This document shows positions 1 to 64,000 of a stretch of 64,000 nt of DNA, piece by piece. Both the position numbers and the translations under genes were made by a program. The stretch comes from Tetrapyrgos nigripes (taxonomy: Eukaryota > Basidiomycota > Agaricomycetes > Agaricales > Campanellaceae). The first letter of the stretch is position 1. Each line of letters starts with the position of its first letter. Below the pieces are notes generated by a model. The model was not told the DNA's origin. It saw only the letters and a list, made by a program, of their open reading frames with translations, and made no database searches. Where the stretch lies: assembly GCA_013368315.1 (NCBI GenBank), contig JAACJM010000011.1, positions 806,001-870,000 on the forward strand. Direction: 5' to 3'.

Positions 1-498
1 AGTAAGTGTCTAATATCTCTTATAGTATACATCCTGATGTTGACTCTGTTTACCTAGAGATTCTTTATCAAGACATTTCAAAACTGCCATAAACCTAACC
101 ATTTCATTTTCGATTCCAACTGTATCCTGCTGAAACACATCTGTAATCATCAAGATAACCATCTTCACGAGTTTTTCGACGATGTAGGGCTGGCTGTCGA
201 TGTCTTTCACTTCAAGAGCAAGCACAAGGAGAGTGACATCTGGTGTGGATCTGAATGCAATCCTTGGAAGTTTCCAGAGCTACTCTATTGAGGTTCAAAT
301 GGTGAAGACAAGTGGTACTTTAATACATCTATTGCAGAGCAGACCAATGTTTGGTTTGGTCATTACCATCCAGTCTGTCAGGAGATGGGAGCTACATTCT
401 ACGAGTTCTTTTTGAATGTAATGTTTCTTTTGTACAATGAGAAAAAGAGGGCACAGCTAGAGGAGCAAGGGTATAACCTGAAGTACTTTGTTTTGTAA
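1..498 (+). pseudogene. KDZ transposase, C-terminal remnant
   Basis: Read on the + strand in the frame of codons starting at 175, the segment gives blocks such as FDDVGLAVDVFHFKSKHKE and CNPWKFPELLY, then WYFNTSIAEQTNVWFGHYHP. These match the end of the catalytic region of Kyakuja-Dileera-Zisupton transposases as I know them from agaricomycetes. The frame is open from about 27 to 285, hits a TGA after ELLY, and resumes to a TAA at 496-498. The first 26 bases look like the end of an intron (TTATAG). The 5' part of the gene lies outside the window. The in-frame stop means this copy is dead unless the stop is spliced out, for which I see no intron. Family assignment is by remembered motifs. Confidence 0.75.
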
Positions 499-687
499 CT
501 AGTTTTGTAACACAAATCACAAATCATATTTTCTCTAATAGCTACAACAGTACAGAGCCAACAATGATACATACAACAAAATGAGACAGAAAGACATGGC
601 TATGAGAGGGTAACGCAATGCTAAGAGGTAAGGTATCGCTGGAAAAAAGATAATTAACAGTCATAGTTCTTCTCATTGTCATTGTCA

Positions 688-3086
688 TCAGTTGATGTCT
701 ACCTCTCCATCAGACTCCTCATCAGTGCTGCACAAACCAAACTTTCCCTTCTGAACAATCTTCTTCTCACCCTTCACCTTCCCTTTCCCTTTTGCCTTTT
801 CCCCCTTCTCACCCACCTCCTTTGCCTTTGCCGGCCTCAGCTTCTTGTTGTCATTGTCATCAGTGTCTGTGTCATCATCATGAATGATAACCTCTGCTTC
901 CTCCTCCTTGACAACTACCTCTTCATCAGACTCCTCATCAGTGCTGCACAAAACAAACTTTCCCTTCCGAATAATCTTCTCACCCTTCACCTTCCCTTTC
1001 CCTTTTGCCTTCACCCCCTTCTCGCCCACCTCCTTTGCCTTTGCTGGCCTCAGCTTCTTTGACTTCGATTCCATATCAACCCACCGCTTCTCAGCCTTGA
1101 GCCATGCCTTTGCATCTGTTCCTGCAGTCACCTTTACTGCTTTCGGAAAGCACTCCCATGACCCAGCATCAGTTCGACCAGCAGCAATGAAGTACTGCTT
1201 GAGAGACTCCACCACTGTACCCCATAGTTTATGTAGGCAGTAGAAGTTGGCACATTGAGGCCAGCCGTCATCTGCAGGTTCCCCAGGGAAGGCTAAGAAA
1301 AACAAGGCCTGGGTGTTGCCTTTGCCATGCAGCTCATGCTGAGAAGAAGCAGCAAACACCCAAGCCGGGTCAATGACATGATAACCCTTTGGCCAATTGC
1401 CAGGCTTATCAGGAATGACAATATCTAAACCTGCAGGGAGCAAGTCCTGGATATCATTGAGATCGTTGGGCTCAGTGAGGAAAGAGTCGGGACTGGAATC
1501 AGAAGAGATACTAATGACGGTAGGAGATATGGGCTCGACTTTGACTTTGGCTACAGGAGGAGATGACACAGAGTTGTCAGCATTGGAGATGTCAATAATG
1601 GGGGCCTTGGATTTCTTGGAGTGATGTGTATGGTGAGAAGAGGAGGATGGGCTCGAGGAGGATGGGCTCAGGGTCCTGCTAGCCTTGCACTTTGGCTTTG
1701 AGAATTGAGGCTGGCCACAGTGAAGAGATGTTGACTGCAATTGGTTGAGACAGTCTTTGAGTGCATCATGACAGAGCCCAAGAGGCCCAGGGGCATCGAC
1801 AGTATCAGCCTGCAAGGTAGGCTTCTGAAGCTCCTCAAGCCCATTGCAGTTGATGATACCTTTCCTTCTCAAACAGAGTAGGGACAGGTCATCAAACATG
1901 AGGAGTTGGTTGGACTTTACGGCACTTGGAAGAACCGGTAACCCAACCCACATGCCCACCTTGCGACAAAAGAACTCCACAGGACTCTGAAGCTCGATGG
2001 CCACGAGAATAGCTTCATCAATGTTGACAACTCCATTGACCTCGACTGGTGTGGGCTTCTCACAGGTAAGCCAGCCAAAAACCATGACAGACATTGAAGC
2101 AGCCTTTGCCACCAGCTGGCCATGTTCTATCTCCTCTCGCTTTGTAAGTTTACAAGCAGTACCAGCCTGGTCCTGCAATCCCGTTATGTTGGTGACAAAG
2201 AGAGGAGAACACAATGAAGAGGGAATAGATTGAGTAATGGGTTGGGTCACAGATGGAGGCTGAGTTGAAGGTAGAGGTGTTGGAGTCTTTGCTGCAAAAA
2301 GTGGAGGTGATGGCATGGGAGTTGGTTCATGAGTCAGTGCTGGGGGTGATGAAATATGTAGTGACGGAGGAGGTTGAGAGGGTGGAGGAGGGGAGAGTGT
2401 GTTGAGAAAGTGTGTTGAGAAAGTTTGTACAGAAAACTTGTACCTTTTGTCAAAAATTGGGCTGTGATGAGGAGGCCATCTGCAACAACAATGGGAATTG
2501 TGAAGATGAATAAAGAGATCTACCCTGAGAAGTACCCTGGTAATGACCAGGGACTGTACAAGGGACCTCGCAGTGAATGCAACATTGTTTGCACATACAA
2601 CTGGTGCATGATTGATTGAGGTCCTGGGTGAGGCATATTTGACACTTTGGCTTTCCAGCTGTCTTGGAACGGGCCTGTGGTGGAGGCTGGGACCAAGAGC
2701 CCATTGACGGAGGAAGTGGTGGTGGTGATGGAAGGGTACTTGAATCCCCACCAAGCTCTGGGGAAGCTATGAATGCAACTTCACCAGGTTCAGGGTCTTT
2801 CCAATGCCAAGCACCACAGACACAAAGCTTGATGGGAGTGTCTGGGGCCATATGTGTATGTATCCTGTTGCACTGGTCCAGTCTGTCAGTAAAAAGTACA
2901 TGTTAATATAGAAGTAAGGCATACCTTCACATATATGCATCCAGTGTTCCCATTATCATCACTCTTGCAAAGCTTCCAGTTGAGCCAGACAGTGTGGTAA
3001 TGCTTACACTGGCAGTAGGTGTCCAAGGTGGGGTTTCCTTCATTTGGGTTGTTGGGCATTGAGGCCAAATGAGCATGGATTAACAA
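688..3086 (-). CDS. Cys-rich, Pro/Lys-rich protein of unknown function, transposon-style
   Basis: Minus-strand gene that can be spliced into one reading frame. Exon 1 (about 3086-2925, ending GCIYVK) joins exon 2 at 2872 across a phase-0 intron (2924-2873). Two further introns near 2540-2485 and 2436-2344 connect to the long frame ending at 688. Exon 2 holds a Cys cluster (CQICLTQDLNQSCTSCMCKQCCIHC in two overlapping parts, around 2640-2560), probably metal binding. A Pro/Ser-rich linker follows, then a globular part (VMVFGWLTCEKPTPVEV..) and a C-terminal half with two near repeats of LRPAKAKEVGEKG, each followed by a Lys-rich stretch and an acidic CSTDEESD. The basic and acidic tail suggests nuclear location. 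It is convergent with the KDZ remnant, as cargo genes of such elements often are. Function unknown; exon limits are my reading. Confidence 0.55.
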
Positions 3087-3344
3087 GTTGTAAGGGGGTT
3101 AATAATGAGTTTTATACTAGATTAAGACTGTAGGATGGCCTACAAAAACAGCAGGTATCGTATATGCTCAGTAACGCATGTCGAGTGGTGGTGGAAGGAA
3201 GGAGAGAGAGATGACATGTGTTTCTTACTAAGCTCTGGTTCTAGGCTCTCGCCCTCATTCCCACACCCTTACCAGTGTACCTAGACACCTCTAGCAACTC
3301 CTGGACTTGGATTGGGACTTGTACTACAATCTGGACTGGTATGT

Positions 3345-3389
3345 GGACTTAGACTTAGACTTAGACCCTAGACTTAGACTTAGACTTGG
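3345..3389. repeat. Short tandem repeat, 6-bp unit TTAGAC
   Basis: Seven or so copies of TTAGAC/TAGACT in a row, with one CCTAGAC interruption. It lies in the otherwise featureless stretch 3090-3870, in which I find no gene. Confidence 0.7.
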
Positions 3390-3876
3390 ATTTTAGACTT
3401 GGACTCTTCAGTTCCTGTTAGAACTCACTGAAAAGCACTCACGAGTTGGAGAAAGAAGATCACCGATCAATAGAGCATTGGGTGTGCTGTCTGAGGAAGT
3501 GGTTAGTTGGTGGTTAGTGCAGGAGATAGCTGCTCAGGGTGCAATGATAGTGATCAACTGGCCTCTACTCTAAATTCGACAAGTGGGAACATAATGCGGA
3601 TGAACCGGAGGGCAGCATATATGCAGCTGCAGAAAAACAAGCTTTCAGCAGAGGAATTGTCGGCAGTAAAGCCGGCTTTGCCGTCAAGATTTGTAAGCGG
3701 AGAAAAATACAGCCGTTTTTGATTCGTCACCTAAAACCCACTACCTAGTACCTATACGGTAGCGGGAATTGTTGCACTGCGCAGTCTGCACTTTGCTGTC
3801 TTTTCGCCGTCAATTAGGATGGAAGTTCCGGCCACAAAAGATGTGAACACTTATATAGGCTACAACTGACCGAATA

Positions 3877-4186
3877 GAGCTGATTAGCAGCGCCCGTTTT
3901 TGCGGTCTCGGAATTCTCCGGACGCGGATCGGCTAAGTTCTAAATGCCGTCATGGGTCGAACTTGCACTGTACTATCCCTCTTGCACTATTCCATTGTTA
4001 GTGCTTGCAATGCATTCTGAACATATCTAGGGGATGTGTTGGAAGTTTTGAGACTAAAGTATGAGGAATTCATGAAGTGTGAAGGCATACCAAAAATCCT
4101 GCAATTTGTCTTAGTAAGCACTACAGAAATCAACTCGCCTTTCAGCTAAGTTTCGGAGATAAGAAAAGGGCGCTGCTAATCAGCTC
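3877..4186. mobile_element. Small TIR element (MITE candidate), probable TA target duplication
   Basis: The left end GAGCTGATTAGCAGCGCCC is repeated inverted at the right end (GGGCGCTGCTAATCAGCTC). Both ends are flanked by TA (3875-3876 and 4187-4188), which would fit a Tc1/mariner-type target duplication. The 310-bp interior has no open frame of note. A 3-bp AAT duplication is an alternative reading, so the superfamily is unsure. Confidence 0.55.
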
Positions 4187-4448
4187 TAATACAACTCTAA
4201 TACCGCTGCCAAAACATTGTGTCGGTCAGGCTCGAGTAGGATAAGGATTTTGATGACACTGCCCCTGATCTTATTTTCAGAACGGGACTACTTGTATTAT
4301 GTTGTCCGCCGTCCAGCTTCGTTATCGTTCCAAAAGGAGAAAAGAGTGGTTCGGAGGGCTGGGGACCTATAAGTCTCGTTTTGTTTACGATACTTGCCAG
4401 GGAATTTTCAGTTCACTCTTTTCCTGCGTTCTGCAAAGACCTTCGGTC

Positions 4449-4956
4449 ATGTCGAGTAAAGGTAAACGTCAGGTAGTTCTAACAGATCCAGCTTTTGACA
4501 TTAACTTCGAACACTTCAGATGCTGATACCCAGGATTACCCACCCGACTATGCATCGGAAGTTGAATATTCCGTTCCACCGCATGAAGATGGTAAGTAAA
4601 ATCAGATATTCCATACTACTTTGCCTCGAAATATTGACTCGACCATCTCTTCCGATTGGTGCCACACCAACCGCAGGCTCTTCCACTGGTAGCGACAGGA
4701 ACGGAACCCGAAGCAGGTTTACAACCGGCGTTCGCAACGGGATAGGTGCCACTAGCACCGTTAACAATGTGGGAAGAGATCAAAGTAATGCATTTGGTGA
4801 GTCCCCAAGTTTGCTCGTCGTTGGCCTTTACCTATTCTGCTCAAAAAAGGTATTTCTGCTGCGCAGATCATTGCGGCCTTCTCAATACTCATGGCGGCTT
4901 TCTTTATGGCGGTGCAGGGTAATCCTACCCTCTGGAACAACTTCTGGTCAGGTTGA
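4449..4956 (+). CDS. Motif-exon membrane protein, copy 1 (3' part secure, 5' uncertain)
   Basis: The last two exons are clear. Exon 4677-4796 reads GSSTGSDRNG.. and ends in the motif GIGATSTVNNVGRDQSN. It is bounded by introns 4592-4676 and 4797-4849, both phase 1. The last exon, 4850-4956, encodes ISAAQIIAAFSILMAAFFMAV, a membrane segment, then a short tail WNNFWSG and a stop. The preceding exon (ending 4591) is acidic: DADTQDYPPDYASEVEYSVP. Further upstream the frame is uncertain; the ATG at 4449 is in another frame unless a very short intron is present. The motif resembles the N-terminal motif of agaricomycete NACHT proteins and of the 5.4, 35.6, 36.7 and 40.8 kb genes here. Function unknown. 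Confidence 0.5.
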
Positions 4957-5354
4957 GCAGATTTTAGTCTAGCATAGACTCGCAAGGCAATAGACTCCGT
5001 TTTCGAGACTATCTCCGAAATAATCCTAGCTAGAAGAATGCTAAGAAGCTGTTAGCCACGGAGACCATTCGGTCGACCTCAAATCAGAACTTCCTTGGGA
5101 AAAATCTGACAATGAATTGCAGCGCTTCCATGAGCAGTGCCATCGAGGTTGGAATAAGGGCCCGTAGTATCACCTCAATACACACTAACCTCGTTATCAT
5201 GTCACGCCCTGCGGCGTTGGCCCACATTCCCCTCGTAGATTTTTTAGAAAATCTATCACTTCTCATACCCAATGAATAGAAGCGGACCAGACGTCAAGCA
5301 ATTCAATGGGTGGCACTGATCAGCGCTATGTCAAACACTACTTAACGCCTGGGT

Positions 5355-5944
5355 TTGTTCTCGAATACCTTCTTGTCTATCTTGCTGTCTTTTTGCATCA
5401 CTGTTGATTTTGCCAGACCTGTATGCCACCTAAAGAAGGTATGGAAAGTTGCAGGGTTTCAAGTAGTGCTGACTATACAGAACACAACAGAGCACCGCGA
5501 CAGTTGGAAGCCAGAGGAAAACCGCTTCAAGGCTAGAAGCACTCGTATCAGAAACATGGTGACGCCGCACCCAGACGGTAAGTTATTGTTTGCCACTGAC
5601 ATGGGCGTTCTACACCAATTCAATTGATAGGCGGCTCGACTCCTGACCAAACCCCTAAATCACAATTTCGGCAAGAAGCGACGAATCGTAGAGAAGCTCG
5701 CACATCAACTTATAATGAGTTCTTGCCAGGAGCTCATGGGCTCACGATAGGTGGAACCACAATCAATTCAGTGGGAAGGGACCAGCATAACGGTAAGTAA
5801 AATTTCAGACTGACAAGTCTTATGCTCCCATTCTGATACCACGAAGCCCACAATACTCTGCCTATCGCCACATTTCTTGGCGCCATAGTGTTTGCGATTT
5901 ACATGGGGATGCAAATGGGTGGTAATCAATATTGGAAGATATAG
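5355..5944 (+). CDS. Motif-exon membrane protein, copy 2
   Basis: Three exons are readable. The first (about 5355-5577) starts with a signal-like stretch, MFSNTFLSILLSFCITVDFA, followed by a small domain FQVVLTIQNTTEHRDSW. Intron 5578-5630 is phase 1. The second exon (5631-5792) ends in FLPGAHGLTIGGTTINSVG then RDQHN. Phase-1 intron 5793-5846 follows. The last exon (5847-5944) encodes TLPIATFLGAIVFAIYMGM, a membrane segment, and the tail QMGGNQYWKI. The motif exon is flanked by phase-1 introns on both sides, so it is a symmetrical, shuffle-competent module. The paralogue at 35.2-35.8 kb has the same layout. N-terminal start and exon 1 continuity are less sure than the rest. Function unknown; see findings. 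Confidence 0.55.
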
Positions 5945-5987
5945 TACTTAGATCTGACGCGTTCGGGAACCAGACGGTAGAGCTTCC

Positions 5988-6771
5988 ATTACGAGGCCCT
6001 TTAGGCCGAGTTAAAACTTAACTTATGTCGACCCCTCAATTGAGTAGCAAAGGTTCTCACGGGTTCTAACTTTTACACGCCACCACAGCGCTCCGAAGTA
6101 CCCGAACTGATGCTCGATACGTCATAGCTCATCTCTGCCTTGCCGCCCACCAACCACGATGAGTTTCAAGTGTATTTACCTTCCCTCAGCAGCCGTCGCA
6201 AGTCCAACTGCCGCTCTCTGAACCACTACGGGCTCCTCCACCCAACATTCAAGATGTCATTACCGAAGATATTAAGCTCTATCTAATTTTTTTAGTCAAT
6301 TTTACAGTATTACTTACTTATACAATGGGCCTCGTAATTTGCCATGCGAAGCAGTGGCACCTTTCCCCAGTTAACTTATGTCGACCCCCCAATTGAGTAT
6401 CAAACTTTCTCACGGGTTCTAGCTTTTACACGCCACCTCAGCGCTCCGAAGTGCCTGAACACTGCCATTTCAGCTGACACTCAACTGACACGTCATTCTT
6501 GCCTTCCCTCCATCACTGTCAATGCACCAGGTTCAGACGCGTTACTTGGCGTTTACCTTTCCTCAACAGCCGTCAAAAGTCATCAAGAGCCACTCTCTGA
6601 GACTCTGAATCACTATGGATACCTCTAATCCAAGGTCATTTAAAGGCGCTGTTACATTAAAATGGTACAGTATTGGGCTCTATCTAAATAAAAGAATTTT
6701 TTACTGCATACGAAACCGTTTTACTTAAACAGGCCTCGTAATTTGCCATGCGAAGCAGTGGCACCTTTCCC
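5988..6771. repeat. Two adjacent copies of a dispersed repeat (ATTACGAGGCC ... CCTTTCCCCA)
   Basis: Copy 1 spans 5988-6369 and starts ATTACGAGGCC. Copy 2 (6370-6771) lacks the first bases but repeats the block from AACTTATGTCGACC through GCTCCGAAG. Each ends with GCCATGCGAAGCAGTGGCACC then TTTCCCC. The same ends, inverted, bound the insertion at 20903-22140. A short piece also occurs near 34566-34605. No open frame of interest lies in it. I cannot assign it to a transposon class: it has no clear inverted termini. Confidence 0.6.
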
Positions 6772-6883
6772 CAGTAACAGGCAATCATACAACAATCATA
6801 CATAAGCAGGAAATGTTTTCCCTTATCGTTGCCAGCTGGATGCGTGATTTGGCTGTACTTGACTGGCACGTAGCCAGACTCTG

Positions 6884-8560
6884 TTGGTTTGGATGATGAG
6901 TGGAGGCCGCGTTGCAGCTGCTTACTCCATGGATACCAGTCTCTACGAACAAAACAAGTGCAGTGCATCTTTTTCTGCTCGCCTTCTAATCATTTTTTGT
7001 AACATTTTCCCAAAGTTGCATGGACAGAACTGTGCTTTCAACGTCTTGGTCTTCCCAGACTCTCCTTTGCGTTACTTGCTCCCGCAGCAACAGCAGTTAC
7101 GCAGTGCGTCTTCTTGTTTATCTTCTACTTTTCTGTTTCTGCTTCTAATCGGTTTGTAGACTGGCCTTGCGAAAACTCCTTTGGTCTCTGTCACCTCCCA
7201 CTGCGACATTCTGCTTTCTTTACTACCGAGACCCTTGATGCATTCCCGCCAACCTCTTTTCCATCTCACTTTCATAAATGCGTCTTCCACATTCGTCTCC
7301 TTGCCAATGTCTCAAACTGCTTCGTGCTCTTTCTCTCATCCTGCTAATCCCGGCACACCATCTTCTGTGCTGCACCATCTTTTACTACTGCTTTTTGCTG
7401 GGAAGGGAGGCTGCGTATCCTTCCACTCCACAATCTATTCCAAGGAACCGACATCGACGTCTGCTGATATTGGATTGGTGTCGGTTCTGATGGTTCTGAG
7501 TATAGTAAAGGAGAATGAGAATTCAGAAGTAGGAGAGGTTGTCAGCTTGTCAGGTGTATACTCCGGGACTCGGCTATGGTGTCAGTGCCGCTTGTTGTTT
7601 ACGAGGCAGAGGCAGAGGAACCGAAGATTTGGGAGAAAAGACTGAGGAAGATTGACAGAGAGAACGAAGATGATGTAGAAGAAATCCTTGGAGGCTACGA
7701 CTTGGATTTGCATGCATTGGCATCAGATGGCGTTGTAGGAAGCTAAATTATCCACTCTCCCTTGCTACTTTGTCTGATAACTCCAAGAATGCCAGGGCCC
7801 ACGTTTTCGTCTATTCCAAGCAAGAAGGAGATGTTATGGAAGCCTTTGGCCCTGCCTCTACATCAATTTCAACACCGTAGTCTGCAATTCGGCAATCCGT
7901 TCTCCATCTCCTACCCTTCACATGCGTTCACTTTTTATCCCAACCGAATACGCCAGGCTCGACCTCTCTTTACCCTTTCCCAAGCGAAGTCAGCTACAGC
8001 AGACATGCTACTCACGGTACTCCATCTTTGGCCTCTCTACCTTCGTTGTCAAGGATAATCCGGTGTCAACAGTTCCTCACCTACACTTGTTCCCCATCAT
8101 CGTCCAGAATTGGGCCGAGGTCGATGGACAATAGCGGCACAAGGCTACCAGGGTCATATAGAAGAGCCACTGTCACCTTCTCGGACTTCTTCTGGCGTTG
8201 ACCTCGATGGGATAGAGAGGAGAGTGCAGATGAGAATACGGGCTTTTCTGCTACCAACAGACATGTCTTGGCCTTCATCATTGATGGCGGTAGTTCACTA
8301 GATGTTGGCTATGCGAGCATCGGGATTGGCGTCGCTGGTTGTTCTTGAGGCAGAGGTTGACCTGAAGAAGTTATGGAGGAAGACGAAGAGCAAATCGAGG
8401 GTTTGGATGGATAGGAATCCGGCTTGAGAGGCATTGGGATTGGGCTGAGAGGAAGAGGAATATGATTATGAATGGCCCTGGAGAGCAGATGCTCTACCTG
8501 ATCTGGCAAGACCGCTTTCTCCCATATGTTTACCAGTGCTTTCTTTGCTTACCTGCTACA
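6884..8560 (+). repeat. Dispersed repeat family R1, copy 1, with a short conserved open frame
   Basis: One of five divergent copies in the window, all in this orientation. Shared landmarks are TGCATCTTTTTCTGCTCGCC near the start, the peptide block around 7620-7740, and the 3' block GAGGCAGAGGTTGACCTGAAG (8349 on) running to CTGGCAAGACCGC near 8510. In this copy a 56-codon frame (7576-7746) reads MVSVPLVVYEAEAEEPKIWEK .. DDVEEILGGYDLDLHALA. The same acidic peptide recurs in copies 3, 4 and 5 but in broken frames. The rest has stops in all frames. It could be a degenerate multi-copy gene or transposon cargo; I do not recognise the protein. Confidence 0.55.
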
Positions 8561-8819
8561 TCCCAGTATTTCTTTTCCCTCTGGTATCAGTAACTTCCTC
8601 AGGAACACATAGACAGTACTCTGTCCCGCATACGCTTACATAATATTTCATGTCAATCACGGCGAGATCAGGGCTTTCCTCGACTTTCTGCTTAGATATC
8701 TGAGTTCTGAATACATTATCTATTTGGATGTATATCTAGGCTACAAATATGTTTCATTTTGGTATGTCTATTTGGTCACCTATTTGTCGAGCAGATATTT
8801 TGGTCTTGTCGGCATGCCT

Positions 8820-8860
8820 AATCAGTCGTTCATCAAGTTCATCATGGTGAACGACTGATT
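8820..8860. repeat. Perfect 13-bp inverted repeat (hairpin)
   Basis: AATCAGTCGTTCA at 8820-8832 is repeated inverted at 8848-8860, with a 15-base loop. It lies about 120 bp upstream of the readable start of the NLR pseudogene, in a stretch (8560-8980) where I see no gene. Confidence 0.6.
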
Positions 8861-8981
8861 TCATGTGCCAACCTCTGGAGCAGTGACAGAGAAGTAAACA
8901 TTACATTGACAATGTCAGCGGTGTCCCTTCTCACTCAACCATCACTACTACCCTCAGGGGCAGATATCCTGACGAACAAAC

Positions 8982-10306
8982 CTTTTCTCTGGAGCTCGTT
9001 CCCTGCAGTTTAGCCATACAGACTTCAACACAGTGCATGGGAATCAGAGCACCACTATCCATAACCGTACTGCACCGCCAGTGGCAGAGAGTGGTGAGCA
9101 GATAGACCTTCTATCATAGCTGGCAGTACTGACCCACTTAACCTTCGGAATTACTTACGTTGCTCAGGCCTAGAGTGTCTCTACGAAGTTATATCAGAAG
9201 TTGGTGCTTTACATGACGAAGATGCTCGCTTCCCTCCTCCAAAATGTCATCCAGATACACGAAAAGATTCTGGCCGAGCTTACTATGTTGGCCAGCCAAT
9301 TTGGACCAAACTTCTCCCTGCCACTTTTGAACACTTTCTGACTCAGACTTTGTCAGAGCAGTCCACGCATCACGACGAAGACCCTTGGTCTTCGAATGCG
9401 ATTTTCTGGCTGTACGGTCCAGCAGGAGTCGGAAAATCCACAATTGCCCGGACTTTATGCGATCGTCTACATCAGAAAAATTTGGCAGCTAGTTTTTTCT
9501 TTTCCAGGAACAGTCCCACCAGAGACAATCTGAAATATCTCTTTCTCACTATTGCATGCTGTTTGGCAACGTATTCTAACGACTCGAGATTGCGATCAGC
9601 AATAGACAAAGCAGTGAAAAAGCGGCCTGGAGTCCTCAAATCATCCATTGTGACACAGTTTCACGAGCTTATTGTCAATCCTTTGTGCTTCTTCCCAGAG
9701 AAAACAGTGGTTACCCAAGCTCGTCGTAATTGATGGGCTGGATGAATGCACAGGTGCTGACGCACAGGGCCTGGTTCTGGAAACGATCACGGGGTCAGCG
9801 GGGGGCATGGTCACATCGATTCCTCTTCGCTTTCTCATTATCAGCAGGCCGGAACATGCAATTCGGGAAGTTTTCAATCGACCACCACTCCTTTCCTGCG
9901 CAAACCGAACAGTCCTTGATGACAGTGCTGATACAGCCAGAGATATCGAACTCTATCTTCGCAATGGTTTCCAAGATATTCGCAGGGTGAACAGCGACAT
10001 ATCATTTCCCTCTGAATGGCCAGAAGCAGACGTCCTTAACGAGCTTGTCATGAGAGCCTCAGGTCAATTCATTTATGCTTCAACACTGCTCAAATATGTT
10101 GGGGAAAGGAGTTCATACCCTCCCAACCACCTCCAAGTCGTATTTAACTTACCTATTGGCAATGCTGGTCCATTCGCTGATCTGGATATCCTATACCACG
10201 AGATCTTGGCTTCAAGCCCCCAAGGGAGTGTGGTTGTTCAAGTTTTGGCTCTCGTCCTTTTGACCAGCAGCAGATCTACTTTGGAGATACTGGATGAAGT
10301 CTTTTC
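8982..10306 (+). pseudogene. NACHT-type NLR-like gene, 5' part, interrupted by a copia element
   Basis: Exon 1 (8982-9093) reads LFSGARSLQFSHTDFNTVHG then NQSTTIHN, the N-terminal motif of agaricomycete NLR-like proteins. A CTT stands where ATG is expected. A 75-bp phase-1 intron (9094-9168) leads to GLECLYEVISEVGALHDEDA and RFPPPKCHPDTRK. The nucleotide-binding domain follows: Walker A GPAGVGKST at about 9417-9443 and Walker B LVVIDGLDEC at about 9717-9747, with an SRPE sensor-like motif after it. A one-base frameshift lies between them, near 9690-9730. The open frame continues through HANFxYASTLLKYV-like sequence (GQFIYASTLLKYVGERSSYP) to LEILDEVFS, where the LTR begins at 10307. The gene resumes at 16987. 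Such proteins are STAND-type cytosolic sensors; this copy is dead (lost start, frameshift, later stops, insertion). Confidence 0.85.
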
Positions 10307-10546
10307 TGTTAGAAAAGAGTATCGGTAAGTAAAGATACTCAGGTTCACACAATGTAGTGGGAACAACTGAGGTGTGTTGGGTGATGTTGTACGGTATATG
10401 TGAAGTATCATACGTACAGATCAAATACATAGTCAAATAGACGGATCACAAATATGGAGTAAGGTGGTGAAGATAGGGAAAAGAAATAGGAGAATGATAT
10501 AAATGGAAATTACTTATTATGGATGTAGGGACTCGTTTCTTCAACA
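10307..10546 (-). repeat. Copia 3' LTR
   Basis: 240 bp, TGTTAG..CAACA as read on the + strand. It is near-identical to 16742-16981. Confidence 0.93.
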
Positions 10547-10668
10547 CTCCCCCTGAGTGCCTACGTCTCACCCTATTGTGGTTGTGGTTCATTTCTTCAG
10601 CACTTCCAAATGCCTATGTTTCAACCCACAGTCAATCCCAATTCCTCCACGAACTTTTCCAATGCCGG

Positions 10669-13600
10669 TCAAGATAATGACTTTGTCATGAGATCAGCAA
10701 TGTTGTCTTTGGTAGGGACATAACGAAACTCCAACTCTTTGGCCCTGACCGCATCTTGAATCCATGCCCATGAAGTATCAAAATGCTTGGTGCGTCCGTG
10801 TTTCGTAGTCGCCTCTGTTAACGATATGGAACTGGTGTTGTCAACGAATATAGTGAAAGGATACGCCTTTTCCATCCCAACTCCCTTGAGATATTTTGCC
10901 ATCCACTCCGCTTGCTTTCCTGCATTCACCATTGATAAATATTCCGCCTCTGTTGTAGATAATGCGATCACCCATTGTTTCGACAATGCCCATGATACCG
11001 GTCCCCCTGTGACCATGAATACATATCCCATTGTTGACTTTCAAGTTGCGAGCCCATTCTCCTCTTTCACATCTGCATGCGACGCGTCTGTGTAACCAAC
11101 TGGTTTGAGCTTGTCCTCTGACTCCCCCTGACGACGGCGGTAGGTTAGTTGATAATTGGCTGTGGTTTTGAGATACGCAAGTAGATGCATCCCTGCTGCC
11201 CAATGGACTGGTCTTGGGTCACTTGCATATCGTTGAAGTAGGGATACCGAGAAGGATATGTCGGGTCGTGTACCTTGGCTGATGTGGTTTAGAGCTCCAA
11301 TAAGGCTGTAGTAATTCTTGTCAACCATGAAAAGTTTGTTGTTTACTGGGATAGGATCTGGTTGGCTATCGACGAACTCAATTCCGGGGGAAAGAGGAGT
11401 GTATTTGGGTGCACAGTCTTGCATTCCAAAATGTTCCAGTGTCTTCTTGATAAGGGGTCATTGATGTATGGATATGGCTCCAGATTCCTTGTCCTTTCTA
11501 ACTGTCATCCCCAATATCACATCCAGCTTCCCATAGTCCCTAAACTCGAACCCCTCTGCAATATCCTTCCTTGCTTTCTCTCCATCTTCTTTAGTTGATG
11601 AAACCCCAGTAACGTCGTCAGTGTAGGTCACGGTGAGGGTGTATCCAGTCTCGGTCTGACAGTATCGTATGCATGGGTCTGCTGGGTTTGTTCTATACCC
11701 GAGTTTGCGGTAGTATTTGTCGAGCATGTGATACCAATTATTACCTGCGTCCATAGTCCCATATATGTTGATATTCATCAACAATACTGTCTCCTCTCCG
11801 TCTCACAAGCTGTATCAGCTCTCAAACCCTTCAGGCAACTTGAGGTAATTCACTCCCTGCAGCTTCGCATTTAGATACGCTCCCATGAAGTCGCCTGACC
11901 ACAAGTTGAGCCCCTCGTATGCAGCGATGGTGATAGCAAACCGTTCTGATTCGTAGCGCGTGACAATAGACCAAGTATCATCATAGTGTATCCCCTTCAC
12001 CTGGTCGTATCCCCTAACCACCAATCTAGCACGTCTCTCTGTGATCTTCTCCTCACCATTGTACTGTAATGCGTACACCCATCGCATGGTGATAGCTTTC
12101 ACATCCTTTGGTCGTGGGACAGGAGTGAAAGCCTAGCGGGAGTCTAATTTCACCAGCTCCTTCTCCATCGGGGGTATCCATAGGTCTGGTCGGGTTATGG
12201 CTTCGGTATATGACGTTGGAACCCATGTATTGTCGGGTTCGATCACTGGTACTTCAGTATTGTTTGCAGCTGGTGCATCGCCATCAAATTCAGGTAACAA
12301 CTCATGTTCCTCGTCATTCGCCCACTGTTCTCCTCTTTCATTTGCTTCTATTTCCCTCTCCTTGTATTCCTTGGACTGGATGAGTTGTGGGATTTTGTGC
12401 ATGCGACGATGCTCGTGTTGGTTGCGTACCCCAAATTTCTTGTTGGGTACGGCGGGTACATTTCAGTTTGGGAGCATTTGGGATTGGAATCAGAATTGCT
12501 GGTATCGCTCGGTGCAGAGATTGTGGGCTAGATGTGAATTGATCGGGGTCTCAGTTGTAGTCGGCTGTGGTCTGATCGGGGGTCGAGTCAGCAATTTGAT
12601 TGGGTGTTGATTTGACGTTGACGTCATTGTAGGTTTTCGGGGTTAGGAATTTCAAATCCTCATCCTCCCCCTTAACCTCGGAAACCCAATGCCCCTTTGA
12701 CTTCTCCCATACTACGTCGCTCGTGTGGTATACCGCATTCGAGGTCCACTCCTTCACTACATAGACTTTCTGACCTGCATACCCCACCATCTGCGCCTTG
12801 AAACTTCTCGCATCCAACTTTTTCCTTCCACTCTTCTCAGGGATATGGACAAATCTGATGGATCCAAACGGGACGAGATGTGACACATTCTGACGTTGGC
12901 CAGTCCAAAGCTCTTCTGGTATGTTGCCATTAGCATTAGGGAATAGATTTTGAACATATGCAACAGACACTGTTGCATGGCCCCACCACGAAGATGGTAA
13001 TCCTGAGTCGAATAGCACTGCTCTGGTTCCTTCAAGAAGAACTCCGATACCATGCTCAGCGACCCCGTTTGATGGTGAAGTGTATGGTGCTGTGAATTCA
13101 TGTTCAATACCATTTGTGGTCCACTCTCGCATAAGTGCTGACCTCCATTCTGGTGCGTTATCTGTCCTAATCTGCTTCAACTTCTTTCCCGTCTGCACCT
13201 CAGCCTTTGTCTTTAACATATCAAGGAGAGCGATGATGGTCTCAGCTGTACAATTCTTCATCAATTCCACCAACTTCTTCGCCGTTCCCGCATCTACTCC
13301 AACAAGAGCATACGAGTTTCTGCCTACGGAAGCGACTTGTGCTGGGCCCCATACATCTAGGTACCATCGGTAATTGGCCTCAGTGACAATTTTGGTGCTG
13401 GTGGCATGGTGTTGCTTGTTGGTGTGAGCTCTTTTGCAGTCCTCGCACCATCCCATTATGTGTCTGACTCCCTTCCCCAGGTCCAGCATACCATCAAGTT
13501 TCTTCACAGCCATTTCAATTCTTTCCGGCATGATGTGTCCTGCGGCATGATGGATGTATCTCACATCTTTGGGGAGGCATTCTGTTGTCATCGCACCCAT

Positions 13601-14553
13601 ATTGTCCCTCGCCATCTCAACATCTAGCGTGTATATGCCCCTGTTCAGTCTGGCTTCAAATGCCTCAGTCCCGTCCTTCGATAACCATATCATCCTCCCT
13701 CCTTTAATTGTTGCTGTGTACCCCAGCCTATCGAGTACACCAGTGGATAATAGGTTTGATGAGACGTTTGGAGCATGGAATGCATTTTGTAATACGAGGT
13801 ATCTTGGACGACCGTTTATCGTGGTTCTCAATCGTACATCCCCCCTCCCAATGATCTCGAAACTCGTTCCTCTCTTTGACCCGTTGCCTTCCTCAGTGTG
13901 TGTTTCGTATGTGGTGAAGGCTGATTGGTCTTGGAAAAAATGATGGGTGGCTCCCGAATCAGCGATGAGCATGATCTTCGTGCCACTTCCGACGGCACTG
14001 TTGAATGTGTTTGTGGCAAGAGCGAGAATGGGGATAGTGTTGTCAATGGTAGTGGTATTTGCAGATGGAGTATTAGACAGTAGCAGTACGTCTTTCTTCC
14101 CTTTCCACCATGCTGGATATTGACCTTGTTTTCCTCCACCTTCCCTAAAGCAGTTGTTGATTGTGTGTCCGACTCGCTTACACTTCAGGTTCGCACATAC
14201 AATATTTGGGTTCGTTGGACCTTTCCTCTGTGTTTGTGTTTGCATCACACTCATTTTCTCGGTCAACTCCTTTACTTGTGCCTGCAGTGCTGCAACCTTA
14301 TCCATCCCTGGTCTTCCTTCACTGTTGTCCCCTCCCATCAATCTAACGTGCTCTTGGAGACGCTCGGCTGCAGTTCCAATTTCTAGACCCCTCTCGGACA
14401 GCATTGCGCCAACTGTAGGGATCCATTCTGGGGTACGTGGAAATGAGTCAAGGAACATGGTAAGGAATTGGGCATTGTTGTAGGTTGATCCTGTGTCAGT
14501 AGCTCCTTTTCGAAGTAGTTTATACTCCGAGGCATATCTGTCTTCACCAGTGA
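10669..14553 (-). pseudogene. pol: Copia gag-pol, C-terminal gag to RNase H
   Basis: The largest open frame (14578-12551; its first residues lie in the mariner end) carries the rest of gag and a CX4CX4HX4C knuckle (CANLKCKRVGHTINNC). It then has the protease IADSGATHHF, a zinc-binding HHCC region ending WCEDCKRAH, and an integrase core with YLDVWGP, IRTDNAPEW and NGVAEHG. Downstream the frame breaks repeatedly. Reverse transcriptase pieces are at 12102-11815 (ARLVVRGYDQVKGIHYDDTW) and 11784-11458, with YTDDVTG as the active-site loop. The tail of pol, 11424-10669, holds YTDASHADV and LSTTEAEYLSM of RNase H. Stops or frameshifts separate these parts, so no functional polyprotein is encoded. 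Confidence 0.9.
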
Positions 14554-14555
14554 TA

Positions 14556-16173
14556 CAGTGGCCAAAAAAATTGTCCACATGTTTGGCACTTTTGGAAAGA
14601 TTGCTGATTTAACAGTTATTGAGCAGAAATCTCAAAACATGGCTGGTGATAGCAAGAAAGCCTTTGATTAGAGCTACAATAATCTGTCTGTTTGGTCTTA
14701 TTTGGCCAAATATCTGTTGAGTTATGATTGATTTAAAATTGTATGTCATTTGGACAATTTTTTGAGTTGCCACTTCAAAATCATTATTGCAATAACCTGA
14801 TGGGTTATACATGATGTCATGGGTGGAGCTGTACAGTAATGTAATGTATACACCACAATGATGTCATAGCTGCCAGCTAGAGCATACATAGCAACATACA
14901 GATGCTCTACAGCCTCTATGAAAATCATGGAGGTTCCTCCGAGTCATATCAGCTCAGAAAGACAACCTCTACTCTCTTCTCCAGACTGCCCCTCCCTCTA
15001 TCAAAATTTCAGCTCGGACTGAAGCATGAAAGCAGAGTGTTGCTTTTATAGGTAGAGAGACATGTTCTGACAAAGGAAACCATTGGATATGGCACTTTAG
15101 AAAAATGGCCACCTCTGGATCAACTCCAATATTATTAATGCTTTCCAGAATTTTGTTACTTAAAATGGTCATATAGTGTTTGCAATCTATCTTCCCCTTC
15201 ATTTGGACCATTTTTACTGCTTACTGCTGCCCCATACCCTACCCCATCATGTCATTTTCTCTCCCAAATGTCATCATTTCTGTCACATCTTGCTGTGCCA
15301 TGAATTTATCTCTCTTTTCTCACACATGCTGGGGCATATTTGCCCTTGATTTTGGTCTTATCTGAGAAAATAACCCACTTCTAGCCTTCTACAGCCCGGT
15401 CTTTTTACATCTGTGTAAACTTCAAGTGAGCCTTGCTGCAAGTCACTGTAAGTTTACACTTGTTCTGTGTTTTGGAGATGGCCACAAGATGTTTTAAGGA
15501 ATGTTTTGGCTGTTATAGGCTGGGACAGGTTGTCCAAGAAGAGCCTTGATGTTTTGGGCCACTTGTGTAGCAATCTGGCTTTACCAGAATGGATTCTTTT
15601 CCAATCTAACCTCTTCACAAGTAGTAGAGAGCCTCCTAGGACACCCTGCTGTATTGTTCTCATTGTCTGTATTTGTCTTTTAAGCCACAAAAGCAACTCT
15701 TGGCTTCCATACTCCAGTCTGAGCTGCAATTTTTGCAGATGGAGAGGCAGTTAGGAGGAGAGAGTAGAGATTGTCTTTCTGAGCTGATATGAGGGACCTC
15801 CATGATTTTCATAGAGGCTGTAGAGCATCTGTATGTTGCTATGTATGCTCCAGCTGGCAGCTATGACATCATTGTGGTGTATACATTACATTACTGTACA
15901 GCTCCACCCAGGACATCATGTATAACACATCAGGTTATTGCAATAATGATTTTGAAGTGGCAACTCAAAAAATTGTCCAAATGACATACAATTTTAAATC
16001 AATCATAACTCAACAGATATTTGGCCAAATAAGACCAAACAGACAGATTATTGTAGCTCTAATCAAAGGCTTTCTTGCTACCACCAGCTGTGTTTTGAGA
16101 TTTCTGCTCAATAGCTCTTAAATCAGCAATCTTACCAAAAGTGCCAAACATGTGGACAATTTTTTGGCCACTG
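14556..16173 (-). mobile_element. Tc1/mariner-like element with long inverted ends, inserted in copia gag
   Basis: The ends read CAGTGGCCAAAAAA-TTGTCC and are inverted relative to each other, flanked by TA (14554-14555 and 16174-16175). The terminal inverted repeats are unusually long, about 450-500 bp. The right arm, read on the minus strand, shows a degenerate transposase N-terminus: KIAAQTGVWKPRV, GCPRRLS, TQVAQNIKALLGQPV, all like the paired helix-turn-helix of this superfamily. A middle remnant (GEKMTWWGRVWG, NNIGVDPEVAIF) fits the catalytic domain. The left arm repeats the N-terminal sequence in inverted orientation, so the 3' part of the gene has been replaced. Many stops; not functional. 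Confidence 0.75.
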
Positions 16174-16556
16174 TATGTCCCCATGTATCTACAGGTACGC
16201 AGAGCTTCGTCCTTTCTCTGGCAAGCAAGGTGGCTGACTGAGACAAATTGCTTCTCTAGGAACTCCCAAAGATCACTTGACATCTTGTTAGATGGGAATC
16301 CAAGTGAGTCGGGGTTCTTGATGTTGTCCCATATGGTAAGGTATGCAACAGATTCACGAATCTCGTATTCAAGGAAGTTTGGAATGCGACTGCTGATAGC
16401 AGTGGCAGAAATGGCGCTCTCTGGGTCGGTTTGGGTTACAGTCTCGGTCTCACCCTGTGCAGTGACAGCTTCAGTCGTATTCGCTGGGTCTTTCAGTATG
16501 GTAATCTTCCCCTCCCAGTATAGATGTAGTCCCTTCAACTTCCCTCGGCGAAGCAT
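16130..16556 (-). pseudogene. gag: Copia gag, N-terminal part
   Basis: The minus-strand frame reads MLRRGKLKGLHLYWEGKITI and continues to LACQRKDEALRTCRYMG, a retrotransposon gag of UBN2/copia type. It stops making sense at 16173, where the mariner element begins; the last residues of the open frame are element sequence. The rest of gag continues at 14553 with TGEDRYASEYKLLRK. The join is one base out of frame by my reading. Confidence 0.8.
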
Positions 16557-16741
16557 TGACTCTTTCCACGATATGTAGTTCTCCCCGTTGAATTTGAGGT
16601 CGTCAGGAAGCTCGTAGACATGTTGTATGAGGGTATGGGATGCAATGGAATATGTTTCGTCATTTGTTGAGTTGCTCTTGAGTCAGTCCGTTATGTGATT
16701 TGGTTTTTCTGTGCACAGTTTAGGGCGCGGGGCCCATAACC

Positions 16742-16981
16742 TGTTAGAAAAGAGTATCAGTAAGTAAAGATACTCAGGTTCACACAACGTAGTGGGAACA
16801 ACTGAGGTGTGTTGGGTGATGTCGTACAGTATATGTGAAGTATCATATGTACGGATCAAATACATAGTCAAATAGATGGATCACAAATATGGAGTAAGGT
16901 GGTGAAGATAGGGAAAAGAAATAGGAGAATGATATAAATGGAAATTACTTATTATGGATGTAGGGACTCGTTTCTTCAACA
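16742..16981 (-). repeat. Copia 5' LTR
   Basis: 240 bp, the second copy of the LTR at 10307-10546, with seven transitions between them and no indels. It is followed by the right TSD TTTTC (16982-16986). Confidence 0.93.
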
Positions 16982-17230
16982 TTTTCACTCCCCAAGTAAG
17001 CCATAGCTTTGACTCTTTGAGGACTACATTCCGTATTGAGTGTTTCTTCCGACTCCGTGACTATCTACCACAAATATTTTGTGGATTTTCTTCTAGATAA
17101 ACGCCGCTCCAAGGAGTATCTCATAGATCTCGATGCTCATTGAGGGATCCTTCTGGATCACCTAGGTGAAATTTTTACAAGACAGGATGCTGCAAGTCAG
17201 TCAACTTCTCTAGACAGGTGAATCATCCAT
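16982..17230 (+). pseudogene. NLR-like gene, continuation 3' of the copia element
   Basis: After the right TSD the NLR frame resumes: ALTL-stop-GLHSVLSVSSD, then HKYFVDFLLDKRRSKEYLID and LDAH. This is the helical region typically following the NACHT core in these proteins. It is in the same frame as LDEVF left of the insertion (10306) if the element plus one TSD is removed. Three in-frame stops (AAG-TAA, CTT-TGA, CAT-TGA) show decay beyond the insertion. Recognisable sequence ends near 17210; no repeat (WD, TPR or ankyrin) domain follows. Confidence 0.8.
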
Positions 17231-17262
17231 TGTGCCAACAGTTTAGCCGGATTTAAATCCAC

Positions 17263-17502
17263 CTATTTAGGGCTACTATGATAGAACGCATCAACAGATG
17301 AAACCGTCTTGTTGATGCCTCGAATGACTGTTTCTGTGTCTTGTTTGAGCGTTTCGACACAATGAACTTCTTGCCCGTCTTCAGGACCTTCCTTTGCCTG
17401 TGATTCATTGTTAGAAGATCTGCTGTCCGGGTCAGGAGCTGTATCTGACATCCTACACTCATTTAACTGTGTTCTGGAGAGTAGGAGTGCGGAAGACATC
17501 AA
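17263..17502 (-). CDS. Small hypothetical open frame
   Basis: A 79-codon minus frame with a second Met at 17451 (MSDTAPDPDSRSSNNESQAK). The composition is hydrophilic and acidic, and it ends VIRGINKTVSSVDAFYHSSP. It looks like a real N-terminal exon in its composition but has no recognisable domain and no clear downstream exon. It may be the stump of a gene truncated by rearrangement next to the NLR. Confidence 0.3.
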   Translation of the reverse strand: MMSSALLLSRTQLNECRMSDTAPDPDSRSSNNESQAKEGPEDGQEVHCVETLKQDTETVIRGINKTVSSVDAFYHSSPK

Positions 17503-17726
17503 AATCTGTCTCAGGTAGCCAATATTAAAAGACCCCCCCTATTAATTTCACTTTGTTAATCAACATTAGCTCCTACATTGGGGTACAGTAAGAGCAACTA
17601 GTTAGTGCAACGACTCAGCATTTATACTTGCTATTCTCAAATACTTCCGATATCGTCAGGCTATTTTCAAGTAGGTAGAGATCTCATCATTGCATCAACA
17701 TATCTACAAAATTACAAAAAATCTAT

Positions 17727-19066
17727 TCAAGCAGCGACAGGCTGCGACACAGCGTCCGGACTGTGAAACTTGTCAGCAGTGCCAACGACGTCAGATCCAG
17801 GCTCCTTGGCAACCTCAGAAACTGACTTTGCCTTGTCAGGTCCTTTTTCTTGGGCGGAATCAACGGCATCTGGCTTTGAAATGGCACCCCTGTCGACATC
17901 TGTCCCCTCCTTGTACTCGTCGAAATTGAGGCGCTTGAGAACCTCATCCGGTGTATAGCCGTGCTTAGCTGGACCCACAGAATTACTGGAATAAAATGGT
18001 TAGTTCAATAACCACAATGTATAGCGGTGGAAGACTCACGAAGCTGACAGATACAATTCATGCATAAATTGATGATACCTTTTCGTGTTCGTATCCTTGG
18101 TTTGCTGAAGATCTCGGAAGAAGTGCCACTTATCCTCAAGACCCTCTGGTGGAAACTTGCTGGCTGATTTCGCACTGTTGTGGTCTGCAAGTATTGAGTA
18201 GATCTGGGATCTTCTAAATGATATGCTTAGTATAAATCAATGACGCACGTACATAGCATGAGGCCAGAACGACCATAGCCTTCATCATCTCTGGTTTTCC
18301 CTTGACTGTGGATGGGAAGAGCTCTTTCTTCCTGCTGCTAACAATCTTGCTGTACTTGCCCTGGCCAAACCACGCAGAGGATATGAACTTGATGATAGTG
18401 GGGTTGGTAAACAATGATGCAACCGAGTAGAAGTAATTGCCGTCCTATGGAACAAGTTAGATCACAGAATCATAGAGAGGTATAAAACACACCTCTCCTA
18501 GGGGATATATATAGTCCGTATCACACGTGAGCTGTTGAGCTTTCAAAAAAGAACTTGAGGAGTTGTCAAGGCTGAAAGCAGCCAAGACCATGGGTACCAC
18601 ATCATTCTTGAGTTTCGTTCAGAAAATAGTAACTCGCTGTGCAATCTGAAGAGATATTAGCACTGTATCATTAAAAAAAATAAGAAATCTGTCACTTACA
18701 TAGTTGATAAATGGCTCTCTGTACATCTTTTTATCCCCTCGCTCAAGCCTGCCACCTATATCCAGCTCTCCTCCGTATCCCAGCTCCTCAGCGGCCTCTA
18801 TCAGGGCTGACCAAACAATATTATCAAGACCCTTAGTAGTAAGGGGACAGAAGTCCACCTCAGGGTCCTCCTCATCCTCCTCAATGAATGCATCGCTGAC
18901 TATCATAACCAAGGCTATTTGAATTGCACGCTTACCAACACTTTTAATAGCTGTATTTTGAGAAGTAAGGGACATCTTGTAGGTGCGAGTGTTGGCTGTG
19001 TACGGGTTGAGTACGAGTTCTGTCTGAGGAATATAGGCGGGTTCATCCTCATCTGATGAGACAGTG
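17727..19066 (-). pseudogene. DUF6532-like protein, 5'-truncated and with a nonsense codon
   Basis: Minus-strand exons read in order: about 19066-18712 (AYIPQTELVLNPYTANTRTY .. RGDKKMYREPFINY), 18658-18494, 18447-18256 (LFTNPTIIKFISSAWFGQGK .. KPEMMKAMVVLASCY), 18188-18041, and 17993-17727 (TPDEVLKRLNFDEY then a Lys/Asp-rich tail to AA-stop). Exon ends match those of the 57.7-60.35 kb gene (..EPFINY versus ..KPFVHY), and both end with a YHxxMHxLY block. I place it in the DUF6532 family from memory. Exon 2 begins AQRVTIF followed by TGA where the family frame continues TKLKNDVVP; a CGA to TGA change at a CpG would explain it. The 5' end is joined at 19067 to MYND-gene sequence. Confidence 0.6.
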
Positions 19067-20462
19067 TGGAATGCAAACCAATAGTTTCCAAAGCCTTGAA
19101 CCAAAGGCTTTGCAGGTGTGCTAGATCACTCGTAGCTGAGCCTGATGGTGTAAATGGTGTATTGTGAACATCGAAGAATAGCGGTACTCCCCAAAGCTGA
19201 GATAGGAGAAATCGGTTTTCGAGGAATTCGACAATAACGATAGGTCCTTGTTTGCAGGTCATTTCCACGAAGAATAAGTAGGATTGCATGGAACAGTGTG
19301 TTGTTTCTGGCCGATATGAGAGGAGCTTTCAGAATAGGATCATGAACCAGTATATCGCTTGACGAGAGAGCATGATTAATCGAAGTTTTCGAGAATAACT
19401 GGATGTATGAGTGAAAACACCCAAAGCGGATTCTAGATGCTTATAGTCGAGATTGCTGACGAGAGGAGATTCAGCACATGTAATGAGGCCTTGTAATGCC
19501 ATGGAAGCAAAGTCAGAGTGGGTTTCTTCAAGTGCGTCCTGAAAGGTTCCAATGGGACTCACAATGAGAGCCTCGGGAGAGATTGGTAATTTGTAGCTGC
19601 AAAGCTGAATGTTCTTAACCACCTCCTGGATTATCCTGACCCAGTTATGGAAGATATCCAACTCCGCAATCAAGACGTATAGGAATGCGATCAGTGGCAT
19701 GGCTTCGGGACTGAGCACATCATCAGGGATTCGTTTGGGGAGTGTAACTGCGTGGAGGAGTTTCAAGACAGTGGTAAGAAACGAATCCTGGAATTCCTGG
19801 CCTTGCTGATCATAGATGGGAGATTTGAGATATCCATCCACCAGGAAAACCAACCACGTCCAGATTTGTGGCCAATGTCTCTGAAGGGATCCACGCATCT
19901 TGGTATCACTGATACTGTTCCCTCCAAGTCCAACAGCTCCATTAGCAATACCAAGCAAAGAGTGTGCAGCCAAATGATGAGATTGGAGAGGTGGGCCTGT
20001 GGGAGATACAGATGCTGTTGGCTTGGACAGAAGAAACGACATAAAAATGGGCATAGTGCTCCAGAAGATATTAGAAGGGTGCATAGACTTGTCTCCCAAG
20101 TCTTCGAGAGCCTTTGCAGATCCACTTCTTGCACTGGTTTTGAGAGACTGTAGACACTTCTGAGCAAGTATCCGATGGCATTATGAAGAAGACTGACCTC
20201 CAAGGACATGATAAACTGTTCAAGACATGGAATGTCTAGGTGGCTATACACTTGAAGCTTCTGCCAATCAAGTGCAAGCATTCTAAGTCAAATCTGTCAT
20301 CACATTCCCTTGATCTCGTTGTCATCGTCCACAATGATGACAAGACCTGTTTTGCCAACGAGAAGACCAGCTTACTTTCCTTGAAACCACCAAATCTACT
20401 GCACCACTCTTCAAATCAATGAGCTTGTGTTCGCTGTGTTCCAAATATCTTCTAAGCTTTAT
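19067..20462 (-). pseudogene. MYND-family gene, truncated duplicate (5' two thirds)
   Basis: Closely matches 51154-52527 of the MYND gene on the same strand, from the 5' flank and MLALDWQKLQVYSHLDIP through LGDKSMHPSNIFW .. LGVFTHTSSYSRKLRLIML to LWFKALETIG. Homology stops abruptly at 19067 on one side and near 20462 on the other. The C-terminal MYND finger is missing. Across the 19067 junction the MYND frame does not run into the DUF6532-like frame, so no fusion protein is expected. Unlike the 50-52 kb copy it keeps TTG (not TAG) at the TVLKLLHAV site and has no 14-bp deletion, so each copy preserves parts the other lost. Confidence 0.8.
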
Positions 20463-20482
20463 CATTGCCTCTACCATTGACA

Positions 20483-20845
20483 ATGAGCTCAACAACGCTG
20501 AGTGCCCCAAGCACCACCAGCAACAACAACACTGACACCTCTGGTCTCGTTCCCGTACTATTTCCTCTCAACCAACTCGCGGCTCGTATCAATATCAACA
20601 CATCTTACCCAAGTGCTGCCAATGGTACCAATGTCTCTGATACAGGCTCTCTAACAAACGCTCCTCGTCCGCACCTTGCCGCATTCGCATTACGAACAAA
20701 TTCCAACGCCAGTCTATCTGCGACTTCTGTGAGCTCGGGTGATTCCATGGCGGTTAACCCTTCTGGAACAAGATCTAGGAGTCCGATGGCAAAATGTGTG
20801 AGCTTGACAAAACCTTCTTTCTTATCGAAATACATACGATTTTAA
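20483..20845 (+). CDS. Ser/Thr/Asn-rich hypothetical open frame, probably truncated
   Basis: Starts at an ATG just past the end of the MYND duplicate: MSSTTLSAPSTTSNNNTDTS .. PLNQLAARININTSYPSA .. NPSGTRSRSPMAK. Low-complexity Ser/Asn composition, no domain. The last residues (from about 20810) lie in sequence shared with 40255 on, so the frame crosses a duplication boundary and the natural gene end is probably lost. A donor-like GTGAGC follows MAK. Confidence 0.35.
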   Translation: MSSTTLSAPSTTSNNNTDTSGLVPVLFPLNQLAARININTSYPSAANGTNVSDTGSLTNAPRPHLAAFALRTNSNASLSATSVSSGDSMAVNPSGTRSRSPMAKCVSLTKPSFLSKYIRF

Positions 20846-20902
20846 GAATTGAGCCAGCTTTATCATTACATAAAAATGAAGAAAATTAATGGGATGTAGT
20901 AC

Positions 20903-22140
20903 TGGGGAAAGGTGCCACTGCTAGGCCCTCCTCAACAAAATCATACCAAAATTTCACTCTTGTATTGACTACATTGCAGCTACTTGCAAAGTAGTATGAG
21001 CGAAATAAGTTGGGAGTTTGAACCTGTGGAAAAGACTTTGAGGTTACTACAGGTCGCTAAGAGTATGACATAAATTAAACTTAAATTAATGACGATGGAG
21101 AGGCAAGAATTATGAGGGTGTCGAGGCTGAAGCCAAGCTTCAGAAGTGGAGGAAGTAGGGCAGCGAGTGCTGGCAAATCTCGGATAATAATTAGTATGGC
21201 CACACTTCTGGAGAGAAAGCCGTGGACGCAAGTAAGTATCCCAAGAAGCACGACGCTGGCACCTTGGGCAGCAATGCATATTTGGAAAGATCTCTTGGGC
21301 AAACATAAATGACAAATTTATGCTCAGCACCGGAGCTACTCCATATGGCTGTTCAGCCTCAAATCAGTCCCATATGGAGTAGACCCGGCTGAGCAAAAAT
21401 GGCACTGAAAAATCCGAAATTTAAGTTTGCACAGAGATCTTTGGAAATATGCAACGCCGCCCAAGGTGTGGCAGTGAAGGCAAGATGAGTTGACACGCTG
21501 GCATGACGTCAACGGTCATTGGACCCGGTCCAGACTGAGTCTGGACATTTCGGGTTGTCGGGAAAGTAGAGACCGGCGTGGGGTAGTGTTGCATGTGGCT
21601 CAACTCAACTCTGGCTAAGCTGGGAGTCAAGCCGCTATTTAGCCAAGCCGAGTCAAACAACAATGAGCCAGCTCTGTGTCACTTGGCTCGGGCTTGCTTG
21701 TGGTTAGGGATAGGGTCTCTCATATAAAAGTGTATAAAAGACCCTGAAATGACGTGAATAGCCAAGGTCTAGGATCGCAAAATGAATACAATCAAATATG
21801 AATTGTTGTTCAATTGACTTGTAGAAAATTATGACACCAGCTGTATTGCAACTGTATTAGTCTACTGAAGTGAACAATTATCAGCTCCATTGAGCTCAAG
21901 CCAGAGTCATGAGCTGTTTACGGCTCAAAAGCCAAGCCATGGTTATGACATAGTCAAGCTGTTAATAGCCGAGCCAGAGTGAGCCGGAGTCGAGCTGGTG
22001 CAACACTAGCATGGGGTGGTGACGACACGCAGTGGTCATACAGCCGATTGAGTGGCAACGAAAAGGGGTGGGAGTTTGAGGTCGTGGTAAAATTTTTGAG
22101 GTCGACATAAGTTAACTTGGCCTTTAAGAGGCCTCGTAAT
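20903..22140. mobile_element. 1.24-kb insertion with the same ends as the 6.0-kb repeat
   Basis: The sister segment at 40390-40396 reads GTAGTACGAGTCAAC without interruption, while here GTAGTAC and GAGTCAAC are 1238 bp apart. Read inverted, the insert starts ATTACGAGGCC and ends CACCTTTCCCCA, as in 5988-6369. I see no target duplication and no coding frame; a hAT-type MITE is nested in it. Confidence 0.65.
21584..22008. mobile_element. hAT-type MITE with 8-bp target duplication
   Basis: 425 bp, ends TAGTGTTGCA..TGCAACACTA in inverted orientation; the inverted similarity extends further in (GGCTC-rich arms). Flanks are GCGTGGGG (21576-21583) and GCATGGGG (22009-22016). This is an 8-bp duplication differing by one CpG to CpA transition. 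The 8-bp length and TIR sequence fit the hAT superfamily. No coding capacity. Confidence 0.8.
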
Positions 22141-23799
22141 GAGTCAACTTTGAAATAACGTTAGCTAGCTGCATCAACCACAAAACAACTGTCAAAGTGA
22201 GGACTACGTTGGGCAGCAATTCTGATGAGCCAGTCTCATAGATGATGGTGCTATTATTGTATGTATTGGGGGTGGAACCATGATGACTTCAGGTTTGGGT
22301 TGTGGTTCTTTGTAACCTATCAACATTATAGTAGCAAGACTTCCAGCAACACCTCCTGTGCATGCTGTGGTTACTGTTGTGTAAGCTTTCCAATCATCAG
22401 TAGCACCTGTAGAAGAGATAGAGAATGTAGAGTAAGCAGAAATACTAGGGAAACTTAGAAGGTTGAGTACTCCTCACAGTATGATAATTCCCTACCATGA
22501 AAGTTATTGTCGAGTCTTGTATGTCATTGTCATGGGCTCCAGAGAAGACGGTATGAGTTTGACTCGGAACCTCAACAGGGACATGTCCTGATTCAGATGC
22601 TTGAGAACCAGGTTGGGCTTGGGCTTGTGCCTGTGCCTCATGATGATCGGGGTATGACTGTGAACTTGTTTGTGGACTGCCAGTGGCTGTATGACTGGGG
22701 TCTTGGAAATTAACGTCCGAGTCATCGTACGCATATGTACCATTCTCTGGAGGAACACCTGTAGCCACTGATGTGCCGTGGTCAAATGTGCCCCCGTCTT
22801 GAGCAGAAGATGCATCACGGGGCGTACGTGATATGTCAGAGTGGGGGATCCAAGGTGTGCCTGGGAAGGGACTTGGAACTGGATGAAGCCAAGGCGATTG
22901 ACCCGGCCCCGGTGTTGCCATCAGAGGAATGAAGGGCATTTGAGCCACCCACGGTGATCCAGGAGGAGGAAGCCAACGCGATTGATTCACCCATGGTGTT
23001 TCCATTGGAGGAATGAAAGGCATTTGAGCCCCCCACAGTGGTCCTGGAGGATGAAGCCAACATGATTGATTCGCCCACGATGTTTCCATCGGAGGAATGA
23101 AAGGCGTTTGAGCCCACCACAGAAGTCCCATCTGAGGAGGAATGCCAAAGGTGTGGTGGGTACCCAAGGACTAGAATGACCCAAGGGCTGTATCCAGCGT
23201 CTGAGAACAGGATTCTGGCCAACATTCTTGGGCAGGGAGGGTAGGGGATGTCAATGTTTAGGGTCATCATTGCCAATCAGTCCAGGTAAAGAAGGCTGCA
23301 GACTAGATGGCACAAGATTAAAATGAGGTTGGAAGTCATGGTCATCAAACATAGTTCTGCCAGGGACAGGAGGACCACTTGGAGGAACTCGAGTAGGCAG
23401 CTGGACTGGTATAGTGGGAGCATAGTGACTCTGAGCATGTGGTGTCTTTGTCTGAAGTGATGGAATCGACGTTTGAGAAAAATTTGTACATGTTAAAGGG
23501 GGAATAGGTGTACATGTATTCTCATTTGAGCTGGACAGCCTGGTGGCATTCCAGACAAGGATAGCGCTGCCAATCCACAGTGTTCATGCTCCCAGTCTTG
23601 CGCTCTTGGAACAAAATCTGGTTCTACAGGTAGTGATATACTGAAACTCAGCACCACACTCTGCCCCAGGGAAATGTGCTGAGGGTACAGTATATGAGGA
23701 AGAGGAGGGATAAAAGTGGGTAAATCACAATGTGCACTGCCTGGAGGTACCCCTCCAGAAATACTTCCAGTCCATATAATTATAAGGGGAGGTAGTCAC

Positions 23800-24294
23800 T
23801 GTCAAGGTTGCTGGTACACTCAAATAACTACCCAACTCACACACTAAGAGAGCAGATACAAGCAGATAGATTGAGAAAGATGTAGATGAGAGAAAGAGAT
23901 AGAGGTAGATGAGTAGGCTGACTAAGCTCTACACTGCGTAGTAGTAGTATGGAGCAGAGACAATGTGAATGAACTGGGGAATCAGTTACAAAAGATCTTA
24001 GGTATATATGAGAAATACAAAGGGATGGGAAAAGTAAGTAAAAATAGAACGATGCCATATGGTTAAGAAAGACAAGGAGATTGAATCAAAGATAGGAAGA
24101 ACAGATGATAGATAAGGAAGATAGGAAGATTGATGACAGTTATTATAGAGTTTGACAGGTTTTATAAGGTTCAAAGTCAGTAATATAAGGTTAAAAGGTT
24201 TATCGAGGAAATGTGATTAATGAATGATCAGAAAACAGGTTCAGTAATGTAGTAGAAGAGGAAGGAGGACAAAGAACTGTAGCAGTTCATAACA
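23800..24294. mobile_element. Solo LTR with 5-bp target duplication
   Basis: The insert reads TGTCAAGG..TTCATAACA (TG..CA ends), flanked by GTCAC at 23795-23799 and 24295-24299. The empty site in the sister segment near 42135 reads GTAGTCACTGG. At 495 bp with no coding sequence it is best read as an LTR left after recombination. The element family is unknown and the sequence is unlike the copia LTR here. Confidence 0.75.
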
Positions 24295-24582
24295 GTCACT
24301 GGATTGACGAATTTGGGTTGGTTGACATGTACATCTGTGACAGGACAATATCCTGTAGGGTCTATTGACCATGGAGTAGGCTGCATGAATGTCATTGGGT
24401 TTGGGTTTGGTGGAGCCTGAGTATACTGAGGCCATGTTGACAGTGGTAGTGAGAGATTCTCACTCTCATACAGAGGAATGAAGTCATTTGAATTTGCTCA
24501 GGTGTAATGAGGACCACTCGGTATACTGGGCATTCTGCCATGCACATCGGGCATCACACAAGTATACTGTAAAAGTATTGCA

Positions 24583-24842
24583 CACTGGATGCAAACATTT
24601 GTAATTCCTTGGATATACAGAGGAATTACATAAGACTTACACTGGTACACTCAATATGTAAGTCCACTTGACTTACTGAAGTATTACCAGAGACAAAAAA
24701 AATTGAAACAATTATATATGACCATTGTAAGGCATGAAGTTTCACAGTGGTCCCTGGTAATACTTACATATTGAATGTACCAGTGTAAGTCTTATGTAAT
24801 TCCTTGGTATATCCAAGGAATTACAAGTGTTTGCACCCAGTG
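24583..24842. mobile_element. Fold-back MITE, CACTA-like ends, copy 1
   Basis: 260 bp, almost entirely a long inverted repeat starting CACTGGATGCAAACATTTGT on one side and ending ACAAGTGTTTGCACCCAGTG. Flanked by GCA (24580-24582 and 24843-24845); the sister segment near 42420 has a single GCA and no insert. A 3-bp duplication with ends starting CACTG fits the CACTA superfamily, which includes Plavaka. Confidence 0.85.
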
Positions 24843-26639
24843 GCAGGATCAGAAGCTGAGTAGAATGACTGGGTGTTATCCTCTATTCACCATGGATCTG
24901 AGGACATGGAGAAGTAGTGAGGGTGCCTTAACAGCAATTGCAGACTTGCATATGGAGGAATGAAGGGTCTCTGTGTGTTGAGAGGATGATACAGGTTATG
25001 AGTGTGCATTATAGAGGATGTACCTCCCATGTAGCATTCACAAACATGAGGTGGGCCCAGTGGAAAGGCCAGAGCACTGGGATATGAGTAGTACTGAGCT
25101 TGTGCATGAGATACTGATGGATATGGATCTGGATCTGGATGTGGAGCGAAAACCCTTGGCATGGTGCTGTTACTGAAACTGTGATCGTGACCGTGCCAAC
25201 TGGTATGAGCCTGTCCTTGGAGAAATGGATTTGCATGATGATAGGGAGGAATGAAAGATTTGTAGGTGTGAGTGTTGAGAGAATTGATATCATAGAGTGT
25301 CTCTTCCATTCTACAACTATAGGGACCCAAAGCCAGTGCTGAAGTCAGAAAGTACTGAGCTGCCAGTGGAGCCTTGGGTATCAATGAATATGAGTAGAAT
25401 GAAGGAATGGAAGCATCCTGTATGTTGAAGGGACCACTGCTCACAGATATGCCTCCCACTCCATGAGTACCTGGTATAGAGGCAGTGTATGGTAGTACAT
25501 TAGACACATCCTGAATCACACTGAAGGTGCAATGGGCGTCAGCTGCCTGAGATAGTGGGATATGCAGAGGAATGTAGAAGTCTTGGTTGTTGGAAGAACC
25601 ACCCTCTGGTCTAGAAGATGTTGTAGAAGACATGAAACTCTGTGTATTGTACTGAGTCGATGGCCATAGAGACGAGTTTGTATGGGGAGAAATGAATGAG
25701 TTTTTGACATTGCTGTAGCCACTCAGCATACAATCTGAGATCTCAGTAGGTATACTCCCTATCCTGCAAGCGCTGGGCACTGCCAGCATAGAATCCGAAA
25801 AATTGAGCAGTTCGTCCCAGAGAGTATAACTTGTTGGTTCAAGAGGTGACATAAGACCCAGTTCCTGGTTCGCATTCGGTAGGGTATACTGAGAATCCTG
25901 TAGTGGTGATGATATCAAGTGAAAAGAAGACATAGGAACACCAGCTTCTGATTGGGGACAATATGGAGGTCTATCTGCCATACTGAGAGGATTTCCCAAT
26001 ACTCTTCCAGGTAAAGAAACCCTTCCATCCATATGCAAACTGTCCTTGCAAAACATTTCCTCAGTTGAGGCTGTGCAGTCCACTGCACAAGTACAATATG
26101 CGCCCTCAGTGGCAGGAAGGCTTGGTACAGATGTTATTCTGAGTGTTAGGTCTGGATGTAAGCATTCCCATATCAGAGTCCAGGTTTACGTGCGATTCTA
26201 AGCTTTAAGACGTACCATGTTGACTGTAATTTTCCACTATAATACCATGGTCATCCAACAAGTCAGGCCTAAAATATTGGCTTATTTCTACTCTTACATC
26301 ACCGTCAAAGAGCAATGACCCTGTCATATCAACAGGCACTTCCTGCGTAAACACCAACATTTCCTCTGTAGATCATTCCAATGAGCACGCCCAGTAATGC
26401 CGAAGATAAAGATCCTGAAATCAGTTTATGACCCAAATGGATGGCAAGATGATGCTGGAAGAGCAGGATGAAGCTGATGGCATTACAAATCTAGTGTAGT
26501 ACGTTTTCAGCACTGGTGACATCATTAGAAGTATCAGGCCCTTGTTCTGGATGACATGCACTAAAATTAAACTGAGGAAAACTTAAAGAAAGGCCCAGCA
26601 AATCAGTTTTGCACAGCATCTTGGCATTTACGACTTACT

Positions 26640-28450
26640 GGAGGTACAAAAGTTTGACAGAAGTACTCATAAATCATCTTCATTGAAAACATCTCACCCT
26701 TTTGCTTGTGGATGGTCTGCTTCTGGAGTGGGATGATGATTGGTTCGACCAGAGTTGATGATGACAGTGGTATTTCTGAGTTGGAAATTGCCAGAAACTC
26801 CCTTCCCACAAACACTGGTCTCCTTTGTGTTTCGCTCCTGCAAATCATTCTTCACACTGTGGATTCTTCAGCTGCAGCCTGTTCACATCTCTATGAAATG
26901 GATATAGCGTCATCTCAAGGAACAGCATAATTTGACCAGGACATCACCAGACTTCTAACCAAGTTGGCATGGCTGATGTGCAGAGGCCATGCTCCAGATT
27001 CTGCAGCTGCTTGCTTCACTGTAAAAATTCCACGGATACCAATCAGCGGAAACAGCACAGTGCGTCTTTTTCTGCTCGCCTTCTTTTCTTTTTTTTTTGT
27101 AACATTTTTGCAAAACAAACCCTGACTATTGACATCTGCTGGATATCCTGGTTCACAAACAGCTGGACTGGTGTAAAGCTGTCTCAGAGGGACTATGCAG
27201 TGTGTCTTTTCCTGCTTGTCTCTTACTTCTTTTTTTCTGACTTGTTGTAGGTTTACATCTCCCAACTCCTCTTTCATTGACTTGTCCTATTTTCACTGCT
27301 CAAATGTGTTTCTTGTCCTTCACATCGTTTACCCAGGCAGTCGATCCCAACTCTTTTCCATATCTCTTTAATTGGTGATGCGTCTTTCGGTTCTCCTCGC
27401 CAAGCCTTCAATGCGCCAAATCTGAAAACGGTTGTCGTTGTATGTAGTTTAAAGTAGACAGGCCATCTGAGCATCCAGGATGTTTTCTGTCTCACCACCC
27501 TTGCACTAAGTTGTCATGTCCCCAGACACCTCAGACTTTGACAACAAAGCAGAAGAGGATGGTACATCTGTCTACCTATCTCCATCTCCCACCAAGACTG
27601 AGCGGCATCACCTCTACCAAACTCAACTGTCCATCATACCACTACTCTATGCCCATGGCCCAGACCACCATGGCGCCACCTCCTGTTCTTTCGTTACCTG
27701 CTAGTCCCATCACACCATTCTCTGTGTCCACTGTCACCTACACCCTCTTCTATAACACTCCCTTATGGAAGCAGAAAGCACACGTAGACCAAGGTTCTCA
27801 TCCTTTCTGAGGGTAGTAAAGGAGGAGACACTGATCAGTCACAGAGTGCATCTCACAAGTGACGAGACTTGGCTATGCGGGTATCAGTGTTGGCTGTTCT
27901 TTGTTCTCGAGGCAGAGGCTGAGCCTGATGAAGATTTGGGAGAAGGGATCGAGGAAGGTGTAGAACATAGAGACGAAATTTTAGTCCAGATGGGTACGAG
28001 CTTGATTTGCCTTCCCTGGACGGCATTGTTGAGGCAGAGGAACTCTTTTCTGATGCTGAAGTCAAGGATTGGGGACCAAACTGACAACGACTACGATACC
28101 AGTGGTGGAGAAGATGAAGACTATGTTCCAGAAAGTCTATCCCATTTTCCCTTTGCATCGACATCTACATCACTGTGTACCAACAAACCATTCTGCTCAC
28201 CTTCTACAGAACTTTCACTACTTGACTTCAGTATCCGTCTTCCTGTTCTCCAGCCTCTACCGAGCTTCTCCCTGACAACACCCAGTTTTCTTCAGCAAAC
28301 CCAATGGGGACACATGTTTATGGTGGTTGATATGGCTACAAAGCTCAGGGGCTACAGTGACAAGGTCAGGAGTGAGGACCGAGGAGGAAGGCAATTCTGG
28401 TTTCCGTTGGCTTCCAAGCTAGCAGTCGTTCTTTTTTTATTTTATTTTTC
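26640..28450 (+). repeat. Dispersed repeat family R1, copy 2
   Basis: Begins after the end of duplicated segment A. It shares with copy 3 the block around GATTGGTTCGACCAGAGTTG (26738) and the CATAATTTGACC block (26925), and with copy 1 the TTTTTCTGCTCGCCTTCT block (27066). It ends around 28450 in sequence with no counterpart. Open frames such as 27765-28457 are interrupted relative to other copies. I do not call a gene here. Confidence 0.5.
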
Positions 28451-28746
28451 TCAATGAGTTCCTCTTTGCTTGACGGTGTGCTTGCTTTTGGGTATCTTAT
28501 GCAATATGATACAGTAGGAGTCTCCATAATTCTTATGTACATGCTTGCCTGTGTCTTTGGCAGCATGTTTTTCAATTGTTTTGGCCTTGTTGGATACAGA
28601 AGGTCTCTGGATGTGCTGCAGCCTACTTAACATCCAATGATTGAAGGTGGGGATTCTCTGCCTTATCTTGATCCTTCTTATAGTGGCTCTGGAGAAGTCC
28701 AACAAGGGGATCCAGCTCAGAAACAGCGCATCTCTTTCTCTATCAG

Positions 28747-29600
28747 ATTAAAGGGGTGTGGGCCAATGCTACGTGTGGCGGGTAAGAGGCCATCTCCACT
28801 CATCAAAACCTATTCAGCTGTCAAACATGTCTATCTCATCAAACAGATTTTCGAGTTCAGAAGGAAATTTTTCAGGTTTTAAGATACAGAATGTGGAAAC
28901 AGACTATAGAAATGAGAGACTTCATCAGCAATCATGTCAAAACAAAAATCCAAATGGAAGAACACAAAGGAAATGGAAACAGAAAGGGAAAGTACAAGAA
29001 AGTTAACATATGTTATGATAATAAAGCCCACCTTTCTCATCTGAATACTTGAAGAACCCATGTACGAAAAGTCCATGTAGAAAAGTCAAAGGTAGAACGG
29101 ACTTTGTTGGTAGTGGAAAGATGTAAGCTTGATTCAGGAATGGCAGGAAGGAGCAGGCACGGTCGGACTGGGAGACATAGAGGCACTAAGTGAGGAAGAA
29201 ACCTGGTGAAAATAGTCTCACGGTCCCAAATGCTGCGATTCGAGAATAAAAAGCGAGGGCAAAGTCTAAAATCAGAAAGTGAAGGGAAGAGAAAGAGGAG
29301 AAAGCGAAAACAGGTTGTTTGCCTACAGCCTCCAAACAAACAAATGACATATGTATGGAAGCAAAACAAAGCAGAAGAAAAGCAACAAACAAAACGAAAA
29401 TCACATGGAAGATTACGTGGAATGAAGCGGACGGGTAAACACGCTGAAAATACAAAAATATCTGCTCGGCAGAAAGGCATACAGAAACACACTTGTTTAC
29501 AGATATATCTTATATCAGTAGTAGTGATGTGATCTATCCGTCGAGCGGATATTTTTGTCTTTTCGGCGTGAAAATCAGGAACACTTAAACATAGCCACAC
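28747..29600. repeat. Dispersed repeat R2 starting AAAGGGGTGTGGGCCA
   Basis: The start block AAAGGGGTGTGGGCCA..GGCC recurs at 61659 and 52532, and more diverged at 31387. The end block ACTTAAACATAGCCACACGC (29583) recurs near 62000. Interior lengths differ between copies. I find no convincing protein in it; 28450-28750 also holds nothing I can name. Confidence 0.45.
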
Positions 29601-29869
29601 GCGGAAAGAGAGTGTAAGAAACTCAGCCTCATTTCATTCAGCCTCGTAATTTGCCTCAGCACCAGAACCAGTATCTTCAGTTATACCTAACAGTTTTATT
29701 GACACTAGCAGTGTACCAGATGTGTATAATGACTAAAGGGTCTAAAAGGCACCCCATATTTAATATTATGCCTCCAGCAGTCTCCACCTTCCCGCATTCG
29801 TCCTACTATTCAATTCACATCCTTCGTTTGAGATGTCCAACAGGACAGTTTGAGCCAGCTGTTAGACAG

Positions 29870-31250
29870 TTATGGATGGCTGACGCCTCCCGCATGCCAG
29901 TGCGCGTTGGTATCATCTGAAGTATGAGAAGCTGCTGCTTGGACTGCTGCAAACCGAATCGACTGAGACAACTTCATGTCGTTTACCGACTTGAACTCGT
30001 CTCTTGATTTTTCAAGCGTGACCATGAGGATGACAAAAATCGGGTACAGGGTCTATGAGAATCTTAGAGTTAGTCAGGTTTTCTCATAGAAAGAAATAGG
30101 GAGCAAAAAAAAAACAGAGCGAAGGAAACTCACCGCCAAAAATGGCATAATTAATGGGTAGATTTGACCTGCTACGCTGTTTGCGCTACTTACGAATGCC
30201 ACTAAAATGAAAGTTATCTGTATGATTTGATAGAGGTGCTCAGGGGATTACTTGCTTTTCATCTTGAATGGAAAGGCTAACTCACCCATAAGATGCAGTA
30301 GATTATCCCTGATTCCACTAAAAGTAACAAAACCTTCTGAACCTTGGAGACGGAGTTTCCACATAGATTCAAATTTTTCTTGATATCTCGTTGATGCATC
30401 CTGAAATATTAGCAACCTCTTAAGTTGTTGCTCGGCTTTTGTATGAGACTGACACATACCAAGCTTTATACCCAATCAAAGATATGGCAAAGACGTTTGT
30501 GGCAAGTAAAGGAATGGCCATAATGAGAATCCTGATTTTCTGGCCTTGGTCGTTGATATCGTGAAGTTCTAAGACAGCTGTCATTCCAGCATCTGTGTAC
30601 ACTCCAACTGGAAGCAAACATTCAGTTCAAACAGCCTGGAGTGGAGAATCATCCAAGCTTACCACAAGAGCCAATCGTAGCAAGAGTCAGGATAGTTTTG
30701 ATTAGGGTTCCATCTGGGAACATGACCCAAGCTCTCCAGACAACTATTCCGTCACTTAGAAGATACTGCAGTCAAGTCAAGTCATTAGTTCATGCATATA
30801 AATAATGGAAGTTTGATACGCACATTGGTTCGCCCGATCAACACCTGTGAAATCAAGATGTCTTTTAGACGCTGCAAATTGTCCGGCGGGGTAAACCCAG
30901 CCGTCAGGATATCGTTCAGGATGAAGGCAGTGTTCAGGAATATGGATACGGTAGAGATCATGAGCATGAGCATTATCAATCCGAAAAGTGCGAACTGGGC
31001 TCTAGATCTCTGGAGGTGCTTCGTTCTGTTGGTTTATCGAGGTTAGTATGCAACGTGATGAGCATAACGCCAGGACTTACAGGACCAAGTAACCAGTGAT
31101 GATGAAAAGCGTGGTCGTGATTCCATACAGTAGCCAACCAACAGCAATCTCCAGTACCCAACGTCTGACAATCTCAACATCGGAGTCGGCTAGAGGAAGA
31201 GATTGTTGTTGTGCTTGTGGAACCATAGACATAGCGTAGAACTGGGGCAT
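29870..31250 (-). CDS. Multi-pass membrane protein of a basidiomycete-specific family
   Basis: Seven exons fit the splice rules: 31250-31081, 31025-30824, 30765-30663, 30607-30460, 30410-30286, 30217-30134 and 30052-29870. Exon 1 has a hydrophobic stretch IAVGWLLYGITTTLFIITGY. Exon 2 has ALFGLIMLMLMISTVSIFLN. Exon 3 gives LLSDGIVVWRAWVMFPDG, the hallmark I associate with a large agaricomycete family of about seven-span proteins. Exon 4 has IRILIMAIPLLATNVFAISL and exons 6-7 YPLIMPFLA-YPIFVILMVTL. The tail is hydrophilic (EKSRDEFKSVNDMKLSQS). Start chosen at the first ATG (MPQFYAM). Looks intact. Function and ligand unknown; phases were not all checked. Confidence 0.7.
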
Positions 31251-31599
31251 TTTTGGTAACAAGGCAGGCGCTTTATGGACATAGTCAGAGAAGGCAATGT
31301 CTCAGCGCTCAACGGCATCAGGAGAGGCGTACTAGTAAGGCTCCAGATCATAATCTATCATCAGCCCTTGATGCATTTGAATGAAGTGGCTGTGGGCCAG
31401 CGCTAACGCGTGGCAAGTAGTACGAGGCTATAGCACTTCAAGCCCGTAATGTACACATTATTTTATCAGACTTCTTTGTATCAGAAACCCCCATACTAAG
31501 TTACACAAGTACGTATTAATTTGTTCACTTCTTTGAACCCGTTACGTTCATGGCCTAGTTTACACGGAGTCACATAAGAGAGGTTGAGAAACGACAATT

Positions 31600-34370
31600 C
31601 GTTGTAGACAGGTGCATCCTTGGGTTGGTTCGACCAGAGTTGATGCTTTGGTATCGGAAATTGCCGGCCGGGAAATTCCCTCAGCGCAAAATCACCCAAA
31701 TTAGACTCACGTCTCTACCGAAAGCGTCATCTCGAGGACCGGCATAATTTGACCGGGACGTCGCCAGACTCGATGCTCTGCGCACTCAAAATGAAGAGCC
31801 AGAGGTATTGGTTACCTGCAAGTGTCCTGCCAAGACCTATACGCTACTCCTTCACAACTGTTTCTCGATAGCTCTATTCAAGCTCTGGATCGCTATTTCA
31901 AGCCAGAGTCAGGGTAGATGGTCAATTTGCAGCTTTAGAGGAACCACGGAGTGCGTGTTTTCTTCTCGTCTCGTAGCTTCTTTCCTAACCCTTTTGAAGA
32001 TTGTTTTGCCAAAGAACCCGTCCTCTTTACCTAGATGGTAACTCCCGCAGCCCACTTTCACGCAGTGCGCCTCTTTTTTCTCGCCTTTTACTTATATTCT
32101 AACGCTTTTTTTGCAGTAGGCTTGTGTTGTCAAGAGTCCCTTTTCGGCGCCTTCGATTCTGTATCAACACTCTCCTTGACCACTCCCTTCTACCCGCTAG
32201 GACTCGCATCGCCCCACTGCGGCACTTCTGTCTCAAACACCGCTACTCATCACTCGTCCATTTGGCCGCCGCTTCTCACAAACTTTCTCTATCTTGCTCT
32301 GACTGATGCGTCTTCCACATTCCTTTCCCCGTCAAGCTCTTCACACCTTTTCATTATCCTTTATGAGGACGCTCAGTAGGAGGCCGTAGGAAGGCACCTT
32401 GGATAATGGGACCTCACATTCTCAGACGTCTCAACCCCTGATGAGGAGGCAGAAGAAGACGATAGTGCTGCAGCGACACCAGTCGTCTGCTTACGCGTCT
32501 TCTCCCTATCCTTGCCTTTTCCTTTCCTACACCGTCTATCTACCATGTCCAGTGGTTACCCAGGCCGTCTTCTTTTGTACCACAACATAGAGAAGTTACA
32601 TCCATCCCATACCCCAGTCCTACCAGACCAGCACATCGATTCTCGGCAGCTATTCCCTGTACACTATGCCCCGTGTCGGCTGCACCGACCACTTGCCCTT
32701 TCTGAAAAGACTTGATGATTTATTCCGAGGAACCAGCGTCGGTGGAGTGGTGAAGGAGAAGGAGAGGTGCTACTTCGCGGATCGTTACTTCTTAGTCTCC
32801 AGAGTCGGCTACTATCCATGCATTGGCGTCAATGTTGGTGTCGCCGGGAGTTTACGAGTTTACGAGGCAGAAGCAGAGTTTGAAGATGTTTGGGTGAAGG
32901 GACCGGGGAAGATGGATGGAGAGACGGAGATAACGTAGATGAAATCCTAGAAGGCTACGAGGTTGATTGGGATGTGTTGGTCTCATACGGGGCTGTTAAC
33001 GTCTCGACCGTGGCTACCGCCGACCACATTGTCGATGCCGATGCTGAAGAAGATGAGCAAAAGATGGGAAGAATGATGAGGACCACGTCACCAATCTTTC
33101 ACTTCTACCTCGTCTAGTGGACTGAAGATGCTTGTGTAGACCTTCACGACGTTTGGAGTCCCGTCTCCGTCCTATCATTGGCTTTTCATCCCTTCCATTG
33201 CTACCTTGCTACTATTCCTCCCTCGGCGTCTACCTCAACGAAAGGAGCAGATGCACCCAGATGTTCTTCGCGCGTTTGCCTTCAAGTTCCTACATGGCGG
33301 CACACTCATAGTGATACACTATCTACATTCCATAAACGCGTTTCTACCTCTACCTCCACCTCTGCCTCTACAAAAGCCGGCTCTAACCCTATAAAGTCCG
33401 AACCCAGCGACGTCATATCTTTCACTACCTCTATTCATAATCTACCTCAACTGTACCTCCCTTTCCTCGTACCTTCACGGCGAAGAAGCGTCATGTCTAC
33501 CTCACCCTGACAAGACTGCTTTCTCCCACCCCTCCCGTCCCCGTCCCTGTTCATGTGCCTTCGTCGCCTGTTATTCCCTTACAACCAGCAACACCTGTTC
33601 GGTCCCAGCTATACCCGTTTCTACGGTTTTCTACCAGCAACTGAGGACATCGAAGCTGAAGCTCAAGTGGAGGGTGGGATTTTGTCTAGGATGAAGAGAT
33701 TCGTTACACCGTCGTCAAAGTCGCAGTTGAGGGTCAATGACAAGGACAGGGGAATCGAAAAAGACATAGGCCGACCGCCATGCCCTGACTCTTGGGATGC
33801 AGAGCAGGATGGTGAAGATTACGTCGTATCCTGCCTTTACTTCTTCAGCCTATTCTATTCCTTCTTTATCCGCTGGAGTTGGCTCTTCTCAGGCTCAGCG
33901 TCTTGGAATACCTTCCTTTTCGTCTATCCGTTTATTGCTAAGGCGAAGCAAGGGAATGAAATGGTAATAGGAAAGAGAAGAGAATTAGAGGGTCAAAAGA
34001 TAGTGGTGTTTGTCGGCCGAAGTCATGTTCATTTTCTTCTCCCTTTTCTCAACCTACAGTGTCGTCTCGTAGGCTCTATTCACTTCATCGACTGCGAATG
34101 GCTACATAGAGTGACTAGCTTCACTCTTGGCGTTCCGCCTTTCACCGCTGTCTTGATTCCATTCCTCTGCCCACTGACGCCTATTGCATCCATGACTCCC
34201 TCAATGCCTTTCTCCATGCGCTCGTCTCTCCCTATCTACTTCCCAAAGTCACTCAGAGGCCCCATCATGTTCAGGTGCACGAGGACCTTGGAGGAAATAT
34301 GGATCCGTGCGAAGGATAGAAAACAAACTTTGACAGATCCTCATTCAAACCATCAGTCTCAGATCGTAAG
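31600..34370 (+). repeat. Dispersed repeat family R1, copy 3 (longest)
   Basis: Shares landmarks with the other R1 copies: the TTCGACCAGAGTTGATG block (31628), the AATTTGACCGGGACGTCGCC block (31745), the GCAGTGCGC..CTCGCC block (32053), and VYEAEAEFEDVW with DNVDEILEGYEVDWDVLVS (about 32855-32990). A 275-codon open frame (33553-34380) starts MCLRRLLFPYNQQHLFG and contains hydrophobic stretches plus an acidic block. I cannot relate it to a family and treat it as doubtful. Confidence 0.45.
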
Positions 34371-34825
34371 TTTTTTTTAGCTTTCATAGTTTTGACGTAC
34401 CAATGACCAATGTGTTGTTACTTTCTATTTCCACCCCTCTCAGCTTGTTCGCCAATCAAAAATTTCATCTTCTGGACTTTTTCTGTATTCTGCATGGTCT
34501 GAGGGCGCAGGTCTTCGCCACCAATATGCTTATGGAGGTGAGTCTTGTCCCCTCTCTCGGAAAGGGCCTCGTACCTTGCCATGCGAAGCACCTTTCCCCA
34601 GTGGAAGTGTGTCTTGTCCCCTCTCTCGAATAAGTACTATCTTTCCAACGTTTCTTTGATTCAGTAAATTGGGGACTGCACTTCGCCGGCTTTTTTTGTC
34701 TTTTTGTATCGATGCTATAAAACATTTGAACGGCTATATGCAATATGTCTCGTTTGATTTACGAGACTCGGGGAATTTCAGTTCCGAAACTGCCCTCAAT
34801 AACTTGCCTCTTCTGTGCAGACCTC

Positions 34826-35805
34826 CGCCATGTCGAGAGTAAAGATAAACCTCAGCCGGTTCTAACAGATCCAGACTTTGACACTAGCTTTGAACACTGC
34901 CGGCTCCGCGTATAAGCTTGCAGCGGGCGCAGGTAGTCTCTCCTAAACAGACACCGTCTCTTTCGATCGTGACTCCAGGTGCTTCTCGGAGAAAGACCGG
35001 GCATGGGGTATATCTCATAGTACGCTCAGAAGCATCAAGGAAGTTGATGGTGGCACTGATATGTCACACAAGGTTCAAGCAGCTGTTACATGAATTACAC
35101 GTGCACTCATACAGCTGGAATGCTGTATACACTGCATGAGGGTACTACTTAAAGCCTAGCTTTCTTCTATAATAGGTCGTTGTCCAACTTGTTGTTCTTG
35201 TCCTTTGCCGTGGACTTTGCCAGACCTGTATGTCACCTACAGGTAACTTATGGGAAAATGAAATGTTTGAAGTAGTTCTGACTCTACAAAACATAACAGA
35301 CCCCGTCAAAACTGCAGAGAGATTTCCAAAGGAACGGAGTAGGAAAAATATGATGGCACGGCGCCCTGGTGGCAAGTACTTCCGCCAATACGAATCCTTT
35401 GGACTAACAGCTAACTCAGATGGCAATCTACACCACTGACAGGCTTTGCTCACAATGCATCTGACGCTACCGCTGCACGCACTCAAGCTTCAGGGTCTCG
35501 GCAAGAGTTGAATAATCCTGAAGAGACTCGCACCTCAACTCATAATGAACTTTTCTCGAGAGCTCACGGGTTCACGATTGACGGATCCACAATCAACACG
35601 GTGGCAGGGAACCAGCGTAATGGTAAGTGAAATCGTCGATGAGTCTATTGTAATACACTCATGTGTTCTGCTTTGGACGCCACGTTCGAAAGAACATAAT
35701 AATAATATGTTGCCCGTCGCCGTATTGCTCGCAGCCATCATAATGTTGGCTCTTTACATGTTGATACAAATGGGTGGTAATCAATCTTGGAAAATGTTCA
35801 CATAG
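34826..35805 (+). CDS. Motif-exon membrane protein, copy 3 (5' part degenerate)
   Basis: The 5' 90 bp match 4439-4530, and 35205-35805 matches 5390-5944, so this looks like a shortened duplicate of the 4.3-5.9 kb pair. A signal-like LFLSFAVDFARPVCHL (about 35193 on) is followed, in another frame, by FEVVLTLQNITDPVKTAERF. The exon 35443-35622 reads FAHNASDATAARTQASGS and ends FSRAHGFTIDGSTINTVAG then NQRN. A phase-1 intron 35623-35692 leads to the last exon, HNNNMLPVAVLLAAIIMLAL YMLIQMGG-type sequence ending NQSWKMFT. The upstream donor would be GC rather than GT (GCAAGT). The last two exons are well supported; the 5' gene model is not. Confidence 0.5.
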
Positions 35806-36487
35806 ATTGCTATATAATGTTGCTTAACCTGAAAATAGTACATTGCCCGTTGGACGCGTTCAGGAACCGAAACTTCCACAACAGGTAATGAATGAGTGAA
35901 CGGCTGCGAAGCACAGAGGAACGGAGAGGAGCGGCGAGTAGGAGCCCGACACGTACGTACCGTATCTCGAACGACTTGTTGGCTACCATACTCAGAATAC
36001 GATACCCTCCTTCCATATCTTGATCTGCTGACTGAGACTACCTCAAGTGCCAACTGCCGTACTTATTTGTATAATTGCGTACTCAAAATCACCCGTAATA
36101 ATCATCTCTACGACGAACATATATAGATCTCTAGTACTATAGACTTTTCCTGTACTTAACTTAGGGGCAGGGTGGGGCTTCTCTCTGAGGTGTCCTACTA
36201 ACCTGGCTCGTTCCGGCAGTTCTTGATTGGGATCACGCTGTGTATCTATATATGATCTATCTATATTCATAAAAAAACGTATCACTCCGGTAACCAATAT
36301 TCAGGAGGGTGTAGGTCTCCCAAGAGCTAGATACTACTGCCACAATTCTGCATCTCTTGTACCGTACCGCGTAGGCCTCCACTTCTCATCTTCACGTTGA
36401 CTGCGCCACGTACACGAGAACTGTCGAAGAGAGCCGTGATTTGAGATAATATTACCCGCGAATGCAAGGATTGGAAAGGTGTTACTA

Positions 36488-38153
36488 TTATACAGTGCGA
36501 GTCGGCGTGAGACTGGAGGTGTTTCCGACTGCAAGTACTTGTATGAGCAACACCACGACAATAGCGACGATTACGCCACCAGTGCCTACGGCCAATACGC
36601 TGAGTCCCTTCCGATCACCGTTGTCTATCAGTGTTCAATGAATATGAATGAATGACCTTTTTACTAGTAATCTACTCACTATTCTCTTGCTTTTCTGCGA
36701 CAACGTTGAATGTACAACTGGTTATGGTTACGCCATTTGCTCCACGAAACATGTCAGTTGAAATTGAATGAGCAGGGTTTCTAACCATGCCGATGGTCGC
36801 GTAAGTTGCTTCGACAGCGGTCGCATTTGCTTCTCGGACTAAAGTGAGGATACCGAATGGATCACGCGCTGGTGGTGTAGGACTGTGCCTATGGTTGGCG
36901 TTTTCCGTAGTAGCGTCAAGTCTGTCATGATCATCATCTGATAATGGCTGATTTGACCCTGTGTAGTCATTATTAGGAGTGTCTGTCCGAGTCCATGCAA
37001 GGCGTCTCCGAACTGGAAAAGCTGAAAGTTGCATTTTCAGCAAACAGCAAGCGTCACACTGGCGTCTGATTCACTCACAGCGCCTAGTCCAAAAGCAGTG
37101 TCCATGGTACAGAGTCGCATTGAAGTTTGATAGAGTGAGATTAAAATTTAGGGAGTTTTCTGAGTTCCACGACATTGGTTGACTTCCTGTTCGGCATGAA
37201 TTGTATAAGAATGTGGAGAATAATCGACCTTGCAGCCAAGCCAAGAAGAGTGCTATCAAAACTCACTGTTCTCTGGAAAAGCTGTTTGCCAAAAGTTGTT
37301 GACCTCCTTGACCAGCCTTTCCTTCGTGTAGATTGCCGAGCTATAATCAGTTTCGATTATGACATTAATTTCCATTCCTCCACTAGTTGGAAAGGTAACA
37401 GTCCGTACTAGTTGCTTCCTGATATGTTCCAGAGAATCCCATCACGGTGAAAACGCGCTGGGTTATGGTACTGATATTCAATGAGTGATCACGTTTAGTT
37501 TGAATACTTACAGTACGGTGGCCATAGTATCCAACTGTTATATAGATTTCCTGCTATGAGGGAGATTTGGCAATCGCTGATCTCAAAATTTGTCGACGAT
37601 AGATCATTGAGAAGGAAGGCTACATGAGCTTTAGCGCGAGAAACGGCAGCTGGGGCTCTGGGGAGTAGGTATCTTGTCTTGTCCCAAGGGGAGCAGATAC
37701 CGGCGCCTGAGTGAAAGTGCCAGCGTCACGATAAATACCAAGTACACTAGTGCGACTTACTATCCTCTGACTCATCAGCAAGGTATATCCAATTATATGC
37801 GTTTCCTTCGACAATTGTTATAGTGTGTCCTGATAGGATAAGGCTTGACCCATTAGTTTGGAACAGCGAGGGATTGTTCCTATGCAAGTCTTGAAGAGCG
37901 CGACGAATGGTGATGGAGGCATAGATCCTGAAGGCCTTCATGTATGCTGCAGTTTGTGAAATGAGATATTTGTAGCGAAGAAATTTGATTACTACTTACT
38001 GTCCTCTTTCTCCGGATCATATGACCAACTTGAATGGCCTGTCTGTGAGAGATATCGGTACAACTCCTCTAATTCTCGAGCTATTTCCTCGAAGCCTTTG
38101 CTAATCGAGTCAGTCCATGACCTTGAAAGATGCTCGTTCTGCTTACTGGGCAT
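36488..38153 (-). CDS. Seven-exon motif-repeat membrane protein
   Basis: Exons on the minus strand: 38153-38000, 37946-37761, 37706-37512, 37457-37267, 37228-37079, 37021-36680 and 36624-36488. Nearly all introns are phase 1. Exon 1 is helical (FEEIARELEELYRYL). Exons 2 and 3 each end near the motif: SGHTITIVEGNAYNWI and FEISDCQISLIAGNLYNSW. Exon 4 has a small domain MEINVIIETDYSSAIYTKER LVKEVNNFW. Exon 6 is acidic/Pro-rich and ends MFRGANGVTITSCTFNVVAE. Exon 7 encodes VLAVGTGGVIVAIVVVLLIQ, a membrane segment, and a short tail. About 450 residues. The exon 3/4 join is off by one base, or needs a different splice site that leaves a TGA; so either my model or the gene has a fault there. The 36488-35806 gap to copy 3 holds no gene I can see. 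Confidence 0.6.
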
Positions 38154-38199
38154 AAGTTAACGTTAAAAAATCGTGTGAAACGTATTTGTAACGAGCGTT

Positions 38200-40260
38200 A
38201 TGTAATTCTTTGGGACAGTTAGAGAACACCACTCCGCGGCTCTACGCGTCTTTCCCTCGTTATTCAGTGGCATAAGGCATACTACGTAGGCTTCAAGCTT
38301 CAAGCCACAAGGCAAATGTCCAGGCCTTAACTTTCTCCCAGACGCACAGTCGGAGTCCTAGTCAGACCCGCCCAGGATATATTTGCTGCAACCGGGCCGT
38401 CTGTCTTCTACTGGGCCAGACATCAAACGTCCGTTTACGCGTTTGCCTCTACCTCTACCTCCATGCCTAACTTTACCGCTGCCTCTATCCCCCTATCTCC
38501 TTGCGCTACCAAGATGGTTTCAGCCCAGCTTGGTTCTGTCTTCCCTCATACCACAGCAAAGAGAAGCTGCCTTACTCTATCCCTACAATACTTTATTCTC
38601 CAATGCCTTCATCGCCCATGAAGCCTCTTCATTTTCTATCTCGTTTCGAAGTGGAAAACACGCGCAGACGTTCTCGTCCTCCTCCTCATATGTGCATGCG
38701 TCTTGCGGGAGCTTTTCAGACTCGGTGATTTGTTCTGAGGAATCAGCGTTTTCTGCTGGTCTTGACGGTGAAGGAGGTAGTTTGTCGAGTGTTTATACCG
38801 CAGAGCTCGGTGATGCGGTTCTCATCGTCGGCTTAGCTGTTTGTTTGTTCTCCGGCCAGAGGCTGCACTCCTGAAGAAGATTTGGGAGAAGGAGCTGAGG
38901 AAGACAGTTGGGAAGGACGAATGACGTAGATGAAATCCTACAAGGCTACGAGTTTGATTTGGATGTGTTTGTCTTACGCTGGAGCTATCACCGTCAAGGC
39001 TGCCATTTACCGCCGACCACACGTCGATGTCGATGCTGAAGGAGATGGGCAGAGTGAGGAAGACTATGTCATCGGAGAATCTTATCCTGCCTCTACAATC
39101 TACTCCTTCCTTTACCGACCCATTCTTCTCGCCATTACATCCTACTACTTGGGCACAGGATGATACAGGATAGGCTGTGTTTCATCCACGTTACTATACA
39201 GACTGCCTTCGTCAACACCAACACAGACCGTTCCATCGTCGTTCCACCCTCGTTTTACGGCTTTCAGCTCCTTGAGACGAAGACCTTCCAACCCAATGGT
39301 CTTCGTCGACTCTGGAACCCGTTGCCCCCTCCCTCAGGGCTCAAGATCAGAATACCGGTTATCCCACTCTACTACTATCTCGTATTTCAATTTGGTCGGG
39401 GGCGTGCCGGAGCTGGGAGGTGGTTGAAATAGAGGGTAGATGTCCAGTGAGCTCGAGTTGCTATCCCAGGCCACCACCTCGCGTCCTTTCTTCGCGTTCT
39501 ACTCCTGCCGGATCATTTTCAGAGGACGTATTGGCTACACCTGTCGCACCTGCCACCCCAGTTTTTCACTTCTACCTCGTCTAGTGGATTGTTGGAGGTG
39601 CTCGTGCCGGCATTCACGAAGTAGAAAGAATGCCTAGTGTCGGAGTTGGTCATTTCTCCCATTCCGAGGAGCCAGTGTCGTCTTCAACTCAGTCCTCCTC
39701 CGAGGTTGACCTTGATGGGATGGAGAGAGCAGACTCGGGTTTTCTGCTACCAACAGACATGACTTGGCTTTCATCATCGATGGCGGTGGTTCGCCGGATG
39801 TCGGCTATACGAGCATCGGGGTTGGCGTTGGTGTTTGTTCTTGAGGCAGAGGCTGACCTGAAGAGGTTATGGAGGAAAACGAAGAGCAAATCGAGGGTTT
39901 GGATGGGCATCGGGCTGAGAGGAAGAAGAATCTGGTTAGGAATGGCCCTGGAGAGAAATGCTTTACCCGATCTGGCAAGACCGCTTTCTTCCTGGAAGTG
40001 GTCGATCCCGGAACGATGATCTACTATTAGTTCACTAGGTACATCGGGATGCCTCCCGGACCCCCGGCGCATCAGATTCTAGTCCTAGTCTGGGTAATAC
40101 ACTCCTCCTCCCATATGCATCTCTGCGCTTTCTTTGCTGACCTGCTACATTCCAGTATTTCTGCTCTTTCCCGTACCGGTAACTTCTTCACGAACACATG
40201 TAGACACGACCGTTTCGCTCATACGCATACATACCTACAAATTTGATAATACCTTCTTTC
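38200..40260 (+). repeat. Dispersed repeat family R1, copy 4
   Basis: Together with the 5' end of the preceding gene, 38055-40080 is duplicated at 45255-47560. Landmarks are TTTACGCGTTTGCCTCTACC (38434), the acidic peptide VDEILQGYEFDLDVF (about 38925-38970), and VLEAEADLKRLWRK (about 39838-39880). Frames are broken. The block TACCTTCTTTCTCATCGAAA near 40250 marks the start of duplicated segment B. Confidence 0.5.
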
Positions 40261-40375
40261 TCATCGAAATACATACGATTTTAAGTACTGCACATCTTAC
40301 ATAGGAGTTCCTCAATATACACATCGCCATTAGAAGGACTTGAGCCAGCTTTTATCATTAAAAATTGAAGAAAAA

Positions 40376-43300
40376 TTAACGGAATGTAGTACGAGTCAAC
40401 TTTGAAAAGACGTTAGCTAACTGCATCAACCGCAAAACAACCGTCAAAGTGAGGACTGCGTTGGGCAGTGATTCCGACGAGTCGGTCTCATAAATGATGG
40501 TGCTATTATTGTAGTAGTACGCATTGGGGGGAGGAACCATGACGACTTCAGGTTTGGGTTGTGGTTCTTTGTAGCCTATCAATGTCATAGTAGCAAGACT
40601 TCCAGCGACACCTCCTGCGCATGCCGTGGTTACTGTTGTGTAAGCTTTCCAATCATCGGTAGCGCCTGTAATGGGAATGGAGAATGTAGAGTGAGCAGAG
40701 ATGCTAGGGAAACTTAGAAGGTTGAGTACTCCTCACCGTGGTTATTATTATTAACAGTATGATAATCCCCTACCACGAAAGTTATAGTCGAGTCTTGTAT
40801 ATCGTTATCATGGGCTCCAGAAAAGACGGTATGAGTTTGACTCGGAACCTCAACAGGGACATGTCCCGATTCAGATGCTTGAGAATCGGGTTGGGCTTGG
40901 GCTTGTGCCTGTGCCTCATGATGATCGGGGTATGACTGTGAGCTTGTTTGTGGACCGCCGGAGGCTGTATGACTGGGGTCTTGGAAATTAACATCCGAGT
41001 CGTCGTACGCGTATGTACCATTCTCTGGAGGAACACCTGTAGCCGCTGATGCGCCGTGGTCAAATGTGCCCCCGTCTTGAGCAGAAGATGCATCACGGGG
41101 CGTACGTGGTATGTCAGAGTGGGGGATCCAAGGTGTGCCCTGGAAGAGACTTGGAACCGGATGAAGCCAAGGCGATTGACCCGGCTCCGGTGTTGCCATC
41201 GGAGGAATGAAGGGCGTTGTTGCCATCGGAGGAATGAAAGGCGTTTGAGCCGCCCACGGTGGTCCCGGAGGAGGAGGAAGCCAACGCGATTGATTCGCCC
41301 ACGGTGTTTCCATCGGAGGAATGAAAGGCGTTTGAGCCGCCCACGGTGGTCCCGGAGGATGAAGCCAACGCGATTGATTCGCCCACGGTGTTTCCATCGG
41401 AGGAATGAAAGGCGTTTGAGCCCACCACGGAAGTCCCGTCCAAGGAGGAATGCCAGGTCCTTGCCGGTCTGCCAAAGGTGTGGTGGGTACCCAAGGACTA
41501 GAATGACCCCAGGGCTGTATCCGGCGTCCGAGAACAGGATTCTGGCCAACATTCTCGGGCAGGGAGGGTAGGGGATGTCGATGTTTAGAGTCGTCATTGT
41601 CAATCAGTCCGGGTAAAGGAGGCTGCAGACTAGATGGCACAAGATTAAAATGAGGTTGGAGGTCATGGTCATCAAACATAGTTCTGCCAGGGACAGGAGG
41701 ACCACTCGGAGGAACTCCAGTAGGCAGCTGGACTGGTATAGTGGGAGCATAGTGACTCTGAGCATGCGGTATCTTTGTCTGAAGCGATGGGATCGACGTT
41801 CGAGACGGATTTGTACACGTTAAAGGGGGAATAGGTGTACATGTATTCTCCATTTGAGCTGGACAGCCTGGTGGCATTCCAGACAAGGACAGCGCTGTCA
41901 ATCCACGGTGTTCGTGCTCCCAGTCTTGGGCTCTTGGAACAAAATCTGGTTCTACAGGTAGTGGTATACTGAAATTCGGCACCGCATTCTGCCCCGGCGA
42001 AATGTGCTGAGGGTACGGTATATGAGGAAGAGGAGGGATAAAAGTGGGTAAATCACGAGGTGCACCGCCTGGAGGTACCCCTCCAGAAATACTTCCAGTC
42101 CCCATTGCGTCCATATAACTATAAGGGAAGGTAGTCACTGGATCGACGAAATTGGGTCGGTCGACATGTACGTCTGCGACAGGACGATATCCTGTGGGGC
42201 CCATCGACCATGGAGTAGGCTGCATGAATGTCATTGGGTTTGGATTTGGTGGAGCCTGAGTATACTGAGGCCATGTTGACGGTGGTAGTGAGAGATTCTC
42301 ACTCTCATACGAAGGAATGAAGTCATTTGGATTTGCTCGGGTGTAATGAGGACCACTTGGTATACTGGGCATTCCGCCATGCATATCGGGCATCGCACAC
42401 GTGTACGGTAAAAGCATCGCAGGATCAGAAGCTGAGTAGAACGACTGGGTGTTGTCCTCTATTCGCCACGGATCTGAGGACATGGAGAAGTAGTGAGGGT
42501 GCCTTAACGGCAATGGCAGACTTGCATACGGAGGAATGAAGAATCTCTGCGCGTTGGAAGGATGATACAGGTTATGAGCGTGCATTACAGAGGATGTACA
42601 TGTACCTCCCATGTAGCATCCACAAGCATGAGGTGGATCCGGTGGAAAGGCCAGAGCACTGGGATACGAGTAGCACTGAGCTTGTGCATGAGATACTGAC
42701 GGATATGGATATAGATGTGGATGTGGAGGAGCGAAAACCCTTGACATGGTGCTGTTGCTGAAACCGTGATCGTGACCGTGCCAACCAGTATGAGCCTGTC
42801 CTCGGAGAAACGGATTTGTATGATGATAGGGAGGAATGAAGGATTTGTAGGTGTGAGCGTTGAGAGAGTCAATATCGTAGGGTGTCTCTCCCATTCTACA
42901 AGCATAGGGACCCAAAGCCGGCGCAGAAGTCGGAAAGTACTGAGCTGCCAGTGGAGCCTCGAGTATCGACGAATATGAGTAGGATGAAGGAATGGAAGCA
43001 TCCCGTATGTTGAAGGGATCACTGGGGATTCTGCTCGCAGATATGCCTCTCACTCCACGAGTACCTGGTATAGAGGCAGTGTATGGTAGTACATTAGACG
43101 CGTCCCGAATCGCACTGAAGGCGCAATGGGCGTCAACTGCCTGAGATAGTGGGATATGTGGAGGGATGTAGAAGTCTTGGTTGTTGGAAGGACCACCCTC
43201 CAGTGTAGAAGATGTCGTAGAAGACATGAAACTCTGTGTATTGTACTGAGTCGATGGCCGTGGAGACGAGTTTGTATGGGGAGAAACGAACGAGTTTTCG

Positions 43301-43674
43301 ACATTGCTGTAACCACCCAGCATACAATCTGAGATCTCAGTAGGTATACTCCCTATCCTGCAAGCACCGGGCACCGCCGGCGTAGAATCCGAAAAATTGA
43401 GCAGTTCGTCCCAGGGAGTATAACTTGTTGGTTCAAGAGGTGACATAAGACCCGGTTCCTGGTTCGCATTCGGTAGGATATACTGAGAATCCTGTAGTGG
43501 TGATGATATCGGGTGAAAAGAAGCCATAGGAACACCAGCTTCTGATTGGGGACAATATGGAGGTCTATCCACCGTACTGGGATTTCGCAATATTCTTCCA
43601 GGTAAAGCAACCCTTCCATCCGTATGCAAACCGTCCTTGCGAAACATTTCCTCAGTTGGGGCTGCGCAATCCAC
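40376..43674 (-). CDS. Large Pro/Ser-rich protein ending in the NLR-type motif and a membrane exon (copy B)
   Basis: A single frame of 986 codons (43674-40714) is open from a GTG; the first Met is MFRKDGL, 10 codons in, and the true start may lie in an upstream exon. Most of the protein is low-complexity Pro/Ser/Tyr. Residues around 725-830 hold repeats of TPFIPPMETPWANQSRWL separated by HPPGPPWAAQ. The exon ends VFSGAHDNDIQDSTITFVVG DYHTV and NNNNHG, then a phase-1 intron (40736-40666). The last exon (40665-40376) gives ATDDWKAYTTVTTACAGGVA GSLATMTLIGY, a probable membrane segment, and a second hydrophobic stretch LPNAVLTLTVVLRLMQLA before the stop. The open frame contrasts with the decayed copy A. 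Function unknown. Confidence 0.65.
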
Positions 43675-43959
43675 TGTACGAGTACGGTATATGCCCTCAT
43701 TGGCAGGAAGGCTTGGTACAGATGTTATCCTGAGTGTTAGGTCTGGATGTACGCATTCCCATATCAGAATCCAGGTTTACGCGCGATTCCAAGCTTTAAG
43801 ACGTACCATGTTGACCGTAATTTTCCACTATAATACCATGGTCATCCGACAAGTCAGGCCTAAAATATTGGCTTATTCCTACTCCTACATCGCCGTCAAA
43901 GAGTAATGACCCTGTCGTATCGACAGGCAGTTCCTGCATAAACGCCGACATTTCCTCTT

Positions 43960-45250
43960 TAGATTATTCCAATGAGAACTGCCCAGTAATACCCAGCCTG
44001 TATTTGCTCACCGAAGATTAAGATCCTGAAGTCAGTTTACGACCTAAATGGATGGCAAGAAGATGGTGCTGGAAGAACAGGACGAAGCTGACGGCATTAC
44101 AAATCTAGTGTAGTACGTTTTCAGCACTAGTGGCATCGTTGGAAGCATCAGGCCCTTGTTCTGGATGACATGCACTCAAACTAAACTGAGGAAATGTAAA
44201 AGGCCCAGCACGTCAGTTTTGCACAGCATCTTGGCGTCTACGCCCAGTCAAAAACGACGCCGGCCACAACCGACTATAACAGACCACTTCCGAAAATCTA
44301 GCTCCTGCCAACTATTTCGGACGTGGCCAGAAAGACGTCGGAAAATGACCCTATACCGGATTTGCTTCTGGCTATTTCCGGCTATTTCTGGTCACGTCCG
44401 GGCAAAAAGGTGAGGATGTGTCAACGACGCCTTTCGGACCAGGTCAGATAGAAATGATCAGAAATTATCTACTTTTATTCCATTTCGTACTATTGTACAT
44501 CTTTTCTACTAAAGTAAGCTATACAGACACCTTCTGACACCCGCAGACGCTGTCCCATCTAAAAAGTCGAATGTCCCCAAGCCCAAATGAACAAACTGAA
44601 ATAAACGAATTAGCAACGCAAAGTAACTGCAAGAGACCAGGGAAACGTACCTTCGGTGACTCTGCAAGTACATCAATCTGCCAATCACACATGCACGTCG
44701 ACCTTCGCATAACTACAAAGTCAAAAGAGACTGAGCAGAGATACATGTTGAGAGCAGACACACACGTACCTCAGATTTCAAATGACATGCATATACATCA
44801 CTCGCTCGGGCTCCTAGAAAGACAGAGGAAGGAATTTGGGCCAATGGTACGAGTGTCATCTAACATGAAGACACACCTGGAAACCCCTGGAAGATTCTAA
44901 TGATTCTCGCCCAGAACGGAACATCACTATACATGCTTGCGAGGGGCAACGACGCAAAGTTCCGTGGTAATTCGCTGACGCGCCGATATAGTCGTTATCT
45001 AGTGAGAAGGTGTTGCGACTCGCCATGCAGTGATCCGGGGGAGAGGAGCGAGGAGGCGAGAGTGGAGAAGGGAGGAGAGACGGGGAAGATGGTGGTGGTT
45101 GCGGTGACAGTTGAGTTGGGCGAGAAAGTTTGGGCAGCGTGACGTCGATGACGTCGGTGATTAGCCGTAAGGACCACCGACAGGACGCTTGGGTTCCAAG
45201 CTAGTCTCTACTAAAATTATACTCGAAATGACTTGAAAAGCGGTGTGGAA
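43960..45250. other. Intergenic, no gene recognised
   Basis: Holds the end of duplicated segment B (similarity to segment A ends near 44241). After that comes a stretch with repeated TTTCCGGCTATTTCTGGTC-like words (44360-44400) and low-quality short frames. Nothing here supports a gene call. Confidence 0.5.
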
Positions 45251-45254
45251 GTTG

Positions 45255-45353
45255 TCGGTACAACTCCTCTAATTCTCGAGCTACATTCTCGAGGCCCTTG
45301 CTAATCGAGTCAGTCTATGACCATAAAAGATGCTCGTTCTGCTTACTGGCCAT
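45255..45353 (-). pseudogene. Duplicated first exon of the 36.5-38.15 kb gene
   Basis: Minus-strand MASKQNEHLLWS-stop-TDSISKGLENVARELEELYR, corresponding to MPSKQNEHLSRSWTDSISKG in the parent. TGG has become TAG. It is the end of the 38055-40080 duplication and has no following exons. Confidence 0.75.
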
Positions 45354-45399
45354 AAGTTAACAAACCGTGCAAGTGTCTTTAACAAACCGCTGAAAACGA

Positions 45400-47600
45400 A
45401 GTGAAACGTTGTTGCGAGCGTTACATAATCCTTTGGCCCTCGCGAATTGATGGACGGTATACGCGTCTTTCTCTCGTTCTCCAATATCAATGGCATCTCA
45501 AGTAGACTTCAAGCTTCAAGCCTCAAGGCAACTGTTCATGGCTGGTCTGCCTCATCACCTAATCCACAAATATCTATGACACCATCATCAAGGCCATAAC
45601 TCAATCATTTGCTGTCCTTGCTACGTTGTGGATTTTGCAGGATACAACCTTACAGGTCTCAGAGGGACTACTTGGAGAAAACTGGGGGACCACCACTCAG
45701 TGCGTCTTTTTGCTTTCATTCTACTATTGTTCAGTAGACCTAACATCCCTCCATTTTCCGACACCTTCTACTACGGGAACCTTCTGTCTCAACCACCGAG
45801 ACCCTTGATCTCTCCCAACTCAGATTCTTCTCCTCGCCAACGGCTCAAGGTGCTTCTCTGACACCTTAACTTTCTCCCAGACGCACAGTCGGAGTCCTAG
45901 CCAGACCTGCCAGGATATTTGCTGCAACCCGGCCGTCTGTCTTCTACTGGGCCAGACATCACACGTCCGCTTACGCGTCGGCACCTACCTCTACCTCCAT
46001 CCCTAACTTTACCACTGCCTCTATCCCTCTATCTCCTTGCGCTACCAAGATGGTTTCGGCCCAACTTGGCTCTGCCTTCTCTCATACCATAACAAAGAGA
46101 GGCCGCCTTACTCTATCCCTACGATACTTTATTCTCCAATCCCCTCATCGTCCATGACGACTCTCCATTTTCTATCTCATTTGGAAGTGCAAACTCGCGC
46201 AGACGTTCTCGTCGTCCTCCTCATATGTGCACCCATTTTACGGGAGCTTTTCAGGCTCGGTGATTTATTCCGACGAATCAGCGTTTTCTGCTGGTCTTGA
46301 TGGTAAAGGAGGTAGTTTGTCGAGTGTTTTACAGCGCAGAACTCTCACCGTCGGCTTCGCTCTTTGCTCCCCAGCCAGAGGCTGAAGTCCTGGAGAAGAT
46401 TTGGGAGAAGGAGCCGAGGAAGGCGATTGGAAAGGACGAATGACGTAGAGGAAATCCTAGAAGGCTACGAGTTTGATTTGGACGTGCTGGTCTTACGCTG
46501 GTGCTATCAATGTCAAGGCTGCCATTTACCGCCGACCACATTGTCGGTGCCCATGCTGAAGGAGATGGGAAGAGTGACGAAGACCATGTCACCGGAGAAC
46601 CTCATCCTGCCTCTACAATCTGCTCCTGCCTTTACCGACCCATTCTTCTCGCCATTACATCCTACCACTTGGGCACAGAATGATGCAGGACAGGCTGTGC
46701 TACATCCATGTTACTACACAGGTAGCCTTCGCCAACACCAACGCAGACCGCTCCATCGTCGTTCCACCTTCGTTTTACCCCTTGGGACGAAGGCCCTCCA
46801 ACCCAATGGTCTTCGTCGACTCTGGAGCCTGTTCCTCCCTCTCTCAAGATCAAAGTACCGGTTGTCCCACTCTGCTACTATCTCGTATTCCAAGTTGGTC
46901 GGGGCCGGGTCGAAATTGGGAGGTGGTTGGGATAGAGGACAGATGTCTAGTGAACTCGAGTTGCTGTCCCAGGCTACCACCACCTCATGTCCTTTCTTCG
47001 CGTTCTACACCTGCCGGGCCGTTTTCAGAGGTCGTATTGGCTACACCTGTCGCACCTGCCACCTCAGTTTTTAACTTCTACTCGTCTAGTGGACAGTGGA
47101 GCCTGGAAGGGCTCGTGCCGGCTTTGACGAAGTACAAGGAACGCGTAGTAGTGCAGTTGGTCGTTTCTCCCATTCCGAGGAGGGGCCAGTGTCGTCTTCA
47201 ACTCAGTCTTTTGACGTTGACGTTGACGTCGATGGGATGGAGAGAGCAGATGGAGACGGGATTATGAGCATTTCTGCTACCAACAGGCATGACTTGGCTT
47301 TCACCATCGGTGGCGGTGGTTCGCCGGGTGTCACCGTCACGGTGTCGGCCATGCGAGCACCGGGGTTGGCGTTACTGTTTGTTCTTGAGGCAGAGGCTGA
47401 CCTGAAGAAGATTATGGAGGAAGACGAGGAGTAAATCGAGGGTTTGGATGGGTAGGAATTTGGCTTGAGAGGCATTGGCATTAGGCTAGGAGGAAGGGGA
47501 TTCTGATTAGGAATGGCCCTGGAGAGAAGACGCTCTACCCGATCTGGCGAGACCCTGCTTTCTTGCATAGACAGTACTCTGTCGCGCATACGCATACAAA
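45400..47600 (+). repeat. Dispersed repeat family R1, copy 5
   Basis: Duplicate of copy 4 with an extra block at about 45545-45860. Recurrent peptides are VEEILEGYEFDLDVLVLRW (about 46448-46505) and LFVLEAEADLKKIMEEDEE (about 47378-47434). Several 110-240 codon frames exist but do not correspond between copies, so I do not call genes. Confidence 0.5.
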
Positions 47601-48754
47601 ATTAATCGATTTTTAAAGTCTAATTATTGCGGTACGTGTTCTTTGGAGTCACTACCTCACCACTCCTCTATGCATCAGCCTACTTTCCTTCTTTCTTTTT
47701 CACACATCTATGTACAAACTATAAGTCGCTCATTCTTTTCGTAGAACCGTCCGAAACGACTACTTCTCCAAACCCCTCTCCAAAGGAATTCTAGATGGGG
47801 AACCTCTTAACCTGTTTTACCGCTCTGCCTTTTTCACGTCAGGTAGAGATGACTAGGCAGATTGGGACGGAAGTAGAGAGCTTGATTTTGAGAGATTGGA
47901 TCAAGTTGGAAAGACCCGTGTGTTGGGGCAGGGTGCGGTAGGCGGTCGGGTGGATAAGATACTGTGTTTAATCGGGTGCTGAACGGACAGGAATAGCAGG
48001 GTGTGTGTGCGTGTGAAACGATAAGTATATAGCTCAGATACTACCTCTGCCTAGACGACGTTGACGATTATTACTCAATCGTTTGGCTGCTTTTGTCATT
48101 CATCTTTCTCTCAATATAATATATAGATACATTGACAGTAGTGCGCTTTCTAACTATCAAGGCTATCTGTTTTCAATTGTGGGTCACAAAAGCGTCCTCG
48201 TCGAAAAGCTTGCAAAGACAACGTACCGATACCCAGGGGGTACATATACCTAAGTATGAACCATTCTGCAGATCCGCAGAGTATTAACATCAACACGTAT
48301 TATAAACAAGCACCACTGTGCACAGCACAGCGAACGAGAAAGGGAATGCACAGGGAATGGGCAAATTGCAATGACATAGAAGAAATAGAACGGAGCTACT
48401 CACATCTGGCCAGCCTTCAATCCTGACGATCCCAACGCCGGGCTTACTCATGCTGCCCTGATCCATAATCATATAGGAGCAACAGGCTTTTGGCAGCTGA
48501 AGGGGGCAGGGTCAAGGATACGACTGGCAGCACAAGCACAAACCGAAAGAAACACGAGAATGCGAACGCGACAGCACAACAACGCAAGCGTCAAGATTCT
48601 GAAAATGTTCTCTACGGAATCAGAACGCAAATGGTCTGGGTCCAGGGGGGAGGCGGAGAAGAGGCACGCCGAGGGAAAGCGCGGGGAAGAGGAAAATAGA
48701 ATAAGGACGAAGCAAGAGTGGCGAAGGAAAGAGAAGTGGGAAGGGAACCCTCGG
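47600..48754. other. Intergenic, no gene recognised
   Basis: Contains a short TG-rich tract (47999-48016) and AT-rich sequence near 48116. Open frames are short and unconvincing. Confidence 0.5.
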
Positions 48755-50151
48755 TACATCAGCAAACTCGCAACTGTATGGAAGGTATGGAGGGTATGGA
48801 GGGTATGGGGCCCATACCTTTTCATACACATTTTGCCAAAATCTCGTCAAAATGTTCCATACATATTTTGTATGGAAGTATGGGTCAGTATGGGTTAGTA
48901 TGGGTGTATAGACAAGGTAAGGACATTCTCAGTCTGACAAACCCTTGCCTTTGTGAAGCACGTAGTAGCTCTGCAGCGACCAAGCAGCAACTGATACGGA
49001 TGTCATTGTCGTTAGTAACAGGAAGTTGTCGATGACTCACCATCACCATTGGAGGTTACAAGACTTAAATGATTCAGTAAGTTGAGTGCAGGAACGAGGA
49101 AGTACAAGAAATCAATATCTGAATTGTAATCAAGAAAGTTGTACCTGTCGACGACGTTCACGATGAGCGCTGGGCCTGGAGCGCCTTGTAGTTGTAGTGC
49201 CCGCAGTCAATGACCGTGAAGCGAGCGCCAAGAGGTGATGTGTCGCGGTCACGGGACTGATTTTAATCGGAGCTGGAAAATTTTCATGATCAAATCGACG
49301 CGAAAACGTTGGTTTCTCGCACCCTTTCTTTCCTCAACAACATCGTTACTCAGCGTTTCTTTTGCCCTCCACCTCTATCTCGTCCGCTATACTGCACGTT
49401 CTGGGGCTGCGTCAAGTCTCTTCGTCAATCATTGTTGATCCTCAAGGGAAGTATGGAATGGAATGATTGAGGTTGTCTGCCGGTGTCTGTCTTCATGATG
49501 AGTCGTCACATCTCAATTCGTCCGCATCTTTAGCTGACCTGCTATGTGTTCTTGCAGTATTTCATCTCTTTATAGCCCAGGTGTGTCATTCATCCTCATC
49601 TCTATCCAGTTTATGACTGATGCTGTCCCCTCTCAAGCTCTAGTTGTCATCTCAGGTTCTATCATTGTATCTAGGTTCGTATTTTTTCGCTTTCGTGTTG
49701 TTCGCTACTGAAACATGTTCTTCCCTTAGCCTTTCGTCTATAGGAGCTGCATGACTGCGATTGGATGTCGGAATGTAGGAAGGTTGTGAGCGGTATTAGG
49801 CTTGACAGCGAGTTAGTCAGTGGCTTGGTGTTCTGGAGGCATTCGGTTGATACATAGATATTATGTTATGTACATAGTCTACTGCTGAATATATTTTTTT
49901 ATCCCTCCTTCGCTTTAGTATTGAGTGAGCAACAACAATGGCAATGCCGACGACGAAGGAACAGCAGTGGTGCATAGATCAGGTATGGATGTGGGTATGG
50001 CTGTGGGTATGGATGTGTATGGAATACCCTCATACCAGTTCCATACACATGTATGGGATTTATGTACCCCCCCTCTGCTCCATACACGTATAATTTGGTA
50101 TGGGAGGTATGGTCCCATACCTTCCATACCCGTTGAGAATTTGCTGATGTA
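48755..50151. mobile_element. Candidate 1.4-kb element with inverted ends rich in GGTATGG
   Basis: The left end TACATCAGCAAACTCGCAAC then TGTATGGAAGGTATGG is mirrored on the right by CCATACCTTCCATACCCGTT and GAGAATTTGCTGATGTA. Both ends continue into clusters of GTATGG/CCATAC words (48777-48910 and 49983-50130). No target duplication is obvious beyond a possible TA. The interior shows a weak frame around 49261-49437 and nothing recognisable. Confidence 0.5.
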
Positions 50152-50256
50152 GAGAAGAAATGGGGAAGGAATTTCGACTACTGCGTCCTTTTATAAAAGC
50201 TTTTCGGTGTTCGCCAACTACCTATGTAGTACAACATATAATCGACGCTACTGCTA

Positions 50257-52355
50257 CTACATAGAGACATCCGAGTGAGATGAATCCGGCCATCCTACAA
50301 CGACATACTCCGTATCATCCAAATTATTAGTATATAATTTGCAAAACGTGGCAACGTACAACCTTTGCCTTTTTCCTTCATCCCCTTCTGGACCTTGAGC
50401 CAAAACTCCTTGAACAGCATCCGAACTTTTCCAAGTGTCCTCCGGTACCATCCTACGTGCAACGTCTGCTGTAACGACTTCACGCTGCATTGGGAAGGAA
50501 TTGTAGTGGTGGATGTGGACGAGAAGCTGTTGATCCGACTTGGAGGGATGTGAGGGATTCGCTTTACGGTATGCATCTTCGCTAGCAAGAGTATTTTCTT
50601 CTTCACGCCGAATGTTTTCCTTGATCAACCACATTCGAAAGTGTTTGTCGCGATCGTCCAATGGAGGAATTTCGATTGCTCCTGGCGAAAAGATAATCGT
50701 AAATAACGTTAATAGCTCGTAATAACATGAAGATTGGACAAATTTCAAAGGAGACTCACTTGTAAGTTCCTCATGCGCCTTCAAACATATTTCTCGATGA
50801 TCCTCCCAGTCGACTCGGAGCTTTTGGCATCTCTCATTGCAATAATATGCCTCCTGACAACGAGAGCACCGGTACATTTTCATCGGGACGTGTGAGTTGT
50901 TACACCGTGGACACTGTCATATATTAAATTCAGGTCAAAAAGGAGTTAGCAGAACATACGTACAGGTCTCTGAGCTTCCAACTCTTTCCAAAGATCCTTC
51001 AACGCATGACGTTCTCTGATCGCGTCCTTGAACTCTGTCCACCGAGTCTTCACATTCGCTGGACATCCAGGCCACTCTAGACAGAGCTGCTCATACCCTC
51101 GAGCCTCAATGACCGAAAATGATTTAGCTAAAACCCTCAAAATCGTGAGCAAAGTGGAATGCAAACCAATGGTTTCCAAAGCCTTGAACCAAAGGCTTTG
51201 CAGGTGCGCTAGATCACTCGGATCCGAGCCCGATGATGTAAATGGTGTATTACGAACATCGAAGAATAACGGTACTCCCCAAAGCTGAGATAGGAGAAAT
51301 CGGTTTTCGAGGAATTCGACAATAACAATAGGTCCTCGTTTGCAGGTCATTTCAGTGAAGAATAAGTAGGATTGCACGAAACAGTGTGTTGTTTCTGGTT
51401 GATATGAGAGGAGCTTTCGTAATAGGATCATAAACCGGTATATCGCTTGACGAGAGAGCATGATTAATCGAAGTTTTCGAGAATAACTGGATGTATGAGT
51501 GAAAACACCCAAAGCAGATTCTAGATGCTTATAGTTGAGATTGCTGACGAGAGGAGATTCAGCACATGTAATAAGGCCTTGTAATGCCACAGAAGCAAAG
51601 TCGGAGTGGGTTTCTTCAAGTGCGTCCTAAAAGGTTCCAATGGGACTCACAACAAGAGCCTCGGGAGAGATTGGTAATTTGTAGCTGCAAAGCTGAATGT
51701 TCTTAACCACTGACCCGGTTATGGAAGATATCCAACTCCGCAATCAAGACGTATAGGAATGCGATCAGCGGCATGGCTTTGGGACTGAGCACATCGTCAG
51801 GGATTCGTTTGGGGAGTGTAACTGCGTGGAGGAGTTTCTAGACAGTGGTAAGAAGCGAATCCTGGAATTCCTGGCCTTGCTGATCATAGATGGGAGATTT
51901 GAGATATCCATCCACCAGGAAAACCAACCACGTCCAGATTTGTGGCCAACGTCTCTGAAGGGATCCACGCATCTTGGTATCACTGATACTGTTCCCTCCA
52001 AGTCCGACAGCTCCATTAGCAATACCAAGCAAAGAGTGTGTGGCCAAACGATGAGATTTGGGAGGTGGGCTTGTGGGAGATACAGATTCTGTTGGCTTGG
52101 ACGGAAGAAACGACATGAAAATGGGCATAGCACTCCAGAAGATATTGGAAGAGCGCATAGACTTGTCTCCCAAGTCTTCGAGAGCCTTTGCAGATCTGCT
52201 TCTTGCACTGGTTTTGAGAGACTGTAGACACCTCTGAGCGAGTATCCGATGGCATTATGAAGAAGACTGACCTCCAAGGACATGATAAACTGTTCAAGAC
52301 ATGGAATGTCTAGGTGGCTATACACTTGAAGCTTCTGCCAATCAAGTTCAAACAT
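50257..52355 (-). pseudogene. MYND-type zinc-finger protein, full-length but with stops
   Basis: Starts MFELDWQKLQVYSHLDIP; a 50-bp intron precedes SLKTSARSRSAKALEDLGDK. The long central region (LLGIANGAVGLGGNSISDTK .. SLWFKALETIGLHSTLLTIL) is the conserved N-terminal part of an agaricomycete MYND family. The finger follows an intron at 50963-50914: CPRCNNSHVPMKMYRCSRCQ then EAYYCNERCQKLRVDWEDH and REIC, with the expected Cys/His spacing. A C-terminal region runs to 50257. Compared with the 19-20 kb copy, TTG has become TAG near 51838, CAG has become TAG near 51630, and 14 bp are missing near 51707, so this copy should not make full-length protein. MYND fingers bind proline-rich peptides in other proteins. 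Confidence 0.75.
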
Positions 52356-52527
52356 TCTAAGTCAAATCTGTCATCGCATCCCCTTGATCTCGTTGTCATC
52401 GTCCACGACAAGACCTGTTTTGACGACGAGGAGACCAGCTTACTCTCCTTGAAACCACCAAATCTACTGCGCCACTCTTCAAATCAACAAGCTTGTGTTC
52501 TCTGTGTTCCAAATACCTTCTAAGCTT

Positions 52528-52880
52528 TATGAAAGGGGTGTGGGCCAGTGCCACGGCGTGGCGAGTATGAGGCCATAGGTAGCTACAAACATAAAGTACA
52601 CATTTTGTTATTGAACTTCTTTATCTTCCCCCAATAAATACTAGTACATGTAGAGGAATTTTTTGTTTTTTTGTTTTTAACTGGGTCAGATAACAGAATT
52701 GAAAACTTGAGATTCAAAGCCAGCGTAGCTCCACCAATGTAATATCCAACTGTATACCCAACTGAGCACACACTTCCTGCTGGAATTTCCTCTGCTAATA
52801 GTGGAAGGGAAGATAGTAACGTAAGTGCTGCAAGGCGCAAATGAGAGCCGTTTGATGGATAGCCCGCTTAGAAAGCTCCA
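52528..52880. other. Intergenic, with a truncated R2 repeat start
   Basis: GAAAGGGGTGTGGGCC at 52531 is the R2 start block; similarity to 31387-31490 extends about 100 bp (GTACACATT..GAACTTCTTT). The rest holds nothing I recognise. Confidence 0.45.
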
Positions 52881-52959
52881 TGAGCAGCATCTGAAACGAT
52901 AGTTTGAGTCATAGAGGACAGAAAAGAAGCAAAGAAGGGAGAGGTTGGTGACAAATTCG

Positions 52960-53879
52960 GAGTTTTACTTGGATTATATCTTGTACGAGCCTCCGCCTGC
53001 TAGTGTACCTGGGGGTATGATGGGGATGTGGTTATGGTGTATACCAGGTCTATGAAAGATCTCCAGACTCAAAGTAGTACGAGTTTAGAGATTGACCTGC
53101 GGTTGAGTTTGGTCCTGGTTGGTTGACAAATGGGTCGGTGCTGACGACGAATACGCCTGGATCTTCTGTCAGTTTAAAGTTTAATGGTGCGGTGTGGTTT
53201 ACTTACATTATAGTCTCAGCGGGATGACATACTGATGCCCTTTATTTCTTTTTTTCCAGGAACTGCAATTTCGCTATACGGACAACTGAGCGGAAATGTC
53301 ACCAACACCGCGTCGTACCAATTGGATGGTCAGGCCGCAGAGGCGTTTACTCTACTGACGCCTCCCAACGCTAAAACAGACGATATTTTCATCAACCAGC
53401 CGCTGTTCAACATAACGAATTTACCCCCGAAGGAGCATACCATTGTGGTCACGCATAATGGAACTGAGGCTGGAATGCCTTTGGTTGTTGATTATTTCCT
53501 TGTTACAACTCTTACTATGGAAGAAAAAGCGTCGCTCTCTGGGTCTCCGTCGTCACTGTCGTCTACAGCTGCAGATACAGCTGCAACTGCATATCGATCG
53601 AAAGCGGGAATTATTGGTGGGATTGTGGGTGGTTTGGTGTTCATTGGACTGCTTATTAGGTTTAATTCCTTATGGATGAAGAGGCAGAGAACTCAGGCTC
53701 GAGCGAGAGCCTCCACTTTTACATCAACGTTCTCGCCATTCACAGAAGCGTCCAAGACCGGTGAAATGAATGTGCAGTATATCAAGGGAGAGGGAACAAG
53801 GATGGAGTATATCAAAGTGGATATAGTTCGAATCCCGCAAGGTACGCAACGAGACGAGGGGCTCGATATTATGAGGTAG
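52960..53879 (+). CDS. Single-pass membrane protein with extracellular beta-rich domain
   Basis: The secure exon starts after TTTTCCAG at 53260 and reads TAISLYGQLSGNVTNTASYQ .. FNITNLPPKEHTIVVTHNGT, a pattern common in agaricomycete cell-surface proteins with N-glycosylation sites (NVT, NIT, NGT). A Ser-rich stalk, one membrane helix (AGIIGGIVGGLVFIGLLI) and a basic cytoplasmic tail follow. It stops at 53877-53879. Upstream, a peptide YEPPPASVPG (about 52988 on) resembles the usual N-terminal domain, but intervening exons are not clear, so the 5' limit is approximate and the gene may be truncated. No pathway can be assigned. Confidence 0.6.
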
Positions 53880-54147
53880 GGAAACCTGAAACTTCAGCAA
53901 CGGTTTGAGGTTCTGCGTGGTAGGTTAGCTGGTACAGCTGACGGGTCATCTTTGCGGTCCATCAGGAAAACCACCCAAAAGTAATGAAGTGAGAACGTAG
54001 AGATAATTCTTGTAATCTATGAGATCAGGTAATTACTGAGTCAATATTGTAGTTAGTAAACCATTACTGACACTTATAATTGCACAATAAAGATATCTTA
54101 GCATTCTCGAGACAATAGTGAGTTTTCTATCTAGTGACGATTTATTA

Positions 54148-57100
54148 CTAGTTGAAGTTACAGTATGTACAGAGATCCCTGAAAGGATTCACAAAGAACA
54201 TTGAACACTGATCCAGCATGTTCTCGCAACTCCAGGTTGTTGGGACATTGCCTCCCCATTTCGGAAACAGGTGTGTGCTTTGCTTGATAGTCTGCAGTGG
54301 TACAACTGAAGCTTTAGGCATGCCATCACTGAGTACATCACGCTTGACACGATATAGCCCTGAAGATGCGTCGGGAAATTGAGAAAAGCTTGAGAACCAT
54401 TCAACATAAGCTAAGTGAGACGGCGGTGCGGTCGTTGCCGCTGGTGGAAATAGCTTGTCAATTCCCTGTCGTGGCAATGCAAATATGACCCTGACACGTC
54501 CGATGCATAAGCCTATCATATATTAGAGAGAAATATGGGTATATTATTCACAAAGTCACTCACCGTCTAAAAATCCATTGTTCGGGTTGTTAGCTTTTTT
54601 TCTGAATGAGTGTTGTATCAAACTGCATGCTTTGAACAACTTGATTACGGTGATTTGTCTTTCTTGGGAGCGCCTTCAAGACATCCAGTGTAGTGTCGCC
54701 GTACAAATCGGGGTTCACGAACTTGATCTGATGCCAAACAGGGACACTGTTGAATGGGAGAGCGATGAATTGAGCCATTTCCTCTTGTTCATGTGGTGAA
54801 AGATCCGGATGTGTCCATTGCGCGATAAATCTGGTGAGAGCTGGAAGGAACTTTGTTGCACCATAACCTTTTGGACCGGAATCTACCAGTTTCGGGATGG
54901 AAACCGTTTTCACCGTAGGAAATTTCGTGATTTTCTGCTGGTATGGACACCGGAGGTCAGTCAAAGTCCTTAATGCCCCAGGAAAGTCAAATTGCTGGCT
55001 GGATGTATGACTATCTGAGGGCTCTGCACCGGCTGCCTGAGAGGAGACATGCTGGGCACACCTCCAGGCAATGTAATTGGAGTGGTGAATAATCTTCTCC
55101 CTCCGTTCCAACCATTTGGTCATCTGGGAATACTCGTCTTTACGATTAGACGCTCGATATGCATCTTTCGCAAAGTCAATGTGGAGTCGTTCAGTTGTTT
55201 CTGTGTTGTAGTTGTCGGTTGTGCCGTAGTACTTGATAGCGTGGACATAATGACAGAGGAAATGAATTTTGGGGAAGTTGAAATGTGTGCACGCACTCAG
55301 AGTAATGAAGATAGATTTGTGTTGATGGAAAGTCTCCAACGACTCCTCAAGGGACTGGAGAGAAGCATTTGAATGGATAGGATAGCAGGCCAGATAGAGA
55401 AAATCAAGTAGGGATTGTGTTGCTGTGACCAGCTGACAGGACTGTTGGGTGGTCAAAGATGGTGTATCCAGCACAAGCCCAAGAAGCAAAGCACATATCT
55501 GCTTGTGCTCGGCGCCAGTCACTCGGGAGAGAGATGTAATTCCTTTATGGAAGTTACGGATGCCATGATTAAGGGGTAAACGCCGGACTCGTGCATCAAC
55601 TTCATCTTTCCCACAAATTATTGTAATCCACTCGATCAAATGCTTCATGACACCTTGGTAGAGTTGATGTAGAATGTCGGGAGTAATGGAATGGAAAATG
55701 TCGGTATATGGCAGGTCTTCCCAAAATGAATGCTGGATAGGCTTCAACCGCATGCTTGCACAGCTTTCAGTCCACTCTACTGTCCCAACAGGATGCTTTA
55801 CAGCTTCCTTTGCCTTTTGCATGCTGCAGTATGCTGCCTTGCAAGGATAATCACCCAACTCATCCTTCGGACACCTGCAGCTCACACAGTCCCTGGTATA
55901 TGTGCAAGTCACCAAGACCTGCTCCGGATAGTTGCCAACATATGCGCTGAGTATTGGATGGCCACGTCGTTTGATTCCATCACCACTTTGCATAATAACC
56001 CCCTCAACGCCATGCTTTTTCAACAGAGCACACATAGTTGACATGCATGCATGAAATAAATTAGCCATTGTGCGGTGACGAGAGGCCTTGTTCTTGATAT
56101 GGGTAAGCTTGGTTGTCGGAAGGTACCCAAGAAGAATTTGACCCTGCTGTGATGGCTTTCTGCGAATTTCTTTGGGAAGATTGCCAATTGTAAGGTAGAC
56201 AGGGTAAGCTGATTTGTTGCGGAACAGTGTGACTAGTGTCTTGTCGCTTGACAATATAACGGGCACGATGGTGGCACCAGGCTTCTGTTCCTCTAAAAGT
56301 TTCTATAAAAGAAACACTAAGTTTGAGATAATTGCACGAATAGTCTGTAATAATGAATAACTTACTTGTGTACTCCACCACCACTTTCCAGTATACATAT
56401 CATGGTACAGACGACATGTGTGGTCGGGATCAGAATAATGCCGCTCAGGAACAACACATAGATATTGAGCATGCTCCGGAGATCCATATAGTGCATAGAT
56501 ACACTCCATGATGTTGCGTCGGTATAAATCAAAGCTTTCTTCTCCAACAAGTATTTCTGTGCGAGTGAATGCGGGCCGTTGAATTGGGATTTGTGTGTCG
56601 ATAATTTTATTCAGTTCATCACTTTTGCGATAAGACAGGCCCAGAGATTCTTGAACCTGTAGTATTATGAATGAGTATTATGCAGAAATATGATGCTAGT
56701 TTTCGGACTTACCCCTTCAATATCTAGCAAATCTGTAAATGCAGTTGAGCCTGTTCCTCGCATCTTTGCCCATCTCGCAATTTCCCAGTCCATCCGAGAT
56801 GTGAACGGTGCCCAAATATTCTCATCACTGCCATTGATTTGAGATTGATATCGTCGAAAACCATCCGAAGAGTCGTGCATCAGGTTAATTGGATTGGAAT
56901 CTGGTAGTGGAGTGCCAGCTTGGCCGCCAAAAGACTCGATATAGATGTCCTTGCGATGAGAAGGGAATGATTGGATAGGTGATTTTTTCTGCCGTTGAGC
57001 ATAACCTGCAGCCTCTTCATCGACTTCCATGACATCATCCTCTACAGACACTGATGGTCTCGGACGTTCATGCATTGCCTCATGCTCTGGAGCTGGAGGC

Positions 57101-57470
57101 TCTGATCCAGTGCCTTGTTCATGGTCCTTGTCAGTCCTGTCGTCGTCAAAACCGGGGAAATCAGCCGACATGTAGTTTTGAGCTTCGCCAAAAAAATCAC
57201 CCTGAAAGGGTTGGGGTGCGTGCTCTTCCATCTGTTCCACTTGGTCGTGAGGAGCAGCAGGTCGGAAATGTAGAGGTGGTGATCTAGATTTGGGGTGGGA
57301 GATGGGATTGCGACGTGGTACACCAGCACTAGACTGTAGACGAGCAATGGCGTTTGCGCTGCTGCTTTGCATGGCTCTAGGATAGGGTTTTGGAAGTGTT
57401 GAACCAAATCACTCTGACGATTCCATGTCTGTGAACAACTGGAACAAGTGAAAGCAAGGTTTGAAGACAT
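54148..57470 (-). pseudogene. Plavaka-type (CACTA superfamily) transposase, nearly complete
   Basis: Four exons: 57470-56713, 56656-56366, 56302-54564 and 54512-54148. The N-terminus is a C2H2 finger, LAFTCSSCSQTWNRQSDLVQ HF. Exon 2 contains the GEESFDLYRRNIMECIYALY block. Exon 3 holds the core: GHPILSAYVGNYPEQVLVTC, CRCPKDELGDY, ITPDILHQLYQGVMKHLIEW, and NTETTERLHIDFAKDAYRAS. Exon 4 has AYVEWFSSFSQFPDASSGLY and VHLFPKWG-like sequence (THLFPKWGGNVPTTW). These are the hallmarks of Plavaka as I know them. Two one-base frameshifts are visible: one after the zinc finger near 57385, and one in a run of seven A near 54600 that yields a stop just before the last intron. Otherwise well kept. It lies 233 bp from the divergent gene at 57703. 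Confidence 0.85.
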
Positions 57471-57702
57471 TGGCAATACGAAAACAATGTGATCAGATAC
57501 GAGGTAGAAGGCAAAGAAAGAATAGAATTTGTGATTTCTAGCATATGTTACATAGTACTTATATGTACCGAGCTGCAAATGACGAAGTAAATAGGAAAAT
57601 TCTGGGGAATCCATATAAAAGGACACACCTGGCTCCCAATTCCCTCGTCTCCTACCACCTTCACAATCTTTTCCAAATTCACTACCTCTCTTTGCTTCTG
57701 GG

Positions 57703-60349
57703 ATGTCCACCACTGCCAGTGTACGGTCTAGTGGCCATATAAAGGAGACCGCTGCTACAAAGCAGTCTGGCGCAAAGGTGTCAGCAAAAGCTGCCTCGAC
57801 TAAGGCCAAGCGTAAGTCAGATGAGACAGAAGGTCAGTCTCCCGTTGTTTCTCAAAGTATGATCTATGCTCACCTAACGCGTTGCCCTAGATGTTGCTCC
57901 TCCACCCAAGAAGTCTAAATCTAAGCCAACGAAAAAAAGCACTAAACACAAGAAGAAAGGTGAGCTATCCAATTTGATACCCTGCATCTCTGACCCTTTC
58001 TTTGCTAGCGGCCAAGATGAAGCATGCTGCTGTGAGTATTACAGACAGTGAGGAGGAACCAGAGTCTGAAGAGGATATTGGTAAGTGTATTGATACTCAC
58101 GCGGATGTCTCATCTCGACACTTATGATTCTCACACTTAGTGGTTGTCAAGAAACCAAGCGGGAACTCAAAAAAGAAGAAAATCGTGAAGGAATCGTCCG
58201 AGTCATCTGGATCTGATGACGAAAGCGGTTCGGATGAGTCGTCTGAGTTGTCTGATGACGAGAGGAAGCATAGAGATGCTGCTCACCTTTTCGATGCTGA
58301 GGTATGTCTCCAAGAAATATGATGCCTGTATTTTCGTGTAACAAATAGTACAGGCACCAGTGATTTTGAGCGATGCTGAGGAAGGTAGGATGATGACATC
58401 ATTAGCTGTCACATGTGCTTGTGTCACTGACCAATCTTGCCAGCTCATCACCGTTCCTCCTCTCCTTCACTCAACGATGACCTGCCTCCTAGCACCAATG
58501 TGGATTTTCAAAGTGACTGGGACATGGTTGACGTAGAAGACGATGTCTCTACCAAGGTATGCCTTCATATTTTTCCATTCGGTCATTCTTTAACAAGCCA
58601 AGGTTACCAAGTCTCGCAAGGTATCGCAAAAGAAGGCAGACAAGCTTAGGGCAGAGGTGCATATTCAGCTTATTCAGCTTATTTCTCACAGAGTATAAGC
58701 TGACAATGTTCTTCATCTACATAGTTACCACAGGTTCTCGCCACACCACCTGCTACGGTTCCCATCGTGGCCGTCCCAATTTCCCAAACGGTTGCCACCC
58801 CTACTACTGCTACTTCCGCTACCACTGTTATACCCCAGCCCACTGCTGTGGCTACGACGACGGCCCTTATCATTCTTGGAAACGGGTATTTTGCTCATAC
58901 TGAACTCGCAACAATTGTCAAAGGCTGCTCTACCCTTCTTGCGCCTCTCAGCTCTCAACCAGGACCTGTGCGTAAAGTAATTGACCGTAGCATCAAAGAA
59001 GGCAAGCTCGCCATGCTTACCGGTACTGAGCATTGCCCCGTCAATGAGGAGCTCAAGCATATTGCAATGTCCTCGACTGTCACTGGGTGCAAACACTTGT
59101 AATTCCTTGGATATACAGAGGAATTACACAAGACTTACACTGGTACACTCAATATGTAAGTCCACTTGACTTACTGAAGTATTACCAAGGAACACTGTGA
59201 GACTTCATGCCTTACAATGGTTTTATATAATTGTTCTATTTTTCTTGGTCTCTGGTAATACTTCAGTAAGTCAAGTGGACTTACATATTGAGTGTACCAG
59301 TGTAAGTCTTATGTAATTCCTCTGTATATCCAAGGAATTACAAGTGTTTGCACCCAGTGTGTCTGTGCTGCAGAAGATCTAGGGTATGCTAACGAGAAGG
59401 ATGTTGCTGACCGGCTGCGAACTGGCGATTACAACACATATGTAAAGCCTTTCGTTCACTACGTGAGTCCTGTCAACTTTTATGTTCATTGCTAACTGTG
59501 ACACTCTGTTAGGTGAGCCATCGTGTTGGTCTTGAACGCAAAGATCTCAAGAATACCCAACCTCCAATGTCCTCTCAGCTTTCGGGTTCCATAATGATCC
59601 TGTTTCGCGCTCTAAGGCTCAGCAATTGGTTCTCAATTACACCTACCATTATGGAACTAAGCCTAATGTGAGTCTCTTGTCTACTTTTCATTTCGTTGTA
59701 GAAATGCTTGACTGCCTTTAGTCTGAGGAATATGACCCCACCAAACTGTTTGAGCACACCGCGGGCACCAGATACATCAGTGGTATGTTCTTCGGCTCCC
59801 ATGCCTATGCTGGGGTTCTAGCCAAGAATAAGCATGTGTTCGCTTCTTCGGTACTGTCGAAACCCACGGAACTAGAACTTCCAAAAGGTCTGGTGGCGAT
59901 CAGCGTTGCGGCAGTATGTTTTACTTCAAAATAATTTCGCATTTTTACTAATTCTATTTCAGGTTCACGCCATTCTCTCTGAGTTCGCCAGACAATCCAA
60001 CAGCGAGAACTTTCCAACGAAGGAACTTGCAGGCATCTGGAGGACTGCAATTGCCATTCTGGAGAACATTGAGAAGGTCAACAAGTCTCGATATCATTCA
60101 CTGATGCACAAGTTATACACTGATGCGTCGTATGTTCTCTTTCGTCTTTTCTAGTTCATCACTAATGGTATTTCTTATAGCGGGACTCTTCTGTTGACTG
60201 GTCATGGCTTGACTAATCAACAAATTTTCAATGCCGTTGATTGGTCTGCCCTCTCAGACAATCCCTCCGAACAAGCTTTGTTGTCAGCGGCTATCTCCCC
60301 TGAGTCCGCTAATGCTGGTACTGCTTCTGGTGCTCCCGAAACTGCATAG
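57703..60349 (+). CDS. DUF6532-like protein with Lys/Glu-rich N-terminus, disrupted by a MITE
   Basis: Several small exons follow the ATG at 57703: basic stretches (STKAKRKSDETE, PPPKKSKSKPTKKS) and acidic ones (SSESSGSDDESGSDESSELS). Then comes a larger exon with YFAHTELATIVKGCSTLLAP .. VRKVIDRSIKEGKLAMLTG. The exon is split by the MITE at 59081-59359; it resumes with DLGYANEKDVADRLRTGDYN. Later exons read FGFHNDPVSRSKAQQLVLNY, YDPTKLFEHTAGTRYISGMF FG, VHAILSEFARQSNSENFPTK and YHSLMHKLYTDAS, ending in TASGAPETA at 60349. A one-base frameshift lies near 59565. The family (DUF6532) is assigned from memory; the basic/acidic head suggests a nuclear protein. Same family as 17727-19066. Confidence 0.6.
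59081..59359. mobile_element. Fold-back MITE, CACTA-like ends, copy 2
   Basis: 279 bp with ends CACTGGGTGCAAACACTTGT .. ACAAGTGTTTGCACCCAGTG, flanked by TGT at 59078-59080 and 59360-59362. Same family as 24583-24842. It sits in a protein-coding exon; removing it plus one TSD does not by itself restore the frame by my reading. Confidence 0.85.
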
Positions 60350-62279
60350 ATCTTTCGTTGTTTACTGTTCCTCATTCTCTTATCATACTTACATTCTCAC
60401 TAATTTTCCTCATTAACCATGACATATCCACCCCGGTCTCTCTTTTCATATCTACTATCGCTTAATTCCCGCTCACTACATAGTTTATACCTCTATCACT
60501 TCTGTTCTGTTTGTATTGTCAGGCAGAGTATACTAGGTTTGAGAAATACATTTAATAGTGGTCATTATCCGTTGTTGTGAGGTCCGAATTCTTCAAATTC
60601 TCAAGAAGATTGTAGGTATAAGGGCGCTGAAGCCTTGAAGTACTTATGGTATATACCAAATAACTACGATAACTCAGCGAGGTCTGCGCCGGGGACCCAA
60701 GTATTTTGATAATTAGTCAAATCAGGTATTTCGTGATAACTACGCTGAGTTTTGAATTTTAGCTGAACTTACTTCTTCATTATCTTTGGATGGGTTTCCT
60801 GATGTCTCAGGTTGGACAAGGAGAAACAGGCGGGTATGTTGATAGTGGATGGAGGATGCCGTCAAGAGAAGGAGTTGACGCTGGCTCTGGTGATACAGTT
60901 GAGTTACCTCCTCCGCATTACACAGCTGCATGACAAGTTTTGAAGAATTCTAATAGTTCCTAGACATTCTATTACTTTGTTCAGAATCAGTATTTACTTG
61001 TCAGCGGCACTGACACGAGAAAAGGAACGAGGATTTTCGGCTCCTTGCTATTAGCTAGCAATTCTTGTACATCCACGGCTAGTGACTAGTGACTAGTCCG
61101 GAGTTTCAGCCAGCGCCACCGTTTTCAGTGCAGAATACGACTCGAGTAATTTGTTTACGTTGTATACATACACACATTGTAGAGGCCTGAACCAGAATGG
61201 GATCAAGTTTCCTCTGTTTGAGGGCGAAGCAAAGGTGCTCGACGTCTCAGGACTGTCACTCATCTCCAGATACTTATCTAAGGTATGTACAAGGGGTTGA
61301 TCGTTCTTCGTGATTGATGTAAATGTTTGCGTCTGTTCTTCCACTACGTATTTACTTACTCACTTGCATGCTTGGATACCCTACCATTGGTATGTTGGAC
61401 TCTGAGGCTCCGAGTCGAGGTAGCCTAGGGTCACTTCAGAGTAGGATACCAATGGGAACATGCTGGCATAGGACTGACTAGCTAGGACACGAGGAAACCG
61501 AATGTAGTATAAGTAGTACCGCTACGTATGAACTCCCCCAAGCTCCACCTGAAACTAGGGCTCCTAGCGGATCAGATGCTGTTCGGATACAGATCCATCC
61601 ACTCGGATGAGTTGCTCAAGTGTGCCAATCTGCATTGTCAGATGGTATCCGTCAGATGAAAGGGGTGTGGGCCAACGCTGCGCATGGTGGGAACGAGGCC
61701 ATCTCTAAGCATCCAAGCATATTCAGCTTGCATTTGAAGACGATGTAAGACCATCAATGACCACACATTTGTAAAAACAGGGAAGCAGACAATAACGCGT
61801 GACGAGTAAGGTGACTACAGAAATATATGAAAGAAATATATGCCAGTATTGCACGTTTCAAGGTGTTGTTGTGTATCTTACGATGTGGAGATGAGGGAGG
61901 ATGTCGGGAGAAGTGGGGAATACTAGACAGGAAAGGTATGAACACAGCCACATGGATAAATTCGGTCCAACCCGTTTATCAGACAGATAGACGGGACCAT
62001 TTAAGCATAGCCACAAGCAGAAGTCGAGTGTACAGGGCTTTGCATAGGGCTGCGGGAAAAAGTCCCCTCAAGTTTTTCCCCGGTTCGGAACAGGTATGTC
62101 CTCTGAAGAGGATGTTTGGAACTGTTTGGAACTCCACGTGATCGAAAAAACGTGATTTTTCAGGCAGTGCCGCCCAAGGACCTGCCCTGGGGCGGGTGGC
62201 GTCCAGCAAAGTATTTGATGACACTAGTACATTGAACAGGTGTAATATATGTATAGAGTATAATAATTAGAAGAATTGA
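60350..62279. other. Intergenic with an R2 repeat copy
   Basis: R2 start block at 61659 (AAAGGGGTGTGGGCCA) and end block CATTTAAGCATAGCCACAAG near 61998. A small minus frame at 61344-61093 (MEEQTQTFTSITKNDQPLVH) lacks support. ACCATTGGTAT at 61383 is mirrored at 61447 (ATACCAATGG), a possible stem. No gene is called. Confidence 0.45.
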
Positions 62280-64000
62280 CTACACTGCAGCCAGGAACAA
62301 TGAAATTCGTGCAGTAGAAAAGTCATTATCCTCACCTGACACAGGAACATGATCCAAGGACTGGAAATGGACAGAAGGAGAAGGATCTGGGGCTGCAGAA
62401 GCCTCTCCCTCAGCAAACACTGCAAGCAAGATATCGGAATCATGGTTGATAAACTTGGCCACTGACAAAAGTGACCCGGTGTCTTTAACGACCAAGCTCG
62501 GATCCACTGCTGGTTCCTTCTTCACATTTGATTCGTCATCTGAGAGCCAGGAATCGTCTTCGGCTTCTGGCACCTCCTCACTACCATCCACCTTCTCTAT
62601 ATCTCCAGTGCGTTTTTCTGATGCTTTGCCACTGTAGAGCTTGTGCTTGAGATGATGAAACTTCTTCAGTTTGATGGGACCCTGCGCAGCCTTTGACCTA
62701 GCCTGTAAATGTTGAGAACGATCACTAAAGAAGAACGAAAATAGGACATACAATTTTCTCCTCCTGACGATAAAACTGATAAACCATGGTCTTACCTCCC
62801 ATCGTCTCAACGGACATGCTGCTACAGTTTGCTGGTGTGAAGGCAGTAAATGTGGAACCAGTGCGCTCATCTGCCATTGAATTAACTCGTATAGTATAAA
62901 GCTTAATTGCAACATGCTGATGAGCATTCTTGTCAGTTTCTTGCAGTCTGAAAATGATTTGCAACACGTACAGGTAGAATGATTGCAGTACCATCACTAG
63001 TGAGACAGTTCCTCCACCAAATTATGATTTCCTCTGTTGAGGCATCGTGTGGGAAAGGGTTGTCAAAAGGATATCGTCCTCGTGAATAGGCCTTGAGCTC
63101 TGTTGAGAGAGCATTAAGGAGGTCTTGAGCACGGCCTTTCCAAACCGTAAACTCGTTTCGTTGGCCATAGCGAGCTTCATTAGCAGCAATTTTGAAAAGA
63201 TATTTGAATACAAAACAGTACAGGCGTGGAAGTCGGATGCCTGTTTCTTCCAAACGAGATACAGTGTCAGGGTCAGTGGGTTCAAGAGGATTGATGTTGG
63301 AATCCTTGAAGAGGTCTGAAGAAAGATAGCCTGAAAGAAACAATGAGTGGAGATAAAATGAAAGGTGAAATAACAACGCACCTGCATTCAAGTAAGCAGC
63401 AAGAAGATATATCCCGTTGTAAAGCCTTCCTCCTGGACCAAAAAGCTGCCCCTGGCAGCGGTTCAGAATGTCCAGAATGTTGTCTTGTACTTCTTGTGGG
63501 TAACTGTTATCCAAGTCCTTGACAATCTGTTCAATTTCAAAACATGCCGCATGCCAAAAAATAAACACATCAGCAGGATTTGCATCGTTGGATTCCAAAC
63601 AGGTCAACGACTTTGCAATTGGAAGGCCTACTGAAACCAGCCACTCAAGATCATCCTCAAATTTCCGGGCCTTGAGTCTATGGCTTGTTGGCTGAAAGTA
63701 GTCCTTATAATCCTGCAAGAAAACATATAAAAGTTAATCAAAACTAGTGTATGATGCAATGTAATACACACAAATTCGAAGCATTGAGGTGTCTGGAAAA
63801 CTTTTTGGAGAGCTGCGAGTGTCCGCTGCACTGAAAGACTTGACAGAGTAATGGTTACAAATCGTGTCTTTCCAATAGACTCGAGACCGGCTCCAGATTG
63901 CAGTTGGCGTCTGGCAGCTTTTAACGAGGATTTGGCAGTGTGAGACCTTTTGAACGTCTTGAGAGTAGAATGGACAATCTTGATGGTCTGTAAAGTACTC
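62280..64000 (-). CDS. hAT-family transposase, 3' part (5' end outside window)
   Basis: The frame is open from the window edge: LQTIKIVHSTLKTFKRSHTA .. KTRFVTITLSSLSVQRTLAA. Introns at about 63778-63718, 63381-63331, 62971-62917 and 62751-62703 all join in frame. Exons give FEDDLEWLVSVGLPIAKSLT CLE, FIFWHA, RYPFDNPFPHDASTEEIIIW WRNC and HVAIKLYTIRVNSMADERTG. The WW..L..Y..N-S..ERT layout is the C-terminal dimerisation region of basidiomycete hAT transposases. The last exon is acidic and ends at 62280. No stops seen, so this copy may be intact in the visible part. Confidence 0.8.

Follow-up and report, generated by a model that had tools for sequence, protein, structure and literature searches.

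Do the NLR-type ATPases of the agaricomycete Tetrapyrgos nigripes (Agaricales) share a short N-terminal motif with separate proteins that could serve as their partners at membranes? This question is raised by the locus analysed here, a window of 64,000 nucleotides (positions 806001-870000 of contig C11) in which an earlier note, made from the letters of the DNA, had picked out six sites with a common motif, one of them leading into a NACHT domain and five into a membrane segment, and had suggested that these genes could be matching sensor and membrane partners. Precedents are found in the NWD2/HET-S, FNT1/HELLF and PNT1/HELLP pairs, for which the available parts of PMC7889193, PMC10197012 and PMC12881547 describe an NLR N-terminal motif that is also carried by a separate membrane-acting protein, much as it would be here by membrane-tail candidates. 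For agaricomycetes, the available sections of PMC9815663 report amyloid-like motifs on hundreds of NLRs, including the NLR05/08/22/29/44 group of 689 sequences from NLR N-termini, for which Table 1 of that survey gives 0 matches in neighbouring proteins and 0 in the C-termini of established effectors. According to the same sections, a genome-wide search yielded candidate BaMLKL or HeLo partners in Moniliophthora roreri, Fibularhizoctonia and Sphaerobolus stellatus. The features of the window on which our analysis turns are the following.

Gene A, 4449-4956, plus strand: predicted model with exons 4449-4461, 4520-4591, 4677-4796 and 4850-4956; motif 4754-4789; 103 aa with a hydrophobic tail.
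Gene B, 5556-5944, plus strand: predicted model with exons 5556-5577, 5631-5792 and 5847-5944; motif 5720-5791; 93 aa with a hydrophobic tail.
Gene C, 8979-10328, plus strand: NLR, broken, with its motif at 8979-9056, a donor following 9093, a NACHT-type exon starting at about 9168 and another open piece at 9672-10328.
LTR retrotransposon that interrupts gene C, 10307-16981, no strand assigned: LTR pair 10306-10546 and 16741-16981, 97% alike.
F-copy, 22207-22546, minus strand: motif 22478-22546; tail exon 22207-22404, with the tail frame broken.
Gene D, 35350-35805, plus strand: predicted model with exons 35350-35371, 35443-35622 and 35693-35805; motif 35550-35615; 104 aa with a hydrophobic tail.
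Site E, 36488-36752, minus strand: motif-like stretch 36705-36752; strongly hydrophobic last exon 36488-36624; upstream exons ill-defined.
Gene F (NCBI D9758_006992, 1146 aa), 40379-43951, minus strand: blocks 43808-43951, 40735-43743 and 40379-40663; motif 40750-40824.

The motif is approximately 28 residues long, and spaced hydrophobic residues together with a G[DN] pair can be seen by eye in most, not all, of the 22 rows of alignment A3; a structure search with the motif alignment returned no related solved structure (best E 1.9). Two profiles, neither of which contained rows from the window, were scored against it. The wider profile was built from 15 NLR N-terminal motif rows, all from outside the window and with a P-loop behind the motif, and was used to scan the six frames of the window, with 60 dinucleotide shuffles of the window as the null set. 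The top six matches were, in order, D (35.6 bits), B (31.2 bits), F-copy (16.5 bits; a site that had not been listed before), F (16.3 bits), A (14.7 bits) and C (9.8 bits). The shuffles peaked at 11.1 bits, a value exceeded by five of these six, and at 12 bits or more there were 5 matches in the window and 0 in the shuffles; gene C is borderline on motif score, since two shuffle matches also reach 9.8 bits. Because some of the 15 rows had first been found via queries with B and D, we also ran a stricter profile of 8 rows, all of them reached solely by searching with the NACHT family and by the chain of searches that started there. Here B and D each scored 26.2 bits and A 13.0 bits, as compared to 11.4 bits for the best of the shuffles, C scored 8.2 bits, below that value, and F and F-copy were not among the 14 matches listed for the window. 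The motif in B, D and A is therefore firm, lying above every shuffle with both profiles, and so passes the comparison with shuffled sequence that the earlier note had named as a possible refutation of its idea. In F and F-copy the motif stands against the wider profile only, and the match in F appears to depend on the motif subtype of the C116 and C64 ATPases. For C, as for E, the sequence alone gives nothing above chance, so that the proposal of six motif sites was borne out in part.

Site E, which ranked tenth with the wider profile (3.9 bits, E-value 5.6) and scored 8.3 bits, under the shuffles' best, with the stricter one, was rejected as a firm motif member. Given its phase-1 junction and the strong hydrophobicity of its last exon, it may be a divergent copy and was retained as such; as a putative motif-bearing membrane-tail protein it is unsupported. 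Two more motif-like stretches upstream of E, noticed by eye, scored 2.1 and 0.8 bits and were dropped.

Joined by splicing, the predicted exons of genes A, B and D give open frames, and their introns are all phase 1 (three in A, two in B and two in D). The phase-1 intron said to follow the motif at every site is thus present in these three genes, and phase 1 was read from the sequence in C, E and F. When B and D were aligned, their exons were found to be 64-71% identical and their introns 54-56%, with more gap columns in the latter; the stretch upstream of the genes is 63% identical, near the exon level, and the coding signal from exon conservation is therefore modest. Third codon positions account for 38 of the 85 differences (one-sided p 0.019). 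Only the second half of the motif matches in A, whose last acceptor, AAAAAG, is unusual and poor; the first donor of D is GC, and the 5' end of B may extend further upstream. For A, B and D, all three of which are without an annotated protein, the search of the protein database gave no homologue, and a protein search with these three and E aligned together gave nothing at E <= 10 (537 candidates). Genome queries with A and with E each recovered the query itself only. At the curated Pfam cut-off there was no match for A, B, D, F or the pieces of E that were run, and no HeLo-type domain.

The best 19-residue Kyte-Doolittle means, with the number of residues that follow in brackets, are 2.21 (13) for A, 1.84 (10) for B, 2.78 (12) for D, 2.95 (17) for E and 1.60 (8) for F. 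As a background, in a set of 1346 arbitrary phase-1 tails from the window, 28-48 residues long, 90 reach 1.6 and 47 reach 1.84, and each gene has more than one possible acceptor before its tail exon; with chance hydrophobic tails this common and several acceptors per gene, one such tail alone is unimpressive. Judged from hydropathy alone, there is a single hydrophobic stretch near the C-terminus of A, B, D and E, compatible with the membrane segment claimed for five genes; in F that segment is weak because its best mean is just 1.60. For B, D and A a tail-anchor topology is predicted, in which the motif would stay in the cytosol. As a sequence observation, the identification of B, D and A as putative membrane-tail proteins bearing the NLR motif is well supported; that of F is less so.

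Might A, B, D and E instead be remnants or chance frames, and the F family a set of unrelated low-complexity proteins whose motif has converged? The lack of annotation for A, B and D, the loss of F with the stricter profile, and the broken copies and transposons in the neighbourhood would all fit such an account. It is nevertheless improbable, since B and D have a common three-exon, phase-1 layout in which motif and tail are both kept, the motif scores are 26 to 36 bits, and the NCBI model of F (hypothetical protein D9758_006992) joins the motif exon to the same last exon that we found.

To what extent is the motif linked to NLRs across the 98.5 Mb assembly? A genome search with the whole of gene B matched 14 places, 5 of them in the window (genes B, D and A); each of the 9 elsewhere was a motif exon with a P-loop ATPase downstream of it, at modest individual E-values of 0.007-0.031. 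Gene D recovered B and two F-family genes first, followed by motif exons of P-loop ATPase NLRs, and in the C116, C64 and C83 genes the motif comes before the P-loop. For one P-loop ATPase with the motif, Pfam nSTAND1 and AAA were just over their cut-offs and NB-ARC and NACHT were under theirs. In a sample of NACHT hits (90 scored of 231 candidates), 35 of 90 had a motif match directly upstream in the same orientation, comprising 19 with the main motif at a distance of up to 900 bases and 16 others with a C177 variant. The corresponding controls gave 0 of 90 downstream for both motif types and 0 of 90 on the opposite strand for the main motif. Since the variant scores low with the wider profile (of the three rows scored, two from the C177 contig reach 8.2 and 9.3 bits and one from C55 reaches 6.5 bits), the 16 NACHT genes that carry it count as softer. 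A strict donor was found behind the motif in 31 of 44 rows, many of the NLR rows being close paralogues, and was phase 1 in every case (31/31), with a P-loop downstream in 26 and without one in 5. The link to NLR N-termini expected by the earlier note thus holds within this genome, as the nine outside matches of B and the search with D attest, and the motif is common to NLRs and to separate proteins, for B, D and A with both profiles and for F with the wider one only.

The motif also occurs on low-complexity proteins, and is therefore not exclusive to NLRs and membrane-tail proteins. In rows L066, L068, L069, L070 and L071 it lies near the N-terminus and is followed by Asn/Ser/Thr-rich sequence, joined in several cases by Tyr/Pro-rich sequence, without a clear membrane tail and with no P-loop in the stretch examined. 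Such carriers favour an alternative in which the motif is a general self-assembly or scaffold module, spread by exon shuffling with phase-1 borders, that conveys no dedicated signal from NLR to membrane; the recurrence of the phase-1 donor across architectures and the long Pro/Tyr-rich region of F point the same way. Against a module of this kind stand the motif directly upstream of 35 of 90 NACHT hits and the outside matches of B, which were NLR exons without exception, and we consider it unlikely.

Gene C is the one NLR noticed in the window. Its motif exon leads, as the earlier note had it, into a NACHT domain, which Pfam places as the NACHT-type NPHP3_N (PF24883, E 2e-14). The motif frame has a stop upstream and no ATG within, the frame breaks near 9.7 kb, and the LTR element, which has a 5-base target duplication (TTTTC), interrupts the gene; the stop, the missing ATG, the frame break and the insertion together rule out gene C as an intact sensor. 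That it looks dead had been missed at first reading. Being broken, gene C cannot act as a local sensor, and there is no intact NLR in the window, so that the pair imagined there is not intact; what stands of the proposal of sensor and membrane partners is the motif link to NLR N-termini.

Our main reading, to which we assign a probability of about one half, is that a short homotypic motif is common to NLR-type ATPases, at their N-terminus, and to proteins in which it comes immediately ahead of a C-terminal hydrophobic stretch, the latter being candidate membrane-side partners of the NLRs. On detection of a trigger the NLR would oligomerise, and its clustered motifs would nucleate the motif on membrane-tail proteins; these would then collect at the membrane and set off a local response there, which would most probably be regulated cell death. 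The contact between NLR and membrane protein may be amyloid-like, by analogy with similar-looking agaricomycete NLR motifs that have been published.

Compared by published description only, as given in the available sections of PMC9815663, the motif resembles that of the NLR05/08/22/29/44 group in being agaricomycete, in its place at the extreme N-terminus of NACHT and other NLRs, in numbering dozens per strain and, for most of the rows aligned here, in its spaced hydrophobics and G[DN] pair. It differs from that group in occurring on motif-plus-membrane-tail proteins, none of which was found described in those sections. In NWD2/HET-S, FNT1/HELLF and PNT1/HELLP, as far as the available texts describe them, the killing domain lies ahead of a C-terminal motif, whereas here the motif leads into a hydrophobic tail and A, B, D, E and F have no HeLo-type Pfam match. 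Bacterial BASS motifs and BELL domains offer another likeness, since there too, in the available part of PMC7889193, a small protein with a hydrophobic helix has its motif in common with an NLR; in those pairs the BELL domain precedes the motif and the genes adjoin, whereas here the tail comes after it. A genome search with PF14479 (HeLo) gave no match, but neither did the control genomes, so the absence of HeLo from this genome is not established. No agaricomycete motif-plus-membrane-tail partners were found in the literature searched, which is no proof of absence. Proteins of the A, B and D type would easily be missed: they are small, their genes have introns, the protein database searched has no entry for them, and the survey, by the account available in PMC9815663, took established effector domains as its starting point. 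Should A, B and D prove to be partners, agaricomycete NLR signalling could be put to a direct test, with two small genes and peptides as the material.

A further kind of candidate is represented by gene F, in which the Pro/Tyr-rich region and motif are followed by a last exon with a C-terminal helix. The F tail region matched only its own NCBI protein in the protein database. A search of the genome with the tail module, without the motif, identified seven places (C254, C94, C175 and four on C11). The motif lies directly upstream in 6 of the 7; the seventh copy, which is degenerate, has none in the stretch fetched. AlphaFold predictions for the tail module, made with five sequences, had a mean pLDDT of 52.6, and the one part modelled with confidence was a helix at residues 65-94 of the last exon. 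In the members of the family, the motif is followed by a partly Gly-rich stretch and then by a conserved C-terminal helix.

In the C175 copy, a HET domain (PF06985, E 2.9e-14, Pfam) lies ahead of motif and F tail module. This relative of F is like fungal HET-domain proteins (PMC10197012 and PMC4986451, in the parts available) in possessing PF06985, but differs from them in running on into the motif and tail module; its HET part is frame-broken, with a frame break between the parts of the gene. HET domains suffice for cell death in fungi, according to the available text of PMC10197012, and the sections of PMC9815663 available describe HET as absent from basidiomycete NLRs and present there in other architectures. 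The C175 gene bears on the idea that the membrane-tail proteins are anchors or decoys, which would hold NLRs at the membrane or soak up their motifs and so dampen the signal, as opposed to executors. B, D and A, with little beyond motif and tail and without a known effector domain, would suit that role, and nothing speaks directly against it; the HET-motif-tail gene, however, suggests that one relative at least may be an executor, and we regard anchors or decoys as quite improbable.

Returning to membrane-side partners, a broader form of the same reading, in which the N-terminal motifs of agaricomycete NLRs would widely seed both minimal tail-anchored proteins and HET-motif-membrane proteins, is conceivable but doubtful. 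If true, it would provide an effector side, without a HeLo-like killing domain, for the largest agaricomycete amyloid-like NLR motif group. Two of the four copies of the F tail module on C11 lie within the window, and the copies on C254 and C94 are near-identical.

In the Tetrapyrgos nigripes assembly, a single locus on contig C175 (78000-80520) was found to carry a HET domain followed by the N-terminal NLR motif and a tail module of the type seen in gene F (D9758_006992), with a frame break falling within the HET part. On another contig, C116, at least nine ATPase genes with the motif are clustered between positions 49000 and 163000.

Within the window, the broken NLR-like gene C contains a mobile element:

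10306-16981, LTR retrotransposon inside gene C; LTRs 97% alike, 5-base target duplication

Near the left-centre of this element lies a 375-base inverted repeat (14565-14939 and 15791-16165).

The Pro-rich regions of gene F and of its copy contain 42-base tandem repeats (41146-41446 and 22868-23138, respectively), and two motif-like stretches at 37590-37820 on the minus strand, picked out by eye and scoring 2.1 and 0.8 bits, lie 5' of the motif-like site E. A further segmental duplication involves one gene (19066-20099 versus 51154-52355, 92-97% alike), which lies near a reading frame at 50257-50883 that by eye resembles a MYND-like zinc finger.
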